A DNA stretch of 36,375 nt from Rhodospirillales bacterium (lineage in GTDB: Bacteria; Pseudomonadota; Alphaproteobacteria; Acetobacterales; Acetobacteraceae): NCBI GenBank assembly GCA_025352665.1, contig JANXSM010000027.1:1-36375 (forward strand). Direction: 5' to 3'. Of this stretch, positions 1-36,375 are shown in pieces (position 1 is the stretch's first letter; each line of letters begins with the position of its first letter). Below the pieces are notes generated by a model. It saw only the letters and a program-made list of their open reading frames with translations, was not told the origin of the DNA and searched no databases. The position numbers and the translations under genes were made by a program.

Positions 1-27
1 ATCCGGCCAGGCGATGACCGCAACCCG

Positions 28-177
28 TCAAATTCTACCGACGACCAGAAGCACCAGAACGATCACGATCAATAGGCCGATGCCGCCGGTCGGATACATG
101 CCCCAGCCGGACGACATCCCATAGCCGCCGCCGCCAAGCAGCAGCACCAGGATGATGATGAGAAGAATTGTTGGCAT
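28..177 (-). CDS. DUF3309-like small glycine-rich membrane protein
   Basis: This is a 49-residue protein. The N-terminal hydrophobic run (residues 2-14, MPTILLIIILVLLLGGGGYG) ends in a GGGG turn, a short Ser/Gly/Trp/Pro linker follows, and a second hydrophobic run (about residues 33-47) reaches the C-terminus. This two-helix, glycine-rich layout is that of the DUF3309 family of very small inner-membrane proteins, whose function is unknown. An AGGAG sits just upstream of the ATG (minus-strand reading of 184-190) and decides the start. A GGAAC-N17-CGTT promoter lies about 60 bp upstream, so general-stress control is likely. The gene is divergent from the LysR gene. Family assignment is by sequence pattern only. 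Confidence 0.72.
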   Translation of the reverse strand: MPTILLIIILVLLLGGGGYGMSSGWGMYPTGGIGLLIVIVLVLLVVGRI

Positions 178-234
178 GAATCTCTCCTAAGTCGGAACAG
201 CCGCGAGCACACAGCCAGAACGTTTGCGTTATTG

Positions 235-260
235 AACGGGACATGTCGGATGAAGGTTCC
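235..260 (-). promoter_or_regulatory. EcfG-type (general stress response) promoter for the DUF3309-like gene
   Basis: Read on the minus strand, GGAAC (260-256) is followed by 17 nt and CGTT (238-235). This matches the alphaproteobacterial EcfG/sigma-EcfG consensus GGAAC-N16/17-CGTT exactly. It lies about 60 bp upstream of the ATG at 177, leaving a 5' leader of roughly 50 nt that contains the AGGAG ribosome binding site. Orientation, spacing and distance all fit. No transcript data were available. Confidence 0.65.
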
Positions 261-470
261 GTATGTTGTTGCGCTCCCGCGTGGCAGACTTTGCCGTTCG
301 AACCGCTCAGCGGGCGTGGCTTGGCAGCGAATTCGCGCCACTTCTGAGTAGACGCCCGCAGCTCGCACCCTTCACCAAAACCTAAGCGGGGTCACGCCGA
401 CGCGCTGTTTGTAAAGCCGTCCGTTGGCGCGTCAGTGCAACTCTGCGTAAGATCGGCGCCGGAGGCCTTG

Positions 471-1343
471 ATGCGCTACCCGGACCTGGACATCGACCTG
501 CTGCGCTGCTTCGCCACTGTCGCCGAGCAGGGGGGCTTCACCGCGGCCGGCCAGGCGCTCGGCCTCACCCAGTCCGCCATCAGCCTCAAGGTGAAACGCC
601 TCGAAGACGTGCTGGGCCGACGCGTGTTCGAACGCACCAGCCGCAGGCTCGCTTTGACCACCGAGGGTGAGGTGCTGCTGGTCTACGCCCGTCGCCTGCT
701 CAGCCTGAACGATGAAGCCGTTCGCCGCATGATCGCCCCCCCGGTGCGCGGCCATCTGCGGCTGGGCGTGGCCGATCATTTCGTTCCCCAGCACCTCGCC
801 CCGATCCTGGCCCGCTTTGCGCGTGCCTATCCGGACGTGCAGCTCGAAGTGGAGGTTGGCCGCAGCCACGAATTGCGCACCGCCTGCGAACGCGGAGCAC
901 TCGACCTGGTCATCGGCAAACGCCGCGATGGCGAGACCACGGGCACGCCGATCTGGACCGAGACGCTGGCCTGGGCCGCTGCTCCGGATCTTGCGGCCGG
1001 ACGCCGCTCGCCACTGCCGCTGGCCATGCTTCCGCCAGGTTGCATGTTCCGCGACCGCGCGCTCGCCACGCTGTCACGTGCCAACATCGCCCATGAGATC
1101 ATGTACACATCGGCCAGCCTACTCGGCGTCATCGCCGCCGCCGAGGCAGGGCTTGCCGTGACGGTGCTCGGACGTTCGACATTGCCGGCCGGATTGCGTG
1201 AGGTCTCCGGGCTGCCGGACCTCGGCACCGCGCAAATGGCCATCTTCGGCGACGCCGAGGGCCGCATGGCGCTGGTCGGCCCCTTGGTCGGCTTCATTCG
1301 CGAGAGCCTTGCAGCCACCGTGGCGCTGCGGCCGGCCGCGTGA
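471..1343 (+). CDS. LysR-family transcriptional regulator
   Basis: This is a 290-residue LysR-type regulator. The N-terminal winged helix-turn-helix (about residues 4-63) carries the usual pattern: LLRCFATVAEQGGFTAAG, then LTQSAISLKVKRLED, then GRRVFER and LTTEG. A periplasmic-binding-protein-like effector domain follows from about residue 88 (GHLRLGVADHF). The ATG at 471 is chosen because GGAGG lies at 461-465 and the family normally starts just before this helix. An ATG at 435 is in frame but lacks a site. The gene is divergent from the DUF3309-like gene and convergent with the GT61 gene, so no target is obvious. The effector is unknown. Confidence 0.9.
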   Translation: MRYPDLDIDLLRCFATVAEQGGFTAAGQALGLTQSAISLKVKRLEDVLGRRVFERTSRRLALTTEGEVLLVYARRLLSLNDEAVRRMIAPPVRGHLRLGVADHFVPQHLAPILARFARAYPDVQLEVEVGRSHELRTACERGALDLVIGKRRDGETTGTPIWTETLAWAAAPDLAAGRRSPLPLAMLPPGCMFRDRALATLSRANIAHEIMYTSASLLGVIAAAEAGLAVTVLGRSTLPAGLREVSGLPDLGTAQMAIFGDAEGRMALVGPLVGFIRESLAATVALRPAA

Positions 1344-1401
1344 GGCTACGCCACTTGCCGCGATCTTCGGGTGGGCCATCCGCTGACAAGGCCTGCTGGT
1401 A

Positions 1402-2514
1402 TCAGAGGCCGCCGAGCCGCGCCGCCACCTGTTCGATGTCGCAGAGCCAGTTGTTGTGAGTGCCGCCGTAAACCGGTTCCGTGCTGTCGAAGGCGATGCC
1501 GAACATCCAGCCGTAGCGGTGCCCGCGCAAGGCCGCGACCTGTTGCAGCCAGGTCATGACATAATTGGGATCGCTCAGCGCCACCACCGTGGCCCCCGCC
1601 TCAGCGAACAGCGCGTTGTAGAGACCAGCGCCCAGCGGGCCGGCGATCACCCGCGCGCCACCGAACAGCGCGATTTCCTCGGACGCACCGAGCACGCTCG
1701 GCGTCACAACGGTGTAGCCCAGCTGCTGCACCCGTTCGATCAAACGGTCCTCGTTGAGGAACCGCCGCACATCACGCGCGTCCAACCGCGAGACGTAAAG
1801 TTTTTCCGGGCTGCCTTTGCGCGGCGGGCAGGCCTTGCGAAGTGCCGCGAAGATCGTGTCATCCGGTACCAGGCCGCCGTCGACATAGCCCACATACAGC
1901 TCGCGAAAGATGATCGGACTATCCGGCGAGCGCACCAGGATATCCCGGTCGTTCCAGCCCAGCAGGCGCAGCGTTTCGCGCTGGTAGGGGCGGATGCTTG
2001 GCTGCACCACCAGTTTGGCCGGCCTCACGCCGGCCTGCTGGAACAGGCGCAGCTGGGGCAGCGTCTGGAGCAGCCAGTGGGAATGATTGTCGCCGCTGGC
2101 GCTGTGGAAGAACAGCAATGCGGCGGTTTCGTCCACCAGTTCCGGCGTCATCGCCTCAAGATGGCGCAGCCAACCGTTCTTGCCGTCGGAAACCAGGTTC
2201 GGCGGCCGGTTGTGCAACCCGGCCTGGCCGGCGAGATCGGTCAGAAACAGTCCCGAGAGTGTGTACAGGTCCCGGTGGCCATGCAGCAGCACGTCATTCA
2301 GCCGGGCGAGATAGACCGGATCGGTGGCAGCGCTGCCGCGCGAGACGATATCGCGGGTCAAATCCGGCAACGGCTCGAGTTGATCGATCCACATCGGCGC
2401 GGGAATGGCCACCTCGCGCGCGTCCGCCAGCACCTGGATGCTGTCATCGCTCGCCCGCGCCAGATTGGCCACGCGCGGCAGCGAGTGGAAAGCCGTGAGG
2501 GCTGCGTAGTCCAT
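1402..2514 (-). CDS. Glycosyltransferase family 61 (DUF563) protein
   Basis: This 370-residue protein resembles GT61/DUF563 glycosyltransferases, which are often found in capsule or exopolysaccharide loci. Visible hallmarks are an NHSHWLLQTLPQL segment in the first half, a KLYVSRLDARDVRRFLNE segment near residue 235, and the C-terminal GPLGAGLYNALFAEAGATVV motif typical of the family. No signal peptide or membrane helix is evident, so it is probably cytoplasmic. The ATG at 2514 was chosen because it follows the upstream gene's TGA by 8 nt with GAGG just before it; a longer in-frame start at 2565 would lie inside that gene. It is the last gene of the rplY-pth-ychF run. Acceptor and sugar are unknown. 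Confidence 0.8.
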   Translation of the reverse strand: MDYAALTAFHSLPRVANLARASDDSIQVLADAREVAIPAPMWIDQLEPLPDLTRDIVSRGSAATDPVYLARLNDVLLHGHRDLYTLSGLFLTDLAGQAGLHNRPPNLVSDGKNGWLRHLEAMTPELVDETAALLFFHSASGDNHSHWLLQTLPQLRLFQQAGVRPAKLVVQPSIRPYQRETLRLLGWNDRDILVRSPDSPIIFRELYVGYVDGGLVPDDTIFAALRKACPPRKGSPEKLYVSRLDARDVRRFLNEDRLIERVQQLGYTVVTPSVLGASEEIALFGGARVIAGPLGAGLYNALFAEAGATVVALSDPNYVMTWLQQVAALRGHRYGWMFGIAFDSTEPVYGGTHNNWLCDIEQVAARLGGL

Positions 2515-2522
2515 TGCCTCGA

Positions 2523-3212
2523 TCACGCCGACGCCTCCCGGGTGGCCGGGAGGATCGAGATGCACAACGTACGCAGCGGCGGCTCACCGCCCATCAGGTA
2601 GCGCCCGGCGAAGTCGGGGTCGGCGAAATTGGTGGGGCGACGCCCGCCACTCAACGATTCGAACACCACGACACGTCCGCCCACGTTGACCATGCTGCGC
2701 AGGCCTGCGACGCAGGCCTCAAGATCGGGCGTACGGCGATCGGAAAACAACGCAATGACCCCGAAATTGCCCGCCAGCGGCAACAGGTCCTGCCAGTCGA
2801 CATCGGCGATCGTCACGTCACGCGGCATCGCGTCCGCCGGCAACAGGACGCGGGTGGCCTCGACTGCCTCGTGCACCATCTCAGCATTCGTGTCGGTGAA
2901 GCCCGGTACCCAATCGACGATCGTGTGCGGCATGGCCCCGGCCATCGCAGCGGCGAGATCCATGGCCTCGAACCCGCCGAGCTGCAGATAGCGCTCAGAG
3001 GCGCGCCGCTCCGGGTTGCGGCTGCGCGTGGCCAGCTGCTGCATCGCGAAATTCAGGCTGGCCAGCACCATCCTTTGCCCGCCCCAGCCAGGCAGGAAAC
3101 GCTGCTGCAGATCGTCGAAATACGCATCGAGGGCATTATGACCAAGCCTGACAACCAGGTCGTTGTCGCGACTTTCAATTGACGCTTCCATGAGGAGGTC
3201 GACGAGATCCAT
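2523..3212 (-). CDS. Hypothetical protein, possibly methyltransferase-fold
   Basis: This 229-residue protein has no family I can name with certainty. Several segments look like a class I SAM-dependent methyltransferase core: RYLQLGGFEAMDLAAAM could be the first strand and glycine loop, DVTIADVDWQDL an acidic strand end, NFGVIALFSD the motif IV strand, and GGRVVVFES the strand after motif V. The canonical GxGxG is missing, so it may be a degenerate or non-SAM Rossmann protein. Its ATG overlaps the ychF stop by one base (TGATG), which implies translational coupling. The next gene, a GT61 glycosyltransferase, follows after 8 nt, so the two probably act together on a glycan. This is inference from context. 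Confidence 0.65.
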   Translation of the reverse strand: MDLVDLLMEASIESRDNDLVVRLGHNALDAYFDDLQQRFLPGWGGQRMVLASLNFAMQQLATRSRNPERRASERYLQLGGFEAMDLAAAMAGAMPHTIVDWVPGFTDTNAEMVHEAVEATRVLLPADAMPRDVTIADVDWQDLLPLAGNFGVIALFSDRRTPDLEACVAGLRSMVNVGGRVVVFESLSGGRRPTNFADPDFAGRYLMGGEPPLRTLCISILPATREASA

Positions 3213-4306
3213 CAGACGTTGAAGCGGAACAGCAGGATGTCGCCGTCCTTCACAACGTATTCCTTCCCCTCGACCCGGACCTTGCCGGCTTCCTTGGCAC
3301 CAAGCTCGCCTTTGAAGGCGACGAAGTCATCATAGGCGGTTGTCTCACAGGCAATAAAGCCGCGCTCGAAATCGTTGTGAATGACCGCGGCCGCCTGCGG
3401 CGCCTTGGTGCCACGCACGATCGTCCAGGCGCGTGCCTCCTTTGGCCCCACCGTGAAATAGGTGATCAGCCCAAGCAAGCCATACCCAGCCGCGATGACA
3501 CGGTCGAGGCCGCTGTCCGACAGGCCCAGGCCTTCCAGGAACTCGCCACGGTCCGTCTCCGGCAACTGGCTCACCTCCGCCTCGATCGCGGCCGAAACAA
3601 TGACGTACCGTGCTCCCTCGGAGGCCGCGCGTGCCGCCACCCGGTCTGAATACGCATTGCCTGTAGCGGCCGAGGCCTCCTCCACGTTGCAGACGTATAA
3701 AATAGGCTTGGAGGTCATCAGCTGCAGCCGCTTGGCCGCCTCGACATCGGCGGGTGCAATCGCCGTTCGGGCCATCCGGCCAGCTGCGAGCGCTGTAGCG
3801 ATCGGCTCCATCAGCGCGACCTGCGCGGCACTTTCCTTGTCGCCGCCCTTCGCCTTTTTCTGCAGCGACGGCAGCCGCTTCTCCAGGCTGTCGAGATCGG
3901 CCAGCATCAGCTCGGTCTCGACGGTCTCGGCATCGCGGATCGGGTCCACACTGCCCTCGACATGCGTCACGTCTGGGTCTTCGAAGCAGCGCAGCACATG
4001 CACGATGGCATCGACTTCGCGGATATTGCCTAGGAATTGATTGCCCAGCCCCTCGCCCTTGGAGGCGCCGCGCACCAGCCCCGCGATATCAACGAATTCC
4101 AGGCTGGTCGGCACCGTCTTCTGCGACTTACCGATTTTGGTCAGCATATCCAGCCGCGGGTCGGGCACTGCCACGCGGCCCACATTGGGCTCGATGGTGC
4201 AGAACGGGTAGTTTGCCGCCTGCGCCGCGGCCGTGGCGGTCAGCGCGTTGAACAGGGTGGACTTACCGACGTTGGGAAGACCAACGATACCGCAATTGAA
4301 ACCCAT
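3212..4306 (-). CDS. ychF: Redox-regulated ATPase YchF (Obg-family P-loop protein)
   Basis: This 364-residue protein is full length for YchF/OLA1. It begins [20 protein letters not shown] (P-loop), followed by switch [22 protein letters not shown], a coiled-coil insert around residues 130-200, and a C-terminal TGS-like domain ending [20 protein letters not shown]. YchF binds ribosomes and hydrolyses ATP in preference to GTP, and is linked to stress and translation control. The ATG at 4306 shares one base with the pth stop codon (TGATG), and the stop does the same with the next gene. The pth-ychF pair is a very common bacterial arrangement. Identification is secure. Confidence 0.96.
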
Positions 4307-4884
4307 CACCGAACATCCTGTGTCAGCAGCGCCACGCGCGTCATGAACTCTTCCGGCTTGCCGGAGGCCAGCAGCGGTGCCGCATCCGAGACCGCATCCA
4401 GCAACGAAACCAGCAGGGGCTGCTCCGCCTTGGCAAAATCCCCCAGCACATGGCCGGTCACACGATCCTTGTCGCCGGGATGGCCGATGCCGAGCCGCAC
4501 CCGCCAATAGTCTGGGCTGCCCAACATCCGGTCCATCGACCGCAGGCCGTTGTGCCCCGCCGCACCGCCGGCCCGCTTCACGCGGACCTTGCCCGCAACC
4601 AGGTCCAGCTCGTCGTGGAAGGCGGTGATATCGGAGGTCGGCAATTTGAAGAATGCCGCCGCAGCCTGCACGCTCTCGCCCGAAGCGTTCATATAGGTCA
4701 TGGGTTTCAGCCCCATTACCTTCACCCCGCCCACCGAGCCTTCGGCCACCATGCCGCGAAACCGCTGCCGCCACGGAGAAAACCCGTGGCGGCGTGCGAT
4801 CTCGTCCAAAACCATGAAGCCGATATTATGCCGCTGCCTGGCCATTCCGGGCTCGGGGTTGCCCAGTCCGACCCACAGCAGCAT
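4306..4884 (-). CDS. pth: Peptidyl-tRNA hydrolase
   Basis: This 192-residue enzyme matches Pth along its whole length. It cleaves the ester bond of peptidyl-tRNAs dropped by ribosomes and so recycles tRNA in the cytoplasm. It shows VGLGNPEPG (Asn9), the catalytic His19 in [46 protein letters not shown] and the [10 protein letters not shown] signature. It starts 9 nt after the rplY stop and shares one base with ychF, so the three genes form one translation-related operon. Confidence 0.97.
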
Positions 4885-4893
4885 GAAACGCGT

Positions 4894-5577
4894 CTACTTC
4901 TTTGCAGCAGGCTTCGCCGGAGCGGCCTTCGCCGGTGCCGCCTTGCCCTTGGCCGGTGCCTTGCCAGCGGCAGCCGCCGGGGTGGCTTCGGCCGCTGCCG
5001 CTTCCATGCCCTTGGTCGAGGCGACAGAGGCGATCACGAAATCACGGTCGGCGATGACAGGGGCGATGCCCTCGGTACCCTTGAGGTCGGACCAGCGGAT
5101 GTTTTCGTTGATCTCGAGACCGGTCAGCTCGGCGGTGAAATGGGCCGGTACGCTGTCGGGATCGACATAGCATTCAACCGTATGACGCACGATGTTCAGC
5201 ACACCGCCGCGCTTCAGGCCCGGGCTGAGCAGCTCGTTGGCGAACACCACCGTGACGGCGACCTTCATCTTTTCGCCAGGTGCCAGGCGCTGGAAGTCGA
5301 CATGCACCGGCTTATCGGACACCGGGTGGAACTGAACCTCACGGATCAGGGCGCGCTGGGTCTGCCCGCCGACCGCCACTTCATACAGGCGTGAACGCCA
5401 GCCGCTTTTGGAGATTTCGCGAACCACAATGCGCGGGTCCAGCGAAATCAGTATCGCGGGCTGCTTCGCCCCGTAGATCACCCCAGGAACCTTGCCCTGC
5501 CGCCGAGTTGCACGTGCTGCCCCCTTACCTGCATCCGCGCGCGCCTCCGCTTCAATCGCCACGAAATTGGCCACCAT
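4894..5577 (-). CDS. rplY: 50S ribosomal protein L25/general stress protein Ctc
   Basis: This 227-residue long-form (CTC/TL5-type) L25 protein binds 5S rRNA in the large subunit. The N-terminal L25 domain (about residues 5-95) contains ARADAGKGAARATRRQGKVP and the VIYG segment. A beta-rich TL5 C-domain follows, then an Ala/Lys/Pro-rich tail with AAPAKAAPAKPAAKK, typical of alphaproteobacterial versions. Two adjacent ATGs at 5580 and 5577 follow an AGGAG. The second is chosen because the first is only one base from the AGGAG; the difference is one residue. It leads the operon with pth and ychF. Confidence 0.94.
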   Translation of the reverse strand: MVANFVAIEAEARADAGKGAARATRRQGKVPGVIYGAKQPAILISLDPRIVVREISKSGWRSRLYEVAVGGQTQRALIREVQFHPVSDKPVHVDFQRLAPGEKMKVAVTVVFANELLSPGLKRGGVLNIVRHTVECYVDPDSVPAHFTAELTGLEINENIRWSDLKGTEGIAPVIADRDFVIASVASTKGMEAAAAEATPAAAAGKAPAKGKAAPAKAAPAKPAAKK

Positions 5578-5624
5578 CATTCTCCTAAAGACGCCGGCCT
5601 CCAGGGGTGCCAGCGAAGTCGCGC

Positions 5625-5653
5625 GGTGTAGCGGAACCGGCGCATGGACGCAA
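5625..5653 (-). promoter_or_regulatory. Possible sigma-70-type promoter of the rplY operon
   Basis: Reading the minus strand in the 100-bp gap before rplY, TTGCGT (5653-5648) and TACACC (5630-5625) are separated by 17 nt, about 50 bp upstream of the ATG. Each hexamer matches only half of the consensus, so this is the best candidate in the gap rather than a firm call. Confidence 0.28.
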
Positions 5654-5680
5654 GAATAAGCCGGACTGTTGGCTATGCGG

Positions 5681-6169
5681 TCACGACGCCAACCCAGCGG
5701 GACCAACATGCTGGTCGGTCAGCGCCGGACCGGGAAGCCAATCCGGTGGCGCCAGTTCGAACCCCGTGAATTCGAAGGCCGGGCTCACGGTACAGGTCAC
5801 CAGGCTCCAGCGCCCCATGCTGGTTGCCGCCTGCCAGTGCCCGGCCGGCACCAGATGCTGCAGGCTTTGCCGGGCGCGCAGGTCAGTACCCAGCCAATGC
5901 GCCGACGCGTCAACCCCGTTCGGCGAGACCGACAGAACCAGCGGCGCGCCGCCCTGCCAGATCCACAGCTCGGCGGCATCGACGCGGTGCCAGTGGCTGA
6001 ACTGCTCGGCCGCCAGCAGGAACAGGATGGCGGTGCCAACCCCTCGGCTGCCGTCGGCGGGTTTATCCCGCCAGGTCTCACGGTACCAGCCGCCTTCCGG
6101 ATGGACCACCAGCTGCAGCGCGTCGATAACCGCCTCAGCCGAGGCCGAGGGGTCGCGCAGATCGATCAC
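5681..6169 (-). CDS. Cupin-superfamily protein, DUF985/Cupin_5 type
   Basis: This 162-residue single-domain protein has the features of the DUF985 cupins: VIDALQLVVHPEGGWYRETW near the N-terminus, TAILFLLAAEQFSHWHRVDA carrying the likely metal-binding histidines, ELWIWQGGAPLVL, and a C-terminal AFEFTGFELAPPDW. The fold is an RmlC-like beta barrel; the substrate is not known. Its ATG overlaps the upstream GST stop by 4 nt (ATGA), so the two are translationally coupled. Confidence 0.85.
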   Translation of the reverse strand: MIDLRDPSASAEAVIDALQLVVHPEGGWYRETWRDKPADGSRGVGTAILFLLAAEQFSHWHRVDAAELWIWQGGAPLVLSVSPNGVDASAHWLGTDLRARQSLQHLVPAGHWQAATSMGRWSLVTCTVSPAFEFTGFELAPPDWLPGPALTDQHVGPAGLAS

Positions 6170-6762
6170 GGCGTCGGCTTGGTACGGGCGATGCAGGGGT
6201 TAAGGCCAAATTCGGCGAACCACGCGGTCAATTTCGGATGGCCTTCGCGCCAGGGCTCGTCGCTGAAGCGCAGATTGAGATAGCCGAGCGCGCAGGCGAC
6301 GGCGATCGAACCGATGTCGATCGTCTGGCTCGGCGGGTGAGCCTCCAGCACGTCCAGCGAACGGGCAACGGCTGACTTGTAGCGCGCCATCAGCGCATCG
6401 CGCGCGGCTTCCTGCGGCCGGCCCTGTTCCATGCGGCGACCGACGGCTGCGTCCATGATGCCGTCGGCGATCGCCTGTTCCTTCAGCGCATGCCAACGTG
6501 GGCCGAGGCTGCGGGGAAACAGCGGCAGGCCGCCGTCAAGCGTGTCGAGGTATTCGCAAATCACCGGGCTGTCGAACAAGGCCAGGCCGTCATCGGTCAC
6601 CAGGCAGGGGATTTTGCTGAGCGGGTTGGCCGCGATCAGTTCCGGTGGCGAGACATGGGGATTGGTCGGCACGATCTCGATCAAATCGTCGATACCGCGC
6701 GCGATGGCGCAGGCATGGACCTTGCGGGCGTACGGGCTGGTCGGTGCGTGAAACAGCTTCAT
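6166..6762 (-). CDS. Glutathione S-transferase family protein
   Basis: This 198-residue protein has a thioredoxin-like N-terminal domain: MKLFHAPTSPYARKV with the SPYxRKV active-site segment, the NPLSKIPCLVTDDG cis-proline region, and LFDSPVICEYLD, which contacts the gamma-glutamyl group. An all-helical C-domain follows, with TIDIGSIAVACALGYLNLRF. This layout is typical of small GSTs of the YfcF/YibF kind. It conjugates or reduces substrates with glutathione in the cytoplasm; the substrate is unknown. It lies 72 bp downstream of gloB, another glutathione-dependent enzyme, and is coupled to the following cupin gene. Confidence 0.9.
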   Translation of the reverse strand: MKLFHAPTSPYARKVHACAIARGIDDLIEIVPTNPHVSPPELIAANPLSKIPCLVTDDGLALFDSPVICEYLDTLDGGLPLFPRSLGPRWHALKEQAIADGIMDAAVGRRMEQGRPQEAARDALMARYKSAVARSLDVLEAHPPSQTIDIGSIAVACALGYLNLRFSDEPWREGHPKLTAWFAEFGLNPCIARTKPTP

Positions 6763-6834
6763 GAGTGATCCTTGGCCTTTGTTTCAACGGGCGGCTTCAT
6801 CGGCGCGCTGACGCGGTTTTTGTCGATGCTGGCC

Positions 6835-7557
6835 TTAGAACTTGTTCTTCAACTCGCGCAGCTCAGCCAGGCGCGCAACATCCGGCGCGCGCAGAAACGG
6901 GTTGGCCGCCAGCTCGTCGCGCAGCAGGCTCGGCACGGTGGGCTTGCCGGCCCCGCGCAACGCGGTGATCTTCGCGGCCATGGTCGCCAGCGCCACGTTC
7001 TCGGGGTCGACATGGCGGGCGAACCTGGCGTTCGACTCGGTGTATTCGTGGCCGCAGCACACCAGGGTCTGGCCGGGCAGGCGGGCGAACTTCGCCAGAG
7101 AGGCGAACATGTCGGCCGCCGTGCCTTCGAGCAACCGGCCGCAGCCGAGGCTGAACAGCGTGTCGCCGCTCAGCAGCACGTCACCGTCCGCGAAATAGTA
7201 CGCGATATGGCCGATGGTATGGCCCGGAGTGTCCATCACCACAGCCTCGCTGTCCCCGAGCTTGACGCGGTCGCCCTCGGAAACCTCGCGATCGAGCCTG
7301 GGCAGCCGGTAGGCGTCGGCTGCGGCCCCTACCACCGGGGCCGGGAAACGGGCGCGGATCGCGTCGGTTGCGGCAATATGGTCGCCGTGATGATGGGTCA
7401 GCAGGATCAGATCGAGCCGGCCGCCATGGGCCGTGATGGCAGCTGCGATCGGCGCCTCCTCGGCGGGGTCAACGATGGCGGTGGCGCCGGTCTTGCTGCA
7501 GACCAGCAGCCAGGCGTAGTTGTCGGACAGTATGGGAATGGCGTGCGCTGTGATCAT
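6835..7557 (-). CDS. gloB: Hydroxyacylglutathione hydrolase (glyoxalase II)
   Basis: This 240-residue metallo-beta-lactamase-fold enzyme hydrolyses S-D-lactoylglutathione to lactate and glutathione in methylglyoxal detoxification. It shows the dinuclear metal motif LLTHHHGDHIAATDAI, the MDTPGHTIGHIAYYF segment, SGDTLFSLGCGRLLEG, and VCCGHEYTESNARFA, with the C-terminal substrate domain ending LAELRELKNKF. The start at 7557 (MITAHAIPILSDNYAWLL) matches the usual beginning of GloB; the upstream in-frame extension overlaps the divergent methyltransferase gene and is unlikely. GloB and GST nearby suggest a glutathione-based detoxification group. Confidence 0.94.
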   Translation of the reverse strand: MITAHAIPILSDNYAWLLVCSKTGATAIVDPAEEAPIAAAITAHGGRLDLILLTHHHGDHIAATDAIRARFPAPVVGAAADAYRLPRLDREVSEGDRVKLGDSEAVVMDTPGHTIGHIAYYFADGDVLLSGDTLFSLGCGRLLEGTAADMFASLAKFARLPGQTLVCCGHEYTESNARFARHVDPENVALATMAAKITALRGAGKPTVPSLLRDELAANPFLRAPDVARLAELRELKNKF

Positions 7558-7636
7558 GGCCGAAGATGTATCACCGGGCGCATCGTCTGCAAGCCGCCAA
7601 GCCATGACAGACGCCGCCCATGCTATAGATATTTTC

Positions 7637-8356
7637 ATGATCCCCAGCCGGCACCATCCCACGGCCTTCTATGCCACCAGCCAGGGCGCCGTCGTGGCCC
7701 GGCTGCTGCGCGAGCGGCTGCTGCGCGTATGTCCGCCGCGACCAGGTTTTGCAGTGCTCGGCATCGGCTACCCGTTTCCCTATCTGTTGCCCTATCTCAA
7801 CGACAGCCGGCCCGGCTGCCTCGCGGTGACCCTGGCGCAGAACGGCAGCCATCCCTGGCCCACCGATGCTGCCGGCCGATCGACGGTCGCCGAGGAGGAC
7901 AGCCTGCCGTTCGCCGACCTCAGTTTCGACCGCGTGCTGATCGTGCACGGGCTGGAGGCAGCGGAAAACGCCCGGCGACTGCTGCGTGAAGCCTGGCGCG
8001 TGCTGCGCGACGACGGCCGGTTGATCGTGGTCGTCCCCAACCGTCGTGGCCTGTGGGCGCTTGCCGACAGCACGCCGTTCGGACAGGGCCAACCCTATTC
8101 GCCCGGCCAGATCAGCCGTCTGCTGACCGAGGCGTTGTTTCGCATCGAGCGTCGCGACACCGCCTTGTTCCTGCCGCCGACCCAGTGGCGGCTGGTGCTG
8201 CGCGGGGCACCGGCCTGGGAACGCAGCGGCCGGCTGCTCATGCCGCATCTGGCGGGCGTTACGATCACCGAGGCCGGCAAGGACTGCTACGCCGCCATCC
8301 CCGTGACCAACCTGGCTCGCGCGCGTCGCCGCCAAGTGCTGGTGCCGGGCATTTGA
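7637..8356 (+). CDS. Class I SAM-dependent methyltransferase-like protein
   Basis: This protein of about 239 residues has a methyltransferase type 11 layout: FAVLGIGYPFPYLLPYL as the SAM-loop strand, DSLPFADLSFDRVLIVHGLE as motif IV, LLREAWRVLRDDGRLIVVVP as the post-motif strand, then NRRGLWALADSTPFGQGQPY. It belongs to a type often found beside gloB in alphaproteobacteria. Substrate unknown. The start is uncertain: ATG 7637 or ATG 7604. Neither has a ribosome binding site. ATGACA (7604-7609) and GATATT (7628-7633), 18 nt apart, could be a promoter whose transcript starts at or near the 7637 ATG, so I prefer 7637. It is divergent from gloB. Confidence 0.8.
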   Translation: MIPSRHHPTAFYATSQGAVVARLLRERLLRVCPPRPGFAVLGIGYPFPYLLPYLNDSRPGCLAVTLAQNGSHPWPTDAAGRSTVAEEDSLPFADLSFDRVLIVHGLEAAENARRLLREAWRVLRDDGRLIVVVPNRRGLWALADSTPFGQGQPYSPGQISRLLTEALFRIERRDTALFLPPTQWRLVLRGAPAWERSGRLLMPHLAGVTITEAGKDCYAAIPVTNLARARRRQVLVPGI

Positions 8357-8364
8357 GCAGCGCG

Positions 8365-9111
8365 ATGATGCATTGGTCCTATCCAATTCTGTTCTGCGCG
8401 GCCTTCCTGGCGGGCGGCATGAACGCGCTGGCAGGCGGCGGTTCGTTTATCACCTTTCCGGCCCTGCTGCTGACTGGGCTCGACGCCCGGGCCGCCAACA
8501 TCACGTCCACCGTGGCATTGTTTCCGGGCCAGGTGGCGACTGGCTGGGCGGGGCGCCAAATGGTCGATGGCGCCGGGCGGATGCCATTTGTTGGCCTGTT
8601 CGCCATCAGCCTTGGCGGCGGCGTGGTTGGCGCCCTGCTTCTGCTGGCGACGCCGCCAGCCTTCTTCGCCGCCCTCGTGCCCTATCTCGTCTTGTTCGCC
8701 ACGCTGGTGTTCGCCTGGGGCAGCTTCATCCACACGCCCAGTACGCAGGACAAGCCGCGGGACCCGAAGATCACCGGGCTCGGTCAGCTCGCCATTGCCA
8801 TCTATGGCGGTTATTTCGGTGGCGGAATCGGCTTCCTCATGCTGGCGGCCCTCACCGTGGCGGGGGTTGCCATGCGCAAGGCGGGTGCGACGAAGAACGC
8901 TCTGGCGGCCACAATGAATGCCTCAGCCGTCGCGGTTTTCCTGTTCGCACCAGACATCGCCTGGCCGCAGGCGGCGACGGCGGCGGTCGCGGCCATCGTC
9001 GGAGGACTGGCGGGCGCTTGGGTGCTCAAGCGGGTCAACGAAAAGCTGCTGCGCGGCTTTGTGGTGCTGGTGGGAATTGCGCTGACAGTCGGGCTGTTCC
9101 TGCGCGGGTAA
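8365..9111 (+). CDS. TSUP-family (TauE/SafE) membrane permease
   Basis: This 248-residue inner-membrane protein has about eight hydrophobic segments in two related halves. Each half carries the family's glycine-rich signature: GGMNALAGGGSFITFPALLL near the start and GGYFGGGIGFLMLAAL in the middle. TSUP permeases move sulfite, sulfonates or other small anions; the substrate cannot be told here. The ATG at 8365 follows the methyltransferase stop by 8 nt, so the two genes are probably cotranscribed. The gene is convergent with the DHA2 permease, with an inverted pair of type A repeats between them. Confidence 0.88.
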   Translation: MMHWSYPILFCAAFLAGGMNALAGGGSFITFPALLLTGLDARAANITSTVALFPGQVATGWAGRQMVDGAGRMPFVGLFAISLGGGVVGALLLLATPPAFFAALVPYLVLFATLVFAWGSFIHTPSTQDKPRDPKITGLGQLAIAIYGGYFGGGIGFLMLAALTVAGVAMRKAGATKNALAATMNASAVAVFLFAPDIAWPQAATAAVAAIVGGLAGAWVLKRVNEKLLRGFVVLVGIALTVGLFLRG

Positions 9112-9120
9112 CGGTTGGAG

Positions 9121-9228
9121 CTAGGAGCAATATCGCCTGAGGTTGGACCAATCTAGCGATAGAATTGCTATTGAGAACAGCATGTTATAGGCAAATTGCT
9201 TTGCCTACAAAAAGCGATAGGGCTCTAG
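9121..9228 (-). repeat. Type A repeat, diverged copy in reverse orientation
   Basis: Read on the minus strand, this is a degenerate version of the 107-bp type A unit. The best-kept part is the distal end, GGAGCAATATCGCCTGAGGT on the plus strand at 9124-9143; the hairpin half (9184-9228) has drifted. It shares its CTAG (9225-9228) with the forward copy that follows, giving a head-to-head pair between the convergent TSUP and DHA2 genes. Confidence 0.7.
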
Positions 9229-9330
9229 AGCTTGATCGCTCCTGGCAGGCGAAGCGGTCGTGCTCTAGCCCTCTGTTTCAACGAGCAACTTTCCCGCGCG
9301 GTTGGTTCAACCTCAGGCGATATTGCTCTG
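9225..9330 (+). repeat. Type A repeat, forward copy
   Basis: It starts CTAGAGCTTGATCGCTCC, forms an imperfect hairpin closing at GTGCTCTAG (9260-9268), continues through a T-rich CCCTCTGTTTCAAC tract and GGTTGGTTCAACCTCAGG, and ends GCGATATTGCTCTG (9317-9330). The last base pair of CTAG has mutated. The DHA2 permease gene, coming from the other side, ends inside it at 9313. Confidence 0.85.
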
Positions 9331-10797
9331 ACGATCGGCAGCGCGGGCGTGGCCGGACATCTCCTGCGCGGCGTTTCGCGGCATCATCAGGTTAATGGGT
9401 GCGGCACTGAGCGAGATGAGGGCGACCACGACAAACCCCACGCTGAAGTCGAGCAGGCCGGGGTTTTCGTGTCCCTGGGCGCGCATCGACAATTCCAGAA
9501 CGGCGGCCCCGATGGTCACGCCCAGGGTCAGTGAAACCTGCTGGATGGTGCTGAACAGGCTGGTCGCGGCACTCATGCGCTCGCGCGGTATGTCGGCGTA
9601 GGCGACCGCGTTGTAGGCGGTGAACTGCAGTGAGCGGAAGAAGCCGCCGCCGAGAAGGCAGAGATAGATCGCAGCGATCGGCCACGCCGGCCGGAATGCG
9701 GCGCACACGCCCAAGAACGCAGCCGAGATAACTGTGTTGACCAGAAGCGTGTCGCGAAAGCCGAACCGCCGGAGGGCACCCATGGCGGCAGGTTTCATGA
9801 CGATCGCACCTGCGGAGCTGGCAAAGGTGATCAGCCCGCTTTCGACCGCCGACTTGCCGAACCCGATCTGAAACATCAACGGCAGCAGGAAGGGCACGGC
9901 GCCTACGCCGATCCGAAACAGGGTTCCGGCCACGACTGACACGAAGAAGGTGGGAATTCGAAACAGGCTCAGGTCCAGCAAAGGCGCCGGATGGTGCCGG
10001 GCGTGGCGCCAGTAGCCCAAGCCCGCCATGACCCCGATGCCGAGCAAGACCGCCGTGAGACCGCTGTCCACGATGCCGCGCCCGGCGGTTTCGAGCCCGA
10101 CCATGGTGGCGGCGAGTGCGATGGCCGAGAGCACGAGACCCCAGCCATCCAGTTTGGACCGCGACAGGTCGCGGACATCCTCCACATACAAGGTCACGAG
10201 GGTGATGCCGAGCAGGCCAATCGGCACGTTGATGTCGAATACCCATCGCCAGGACACGTATGTGACGATGAAACCGCCCAGCGGCGGCCCCACGATCGGG
10301 CCGATCAGGGCGGGCATCGACAGCCACGCCATAGCGGCCACAAGTTCTGACTTCTGCACGGAACGCAGCAGCACCAACCGACCAACCGGCACCATCATGG
10401 CGCCCCCCACTCCTTGCAGAATGCGAGCGAGCACGAGGAAGGGCAACGAGTCGGCTCGCCCGCACAGCACCGAGCCCACGGTGAAAACGGCGATGGCGGC
10501 CCGGAACACGGTGCGAGCCCCGAAGCGATCCGCCATCCAGCCGCTCGCGGGGATGAACACCGCCAGGCTGAGCAGATAGGAGGTAAGGGCGACGTTCATG
10601 CGCACCGGGTCGACGCCAAAGTCTCGCGCCATCGTCGGAAGGGCTGTGGCAATCACCGTGCTGTCGAGGTTCTGCATGAACAGCGCACAAGCCACGATCA
10701 GGGCGGTGAGACGCGTGCGGCGCTGGCGATCGCGGACAAAAAGATCGGGTGCGAGGCTTTCGGGCATGATCGGCGGACGAATGGCTGGATCGGTCAT
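9313..10797 (-). CDS. DHA2-family MFS multidrug efflux permease
   Basis: This 494-residue inner-membrane transporter is of the EmrB/QacA (14-helix, drug:H+ antiporter 2) type. It shows the family's D1 motif MQNLDSTVIATALPTMARDF, the WMADRFGARTVFRAAIAVF motif A loop, the ILQGVGGAMMVPVGRLVL motif B, and PLGGFIVTYVSWRWVFDINV (motif C region). It probably exports a toxic compound using proton motive force. No membrane-fusion partner is adjacent. Its final residues, about QSNIA, and its TGA stop are encoded by the forward type A repeat. It follows qor by 9 nt in an ogt-qor-permease operon. Confidence 0.92.
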   Translation of the reverse strand: MTDPAIRPPIMPESLAPDLFVRDRQRRTRLTALIVACALFMQNLDSTVIATALPTMARDFGVDPVRMNVALTSYLLSLAVFIPASGWMADRFGARTVFRAAIAVFTVGSVLCGRADSLPFLVLARILQGVGGAMMVPVGRLVLLRSVQKSELVAAMAWLSMPALIGPIVGPPLGGFIVTYVSWRWVFDINVPIGLLGITLVTLYVEDVRDLSRSKLDGWGLVLSAIALAATMVGLETAGRGIVDSGLTAVLLGIGVMAGLGYWRHARHHPAPLLDLSLFRIPTFFVSVVAGTLFRIGVGAVPFLLPLMFQIGFGKSAVESGLITFASSAGAIVMKPAAMGALRRFGFRDTLLVNTVISAAFLGVCAAFRPAWPIAAIYLCLLGGGFFRSLQFTAYNAVAYADIPRERMSAATSLFSTIQQVSLTLGVTIGAAVLELSMRAQGHENPGLLDFSVGFVVVALISLSAAPINLMMPRNAAQEMSGHARAADRQSNIA

Positions 10798-10806
10798 TGC
10801 CCCGAC

Positions 10807-11778
10807 TCAGGGCAGCAGCACCGTGCTCCCCGTGGTCTGCCGTGCCTCGAGCGCCGTATGGGCGGCCGCAGCGGCGCTGAGCGGGAAGGTCTGGTTGACG
10901 CGGATCACCACGGCACCGCTGGCGACGACGGAAAACAAATCATTCGCCATCGCCACCAGCTCGGCACGTTTGGCGGTGTAGGTGGCAAGTGTCGGCCGAG
11001 TGAGGAACAGGCTTCCTTTGGCCGAAAGCATCCCGACATCGACCGGCGGAACCGGGCCGGAAGCACTGCCGAAGGTCACCATCATGCCAAGCGGGGCCAG
11101 GCTGTCCAGGCTGGCCGTGAAAGTGTCTCGCCCGACGCTGTCATACACAACTGGCACCATGGCGCCGCCGGTGAGGCGTTTGACTTCGGCTGCAAGATTG
11201 GTCTGGCCGACAATGACATGGGCCGCGCCATGTTGATGCGCCAACTCGGCTTTTTCTGCGGTCGAAACCACGCCAATGACCGTGGCGCCCAGATGCTTTG
11301 CCCATTGGCATAGAATGAGTCCCACGCCGCCGGCAGCCGCATGCACCAAAATGGTCTGTCCCGCTGTCACCGGGAAAGTGCGGTGCAGCAAATATTGTGC
11401 GGTCAGTCCCTGCAGCATCATGGCGGCGGCTGTCTCGAAGCCAATCGCCTCCGGCAGTTTGACCAGCCGGTCCTCCGCGATGACGCGTTCGGTGGCATAG
11501 GCGCCCACCGGACCGCCGGCATAGGCAATTCGGTCTCCGACCTCGAGCTCCGTCACTCCCTCGCCCAAGGCCAGCACCGTGCCACTGCCCTCCATGCCGA
11601 TCGTGGCGGGCAAGGCGGTTTTGTAGAGACCGGTTCGATAATAGACGTCGATATAGTTCAGCCCGACTGCGGCATGGCGGATCAGCACCTCGCCCCGGGC
11701 GGGCTCAGGCGTGGGCACATCTTCCCAACGCATGACTTCGGGGCCGCCATTGGCGTGGATACGAATGGCTTTTGTCAT
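10807..11778 (-). CDS. qor: Quinone oxidoreductase (zeta-crystallin type)
   Basis: This 323-residue medium-chain dehydrogenase/reductase lacks the structural zinc cysteines, as in NADPH:quinone reductases. The N-terminal GroES-like domain contains VGLNYIDVYYRTGLYKTALP and IGMEGSGTVLALGEGV. The NADPH-binding Rossmann motif is ILVHAAAGGVGLILCQWAKH, followed by HVIVGQTNL and VVYDSVGRDTFTASLDSL. It reduces quinones in the cytoplasm, usually by one electron. The ATG at 11778 overlaps the ogt stop by 4 nt (ATGA), so translation is coupled. Gene order ogt-qor-DHA2 permease suggests a small detoxification operon. Confidence 0.92.
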   Translation of the reverse strand: MTKAIRIHANGGPEVMRWEDVPTPEPARGEVLIRHAAVGLNYIDVYYRTGLYKTALPATIGMEGSGTVLALGEGVTELEVGDRIAYAGGPVGAYATERVIAEDRLVKLPEAIGFETAAAMMLQGLTAQYLLHRTFPVTAGQTILVHAAAGGVGLILCQWAKHLGATVIGVVSTAEKAELAHQHGAAHVIVGQTNLAAEVKRLTGGAMVPVVYDSVGRDTFTASLDSLAPLGMMVTFGSASGPVPPVDVGMLSAKGSLFLTRPTLATYTAKRAELVAMANDLFSVVASGAVVIRVNQTFPLSAAAAAHTALEARQTTGSTVLLP

Positions 11779-12338
11779 GACAGTTCCAGTTGTGGCTGAT
11801 CGGTGAAAACAGAAGATGCCCCGCCTCGCTCTAGAGCGAGCAGGAAATGCTTGGTCGGCAAGCCGTCGCCACCGGAATACCCGCCCGGACCGTTGCCTGC
11901 GAGCACCCGGTGGCAGGGAATGATGATGGGGATCGGGTTGGTGGCCATAGCGGAGCCAATCGAGCGCGCACTGCCGCCTGCCAGAGCCGCGAGCGCGCCG
12001 TAGGTGACGGTATGGCCTGGAGGAACGGCAATCAACGCCTGCCACACGCGCTTGCGATAGGGTGTTCCGAACGGCGCGAGCGGCAGGTCGAACCGCGTCA
12101 GTTCACCATCGAAATACGCCTGAAGCTGGATGCGAGCTGCGAGCAGCAGCGGCGTGGGCGTCTGCAGGCTGCCCCAGCCCCAATCAAGGGCCACCAGGGC
12201 ACCGTTCTCCTCGGACAAGGAGAGATCACCAACGGGAGTGTGCAGCGAAAGCTGGGGCAAACTTGTCCACGCAGGTCTGGGTGTGGAGGACGAGGGTACG
12301 CCTCCATAGAAAACGAGGCGTAAACATGCCTCATTCAT
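11775..12338 (-). CDS. ogt: Methylated-DNA--protein-cysteine methyltransferase
   Basis: This suicide DNA-repair protein moves alkyl groups from O6-alkylguanine to its own cysteine. The C-terminal domain carries FGTPYRKRVWQALIAVPPGH, TYGALAALAGGSARSIGSAM (helix-turn-helix), and the active-site NPIPIIIPCHRVL with the acceptor Cys, then GPGGYSGGDGLPTKHFLLAL. About 187 residues from ATG 12338; an AGGTGG lies 4-9 nt before it. The first 30 residues are not typical of the family, so a shorter start is possible. A 16-bp perfect palindrome (11825-11840) lies in the last codons. It is coupled to qor by a 4-nt overlap. Confidence 0.9.
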   Translation of the reverse strand: MNEACLRLVFYGGVPSSSTPRPAWTSLPQLSLHTPVGDLSLSEENGALVALDWGWGSLQTPTPLLLAARIQLQAYFDGELTRFDLPLAPFGTPYRKRVWQALIAVPPGHTVTYGALAALAGGSARSIGSAMATNPIPIIIPCHRVLAGNGPGGYSGGDGLPTKHFLLALERGGASSVFTDQPQLELS

Positions 12339-12550
12339 GGCCACCTGCCCAGGGGTGGTGGGCGGAGGGCGTGTGCCACAGTCCCTGGCGGCTGGATGCC
12401 ATCCTGGCCGCGCGGAAGGGTGGGTCCAATGCAGCCGGTGCATGCCGAAATGATCGCCGGACTGCAGGGGTTGCTGGTAAAGCCTGTCTGCCAAACCGGG
12501 TCGTCGAGGCCTGCGGGTTAGCCGATTTTCCGGGGTGTTAAGGAACAGAC

Positions 12551-12892
12551 ATGAGTGTTGGTGAAAGACTTCCGGGCGATCCAGATCTTTATTTCGATGC
12601 GCATCTTTTCGTTTGCTGCAATCGTCGACCCGATGGTCATCCGCGCGGCTCGTGTGCCGCGAAGTCCTCCGAGAAGCTGCGCGATTACATGAAGGCGCGG
12701 GCCAAGGAGATGGGGCTGCAGCACCTGCGCGTGAACTCGGCCGGCTGCCTCGACCGCTGCGAACTGGGTCCGTGCCTGGTGATCTATCCCGAGGGAGTTT
12801 GGTATAAGATCGAAACGACTGCGGACGTGGATGCGGTACTGGAACAACATGTCCGCGATGGCGGCCGTGCCTCCAACCTGATGCTGCCGTAG
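12551..12892 (+). CDS. Thioredoxin-like [2Fe-2S] ferredoxin
   Basis: This 113-residue protein has the cysteine spacing of Aquifex-type thioredoxin-fold ferredoxins: Cys22-x12-Cys35 (FVCCNRRPDGHPRGSC) and Cys66-x3-Cys70 (AGCLDRCELGPC). These ligate a [2Fe-2S] cluster. Two extra Cys (23 and 75) flank the set. It is a cytoplasmic electron carrier, also described as a (2Fe-2S) ferredoxin-domain protein near tRNA or maturation genes. AAGGAA (12541-12546) supports the ATG at 12551. mnmE begins 10 nt after its stop, so the two are probably cotranscribed. The partner is unknown. Confidence 0.9.
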   Translation: MSVGERLPGDPDLYFDAHLFVCCNRRPDGHPRGSCAAKSSEKLRDYMKARAKEMGLQHLRVNSAGCLDRCELGPCLVIYPEGVWYKIETTADVDAVLEQHVRDGGRASNLMLP

Positions 12893-12902
12893 GCGATCCC
12901 TC

Positions 12903-14207
12903 GTGCAGAGCGGATCAAGCGACACGATTTTCGCGGTGGCGACTGCGCCGGGCCGCGCCGCCCTGGCGGTCGTGCGGATCAGCGGACCCGCCAGCCAATC
13001 CCTCGTGACGCAGCTGTGCGGCCGCCTGCCGCCGCCCAGGCGAGGGTCTCTGCGCACGCTGCATGATCCCGCCGGTGTGCTGCTGGACCGCGCTGTCGTT
13101 CTGTGGATGCCTGGGCCTGCCAGCTACACGGGTGAGGACAGTTGCGAGCTGCACCTGCATGGTGGGCTGGCCGTCGTGTCCGGCGTGCTGAAGGTATTGG
13201 GTTCCCTGGGCGCCCGCCACGCCGGCCCAGGCGAGTTCACGCGCCGCGCCGTGGTCCACGGCCGGATGGATCTGCTCGAAGCGGAAGCGGTCGCCGATCT
13301 CGTCGAGGCGGAAACCCCGGCACAGCGAGACCAGGCACTCCGTCAGCTTGGGGGCGGCCTTGGAGAGATCTACGGCGGGTGGGCGGCCCGGCTGTTGCGC
13401 CTGCTGGCCCAGCAGGAAGCGCTGATCGACTTTCCGGATGAGGATCTGCCACCTGCGATCGTTACCGCAATGATCGAGGAGCTGACGGCACTTCAACAGG
13501 GGATGCGGGAGCATCTTGATGACGACGGTCGCGGCGAACGTCTGCGCAACGGCCTGGTCATCGCCATCGCAGGGCCGCCGAATGTCGGCAAGTCCACGCT
13601 GATCAATGCGCTGTGCCAGCGCGATGTCGCCATCGTTTCGTCGCGCGCCGGTACGACACGCGACGTGTTGGAAGCACGCGTCGAGCTGGCAGGTGTGCCG
13701 GTGACGCTGCTGGACACGGCAGGGCTGCGGGAGACCGACGACGAGATTGAAGCGGAAGGAGTGCGTCGCGCCCGCGCCCGTGTTCGCTCGGCGGATCTGG
13801 TGTTGGCATTGTCTGCAGGGGCCGAGACTGCCTGGCACACCGATCTGGCGAATGATGCGCGCGTTGTGCGCGTCGTCACCAAAAGCGACCTCCTTGGCGG
13901 TGCGACCGGGCAGCTAAGTGTCAGCGCCATGACCGGCGCCGGCATGGCCGAGCTGGTGGCCTCGCTCGAGAACAGCGTGCGCGCGCTGTGCGGGCTTCGA
14001 GAAACGCCCGCGCTGTCCCGCGCCAGGCACCGCCTGGCCGTTGAACAGACGATCGAGCATGTCCAGGTTGCACTAGCCGCACCACTTCCGGAGCTCTGCG
14101 CGGAAGACATGCGGCTGGCAGTGCGAAGCCTGGGGCAGATTACCGGTAGCGTGGGTGTTGAGGATGTTCTTGACTCTGTCTTCGGCCAGTTCTGTATCGG
14201 CAAATGA
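12903..14207 (+). CDS. mnmE: tRNA uridine-5-carboxymethylaminomethyl modification GTPase MnmE
   Basis: This 434-residue protein works with MnmG to make cmnm5U or nm5U at the wobble base of some tRNAs. Order: N-terminal formyl-THF-binding domain (SSDTIFAVATAPGRAALAVV, then SYTGEDSCELHLHGG and GPGEFTRRAVVHGRMDLLEA), a helical domain, a G-domain from about residue 217 with P-loop [14 protein letters not shown], the K-loop/switch SSRAGTTRDVLE, DTAGLRETDDEIE and TKSD in place of NKxD, and the C-terminal CIGK that ends the protein. The start is GTG 12903. It is followed after 97 bp by its partner mnmG. Confidence 0.96.
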   Translation: MQSGSSDTIFAVATAPGRAALAVVRISGPASQSLVTQLCGRLPPPRRGSLRTLHDPAGVLLDRAVVLWMPGPASYTGEDSCELHLHGGLAVVSGVLKVLGSLGARHAGPGEFTRRAVVHGRMDLLEAEAVADLVEAETPAQRDQALRQLGGGLGEIYGGWAARLLRLLAQQEALIDFPDEDLPPAIVTAMIEELTALQQGMREHLDDDGRGERLRNGLVIAIAGPPNVGKSTLINALCQRDVAIVSSRAGTTRDVLEARVELAGVPVTLLDTAGLRETDDEIEAEGVRRARARVRSADLVLALSAGAETAWHTDLANDARVVRVVTKSDLLGGATGQLSVSAMTGAGMAELVASLENSVRALCGLRETPALSRARHRLAVEQTIEHVQVALAAPLPELCAEDMRLAVRSLGQITGSVGVEDVLDSVFGQFCIGK

Positions 14208-14304
14208 GGCCGAGCTACATGTTGTTCGACCGCGATGCCAGCGCACCAAACACCGGCGGGCGGAGGGTCTTTCAATTGAGACAGCCGCCTGCGAGCAGGA
14301 TTAA

Positions 14305-16179
14305 ATGCCGATGAGAAGCTACGATGTCATCGTGATCGGCGCCGGCCACGCCGGTTGCGAGGCCGCTTCCGCTGCGGCGCGCATGGGCGCCCGCACCTTG
14401 TTGCTGACCCACCGGCTGGAGACGATCGGGGAGATGTCATGCAACCCGGCCATCGGCGGGATCGGCAAAGGCCATCTTGTGCGCGAAATCGACGCATTGG
14501 ACGGCTTGATGGGCAAAGCGGCGGACGCGGCCGGCATTCACTTCAAGCTGCTCAATCGCAGCAAGGGCCCCGCTGTGCGTGGCCCGCGCGCCCAGGCAGA
14601 CCGCGGCCTGTATCGAAGCGCGATCCAGCGCATGTTGGCGGAACAGCCCGGGCTCACGATTGCCGCAGGCGCGGTTGAGGACCTCGCGTTCGACCCCGCT
14701 GGCGGCGTGACGGGGGTTATCTGCAGCGACGGTGCACATTATTCCGCGAGGGCAGTGGTTCTGACCGCTGGCACCTTCCTGCACGGCACGATCCATGTCG
14801 GTGCAGACAGCAGTCCCGCCGGGCGGGTAGGGGAGGCGCCGTCGATCGGTCTGGCCAACACGCTGGCCCGGCTTCAGCTTCCGTTAGGGCGCCTCAAGAC
14901 CGGCACGCCGCCGCGCCTCGACGGGCGCACCATCGATTGGGCCTCGCTCGGGTCAGACTGGGGCGATGAAGTACCAGAGCCGTTCAGCACGATGACCGCT
15001 GGCATCGCCAATCGGCAGATCGCTTGTGGTGTGACGGCCACCACCCCTGAGACGCATCGCATCATTCGCGAGAATCTCCATCTGTCGGCTGTTTTCAATG
15101 GTCAGATTTCCGGCCGTGGTCCGCGGTATTGCCCATCGATCGAAGACAAGGTGGTTCGCTTTGCAGAGCGCGAGCGCCACCAGATCTTTTTGGAACCGGA
15201 AGGGCTGGAGGACCCCACCGTCTATCCAAACGGGATCTCCACGAGCCTTCCAGCATCCACGCAGGCGGCCATCATCGCCTCTATCCCGGGGCTTGAGCAT
15301 GCACAGATCCTTCGGCCCGGTTATGCCGTTGAATACGATTTCGTGGACCCGCGATCGCTTAAGCCTTCCCTTGAGCTTCGCGCTGTGCGCGGGCTGTTCC
15401 TGGCCGGCCAGATCAACGGCACGACCGGCTACGAGGAGGCCGCAGCCCAAGGCCTGATGGCCGGCATCAATGCAGCCCGTTTGTGCACAGGGATGCAGGC
15501 CGCCGTACTTGGAAGGTCGGACGCCTACATCGGCGTGCTGATCGACGACCTTCTGACCCAAGGCGTTTCAGAGCCCTATCGGATGTTCACCTCCCGGGCG
15601 GAGTTCCGACTGACGCTACGTGCCGATAACGCAGACCTCCGCTTGACGCAGCGCGGCATTGAGTGGGGATGCGTTGGCTCCGAACGGGCGAAGGCATTTG
15701 CGCAGTTCGCGAGCGAGGTGACATCGGGCAAGCAGCGCGCCGCCGGTGAGTGGATCACGCCTTCGATCGCCACCACCCTTGGCTTGAATATGCGGCGGGG
15801 CGGCTCATCTCGCCGGCTTGCCGATGCACTGGGCCAGCCGGAAATGCCCGTGGGACGGCTCATACCGATGTTCCCGTGGCTCGCGGATCTCTCGCCCCGC
15901 GCTTTGGAGCAACTGGTCACCGACGCAATCTATTCGGGCTATTTGCATCGGCAGGAGGCCGAGCGCAATCTCGTCATGCGCGAAGACTTGATGACGCTAC
16001 CCATCAGCCTTGATTTTTCCGCTGTCGGCGGCCTCTCGACCGAGCTTCGAGAAAAGTTGGCGGCGACCCAGCCGGCATCCGTCGGGGCCGCATCGCGTAT
16101 CCAGGGCATGACCCCAGCCGCCCTCGCCGCTGTCGTTGCCCATGCCAGACGCCATATGTCGGCTCAGTGTTTCACGTGA
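14305..16179 (+). CDS. mnmG: tRNA uridine-5-carboxymethylaminomethyl modification enzyme MnmG
   Basis: This 624-residue FAD enzyme is the partner of MnmE in wobble-uridine modification. It begins with the FAD-binding [20 protein letters not shown] and continues with [68 protein letters not shown] and the [20 protein letters not shown] signature, then a C-terminal helical domain. AGGA lies 6 nt before ATG 14305. Its final codons read CFT-stop and are formed by the first parS site; the TGA lies in the centre of parS. The rsmG start overlaps this end. Confidence 0.97.
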
Positions 16180-16790
16180 AACACAACAACGATTCAGCGC
16201 TCTGTGTTTCACGTGAAACAGAGGCTCGGCTCCGCCGCTTTGCGCAATTTCTGGCTGAATGGAACAGGGCTATTAATCTCGTCTCAAAGCGAGATGTGCC
16301 CCATCTCTGGGATCGTCACATATGCGACTCCCTGCAGCTCATTCCCCTGATGCCGGCCGGTGTGGATCGTGCCTTCGACCTCGGTTCGGGTGGCGGCTTC
16401 CCGGGCCTGGTCCTGGCCATCGCAACCGGCTGCCACTTCACGCTCGTGGAGTCGGACCAGCGCAAGGCGACATTTCTGAGGGAAGCAGCCCGGGTCTGCG
16501 CGGCGCCTGTCGTTGTCCACGCGGGCCGAGCGGAAACATTCACCGCTTCCCCCGCGGGCTTGGTGACCTCCCGGGCCTTGGCGCCACTTCCACTCTTGAT
16601 CGAGCTTGCGTCTCCACTCCTGGCACCGTTGGGCATGCTCCTCGCGCCCAAAGGTCGCAATGTTGAGGCCGAATTGACGCAGGCTCGACAGCAATGGCAC
16701 ATGCATGTTGTGCGGACGGCAAGCATCACTGATCCGAACGCCACTATCCTTCAAATCACCGAGGTAACCCGTGTCGGACACCTCCCCTGA
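16167..16790 (+). CDS. rsmG: 16S rRNA (guanine527-N7)-methyltransferase RsmG
   Basis: This 207-residue SAM-dependent enzyme methylates G527 of 16S rRNA. It shows [35 protein letters not shown], the SAM loop [33 protein letters not shown] and [15 protein letters not shown]. The start is GTG 16167, overlapping the mnmG stop; GTG 16176 is also possible. Both parS sites lie inside its first 18 codons: the first is read as FHVKH and the second as CVSRET. So these N-terminal residues are set by the DNA site, not by enzyme function. Its end overlaps the parA start by 20 bp. Confidence 0.95.
16168..16183. promoter_or_regulatory. parS centromere site 1
   Basis: A perfect 16-bp palindrome TGTTTCACGTGAAACA, identical to the bacterial parS consensus bound by ParB. 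It overlaps the mnmG stop codon and the rsmG start codon, 600 bp upstream of parA. Confidence 0.95.
16205..16220. promoter_or_regulatory. parS centromere site 2
   Basis: A second perfect TGTTTCACGTGAAACA, 37 bp from the first (start to start), inside the rsmG coding sequence where it is read as VSRET. Two consensus sites this close to parAB mark the segregation centre of the chromosome. Confidence 0.95.
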
Positions 16791-17601
16791 CGCCATTTCC
16801 CGTGCGCCGGTAACGATCATCGCCATCGCAAACCAAAAGGGTGGTGTCGGAAAAACGACGACGGCGATCAATCTGGCAACCTCACTCGCCGCAACCGGCG
16901 AGCTGGTTCTCCTGATCGATCTGGATCCACAAGGCAACGCCTCGACCGGCTTGGGCTTGAGCCGAACCGGCCGCGGGGCGGGAACTTACGCCTTACTGAC
17001 CGAGTCGGTTTCTGTCATGTCGGTGGTTCAGTCAACCATCGTCGCCAACCTTTCGATCGTTGCCGCAGAACCAGATCTTGCCGGTGCCGAAATCGAGTTG
17101 GTGGGCGAGCCACAGCGCGAATTCCGCTTGCGCCAAGCCCTCCGCCCGGCCGGGCACCCCGCCGGACCGTTCACCTATATTCTGATCGACTGTCCGCCCA
17201 GCCTTGGGCTGCTCACGCTTAACGGCCTGGTCGCCGCCGATACGGTGCTCGTTCCACTTCAATGCGAATTCTTTGCACTGGAGGGCCTGAGCCAACTCAT
17301 GCGCACCATCGAGACGGTAAAACACAACCTTAACCGCAGCCTTTCTCTGGAAGGCATCGTGTTGACCATGCACGATCGGCGCAACAACCTCTCCGACCTG
17401 GTCGCCGAAGACGCCAGGAGCTTCTTTGGTGATAAAGTCTACGAAACCGTGATTCCACGAAATATCCGCATTTCGGAAGCACCCAGCCACGGCAAGCCCG
17501 TTACCATGTACGATGCCCGTTCCCCAGGCGCTCAGGCCTATATCAAACTTGCGGCGGAGCTGCTGCGCCGCCAGCAGCCAAACACAGGACACCGCACATG
17601 A
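16771..17601 (+). CDS. parA: Chromosome-partitioning ATPase ParA
   Basis: This 276-residue deviant-Walker ATPase binds nucleoid DNA as an ATP dimer and, with ParB-parS, drives origin segregation. It shows IIAIANQKGGVGKTTTAINL (deviant Walker A with the signature Lys, about residues 16-35), LLIDLDPQGNASTGLGL (Walker A'), YILIDCPPSLGLLTLNGL (Walker B) and VIPRNIRISEAPSHGKPV. The start is GTG 16771 with GAGGTAA just upstream (16761-16767), inside the last codons of rsmG. parB follows with a 4-nt ATGA overlap. Confidence 0.97.
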   Translation: MSDTSPDAISRAPVTIIAIANQKGGVGKTTTAINLATSLAATGELVLLIDLDPQGNASTGLGLSRTGRGAGTYALLTESVSVMSVVQSTIVANLSIVAAEPDLAGAEIELVGEPQREFRLRQALRPAGHPAGPFTYILIDCPPSLGLLTLNGLVAADTVLVPLQCEFFALEGLSQLMRTIETVKHNLNRSLSLEGIVLTMHDRRNNLSDLVAEDARSFFGDKVYETVIPRNIRISEAPSHGKPVTMYDARSPGAQAYIKLAAELLRRQQPNTGHRT

Positions 17602-18464
17602 GTGCCAAAGACTCAAACCCTCGCCTGGGCCGTGGCCTGGCCTCCCTGCTGGGCGATGCTGCCACGGCCTCAAACGCCCCGGCCGCAGCGATGGGTGTGA
17701 AGACCATTCCTGTGGAAATGCTCGAGCCAAGCCCGTTTCAGCCTCGCGGCGCTATGGATCCCACGGCATTGGGTGATTTGGTCGATTCCATTCGCGCTCG
17801 CGGCATTCTGCAACCGCTGCTCGCGCGACCACACCCGACCCTTGCGGGTCGCTTCCAAATTATTGCCGGAGAAAGGCGCTGGCGCGCCTCCCAGGAAGCC
17901 GGCCTGCACGAAGTACCCGTGTTGGTCCGCAATCTCACCGACATGGAAACCATGGCCGCCGCCCTGGTAGAAAACCTGCAGCGGCAGGACCTGAACGCTA
18001 TCGAGGAAGCCGAGGGCTACAAGCGTCTGGTCGAAGAGTTTAAGATGACGCAGGAGACCCTGGGAGAGGCGGTTGGCAAATCGCGCAGCCATATCGCCAA
18101 CACCATGCGCCTGCTCAATCTGCCTGCCACCGTGCGCAACGAGGTTCGCAACGGAGCGCTTTCGGCAGGCCATGCCCGTGCCCTGTTGGCGCATCCTGAG
18201 CCCGAGAAGGCCGCTCTCACCGTTATCTCGCGTGGCCTGAACGTGCGCCAGACCGAGGCACTGTCCAGCAAAAAGGCGGAGGGCGGCCTTTCCGCCACGG
18301 CCAAGGTAAAAGATCCCGAAACCGCGGCATTGGAACGCGATCTATCGCAACGCCTCGGCCTGAAGATCGATATCCACTTTGATGGTAAGGGCGGAGCTGT
18401 GCGGATCCTGTATCGCTCGCTTGACCAACTGGACGGGATTGTCAGCCTACTGAGCCGGGACTAG
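17598..18464 (+). CDS. parB: Chromosome-partitioning protein ParB
   Basis: This 288-residue ParB is a CTP-dependent clamp that loads at parS and spreads. Order: an N-terminal ParA-stimulating LGRGLASLLGD peptide, the CTPase region with QPRGAMDP, IIAGERRWRASQEAGL (GERRxRA, about residues 90-97) and AALVENLQRQDLNAIEEAEG, then the parS-reading helix-turn-helix TQETLGEAVGKSRSHIANTM, and a C-terminal dimer domain after an Ala/Lys linker. It is coupled to parA. The stop codon TAG (18462-18464) is part of the CTAG that begins a type B repeat, whose hairpin and T-tract follow at once. Confidence 0.97.
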   Translation: MSAKDSNPRLGRGLASLLGDAATASNAPAAAMGVKTIPVEMLEPSPFQPRGAMDPTALGDLVDSIRARGILQPLLARPHPTLAGRFQIIAGERRWRASQEAGLHEVPVLVRNLTDMETMAAALVENLQRQDLNAIEEAEGYKRLVEEFKMTQETLGEAVGKSRSHIANTMRLLNLPATVRNEVRNGALSAGHARALLAHPEPEKAALTVISRGLNVRQTEALSSKKAEGGLSATAKVKDPETAALERDLSQRLGLKIDIHFDGKGGAVRILYRSLDQLDGIVSLLSRD

Positions 18465-18515
18465 AGCGGGATGACGTATGATAGGCGACGTCATCCCGCT
18501 CTAGCTCTTTGTTTT
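18461..18515 (+). terminator. Hairpin with T-rich tract at the end of parB
   Basis: Perfect 17-bp arms (18461-18477 and 18488-18504) with a 10-nt loop are followed by CTCTTTGTTTT (18505-18515). On the plus strand this has the form of a Rho-independent terminator, directly at the parB stop codon. The structure comes from the type B repeat. Confidence 0.6.
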
Positions 18516-18583
18516 ATCACGTGGTTCAGACCTTTCGGTGATTCCACCTTCGGTCATCACGCTCTGGGACGATATCGCTCTAA
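18461..18583 (+). repeat. Type B repeat (complete)
   Basis: It begins CTAGAGCGGGATGACGT, has a 10-nt loop containing TAGGCG and closes with the exact reverse complement ACGTCATCCCGCTCTAG (18488-18504). A CTCTTTGTTTTATCACGTGG tract and a tail with CCTTCGGTCATCACGCTCT follow. It seems to end GATATCGCTCTAA (18571-18583), close to the type A end. Its first CTAG supplies the parB stop; its last four bases are shared with the reverse type A copy that follows. Confidence 0.8.
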
Positions 18584-18685
18584 ACCAATATCGCCTGAGG
18601 TTGAATCAACCACGCGATAAAATTGATCGATAAAACAAAAGGTTAGACCTTGACCGCTTCGGCTACCAGAAGCGCTCAGGCTCAA
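18580..18685 (-). repeat. Type A repeat, reverse copy between parB and holA
   Basis: Plus-strand reading is AACCAATATCGCCTGAGGTT, then GAATCAACCACGCGATAAAA, a TTGATCG and AAAACAAAAGG (a T-tract on the minus strand), then the hairpin half with CCGCTTCGGCTACCAGAAGC. Its orientation puts hairpin then T-tract downstream of holA, which is read on the minus strand. Terminal CTAGs have mutated (CTAA and CTCAA). Confidence 0.82.
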
Positions 18686-18718
18686 CCCTGTCCTCCCACG
18701 GTGCGCCACAACGTAAGC

Positions 18719-19744
18719 TCAGCGTGCCATTTCTCTACGCCGCGCCACCGCGGCACGCTGGGCCAAGCCGATGATCGCACTGCGGCACAGAACCTCTGCG
18801 GGTGCACCGGTGCGCTTGCAGGCCCGCTCCGCCTCCCACAACCGAGTGGCTGCCTGCTCCAGCGCCAACGCCGACCACAGCCGCACCGCCCGGCTGAACG
18901 CTGCCTCGCGACGAAAGAACACCGGCGGGCGGGCTGACTTCACGGCCTGGTCGACACTCGACCCTGCGTCCGCGGCCCCCCGAACACGGGCTAGGCGCTG
19001 GATATGCATCAACCCACCCCGCAACACGCTCACCGCCGCGGCGCCCTCAGACAGCGCCAATTCCAACGCACGGTCGGTCGCCACCACGTCGCCCTCTGTC
19101 GCCGCGAACAGCGCATCTTCGAGTGACAGTCCGGATTGATCGCCGACACAGGCGCGCGCCGCCGCGAGATCGACCACGCCGCCGATACCCACGTAAACTG
19201 CCAGTTTATCGATTTCGCTGCGCGTGACCGCCCGGTCCGCTCCGAGCTGATCGGAGAGATACTCCAACGCATCAGCCGCGACAGTCACACGATCTTGTGC
19301 CAATTGGCCTTTGACCAGACCCGGAATTGCGCGAGCCTCCATCGGATAGCAGGCGATCGCGTAACCAAGCTCGCTCTTTTCCATAAGCGCCTTGAGGCGC
19401 GACTTTGAGCCCAGCCCCGCGCCTTCGAGAACCAAAAAGGCAGACCCGAAAGCCGCCAGCGCTTTTTGCACGGCCGCGGTCGAGCCATCGGTTGCGTCCC
19501 GTACCCGTATGACCCGCCGGCCGCCCATGAGCGATTGTGATGCCATTTCGTCCGGAAGCTGGCCCACGGCATCGCGGTCCAGTTCAGTGACTTGGAATGG
19601 ATCGTTCAACGAACCCGCCACAGCACGAACCAGGCGTGTTGCCCATTCCCGGATCAGGCCAGCATCCTCGCCGTGCAGCAGCACGGCACGCGCGGCGCCG
19701 GGATCATCGAGGAAGGCCTCCACGCGTCGCGCGTCGAGCTTCAC
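18719..19744 (-). CDS. holA: DNA polymerase III subunit delta
   Basis: This 341-residue clamp-loader delta subunit opens the beta sliding clamp. It shows RAVLLHGEDAGLIREWATRL (degenerate P-loop region), MGGRRVIRVRDATDG, FLVLEGAGLGSKSRLKALME, and SGLSLEDALFAATEGDVVAT, typical of the family. Length fits. It lies 3 nt downstream of lptE. Gene order leuS-lptE-holA is conserved across many proteobacteria, which strengthens the call. It is convergent with parB, with repeats filling the gap. Confidence 0.93.
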   Translation of the reverse strand: MKLDARRVEAFLDDPGAARAVLLHGEDAGLIREWATRLVRAVAGSLNDPFQVTELDRDAVGQLPDEMASQSLMGGRRVIRVRDATDGSTAAVQKALAAFGSAFLVLEGAGLGSKSRLKALMEKSELGYAIACYPMEARAIPGLVKGQLAQDRVTVAADALEYLSDQLGADRAVTRSEIDKLAVYVGIGGVVDLAAARACVGDQSGLSLEDALFAATEGDVVATDRALELALSEGAAAVSVLRGGLMHIQRLARVRGAADAGSSVDQAVKSARPPVFFRREAAFSRAVRLWSALALEQAATRLWEAERACKRTGAPAEVLCRSAIIGLAQRAAVARRREMAR

Positions 19745-19747
19745 CGG

Positions 19748-20281
19748 CTAGCTGCCGGTCGGCTGGCTGTTGAAATAGGTGGCCAACTGCAAAGCCACCT
19801 GGTCGGCCACCGCTTCCGCCAATCGTCGCTGGGCGGCTTCGCTTGCGAGATCGGCATAGAAAAACTGCAGGTCGAGCGAGTTGAAACCGTCGGTCGAACG
19901 CGCGACCCCGTTGCTCAGCACCTTGCGTTGGGCATCCAACGACACCAAGGACCAAGCGGCGCTGGCAATGATGCGAATGCGCGTGGGGTTGCTGTCTTGG
20001 CGGTAAGCCAATGAGGTCTGGTTGATGACCATGCTACCGATCACGAGTTCATAGAGACGCACCCCGTTGGCGCCGCCGCGTTCCAGTCGATCCTGCAGCG
20101 CCTGGCGCAACAACTGGCCCGACCGCTCCGGTATAACGGCAACGTTGACCTGCGACAAACCTGCCAACGCCGGCGAAGCCATTCCCTGGCGCGGCCCATA
20201 GACCGGCTGGAACCCGCAAGACGGCAACAGGGCGAGAACCAGCATTGCAGCCAATGTGCGAAGAGCAATGCGTCGGTTCAT
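19748..20281 (-). CDS. lptE: LPS-assembly lipoprotein LptE
   Basis: This 177-residue outer-membrane lipoprotein plugs the LptD barrel for LPS export. The ATG at 20281 gives a signal peptide RRIALRTLAAMLVLALLP followed by a lipobox LPSC and CGFQPVYGP, the usual LptE N-terminus. The rest contains VNVAVIPERSGQLLRQALQD and RIIASAAWSLVSLDAQRKVL. It begins 4 nt after the leuS stop and is followed by holA. A start further upstream at 20326 would lie within leuS and would spoil the signal peptide. Confidence 0.92.
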   Translation of the reverse strand: MNRRIALRTLAAMLVLALLPSCGFQPVYGPRQGMASPALAGLSQVNVAVIPERSGQLLRQALQDRLERGGANGVRLYELVIGSMVINQTSLAYRQDSNPTRIRIIASAAWSLVSLDAQRKVLSNGVARSTDGFNSLDLQFFYADLASEAAQRRLAEAVADQVALQLATYFNSQPTGS

Positions 20282-20285
20282 CAAA

Positions 20286-22931
20286 CTATCCGGACACAAC
20301 AAAGTTGACGATACGGTTCGCCACATACACGCGCTTCACGATGCGTTTGCCCTCAAGCAGGCGCGCCACATTCGGCTCCGCCTCGGCGGCCGCGATCACG
20401 TCAGCTTCGGCAGCGCCAGGGGCGACCTCGATCTTGCCGCGTAGCTTGCCCATAACCTGCACCGCGATGGTAAACGCTTCGGCCGCTGTCAGCACGGGGT
20501 CAGCAACCGGCCAGCTCTGTTCGGCGAGCAAGCCGCCTGCGAAACCCGGCAACCGACTGGCGATCTCTTCGCCGAGATGCGGCATCATGGGCGAGATCAG
20601 CGCCGCCAACATCCTCATAGCCTCCAGCCGGGCCCAGGCCAGTCCTTCGGCCGTAGCGTCCGCCTCGGCCGCGCGCTCGGCCTCCGCGACCGCATTGGTG
20701 AACTCGTAGATTCGGGCAACCGCAACGTTGAAGGCAAGTCCGTCCAGCGCCTCGGTCACTGCTGCGATCGTTCGGTGCGTTGCACGGCGCAGCAGACGGG
20801 CCGCCGGAGCAAAGTTTTCTGGCATCGCTCCGACCGCGGCCGGGGCTGCCTCCACCAGTCGGAAAAGGCGTTGCGTGAACCGGTAGGCACCGATCACGCC
20901 GGTTTCCGTCCATTGCATGTCGCGCTCAGGGGGATTGTCGGACAGGATGAACCAGCGCGCCGTATCGGCACCGTAACGTGATATGATCGCCCCGGGATCG
21001 ACAGTGTTCCGCTTCGACTTCGACATCGCTTCGACCCTGCCGACCGTCACGACATCGCCGGTATCGCGCTGCACTGCCGAGCCGTCCTGCCGCCAATGTA
21101 CCTCTTCGGGATACAGCCAGCGCCCATCAGCGGATTTGTAACTCTCGTGGGTCACCATGCCTTGCGTGAACAGGCCGTCGAACGGTTCACGCACGGATAG
21201 ATGGCCGGTCTGTTTCATCGCCCGGGTGAAATATCGAGAATACAGCAGGTGCAGGATGGCGTGCTCGATACCACCGATATACTGGTCCACCGGCAGCCAG
21301 TGATCCACAGCCGCCCGAACCACTGGCGCGTCGGCATGCGGGCTGCAAAACCTTGCGAAATACCAGGAGCTATCCACGAACGTATCAAACGTGTCAGTTT
21401 CACGAACGGCTGGCGCACTGCATCGCGGGCAGGTCACGTGCTTCCAGGTCGGATGATGGTCCAGCGGATTGCCGGGCCGATCGAAGGTCACGTCATCGGG
21501 CAGAATCACAGGCAGGTCTGCCGCCGGCACCGGTACCACGCCACAGACCTGGCAATGAATGACCGGGATCGGGCAGCCCCAGTAGCGCTGGCGCGACACG
21601 CCCCAATCGCGCAGCCGCCAGTTCACCACGCCTGCGCCCGCGCCGATCCGGACCAGTTCAGCAATGGCCGCCACCCGCGCTGCCTCGGGCGTCAGGCCAT
21701 CGAGGAAACCCGAGCGGATCAGAACGCCATCACCGTCATAGGCCTTGGTGCCAACGTCAAAATTTGCCGCATCCGCATCCGGCGGGCACACCACCGCCAC
21801 GACGGGGAGGTCGTATTTGCGCGCGAAATCGAGATCGCGCTGGTCATGCGCGGGGCATCCAAAAATCGCGCCGGTGCCGTATTCCATCAGCACGAAATTC
21901 GCAATCCACACCGGGTGGCGTTGCCCCGTGAACGGGTTGACCACCTCGAACCCGGTCGGATAGCCGCGTTTCTCCAGCGTCTCCAACACGGCCTCGCTGG
22001 TGCCCTTGCTCTGGCATTCGGCGATGAAGGCCGCCGCCTGCGGATCGCGCGCCGCCACCGCCGCTGCCAGCGGGTGCTCGGCGGCAATCGCCAGGAACGA
22101 CATGCCGAACAAGGTGTCCGGCCGGGTGGTGTAAACCTCGACGTCCTCGATCGCGCTGTCGCCGCCGGACTGCGCGTCGGTCAGGGCGAACTTCAGCCGC
22201 GCGCCCTCGCTCCGGCCGATCCAGTTCGCCTGCATCAGCCGCACGCGCTCCGGCCAACGCTTCAGATCGTCCAACGCCTGCAACAGATCGGGCGCGGCAT
22301 CGGTAATCCGCAAAACCCATTGCGACAGCCGCTTTTTTTCGACCAGGGCACCGGAGCGCCAGCCGCGCCCGTCGATCACCTGTTCGTTAGCCAGCACCGT
22401 GTTGTCGACGGGGTCCCAGTTCACCCAGGCATCCCGGCGCTCGGCCAGGCCTGCTGCCAGCATGTCAAGGAACAGCTTCTGCTGGTGGCCATAGTAGCTG
22501 GGGTCGCAGGTCGCGAATTCGCGAGTCCAGTCCAGAGACAAACCCATGCGCCGCAGCTCGGTGCGCATCGCGGCGATGTTGTCCCAGGTCCATTTCGCCG
22601 GGTGAATGCCGCGCTCGCGCGCCGCGTTTTCCGCCGGCAGGCCGAACGCGTCCCAGCCCATCGGGTGCAGAACCGAAAACCCGCGGGCGCGTTTGTATCG
22701 TGCGACAACATCGCCCAGCGTGTAGTTGCGCACATGCCCCATGTGGATCTTCCCGCTCGGATACGGGAACATTTCAAGAACATAATATTTGGGACGTCCA
22801 TCGGTTGGAACGTCCTCGACCCGGAAACATCCGGACGCCTCCCAGGCCGCCTGCCAACGTGGCTCGGCAGCACGGAAATCATACCGCGGTCCGTCCGCCG
22901 TCATCATCTCGGTCGTCGTGTCAGAATTCAT
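20286..22931 (-). CDS. leuS: Leucyl-tRNA synthetase
   Basis: This 881-residue class I synthetase charges tRNA-Leu. It has the HIGH-type motif in [20 protein letters not shown], the CP1 editing domain with [20 protein letters not shown], the zinc-ribbon-like region [20 protein letters not shown], the [11 protein letters not shown] segment, and the KMSKS-type [17 protein letters not shown]-terminal anticodon-binding and leucine-specific region completes it. Start 22931 is preferred, although MMTADG at 22907 is also possible. It leads leuS-lptE-holA. Confidence 0.96.
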
Positions 22932-23002
22932 CGTGCCATCAGCAGTGCAAAGAAACATCCAATGTATCCGTCAGATCCCCCCCGACGGCAACCGGCCCAC
23001 CA

Positions 23003-23471
23003 TCAAATCAGTCGCAGACGACGGAGCCGATATATCAGGCCTGCGATGGAAATGGCCATCAGCCCAATGGTGAACAGGAATCCCCTGTGATTTTCCTTCC
23101 ATGGCAGACCTTTGAGATTCATGCCGAACACGCCGCTGATCAGGGAGAGCGGCAGCTCAACCGCTGAGGGCACCGAAAGCAGCATCAGCCGCCGATTGGT
23201 CTTTTCCATTTCCGAGAGCCGATTTCGTCCTGTAACGCTCGGGCACGTTCCGGTGGGGCGATCAGGTCGGCTTTTCACCAGGCATATGCACCAGCAGAGC
23301 GCCCAACTCCTGCGTCTGTCGCAGCAGTCGGGTCGCATTGCGGCGAATGACGCCCAGGGCCTCTAGGTCGCCGGTATCCTCGTCATCGTCGAGCGGTTCG
23401 TCCTCCACGACATCAAGCCTGGCGGACAGGGGCTCGTGCAACGAGAGCGTCGCGCGATGACCCGACGCCAC
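23003..23471 (-). pseudogene. Decayed CorA/ZntB-type metal transporter remnant
   Basis: Two minus-strand frames carry pieces of one CorA-family protein. The upstream piece (23471-23262) has SARLDVVEDEPLDDDEDTGD then EALGVIRRNATRLLRQTQEL, like the central coiled-coil of ZntB/CorA. The downstream piece, in another frame up to 23003, has RLSEMEKTNRRLMLLSVPSA, the first membrane helix, the GMN pore signature in SGVFGMNLKGLPWKE, and a second helix ending RLRRLRLI. The large N-terminal cytoplasmic domain is missing, a frameshift lies near 23262-23290 and part of the coiled-coil seems lost. It cannot make a working channel. It lies between leuS and trxA. Confidence 0.75.
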
Positions 23472-23511
23472 TCAACCGGACGGTGACGTTACGCGGACGG
23501 GCGCCGCAGGT

Positions 23512-23838
23512 TCAGACCTGGTCGGCGACCCACTGCTTCAGCACGCTTTTGGGCGCAGCCCCGACCTTTTTGGAAACCGGCTTGCCGTCCTTGAACAGGA
23601 TCAGCGTCGGGATACCGGTGACGGCATAGTCGTTGGGGGTCTGCGGATTGTCGTCGATGTTGACCTTGGCCACGGTCAGCTTGCCAGCGAACTCGGCGCT
23701 GATCTCTTCGAGGGCGGGGCCAATCGCCTTGCACGGGCCGCACCATTCCGCCCAGAAATCGACCAGCACGAGGCCCTTGGCCGCGAGTACGTCGGTGGCG
23801 AAGCTGGCATCGGTGACGGCAACGGTGGATGAGCTCAT
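23512..23838 (-). CDS. trxA: Thioredoxin
   Basis: This 108-residue thioredoxin-1-type protein is a cytoplasmic dithiol reductant. The active site is Cys33-Gly-Pro-Cys36 in [20 protein letters not shown]; the cis-Pro is in [13 protein letters not shown], and [16 protein letters not shown] precedes it. The ATG at 23838 gives the normal length, with AAGG upstream. It follows addA, as in many alphaproteobacteria, with a type A repeat in the gap. Confidence 0.96.
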
Positions 23839-23913
23839 TGGGGCAAGGCCTTTCAAGACGTTTGGCATCGATGTGGGACGGTCGGGCAGAATGATCAAGC
23901 AGCCGCCGCTGCG

Positions 23914-24020
23914 CTAGAGCCTGATCGCTTCTGGTAGGCGAAGCGCTCAGGCTCTGGCCTTTCGTTTTACCGGGCAATTTTATCGCACGGTTGGTTCAAC
24001 CTCGGGCGATATTGCTCTAG
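23914..24020 (+). repeat. Type A repeat (complete, 107 bp) between addA and trxA
   Basis: It is bounded by CTAGAGC (23914-23920) and GCTCTAG (24014-24020). The hairpin arms CTAGAGCCTGATCGCTTC and GAAGCGCTCAGGCTCTGG enclose TGGTAGGC. The tail is GCAATTTTATCGCACGGTTG then GTTCAACCTCGGGCGATATT. It encodes the last dozen codons and the stop of addA on the opposite strand. Here hairpin and T-tract point away from both neighbours (both genes are on the minus strand), so it should not end their transcription. Confidence 0.92.
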
Positions 24021-27000
24021 GTGCATGGATGTCGACCAACGCAGCCGGCAGTTCCATGACCGAAGCCCCCACCGTCCAGACCAGCAGGCAGCGGATCGGA
24101 CGGCCGGGATAGATGGCCGAAAGCACAGCCCGATAGGCGGCCATCTGGCGCAGATAGAGGACCGGCGTGTCTTCGAGCCGGGCCGGCGGGGCACGATGGG
24201 TCTTGTAGTCGGCGAGCAGGATCTCGTGCGGCAGGATGGCAAGCCGGTCGATCAGCCCGCCGATGACCTGGCCCGCGACGACGCCGCTGAGCGGCACCTC
24301 GGCCTGTCCAGCCGGTCCGAACAACAGGGCGAGCATGGGATGGTCGAGCACGGCCAGCACCTCGCCAGCGAGCCTGACTGGGTCGTCGACACCGAGGCCG
24401 GGCTGGTCGAGGTAGGCGAGGGCTGCAATTTCGCGCTCGTCCTCCGCCAGGTCCGGCAAATGCTGGAGCAGCGTGTGCACCAGCTGGCCGCGCCGGAAAC
24501 GGGCGCCGGTGGCATCGCGGGTGGCGAGCGGAGAAGCCGCCTGCGGAACATTGCCGAGTTCAACGCCCTCCGGCCGGCTGGGGGCGAGCGGCTGCGGCAG
24601 CGCCGGCTCGGGGGGTGGCGGTGACGGGTGCCAGCCAGGTGCCGCACCTGCCCAGGCGGGCAGGCTGTGCGGGACGATGGCTGCGGCGCTGCGGTCCCGT
24701 GTCGGGTCGCCGGACTGGGGGCTTGCGTGGCTGCATCGTTCCCCCTCCCAGGGCTCGGCAATCACGTCGAACGGGGCTGCGTCTGCGCCCAGCGCCTCGA
24801 AGCCGCGGGCGACGTGGCTGTACCAGCATGTGTCCGGGACATTCCCCTTGGTCTGCCAGCCGCACACCAGCAGACGATCCTCGGCGCGGGTGAGAGCCAC
24901 ATAGAGCAGACGGTTCTGCTCCTCGGCCTGCCTGGCGACGAGCTCGGCGCGCAGATTGCGGGCAGCGGCACAGCTCAGCTCCTTGCGCGGCGCCCAGACC
25001 GGCAAAGCAAGGCCCGTTTCATCATCCGCCAACCACAGCACTCGCTCGTCCTCCGGCGGCAGCGAAGCGGTATCGGGCAAGATCACCAAGGGCGCCTGCA
25101 ATCCCTTGGCGCCATGCACGGTCATGATCCGCACTGCGTCGAACCCCTCGCCGCCGGGCCCCTCGGCCTCGCGCTTCACCTCGGCGGCGGATTGGCGAAG
25201 CCAGTGCAGGAAGCTCTGCAGCGACGGCGCATGGGTTTGGGCGTGACGCAGGCTGGCGGCGAGCAATTCATCGACGGGTTCGGCGGCTTCCGGCCCCAAT
25301 CGGGCGAACAGCCGGGCGCGGCCACCGAGCGGGCCCAGCGCCTCACTCAGAAGGGCGTGCGGGCTTGCGTGGTCAACCCGGCGGAACAGCATGTCGATGA
25401 AACGATACGCGGCGCGGCATTCCGGAGCCGGGCTGTGCGACAGCGCCTGCCACAGCGTTGCGGGGCGGCCAGCGGCCAGCGCCATCAGCTGGTCGTCGGA
25501 CAATCCACCCAGCGGCGAGGTCAACACGCAAGCCAGGGAAAGATCGTCCTGCGGCAGCAACAGCGTGTCGCACAGAGCCATGAGATCGGCGACGGCAGGC
25601 TGCTCGGTCAGCACCATGCGATCCAGGCCTGCCACCGGCACGCCGCGCGATTTCAAGGCACGCACCAACGCAGGGGCGAAGGCGTTGCGCCGACGCAGCA
25701 GCACCAGGATGTCACCGGCCGCAAGGTCGCGCCCCTTGCTCTCCAAACGCACACCCGTGGTGGTCTGTGTGCGAATCCAATCCGCCAGCGCGTCCGCCAG
25801 GCGCTGCATGGCGCTGACTTGGCGCAAGTTGCGATCCGGGATCACCCAGGGTTCCAGGCTCGGCGCATCGGGCTTGGGCGTGAGCGGCCACAGCTCCACC
25901 TGCCCGGCATGGCGGCTGCGTTCGGGGATGTGCTGCAGCGCGCCGGGCTCGGTGACCCCCGCTGCTGCGAGGGGATTGGCGAACACCGCATCCACCAGAT
26001 CCAGCACGGGTGCGGTCGAGCGGAACGACACGTCCAAGGTCACGTCTCGCCACGTCTGGCCGCTGTCCTCGACACGCCGGCGCAGCACCTTGCGCCAGAA
26101 CTCGAACGCATCAGGATCGGCACCCTGGAAACCGTAGATCGACTGCTTGCGGTCGCCCACGGCAAACACCGTGCGGGCGCCCTCACGCGCCCCGTCGCCG
26201 GTAAAGAAATCAGCCGTCAGTCGCCCGGCAATATCCCATTGCGCCGGCGCCGTGTCTTGCACCTCGTCGAGCAGCAAGTGGTCGAGCCCGCCATCCAGTT
26301 TAAACAGCACCCAGGCGGCGCCAGGATCGACCAGCAGGCCGGCGGTGCGCGCGATCAGATCGTCGTAGTCGAGCCGCCCGGTCGCGGCCTTGGCCTGACT
26401 GTAAAGCTGGGTCACGGGCGTTGCGAGGTCGAGCAAGCTGGCGGTGAGATCGGCGACGGTTGCAGCCTGCCAGCCGTCCTCGATGGCGCGGATGCGAACT
26501 TGCTCGGCGGCGATGCAGGTTTTGAACTCCGGCAGGCTCGGCTCCAGCTTGGCGTTGACGAAGGTGGAATGCTTGCGGTCCTCGCCGGCCTTGGTGAAGA
26601 ACTCCTCGCGCCAGGCGCCCCAGTTCTCCTCGCGCAGATCGGCCTGCAGCGACATCCAGTCCAGCAACCGCTGCGCCTTGGCAGCGACTGCCGGGCTGCC
26701 CTTTCGTGCTGCGACACCGACGCATTCGCGCAAGTCGTGCTCGGCCTGCCAGATCGCGTGCGCCCCGAGCTGCCCTGGCGTGGTGGCGCCGAGCACCCGT
26801 CGCAGGCGCTGGCGGATCAGGTCGGGCCCAAGCGCTGCCACAGCGTCGAGCCGGTTGCGATCGCGCTGCAACCGTTCGACCAGATTGCCGAACCCATCGA
26901 GCGACACGAGCCCCGCGAGGCTTTCCAGCGCCGCCCGCCGCTCCGGCGTGTGGGCGCGGCCCAGCATGGTCTCACGCGCCGCCTGCCAGGCGATCGCGGT

Positions 27001-27459
27001 GTCGCGCTCGTCGACCAGTTCAAAATGCGGCGAAAGCTGCGCCTCCAGCGGAAACCGCCGCAGCAGCGACTGGCAGAACGCGTGAATGGTGCCGATGCGC
27101 ATGCCGCCTGGCAGATCGAGCACCCGGGCGAACAGCGCGCGCGCGGTGCGGGTCGTCTCATCGGTCGGGTCGACGCCAATCTCGCTCAGCTGCTGGCGAA
27201 GATCCGCCGCGTCCAGGCTCACCCAGCGGCCGAGCACGCGTTGCAGCCGCAGCGCCATCTCGGCCGCCGCCGCCTTGGTGAAAGTAAGGCACTGAATACG
27301 CTCCGGCCGCGCCCCTGCCAGCATCAGCCGCAGCAGCCGGTCGGTCAGCAGCTTGGTCTTGCCCGAGCCGGCGGAGGCCGCGACGAACGCGGAAACCATG
27401 GGGTCCGACGCCACTTGCTGGGCCTGCGAGGCGCGTTCGCCGGGAGACAGCGCGGCCAT
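23980..27459 (-). CDS. addA: AddA subunit of the AddAB helicase-nuclease
   Basis: This 1159-residue UvrD-like helicase with a C-terminal nuclease domain processes double-strand breaks for RecA. Motifs in order: VAASAGSGKTKLLTDRLLRL (Walker A), CLTFTKAAAAEMALRLQRVL, LLLDEVQDTAPAQWDIAGRL (Walker B), VFAVGDRKQSIYGFQGADPD, VSFRSTAPVLDLVD, MTVHGAKGLQAPLVILPDT, LYVALTRAEDRLLVCGW, then GGLIDRLAILPHEILLADYK with the PD-(D/E)xK nuclease core. ATG 27459 is used; GTG 27468 is also possible. Its last about twelve residues (RAISPEVEPTVR) and TAA stop are read from the type A repeat. Confidence 0.95.
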   Translation of the reverse strand: MAALSPGERASQAQQVASDPMVSAFVAASAGSGKTKLLTDRLLRLMLAGARPERIQCLTFTKAAAAEMALRLQRVLGRWVSLDAADLRQQLSEIGVDPTDETTRTARALFARVLDLPGGMRIGTIHAFCQSLLRRFPLEAQLSPHFELVDERDTAIAWQAARETMLGRAHTPERRAALESLAGLVSLDGFGNLVERLQRDRNRLDAVAALGPDLIRQRLRRVLGATTPGQLGAHAIWQAEHDLRECVGVAARKGSPAVAAKAQRLLDWMSLQADLREENWGAWREEFFTKAGEDRKHSTFVNAKLEPSLPEFKTCIAAEQVRIRAIEDGWQAATVADLTASLLDLATPVTQLYSQAKAATGRLDYDDLIARTAGLLVDPGAAWVLFKLDGGLDHLLLDEVQDTAPAQWDIAGRLTADFFTGDGAREGARTVFAVGDRKQSIYGFQGADPDAFEFWRKVLRRRVEDSGQTWRDVTLDVSFRSTAPVLDLVDAVFANPLAAAGVTEPGALQHIPERSRHAGQVELWPLTPKPDAPSLEPWVIPDRNLRQVSAMQRLADALADWIRTQTTTGVRLESKGRDLAAGDILVLLRRRNAFAPALVRALKSRGVPVAGLDRMVLTEQPAVADLMALCDTLLLPQDDLSLACVLTSPLGGLSDDQLMALAAGRPATLWQALSHSPAPECRAAYRFIDMLFRRVDHASPHALLSEALGPLGGRARLFARLGPEAAEPVDELLAASLRHAQTHAPSLQSFLHWLRQSAAEVKREAEGPGGEGFDAVRIMTVHGAKGLQAPLVILPDTASLPPEDERVLWLADDETGLALPVWAPRKELSCAAARNLRAELVARQAEEQNRLLYVALTRAEDRLLVCGWQTKGNVPDTCWYSHVARGFEALGADAAPFDVIAEPWEGERCSHASPQSGDPTRDRSAAAIVPHSLPAWAGAAPGWHPSPPPPEPALPQPLAPSRPEGVELGNVPQAASPLATRDATGARFRRGQLVHTLLQHLPDLAEDEREIAALAYLDQPGLGVDDPVRLAGEVLAVLDHPMLALLFGPAGQAEVPLSGVVAGQVIGGLIDRLAILPHEILLADYKTHRAPPARLEDTPVLYLRQMAAYRAVLSAIYPGRPIRCLLVWTVGASVMELPAALVDIHAPRAISPEVEPTVR

Positions 27460-27470
27460 GGAAACCACGT

Positions 27471-30371
27471 TCAAGCGCTTTCTCCCTGATCCCACTCGGC
27501 GACCCGCGCAAGCTGGGCGTAGTGGGAAAAGCGTGGACGCAGGCCGGGATGCGGCTGCGCCAGATACGCCCGATCGACATCGTCGAAAGCGATGACACGA
27601 GACCGCAGCTGGGCCGCGGCCTCGGCTGCGGCCTGGGCGATCTGGTCGGTATCGGCCTTGAACAGCGTGTGCGCCTGACCTGGCTCGAACCCGCCGGTCA
27701 CATGCCAGTAAACCAACTCCGCGGTCGCCGAGCGCCAGGCCTCGCCGAACGCGCCGGCGCTGGCCATGGCGGCTTCCAGCGGCAGCTGCGGCGCGAACCC
27801 TGCATCCACGGCGGACTGCGACGGCGGCGCGCCGGTCTTGTAGTCGAGGATGGCGATGCTGCCATCGGCTCGGCGTTCGATCCGGTCGGCTCGGCCGGTG
27901 AGGCGAAACCCGCCGGGCACAGCCAGTTCCCAGAAGCCCTTCAATTCGGTGCCGATGGCCGCCGGGCGGTGCAGGTTGCGCCGGGCGATCTCGGTTTCCG
28001 CCGCCCAGTCGGCGATGCGGTCCAGCCGCGGTGACCACCATTCCCCCAGCGCCCGGCGCAGCCCAGCCATCGCCAGCGCTTTCTGCATGGCCATGCGCAA
28101 CTGGCGGCGCGAAGCACCGGTCCAGCCGGCGCCGTGCTCGGCCAGGAACAGCTGGAAGCCAGAATGCACCAGCGATCCGTAATCGGCAGCATCGGTCGCC
28201 TCCTCCAGTGGCCTGAGCGGGGACAGCCGCAGGATATGGCGGGCGTAGATCGCGTAGGGATCGGCTGACCAGGTCTCGATTTCGGTCACGCTGAGACGGC
28301 GCGGCCGCAGCCCCACCGGGGGGCGCGGGGTGGGCGGGCTCACCGGCCGCGCCGGGCCGTCTGGCTGATCCAGCAGCCGCGCCCACTGTGCGGCGGGGTG
28401 ACGTTCAAGCGCCTGACCATGCCCTTGCAGGTAGGCATCCAGCCGCGCCAGCCAGCGCGCGGGCACCGCGGGCGCCCCGTCGCGCCGGCGCGGGCAGGAC
28501 AGCACGGCCACCGGGGCGGCACAGGCGGCCATCACGAAATCATGCGCGGTCTCACCCACGCGCTGCTCCGGGCTGGGCAGGCCGACGGCGGTGCGCATCG
28601 GCCGGCTCAGCCAGGGGCCGGGATCGGTCGCCGGCGGCCAGATCGTTTCGGCAAGCCCGCCGAGCACGATGGTCTCGACCGATTGCAACCGGGCCTCGAG
28701 CAGGCCCCAGATGAACACACGCGGATGCTCGCTGACGGCTGACCGCCCGCGCAACGCACGACGGCTGCGCACCGCGATGCCTTCCAGCAATGCGTCGAGC
28801 AAGCCTGGAAGCACGCCGGGCACCTGGTCGGGCAGCCGAGATAACGCCTGGAGGGCCGAGGCCAGACATTCGGCCAGCGCCTGGCCTTCCTCCTGGCTCC
28901 AAAGCCGCGCGGGGCCAGGCACCTCATCCGTGGTCGCCAGGGCCTCCGCGACTTCGACCAGCGCTGCCAGCATGTCCGCCGGGCCCACCAGCAATTCCGC
29001 TGACAGCCGCAGCAACGGAGAGATGGCCGCCTCGATGCGAGACAGAAAATCATCCATCCCGTCCGCCTCGGCCGCAGCACGGCGCAGGCCGGACAACCCA
29101 GCCTCCGGCCGAGGTCCTCGCAGGCTGGAGACCTCGAGCGCCCGGGCCAGCCGGCGACATTCAGCCGGGGCCAGACCGGCCGCGGCGAGCGGATGTTTCA
29201 GCACCGCGAGCAAGGCCACCGGCGCCAGACCCTCATCAACCGCGGTGGCGAGCAAGCGCAGGAACACCGCCGGCGGGGTGTGCGCCAATGGCTCGCCGGC
29301 GCTGTCATCGGCCACCACACCCCAACGCAGCAACTCGGCCGCGACACGCGTGGCCAGCTGCCGGTCGGGCGTGACCAGGGCCGCCCGCGCACCCGGCGTT
29401 TCCAACGCATCGCGCAGGATCAACGCAATGGCGACTGCCTCCTCCTGCGCATCGGCCGGTTCCAGGCGGAACAATCCCGCCGGGGTGGAATGCCGCGTGT
29501 CCCGCCAGGAGCCGAGGTCCGCTGCCGGCAGCAAGGCGGTGGCGAGCAGCCCGGCCCGTTGCGAGACAGGCGCGGACCACAGCGCGACGTCTCCGACCGT
29601 GGCTCCCATCTCCGCCAGCAGCGCCAGCAATCCCGCCTGGGGATGTGACGGCTCGACCTCAGCGGGAGGTGCGAGGTCCAGGCCTGGCAAGATGACCAGG
29701 CCATTGTCCAGCCGTGCCGCAACCTTCAGCAAAGCGGCCACGGCTGAAATGCCGCCATTGGCGCCCGCGATCCACACCGGACGGTCCGGTGGCACGTCCT
29801 GCCACGCCCGCGCCTGGGCCCGCAGCAGCCGCACCTGGCGGGCGGCAGGGTTCATCCAGCCATGGGCGTCGAGGAACAGCGGCCATTGCCGCGTCACGAT
29901 GTCGAGAAACCGCAACGTGACATCCCAATGGGCGGCCAGGGCGCCATCAGCGGCACCTTCGAGTGCCGTCGGCAAGTCCATGATCTCCGCGCGCTCCGCC
30001 TCGTCCATCAGCTCGGCCAGCGCCTGGGCGAGCTGCCATGCCTGGTCGGCGCCGGTGACGCCACCGGCTGCGACCGGCAACGCCAGGATCATGCGGGTCA
30101 GCTCGGCCAGCCGCAGCGCCGGGTCGATCGCAGGCGGCAGGTCGAGAGCCCCCGCCAAGGTGAGCGGCGCCTCGTCGAGGGCTCCGATGGCGGTGATGCG
30201 CGGCAGCAGCATCGGCTGGCCACCGGAGACACGCAGGAACGCCTCTGCCAGCGAGCGGGCGGCCCGGCGAGTCGGCAGCAGGATCAGGCCGCGCGATACC
30301 CCGGTGTCGAGCCACCGTGCGGCCACGACATCGAGGAACGGCACATCGGCGGGAATGGTGACAAGGTTCAC
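27471..30371 (-). CDS. addB: AddB subunit of the AddAB helicase-nuclease
   Basis: This 966-residue alphaproteobacterial-type AddB is the partner nuclease of AddA and the likely Chi-recognising subunit. The N-terminal helicase-like region is degenerate (SRGLILLPTRRAARSLAEAF lacks a proper GKT). The C-terminal PD-(D/E)xK nuclease has LTGRADRIERRADGSIAILD followed by YKTG, and an entry segment SVTEIETWSADPYAIYARHI where Fe-S-type AddB proteins carry a cysteine; no cluster cysteines are seen. Start GTG 30371 overlaps the tsaE stop (GTGA), with GGGAGGG upstream. addA begins 11 nt after its stop. Confidence 0.94.
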   Translation of the reverse strand: MNLVTIPADVPFLDVVAARWLDTGVSRGLILLPTRRAARSLAEAFLRVSGGQPMLLPRITAIGALDEAPLTLAGALDLPPAIDPALRLAELTRMILALPVAAGGVTGADQAWQLAQALAELMDEAERAEIMDLPTALEGAADGALAAHWDVTLRFLDIVTRQWPLFLDAHGWMNPAARQVRLLRAQARAWQDVPPDRPVWIAGANGGISAVAALLKVAARLDNGLVILPGLDLAPPAEVEPSHPQAGLLALLAEMGATVGDVALWSAPVSQRAGLLATALLPAADLGSWRDTRHSTPAGLFRLEPADAQEEAVAIALILRDALETPGARAALVTPDRQLATRVAAELLRWGVVADDSAGEPLAHTPPAVFLRLLATAVDEGLAPVALLAVLKHPLAAAGLAPAECRRLARALEVSSLRGPRPEAGLSGLRRAAAEADGMDDFLSRIEAAISPLLRLSAELLVGPADMLAALVEVAEALATTDEVPGPARLWSQEEGQALAECLASALQALSRLPDQVPGVLPGLLDALLEGIAVRSRRALRGRSAVSEHPRVFIWGLLEARLQSVETIVLGGLAETIWPPATDPGPWLSRPMRTAVGLPSPEQRVGETAHDFVMAACAAPVAVLSCPRRRDGAPAVPARWLARLDAYLQGHGQALERHPAAQWARLLDQPDGPARPVSPPTPRPPVGLRPRRLSVTEIETWSADPYAIYARHILRLSPLRPLEEATDAADYGSLVHSGFQLFLAEHGAGWTGASRRQLRMAMQKALAMAGLRRALGEWWSPRLDRIADWAAETEIARRNLHRPAAIGTELKGFWELAVPGGFRLTGRADRIERRADGSIAILDYKTGAPPSQSAVDAGFAPQLPLEAAMASAGAFGEAWRSATAELVYWHVTGGFEPGQAHTLFKADTDQIAQAAAEAAAQLRSRVIAFDDVDRAYLAQPHPGLRPRFSHYAQLARVAEWDQGESA

Positions 30372-30796
30372 AGTCTGCCCTCCCACCCCGTCATCTCGGC
30401 CACGCGGCAATCGCCTGCCCCTGGCGTCAGGGCGATGTGCAGCGCGTCACCGGGGGTCAGATGTCCCAGCCGGTCCGGCCATTCCACCAGCACCACATCC
30501 TGCGTGAGCTCGTCCCAGCCCAGCTCCATCACCGCCCCGGGACCGTCGAGCCGCCACAGGTCGAAATGATGGGCGGTGAAACGCGGCGCCTCGTAGCTCT
30601 GCACCAGCGTGTAGCTCGGGCTCGGCACCTCCAGCGCCGGGTCGCCCACCGCCGCGCGCAGGAACGCCCGCGCGAAGGCGGATTTTCCGGCACCCAAGGG
30701 GCCCTCCAGCAGGATTGCATCGCCAGGTCGCGCCAAGGCTGCGGTGCGGGCGGCGAGCGCTTCGGTGGCGGCGAGGTCGGGCAGGTCCACGAACAT
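30368..30796 (-). CDS. tsaE: tRNA t6A biosynthesis ATPase TsaE
   Basis: This 142-residue P-loop ATPase helps TsaB-TsaD make N6-threonylcarbamoyladenosine at position 37 of ANN-reading tRNAs. It has DAILLEGPLGAGKSAFARAF (Walker A, residues 32-39), PSPSYTLVQSYEA, HHFDLWRLDG and VVLVEWPDRLG, as usual. Only 6 nt separate a TAGGTT from its ATG, so no ribosome binding site fits and the mRNA is probably leaderless. It overlaps addB by 4 nt. In many relatives an aminoglycoside-phosphotransferase-like kinase and a nucleotidyltransferase lie between tsaE and addB; here they are absent. Confidence 0.94.
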   Translation of the reverse strand: MFVDLPDLAATEALAARTAALARPGDAILLEGPLGAGKSAFARAFLRAAVGDPALEVPSPSYTLVQSYEAPRFTAHHFDLWRLDGPGAVMELGWDELTQDVVLVEWPDRLGHLTPGDALHIALTPGAGDCRVAEMTGWEGRL

Positions 30797-30802
30797 GCCG
30801 AC

Positions 30803-30839
30803 AACCTAGCCTTGCCAACGGTGCAAGCACAGCTAGGTT
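30803..30839. promoter_or_regulatory. Dyad-symmetric divergent promoter for tsaE and the FNR gene
   Basis: AACCTAGC (30803-30810) and GCTAGGTT (30832-30839) are an exact inverted repeat, with a nested CTTGC/GCAAG pair inside. Each arm reads TAGGTT toward its own gene, and in both directions exactly 6 nt separate TAGGTT from the ATG. On the plus strand TTGCCA (30812-30817) lies 16 nt before TAGGTT. The layout fits two back-to-back -10 elements whose transcripts start at the ATG. It could also be an operator. Confidence 0.5.
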
Positions 30840-30845
30840 TGCCGA

Positions 30846-31874
30846 ATGAGCGAGATCCACCCGACTGCCACCCTGTTCACCGACGTCGCGATCATCGGCG
30901 CGGGACCCGTTGGGCTGTTCGCGGCCTTCGAATGCGGCATGTTGAAGCTAACGTCGCTGCTGCTCGACTCGCTCGACGAAGTGGGCGGCCAGTGCACGGC
31001 GCTGTATCCGGAAAAACCGATCTACGACATCCCCGCCCACCCCGAAATCGAAGCCGGGGCGCTGATCACCAACCTGGAACGCCAGATCGAGCCATTCCAG
31101 GTGCCACGCCTGCTCGGCCGCAGAGTGGAACGGATCGACGGCCAGGTCGGCGGCTTCGTGCTGCACACCGACCGCGGCGAACATATCCATGCCAAGGCCG
31201 TGGTGATCGCAGCCGGTGCCGGCGCGTTCGGCCCCAACCGGCCACCGCTGGAGGGATTGCCAGCATACGAGGCCAGCGGCGCGGTGCAGTATTTTGTCCG
31301 CCGGCGCGAGGATCTTCGGGGCCGCCGCGTGGTGATCGCCGGCGGCGGCGACAGCGCGGTCGACTGGGCGCTGGCCCTGCGCGGCGTCGCCGCAAGCATC
31401 CAGGTGGTGCACCGGCGTGCCAAGTTCCGCGCCGCACCGGAAACCGCCAGCCAGCTCGACGCCGCCGCCGCGGCCAGTGAGGTGGAGCTGGTCATTCCCT
31501 ACCAGCTGCACGCCCTGCACGGTGCCGACGGCAAGCTTACCCAGGTGGAGGTGGCCGATCTCGACGGCCTGACCCGCCATCTGGAAGCCGACGTGCTGCT
31601 GCCGTTCTTCGGCCTGTCGATGGATCTGGGCCCAATCGCCAGCTGGGGGCTGGACCTTGCCCGCAACCATGTTTCGGTCACGCCATCGACCTGCGAGACC
31701 AGCGTCGCCGGGATCTTTGCCATCGGCGATGTGGCGACCTACCCCGGCAAGCTGAAGCTGATCCTGCAAGGCTTCAGCGAGGCCGCAATGGCCGCACATG
31801 CCATCCACCCCATCGTCCACCCCGACGTTGCGCTGCATTTTGAATACAGCACCTCGAAGGGCGTGCCGACGTAG
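30846..31874 (+). CDS. Ferredoxin-NADP reductase, thioredoxin-reductase-like type
   Basis: This 342-residue flavoenzyme resembles YumC-type ferredoxin/flavodoxin-NADP+ reductases. It has the FAD motif DVAIIGAGPVGLFAAFECGM, the GGQCTALYPEKPIYDIPAHP segment, the NADPH motif RRVVIAGGGDSAVDWALALR, HRRAKFRA, and the FAD-closing SVAGIFAIGDVATYPGKLKL. There is no CxxC, so it is not a thioredoxin reductase. It passes electrons between NADPH and ferredoxin in the cytoplasm. There is no leader long enough for a ribosome binding site. The stop TAG (31872-31874) belongs to the outer end of a type B repeat. Confidence 0.93.
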   Translation: MSEIHPTATLFTDVAIIGAGPVGLFAAFECGMLKLTSLLLDSLDEVGGQCTALYPEKPIYDIPAHPEIEAGALITNLERQIEPFQVPRLLGRRVERIDGQVGGFVLHTDRGEHIHAKAVVIAAGAGAFGPNRPPLEGLPAYEASGAVQYFVRRREDLRGRRVVIAGGGDSAVDWALALRGVAASIQVVHRRAKFRAAPETASQLDAAAAASEVELVIPYQLHALHGADGKLTQVEVADLDGLTRHLEADVLLPFFGLSMDLGPIASWGLDLARNHVSVTPSTCETSVAGIFAIGDVATYPGKLKLILQGFSEAAMAAHAIHPIVHPDVALHFEYSTSKGVPT

Positions 31875-31910
31875 CGCGTGATGATGTTGGATAGGCGACG
31901 TCAGTCTGCT

Positions 31911-31965
31911 CTAGAGCTTGATCGCTTCTGGTAGGCGAAGCGATCAAGCTCTAGTCTTTTGTTTT
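31911..31965 (+). terminator. Hairpin with T-tract after the FNR gene
   Basis: Perfect 18-bp arms (31911-31928 and 31937-31954) with an 8-nt loop are followed by TCTTTTGTTTT (31955-31965). This is a strong Rho-independent terminator shape on the plus strand, 37 bp after the FNR stop codon, carried in by the type A repeat. Confidence 0.65.
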
Positions 31966-32017
31966 AACGAGAAATTTTATCGCACGGTTGGTTCAACCTC
32001 AGGCGATATTGCTCTAG
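31911..32017 (+). repeat. Type A repeat (complete, 107 bp), inserted in a type B repeat
   Basis: CTAG (31911-31914) and CTAG (32014-32017) flank the unit. It has the best-kept hairpin of the family: 18-bp perfect arms CTAGAGCTTGATCGCTTC and GAAGCGATCAAGCTCTAG around TGGTAGGC, followed by TCTTTTGTTTTAACG, then TTTTATCGCACGGTTGGTTC and AACCTCAGGCGATATTGCT. Same length as the copy at 23914. Confidence 0.93.
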
Positions 32018-32060
32018 CTCTCTGTTTTATCGCGTGATCTCACCTTCGGTCATCAACGCT

Positions 32061-32537
32061 CTAAGGCTTCATGGGCATCGTCATGGTTCCGTGATCCATT
32101 GGCATTGCGGGACCTGAATCGCCTGCTCGGCCGACGGTGACTGTCACAGTCACGGGGGGAGCCTTCTCGAAGGTGAGCGTCATCGGGAAGGTGGCACCTG
32201 GCACGAGCGGATGCGTGAGGCCCATCATCATCAGGTGGTAGCCGCCTGGCTTCAGCTCCACTGGCTTGCCAGGTGGCAAATCGAGCGCCTCGACCGGCAG
32301 CATCTTCATCACGCCGTTGTCTGCGACCGTGCGGTGCAGCTCCACCTTGCTCGCAGCCGGGGAGCTCGCGGACAGCAGCCGGTCCGCAGCGCCGCTGTCG
32401 GTCAGCGTGAGGAAGGTCCCGCCGACCTTCTGGCTGGCCGCGGTGGCCCGCGCCCAGGCCCCGGTTGCGGTAACGCTGGGTGTCTGCGCCAGAGCGGGGG
32501 TTGCAATCAGCAGGCTGGCCAGCAGAAGACGCTTCAT
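32061..32537 (-). CDS. Periplasmic copper chaperone, PCu(A)C family (DUF461)
   Basis: This 158-residue exported protein has a signal peptide MKRLLLASLLIATPALAQ. The PCu(A)C copper site is visible: KVELHRTVADNGVMKMLPVE gives the His and Met, and KPGGYHLMMMGLT the HxM pair. A Met/His-rich tail, AMPMDHGTMTMPMKP, may add Cu(I) ligands. Such proteins hand copper to cytochrome oxidase or protect against it. AAAAGGA precedes ATG 32537. Its TAG stop is read from the outer end of the type B repeat. A small membrane-protein frame lies just upstream. Confidence 0.92.
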   Translation of the reverse strand: MKRLLLASLLIATPALAQTPSVTATGAWARATAASQKVGGTFLTLTDSGAADRLLSASSPAASKVELHRTVADNGVMKMLPVEALDLPPGKPVELKPGGYHLMMMGLTHPLVPGATFPMTLTFEKAPPVTVTVTVGRAGDSGPAMPMDHGTMTMPMKP

Positions 32538-32550
32538 GGTGATGTCCTTT

Positions 32551-32709
32551 TCAGTGATGCCGGGCACGCGATGTTGTTCCGCGTACAGCAAAAGCCACCC
32601 CGACCAGCAAGATCTCGCCATACCACATGCCGCCATGCCCGCCGCCTGCCACCAACGCGATCATGCTCAGCGTGAGCAGGCTCAGCGTGAGCAGGCTCAG
32701 CGCGGGCAC
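32551..32709 (-). CDS. Possible small membrane protein upstream of the copper chaperone
   Basis: This is an open frame of 52 residues from GTG 32709. It has a first hydrophobic helix built from two LSLLT repeats (VPALSLLTLSLLTLSMIALV), a glycine/histidine turn AGGGHGGMWYGE, a second helix ILLVGVAFAV and a basic tail RGTTSRARHH. The stop is 13 nt before the copper-chaperone ATG. The 15-bp tandem repeat (32666-32710) keeps this frame, which favours coding. No clear ribosome binding site is seen, and a start at another codon is possible. I do not recognise a family. Confidence 0.35.
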   Translation of the reverse strand: MPALSLLTLSLLTLSMIALVAGGGHGGMWYGEILLVGVAFAVRGTTSRARHH

Positions 32710-32710
32710 G
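32666..32710. repeat. 15-bp tandem repeat, three units
   Basis: CTCAGCGTGAGCAGG occurs twice exactly (32666-32680, 32681-32695) and a third time with changes (32696-32710). The unit is a whole number of codons and on the minus strand adds the residues LSLLT to a predicted membrane helix. Confidence 0.85.
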
Positions 32711-32793
32711 CCCAGCGCCGCGACGCAGGCGGCTGGTCGTATCGATGCGTGGCCTGGCTTGCCAGTCTCGCCCGCGCCCAGGAGAGTGCCGGG

Positions 32794-34161
32794 ATGTCAG
32801 ACTCAGCCCAGCAGGACGGCCTGCCGCCCAACCGCCGCCTTTGGGCGATCGCCACCATCGTCATTTCCATCGGAATGGCCTCGCTGGACAGCTCGATCGC
32901 CAACACCGCCCTACCCACGATCGCAACCGACCTGCAGGCGAGCCCCGCGGCCAGCATCTGGGTGGTCAACGCCTACCAGCTGGCCCTGGTGGTCTCGCTG
33001 CTGCCATTCGCCTCGCTCGGCGAGATCCATGGCTATCGCCGTGTGTTCCTATGGGGGCTCGGCGTGTTCACCCTCGCCTCTGCCCTGTGCGCGGTCAGCT
33101 GGTCGCTGCCGACACTGGCCGCCGCCCGCGTGCTGCAGGGGTTCGGCGCCAGCGGGCTGATGAGCGTGAACGTGGCCCTGATCCGCTTCATCTTCCCCAA
33201 CAAGCTGCTGGGCCGCGGCCTGGGGATCAACGCTCTGGTGGTCGGCGTGTCGACCGCGATCGGGCCGACGGTTGCCTCCGGATTGCTCTACGTGTCCGAC
33301 TGGCCGGCCCTGTTCGCCGTCAACGTGCCCCTGGGGATCATAGCATTCACGCTGGCACTGCGCGCCTTGCCGCGCACAGACCGCTCCGGCCATCGCTTCG
33401 ACGGGATGAGTGCACTGCTCAATGCGGCAAGCTTCGGGTTGCTGATTTTCGGCATCAGCGAGGGCTCGCACAGTGCAGACCCTTGGCTTACCGGCGTGAT
33501 CATTGTAGCCGCCCTGGTATTCGGCGTGCTGCTGATCCAGCGCCAGCTCACCCTGCAGGCGCCGATGCTGCCGGTGGACCTGTATCGCCGGCCGATCTTC
33601 GCTCTGTCCTCGATGACCTCGGTATGTTCGTTCGTGGCCCAGGGCCTGGCCTTCGTGGCGCTGCCCTTCTATTTCCAGACCGTGCTAGGCCGCAGCGCCG
33701 TCGAGACCGGGTTGCTGTTCACGCCATGGCCGATGATGACGGCATTGATGGCCCCGATTGCGGGATCGCTCTCCGACCGCCACCCGCCGGCCGTGCTGGG
33801 AGGCATCGGCCTCGCGATGCTGGCGGTAGGCCTGCTGCTGATGGCGCTGTTGCCGGCCAACCCCACCATCCCGGACATCGTGTGGCGGATGATGCTGTGC
33901 GGTGTGGGGTTTGGATTTTTTCAGTCGCCCAACCTGCGGGCGATCATGTCGAGCGCGCCGCGCGAGCGGAGCGGGGGCGCCAGCGGCATCGTGGCGATTT
34001 CCCGGCTGACCGGCCAGTCGGTCGGCTCGGCATTGGTGGCGCTATGCCTGGGGTTGGCTGCCATGCGCGGGCCGCAACTGGCGCTTCTGCTCGCGGCGGG
34101 GTTTTCGATCTTTGCCAGCGTGGCCAGCCTGTCGCGGTTGATGATCGCGCGGCGCTTGTGA
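32794..34161 (+). CDS. MFS permease, DHA2-like drug transporter
   Basis: This 455-residue inner-membrane protein has about 14 hydrophobic segments. The D1-type motif is MASLDSSIANTALPTIATDL, followed by IWVVNAYQLALVVSLLPFAS, GEIHGYRRVFLWGLGVF (motif A) and ARVLQGFGASGLMSVNVALI (motif B). Similar proteins export drugs or metabolites by proton antiport. ATG 32794 follows AGGAGA (32780-32785) at good spacing, which decides the start. It is divergent from the copper chaperone gene. A type A-like repeat begins 20 bp after its stop. Confidence 0.92.
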   Translation: MSDSAQQDGLPPNRRLWAIATIVISIGMASLDSSIANTALPTIATDLQASPAASIWVVNAYQLALVVSLLPFASLGEIHGYRRVFLWGLGVFTLASALCAVSWSLPTLAAARVLQGFGASGLMSVNVALIRFIFPNKLLGRGLGINALVVGVSTAIGPTVASGLLYVSDWPALFAVNVPLGIIAFTLALRALPRTDRSGHRFDGMSALLNAASFGLLIFGISEGSHSADPWLTGVIIVAALVFGVLLIQRQLTLQAPMLPVDLYRRPIFALSSMTSVCSFVAQGLAFVALPFYFQTVLGRSAVETGLLFTPWPMMTALMAPIAGSLSDRHPPAVLGGIGLAMLAVGLLLMALLPANPTIPDIVWRMMLCGVGFGFFQSPNLRAIMSSAPRERSGGASGIVAISRLTGQSVGSALVALCLGLAAMRGPQLALLLAAGFSIFASVASLSRLMIARRL

Positions 34162-34180
34162 CGCCAAGGCCCGCGGATTG

Positions 34181-34287
34181 CTGGAGCGGGATGACGTTTG
34201 GTAGGCGAAGTGGCCGGGCTCCAGCCCTTTATTTCAACGAGCAATTTTATCGCGTGGTTGGTTCAAACTCAGGCGATATTGCCCTCA
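34181..34287 (+). repeat. Chimeric repeat: type B-like stem start with type A tail
   Basis: It begins CTGGAGCGGGATGACGTTTG, matching the type B left arm, then TAGGCGAAGTGGCCGGGCTC CAG and a CCCTTTATTTCAACGAG tract. The rest, CAATTTTATCGCGTGGTTGG to GGCGATATTGCCCT, is type A. The stem pairs only at its base (CTGGAGC with GCTCCAG). Length 107 bp. It lies between the MFS gene and a small convergent gene whose stop abuts it. Confidence 0.85.
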
Positions 34288-34473
34288 TCAGAAGATGGTG
34301 CGGGCGGCCAGGAACAGTCCACCCCAGAGGCCTCCGGTCAGCAGAACCATTGTCCAGGCCCGCAAGGCAACGGGCAACGGTAGAGCTTCGCCGCCGTCCG
34401 CGAGCGCTGCGGCGCGTGGTTTCGAAACACGCTGAAAGGTGAATCCCGGCTGGCACAACTGCTGAACGAACAT
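34288..34473 (-). CDS. Small single-helix membrane protein, unknown function
   Basis: This is a 61-residue frame with a clear AGGAGA upstream of the ATG (minus-strand reading of 34482-34487). The N-terminal half is polar (QPGFTFQRVSKPRAAALADG); the C-terminal third is hydrophobic, RAWTMVLLTGGLWGGLFLAA, ending RTIF. It is probably a single-pass inner-membrane protein. The TGA is immediately outside the repeat at 34287, and the next in-frame triplet is another TGA formed by the repeat end. I recognise no family. It is convergent with the MFS gene. Confidence 0.6.
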   Translation of the reverse strand: MFVQQLCQPGFTFQRVSKPRAAALADGGEALPLPVALRAWTMVLLTGGLWGGLFLAARTIF

Positions 34474-34752
34474 GCGATCGTCTCCTGTTCAGCGAACATC
34501 TAACCGTCTGGCGCGGCAACAGAACAGCATAGAACGAGCCACACCTGCGCTTTTTGAGTTATTTTTTGTCAAAGAAGCGAAATAACCTGGGATGATCTAA
34601 GTTTAATTGTTTATTCAGGAGAAATGTTGAACAATGTTTTGACCGGATAACGCAACTTGATTAATGACGTACGGTTCCTTTACGTCGTGGCCGCGGTCGT
34701 GTCCCAAGCCGTGGTGTAGCAACGGCGCTGCTGAGCAGATCTGGCTGCCCAT
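34474..34752. other. Intergenic region, partly AT-rich
   Basis: The 279-bp gap between the small membrane gene and the transposase remnant. From about 34550 to 34680 it is far richer in A and T than the rest of the window. It holds a small inverted repeat (GTTATTT at 34558-34564 with AAATAAC at 34580-34586), a minus-strand TTGACA (34572-34567) with no good -10 partner, and a GACGTA/TACGTC pair (34665-34687). No gene is supported. The last 40 bp may be the left end of the insertion sequence. Confidence 0.5.
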
Positions 34753-35986
34753 TCAGGCTGCCAGTGACGGCATGCTGACGGCGAGATCATCGCTCAACGG
34801 AGCAATCGTTTCCAGCGTCATGTAGCGAGCGCGTTGTACGGCCCACTCGTCGTTTTGCTCCAGCAAGATCGCACCGATCAGTCTGGTGACGGCGGCTGCG
34901 TTCGGAAATATGCCGACAACGTCACTGCGGCGCTTGATCTCGCCGTTCAACCGCTCGATCGGGTTGGTGGAATGGATCTTGGTCCGGTGCTGTGCGGGGA
35001 ACGCCATGTAGGCCAAAACGTCTGTCTCCGCCTCGTCCATCAACGCTGCCAGTTTTGATACACGTGGGCGAGCTTGGTCGGCCACCTCGCGCCACTGCTT
35101 GCGTGCGGCGGCAGCATCGGTCCTGGGCAAAGGCGGTTCCGATCCAGGCCGACACGATCCGGCGCTGGGTCTTGCCGGCATGGGCCATGGCGTTGCGCAT
35201 GAAGTGCACGCGGCAGCGTTGCCAGGTGGCGCTGAGGACCTTGCCGATGGCAGCCTTCAACCCCTCGTGGGCGTCGGAAATCACCAGCTTGGTGCCACGC
35301 AGGCCGCGGCGCGCCAGGGAGCGTAGGAATTCGACCCAGAACGGCTCGGCCTCGCTGTGGCCCACGGTCATGCCAAGAACCTCGCGCCGACCATCGGTGT
35401 TGACGCCGACGGCCACAATGACGGACACGATGTGATGGTCTCGGCGGACTTTTACGTAGGTGGCATCCAGCCAGATGTAGGGCCAATCGCCTTCGATCGG
35501 CCGGGCGAGAAAAGCATGCACGCGCTCATCAATCTCGCCGCAAAGCCGTGAAACCTGACTCTTGCTGATGCCCTCCATGCCAAGCGCCTTGGCCAGATTA
35601 TCGACGGATCGGGTGGAGACGCCTTGGATATAGCCCTCCTGGATCACCGCCGTCAGCGCCTTCTCGGCCATCCGCCGTGGCTCAAGAAAACCCGGGAAAT
35701 AAGTGCCGTGGCGTAGCTTGGGAATGCGCAATTCGACCGTCCCGGCCCGAGTTTGCCAATCCCGGTCGCGATAGCCATTGCGTTGATTGGTTCGCTCGGT
35801 GCTGCGTTCACCGGGTGCCGCTCCACACAGGCTCTCGGTTTCCAGCGCCATCAGGCGCTCGGCGGCAAAGCCGATCATCTCGCGCAGGAATGTTGTATCG
35901 GAACCCTTTTCGAGTAGCTCGCCAAGGGCGATCTTGTCATCGGTCATCATGGAGGTCCTTGGGTCAGAGTTGCGTGTTGCACACCC
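34711..35986 (-). mobile_element. IS256-family insertion sequence, ends uncertain
   Basis: The transposase remnant is bracketed by a weak inverted pair: GTGGTGTAGCAAC (34711-34723) and, on the other side, GTTGCACACCC (35976-35986). These share GGTGT and GCAAC with one base offset, which is poor for terminal repeats, and no matching 8-9-bp target duplication is visible. The element is therefore defined by its transposase, and both ends are approximate. Confidence 0.4.
34753..35950 (-). pseudogene. IS256/Mutator-family transposase, frameshifted
   Basis: Total length 1198 bp fits a transposase of about 398 residues plus one extra base. The first frame (35950 to about 35125) has [40 protein letters not shown] (first catalytic Asp), [20 protein letters not shown] (second Asp) and [14 protein letters not shown]. 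After GTAFAQ the frame changes; the rest is read in another frame: [38 protein letters not shown] with the catalytic Glu in LNGEIKRR, and [20 protein letters not shown]. The slip is near CCCAGGACC (35122-35130, minus reading). Neither frame alone holds the DDE triad, so it is probably inactive. Confidence 0.88.
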
Positions 35987-36241
35987 AACCCAACCCTACC
36001 CAGCACCGCCGCAGTAACCACCGCAGTAACCACCGCCGTAAATAAGTCGCCCGCCTACGCCAGACTTTTTGACGGCCGCTACGACGGGTGACTTACCCAC
36101 AGCTCCTACAACACGCCCAGGGATACGACCTCACGTTCGTCCAGTCACGCGCCCCATCTCTTTCTCCAGGCAAAGGGCCGACCGCAAACAATGCAGGGTT
36201 CAGTCGGCAGATCAGCATTGCGACGCATCCCAGCCATCGGA
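35951..36241. other. Intergenic region with a short 12-bp tandem repeat
   Basis: The 291 bp between the transposase and the SDR gene. It holds two exact copies of GCAGTAACCACC (36011-36034) and a partial third. On the minus strand these sit in a short open stretch reading GGGYCGGYCGGAG before a stop, with no start codon or ribosome binding site. Part may belong to the insertion sequence. No gene is supported. Confidence 0.45.
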
Positions 36242-36375
36242 TCACCAAGTCACTGGCTGGCCGCGCCAGTCGAAAAAACCGCCGTTGGCGTCTGCCGAGA
36301 GTTGATCGACGACGGCGAGCAGATGTTGGGCCGCAGCCGCGGGAGAATGAACCTCCAACCCAGTCGCCGCGAACG
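36242..36375 (-). CDS. Short-chain dehydrogenase/reductase, C-terminal end only
   Basis: A minus-strand frame enters from the right edge and ends at TGA (36244-36242). The 44 visible residues include EVHSPAAAAQHLLAVVDQLS and end ADANGGFFDWRGQPVTW. The last part, with Gly-Phe-Phe-Asp-Trp and a terminal Pro-x-x-Trp, is typical of the end of SDR-family oxidoreductases of the small C-factor-like type. The NAD(P)-binding and catalytic regions lie outside the window, so the substrate cannot be judged. Confidence 0.65.
   Translation of the reverse strand, partial: FAATGLEVHSPAAAAQHLLAVVDQLSADANGGFFDWRGQPVTW

Follow-up and report, generated by a model that had tools for sequence, protein, structure and literature searches.

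The window, a 36,375-nucleotide stretch of a Rhodospirillales draft genome, contains, at five places, eight two-hairpin units that are related to one another, six of type A and two of type B. The first-pass annotation had reported a repeat family at five intergenic places, and direct and inverted repeat families were recovered mechanically at those same places, in agreement with blastn and with the covariance model R1, which marks six type A units within the window; its count of seven copies, on the other hand, rises to eight. At the first place, a degenerate, inverted type A unit (9122-9228, minus strand; R1 66.1 bits and sequence) has a CTAG in common with a forward type A unit (9225-9331, plus strand; R1 107.2 bits). 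The latter separates two convergent genes, as read from the ORF table and Pfam, and a minus-strand MFS ORF terminates inside it at 9313. At the second place lies a plus-strand type B unit (18461-18566), recognized by blastn with at least 42 near full-length matches in its own genome, the first CTAG of which supplies the TAG stop codon of a ParB gene (Pfam ParB). The start given earlier for this unit stands, but its end is at 18566 rather than 18583, and 13 bases separate it from an inverted type A unit (18580-18686, minus strand; R1 102.4 bits and sequence) that retains GAATC at offset 22. The third place holds a single plus-strand type A unit of 107 bp (23914-24020; R1 124.4 bits), for which empty sites were found in relatives.

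The fourth place is nested, as the first-pass annotation had recognized in placing 31911-32017 inside 31871-32063. The initial segment of a type B unit (31871-31914, plus strand; sequence, repeat family D2) runs up to its internal CTAG and includes, at 31872-31874, the TAG with which the upstream oxidoreductase gene (Pfam) stops. A plus-strand type A unit (31911-32017; R1 133 bits) sits in that CTAG, and the interrupted second part of type B follows (32014-32063, plus strand; sequence, ORF and Pfam), with a minus-strand copper chaperone ORF terminating within it at 32061. The insertion was recognised against the uninterrupted type B unit at 18461-18566; with this one and the split one, type B has two units in the window and type A six. 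The inserted unit has a perfect first stem of 18 bp with the loop TGGTAGGC; an 18-bp-arm stem had been described for the intact type A copies, and in 23914-24020 it carries two mismatches. At the fifth place is a plus-strand mosaic unit (34181-34287; R1 92.3 bits and sequence), whose first arm begins like type B (GGGATGACGT) and whose remainder is type A. Outside the units, CTAG occurs 9 times in the window versus 112.8 expected from base composition.

The genome that carries the window holds about 140 or more related units. Searching it with R1 gave at least 148 matches at E<=0.001 (150 of 2331 candidates scored), a count that includes a few opposite-strand matches to one unit, and blastn gave at least 51 matches for type A (40 of 144 candidates scored) and at least 69 for type B (40 of 214), in both cases with partial and opposite-strand pieces included. 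These copy numbers exclude chance, and a genome-wide count, suggested earlier with few copies as the outcome that would weigh against a mobile family, thus came out high. Several alphaproteobacterial families have units that keep this layout and differ in stem sequence. An exact 32-mer pattern had no match in the genome-contig collection and a looser pattern returned 49 stretches; among plasmids, blastn found no match to type A, one weak Asticcacaulis match to type B and six Rhizobiaceae records matching the G140 unit. At gathering thresholds, nothing in Rfam matched in the window. Thirty-five diverse units were combined in alignment A3, namely two from the genome under study and 33 of 46 listed candidates, the other 13 (L034, L036, L056, L061, L074, L077, L088, L090, L091, L100, L105, L113 and L114) being left out for ends that the script did not resolve, a longer first stem (Rhizobiaceae) or near identity to other copies. 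The units consist of two independent arms joined by a linker over about 110 bp, as in the layout of CIR repeats. In stem 1, 92.5% of positions are paired versus 67.6% in shuffles, with double changes in 16 of 18 pairs, and the folds are stable (mean z of -7.6 across the 35 units).

The units are mobile. Unit 23914-24020 is missing at the same junction in all seven same-genus genomes compared, each of which is exactly 103 bases shorter; the empty site in these relatives does not read TA, and the duplication itself is not visible there. For a Rhizobium unit, empty sites were found on four Rhizobium plasmids with one TA at the junction in 4/4. Of the copies examined, 36 have TA on both sides; all of these read Y-TA...TA-R, and the flanking 4-mers are identical in 18 and different in 18, which together indicate that the duplication is TA. 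In genome G073, five sequence-identical copies occupy five sites, all with CTAG on the left and CTAA on the right. TA is absent from one or both ends in 9/33 type A copies, and the right-hand TA is missing in 2/8 fetched copies of G140. The empty sites in relatives and the flank statistics bear out the description of these units as mobile and MITE-like with CTAG ends, and the other outcome that the first-pass annotation had named as refuting, occupied sites in all relatives, did not occur.

Comparison of unit ends with those of insertion sequences, a check named in the first-pass annotation, identified elements of the IS630 family that share these ends, both in the genome itself and on alphaproteobacterial plasmids. 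The genome has two IS630 copies, each about 1.06 kb long (L118, 969-2029, and L119, 1199-2256), that are bounded by CTAGAGC...GCTCTAG, and their longer frames were assigned to NF033545 (IS630) with 157.4 and 148.5 bits against a cut-off of 100. An exact TAGAGC lies 102 nt past the DDE domain in 5 of the 18 loci examined in this genome (21 found) and 99-102 nt past it in 6 of 30 loci examined from other genomes (39 matches). The next 16 bases beyond GAGC were then scored against listed unit ends, 2 to 7 for each genome, with the GAGC sites of this window, unit copies masked, serving as the control for all four genomes. The 11 IS ends from the genome itself had a mean of 9.18 matches versus 6.15 at 375 window GAGC sites, a value that none of 20000 draws reached. 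Means of 12.0 versus 5.03 were obtained for G073 (2 ends) and of 6.25 versus 4.59 for Bosea (4 ends, P 0.02); in Acidisphaera, IS ends and units fail to match (mean 3.5, under the control of 5.27). The left end of L117 matches the type B right end at 20/27 bases, and a G073 IS right end matches the G073 unit at 21/25. Beyond GAGC, the agreement between IS ends and unit ends in the genome under study is partial, and no IS630 with ends closely matching type A was found among the IS630 loci examined. ISRm10-1 and other alphaproteobacterial IS630 elements share TA-GAGC ends and an offset-22 GANTC with the units and differ from them in having a transposase gene and a length of about 1.05 kb.

Altogether, the units are very probably non-autonomous MITEs mobilised in trans by the transposases of one IS630 group, the action in trans being what we infer from the shared ends. 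The actual element would be GAGC...GCTC, inserting at a TA within YTAR (mostly CTAG) and duplicating the TA, with the IS right end corresponding to the hairpin-1 side of a unit and the IS left end to the hairpin-2 side. Tandem and nested arrays may grow because each unit offers the next one targets in its CTAGs, internal as well as terminal.

The first-pass annotation had suggested either an IS5-like or a RAYT mover. MITEs of an IS5-family element fit the YTAR/CTAG target, and the 4-bp YTAR duplication that such an element is expected to leave is what half of the 36 copies display; the other half conflict with it, as do the identical G073 copies with their unequal flanks in 5/5, whereas IS630 ends fit without such conflict, and this origin is highly unlikely. 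The conserved first hairpin, maintained through paired changes despite divergence in sequence, could be the recognition signal of REP-like units moved as single-stranded DNA by RAYT, a Y1 transposase. This seems scarcely credible given the TA at both flanks and the single TA in the Rhizobium empty sites, and the Y1 transposase family PF01797 had no match in the draft assembly of the genome under study, with 5/14 control genomes positive. It is just as hard to believe that the units are now immobile and conserved as regulatory RNA or terminator elements. Their folds are stable and several in the window lie between convergent genes, but a unit is missing at the orthologous junction in every one of the seven relatives, G073 carries identical copies at five sites, and terminator-like sites in 17000-36375 number 9, below the shuffle mean of 12.3, with only one of the 9 in a unit. 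Termination might at most be a weakly indicated side role of the units.

The IS630 left ends carry a further feature. Twenty-one left ends, 18 of them non-redundant, were assembled from the genome itself (L116, L117, L118, L119 and L131), from other genomes (L137 and L144 only) and from 17 fetched plasmid IS630 loci, of which L216, L218 and L229 contributed nothing to the 21 because no left end was obtained from them; the distance from the domain is unusual for L116 (467), L131 (411) and L144 (372). GANTC, the CcrM site, is found at offset 22 in 17 of the 18 non-redundant ends, with A, G, C and T as middle base 9, 5, 2 and 1 times, respectively. Conservation in columns 6-21 is at most 12/18, and a G follows the offset-22 GANTC in 15/18. 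The IS ends were searched for by TAGAGC, so that its conservation in them results from how they were selected; GANTC had no part in the search. GANTC lies at 20 in L116, and a candidate Bosea left end (L161, distance 516), which was not counted, is without GANTC at 22; a Methylocystis IS found by a 20/24 terminal-repeat match alone has it at 22. IS630 relatives in Planctomyces and Piscirickettsia, to our knowledge hosts without CcrM, had no recognisable ends, so this control is empty. A literature search found no published account of a fixed offset-22 GANTC in IS630 left ends.

Many units may have inherited this site. GANTC is at offset 22 in 10/12 type B units (14 regions fetched, L178 and L182 being unresolved by the pattern and outside the 12), in 2/33 units of the likewise abundant type A, where it is mostly lost, and in 16/35 of the diverse units, with right ends in A3 anchored on the first GAGC and at least five rows lacking GAGC (L038, L039, L040, L051 and L068) loosely anchored and scored as misses. 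GANTC at any position occurs in 25/35 diverse units versus about 8% expected. The genome under study encodes a CcrM-like enzyme.

Dam methylation controls the transposition of IS10 and IS50. By analogy, GANTC methylation would gate transposition after replication, and control of this kind is suggested by the left ends. We tentatively propose, with rather less than even confidence, that an alphaproteobacterial IS630 group times its transposition through the left-end CcrM site, hemimethylated behind the fork, and that CIR-type repeats, probably with RIME and Bru-RS among them, are MITEs of this group, with a methylation site that comes from IS630 and not from host regulation. It is also possible, if somewhat doubtful, that the offset-22 GANTC is simply a piece of the promoter or of the site bound by the transposase, with no methylation role, since it adjoins the terminal repeat and type A has multiplied despite mostly losing it; set against this are the fixed G, A, T and C around a middle base that can be any of the four, a pattern that looks like a methylase site, the variability of most neighbours and the background GANTC rate of 0.00079 per base. 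If the proposal is true, mobile DNA may be timed by CcrM in much of a bacterial class, and the mover of a widespread type of hairpin repeat found between genes becomes known.

Several named repeats are relevant here, including CIR, reportedly due to Chen and Shapiro in 2003, Bru-RS1 and Bru-RS2, said to have been described by Halling and Bricker in 1994, and RIME1 of Rhizobium, reportedly from Osteras in 1995. The units are best read as CIR-layout MITEs of the IS630 group. CIR repeats are CcrM-associated, intergenic and known from Caulobacter, Brucella and other Alphaproteobacteria (PMC2229807, PMC10969869), and the passages describing them give about 110 bp, two linker-joined arms, TA ends and, in one arm, a GANTC within its terminal loop or at it (PMC2229807). 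The units share the length, the arms and linker, the TA ends and the intergenic position, a likeness by description; an offset-22 GANTC is frequent in type B and rare in type A. In its section on CIR, the 2008 review states that their mobility needs more information and asks whether the methylation site was captured or arose from base changes (PMC2229807); both points, left open there, are here traced to IS630 ends, and the offset-22 GANTC is a concrete, testable answer. Bru-RS of Brucella, palindromic and of two related kinds of 103-106 bp in the descriptions cited (PMC2267715, PMC10800456), resembles the units by description in these lengths and in the two kinds. RUP of Streptococcus pneumoniae, as entered in the review, is 107 bp long with a TA target, two features by which the units can be likened to it, and mobilisation by IS630-Spn1 has been proposed from its ends (PMC2229807). 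That entry gives no DNA motif and forms the stem from the two ends of RUP, whereas the units have two separate arms.

The Rhizobiaceae plasmid units reached from the units described here have a two-arm layout and GCTCTA/AGAGC ends. The Rhizobium matches may be RIME1. R1 had no match on pSymB of S. meliloti 1021, and the R. tropici unit matches 63 Sinorhizobium plasmid records.

The ~107-bp two-hairpin units are best read as IS630-type MITEs of the CIR layout. In the accessible text of PMC2229807, CIR repeats are described as ~110-bp elements with two arms and a linker, TA ends and GANTC at a terminal loop. That text reports a proposal that IS630-Spn1 mobilises RUP, calls for more information on how CIR repeats move and does not settle where their motif came from. 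The accessible text of a 2024 MITE review includes CIR, and the term IS630 is absent from it (PMC10969869).

Eight units (six of type A and two of type B) were found at five places in the window, an entire contig of the 5.27-Mb, 177-contig draft genome. Each runs in the order CTAGAGC, stem 1, GCTCTAG, T-rich linker, stem 2 and GCTCTAG, and the 107-bp type A consensus folds as an 18-bp stem 1 and an interrupted 17-pair stem 2. One type A unit (31911-32017) lies inside a type B unit, at the internal CTAG of the latter. A covariance model of type A (R1) matched at least 148 places in this genome at E<=0.001, among the best 150 of 2331 candidates scored; because some of these fall at type B places and a few match one unit on the opposite strand, the total is given as about 140 or more. 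For type B, blastn recovered at least 69 pieces (42 near full length) among the best 40 of 214 candidates scored. Two mosaic units, one at locus L036 and one at 34181-34287 of the window, have a type B-like first arm and a type A-like second arm, and therefore indicate that arms were exchanged between types. Solo first hairpins of ~40 bp with TA at both ends adjoin IS630 ends at two own-genome loci (L127, 1343-1384; L116, 996-1035), and such half units may move on their own.

Under stricter filters, which lose weak matches, R1 matched 141 of 299 Acetobacteraceae genomes, this one included, and the unit sequence varied between genomes among the units seen. A pattern of the conserved parts identified 49 stretches in named genomes, namely Acetobacteraceae (Acidisphaera, Falsiroseomonas and several MAGs), Bosea, Xanthobacter, a Caulobacteraceae MAG, Neomegalonema and a MAG labelled Nitrosovibrio. 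The last, a betaproteobacterium by its label, holds many units (L067, L076, L078-L080 and others), to be explained by transfer or else by mislabelling or a mixed bin. Units of similar layout occur on Rhizobium, Pararhizobium and Asticcacaulis plasmids, and an R. tropici unit used as query returned 396 plasmid records, 331 from Rhizobium and 63 from Sinorhizobium among them.

The IS630 DDE domain (PF13358) was detected at 21 places in the genome, and a profile search of the same draft for the Y1 domain (PF01797) gave no match. Two IS630 copies of ~1.06 kb (L118 and L119) are bounded by CTAGAGC and GCTCTAG; each has two frames matching the IS630 model of NCBI, with scores above its cut-off for the longer parts and below it for the shorter. 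An exact TAGAGC lies 102 nt past the DDE domain in 5 of the 18 own IS630 loci examined. The same right end was seen at 99-102 nt in six loci of other genomes (Bosea, Acidisphaera and genome G073), from eight genomes checked, seven with matches, and 30 of 39 matches examined. On plasmids, IS630 relatives carried TAGAGC at the left end in 14 of 17 fetched and GCTCTA at the right end in 16, including ISRm10-1 of S. meliloti. IS630 remnants also lie within ~80-200 bases of units on three own-genome contigs (C170, C128 and C15), as if the units had offered CTAG targets to IS630. The window additionally contains an IS256-family transposase (34690-36139) split over ORFs 34922-35950 and 34753-35181. 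Stretches of it turn up at several other contig ends too, which makes it a probable collapsed repeat breaking the assembly.

Agreement between IS ends and unit ends of the same genome was scored as matches over the 16 bases past GAGC, with a control. Mean scores were 9.18 versus 6.15 for the own IS ends, 12.0 versus 5.03 in G073, and 6.25 versus 4.59 in Bosea (P 0.02, due to one of four ends); the Acidisphaera IS ends did not match its units (3.5 versus 5.27). The best pairs were the L117 left end with the type B right end (20/27) in the own genome and an IS right end with a unit left end (21/25) in G073, and the L121 right end matched the type B left end at 15/22. These three pairs consistently align the hairpin-1 side with the right end of the IS and the hairpin-2 side with its left end. 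No close IS partner for type A was found in the own draft genome.

TA was present at both ends in 24 of 33 type A copies, with outer flanking bases C..G in 16, C..A in 6 and T..G in 2; the 12 type B copies with TA flanks, resolved by pattern from 14 fetched, gave C..A in 5, C..G in 4, T..G in 2 and T..A in 1. All 36 therefore fit Y-TA...TA-R. A 4-bp target duplication would, later mutation aside, leave identical 4-mers on the two sides, as seen in 18 of the 36 copies, but the other 18 differ (10 of 24 type A, 8 of 12 type B). Five copies in G073, identical in sequence and each at its own site, all have CTAG on the left and CTAA on the right. CTAG is scarce in the window, with 9 occurrences outside units versus 112.8 expected, and its rarity elsewhere may make gene ends natural targets. 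The TAG stops of a ParB gene (18462-18464) and an oxidoreductase gene (31872-31874) each coincide with the first-end TAG of a type B unit, and insertion at such a stop leaves it intact.

None of seven same-genus genomes has the 23914-24020 unit at the corresponding gene junction; two conserved motifs are spaced by 26 bases in each of them, versus 129 here (+103). Because the junction sequence is not CTAG, these empty sites show insertion, not duplication. For a Rhizobium unit, TA is present at the junction in each of four plasmids selected for an apparently empty site, and the TAs of the filled copy are mutated.

The hairpins are preserved while their sequence gets replaced. In an alignment of 35 diverse units, made with MAFFT without structure, stem 1 pairing held in 92.5% of cells; shuffling lowered this to 67.6% (sd 1.2) and sliding to 31-39%. 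Changes on both sides affected 16 of 18 stem 1 pairs, with 151 such cells versus 48.3 (sd 5.7), counts that are not independent events, since the rows are related by descent and some are from a single genome. Compared with 50 dinucleotide shuffles per unit, all 35 units gave the better fold (mean z -7.6, the weakest at -2.9). A DDE transposase is not known to require a hairpin. A simple reading is that both stem 1 arms are end-like sequences tracking the local IS end; selection on a transcript may also act.

GANTC, the CcrM site, stands at offset 22, counted from the terminal TA, in 20 of 21 IS left ends, or 17 of 18 without near-identical ones, a count that leaves out a candidate Bosea left end (L161) lacking it; the background is 0.00079 per base. 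At positions 22, 23, 25 and 26 the base is the same in 17 or 18 of the 18, position 24 varies among the 17 (A9, G5, C2, T1), positions 6-21 are alike in at most 12, and position 27 is G in 15. A Methylocystis IS recognised from its terminal repeats alone has the same site. Of 35 diverse units, 16 carry it at this offset. Type B keeps the site, in 10 of 12 copies, and type A has lost it, with 2 of 33 copies still carrying it and 25 of 33 reading GAACC. The single RAMA match in the own genome falls in a DNA methylase of 386 aa that also has an N6_N4_Mtase domain, a make-up we take to be that of CcrM, and RAMA was found in Caulobacter alone of 14 control genomes. Methylation control of transposition is offered as a hypothesis. 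Dam control of IS10, IS50 and IS903 is cited in the accessible text of PMC9296519, which makes no CcrM-IS630 link; nor was that link, or the mover and motif origin proposed here for such units, found in print in the literature searched, which covered few subscription journals. A second GANTC follows 9-13 bases past the first (offsets 31-35) in 11 of the 18 non-redundant IS630 left ends, and GANTC is also seen at offset 7 of some right ends.
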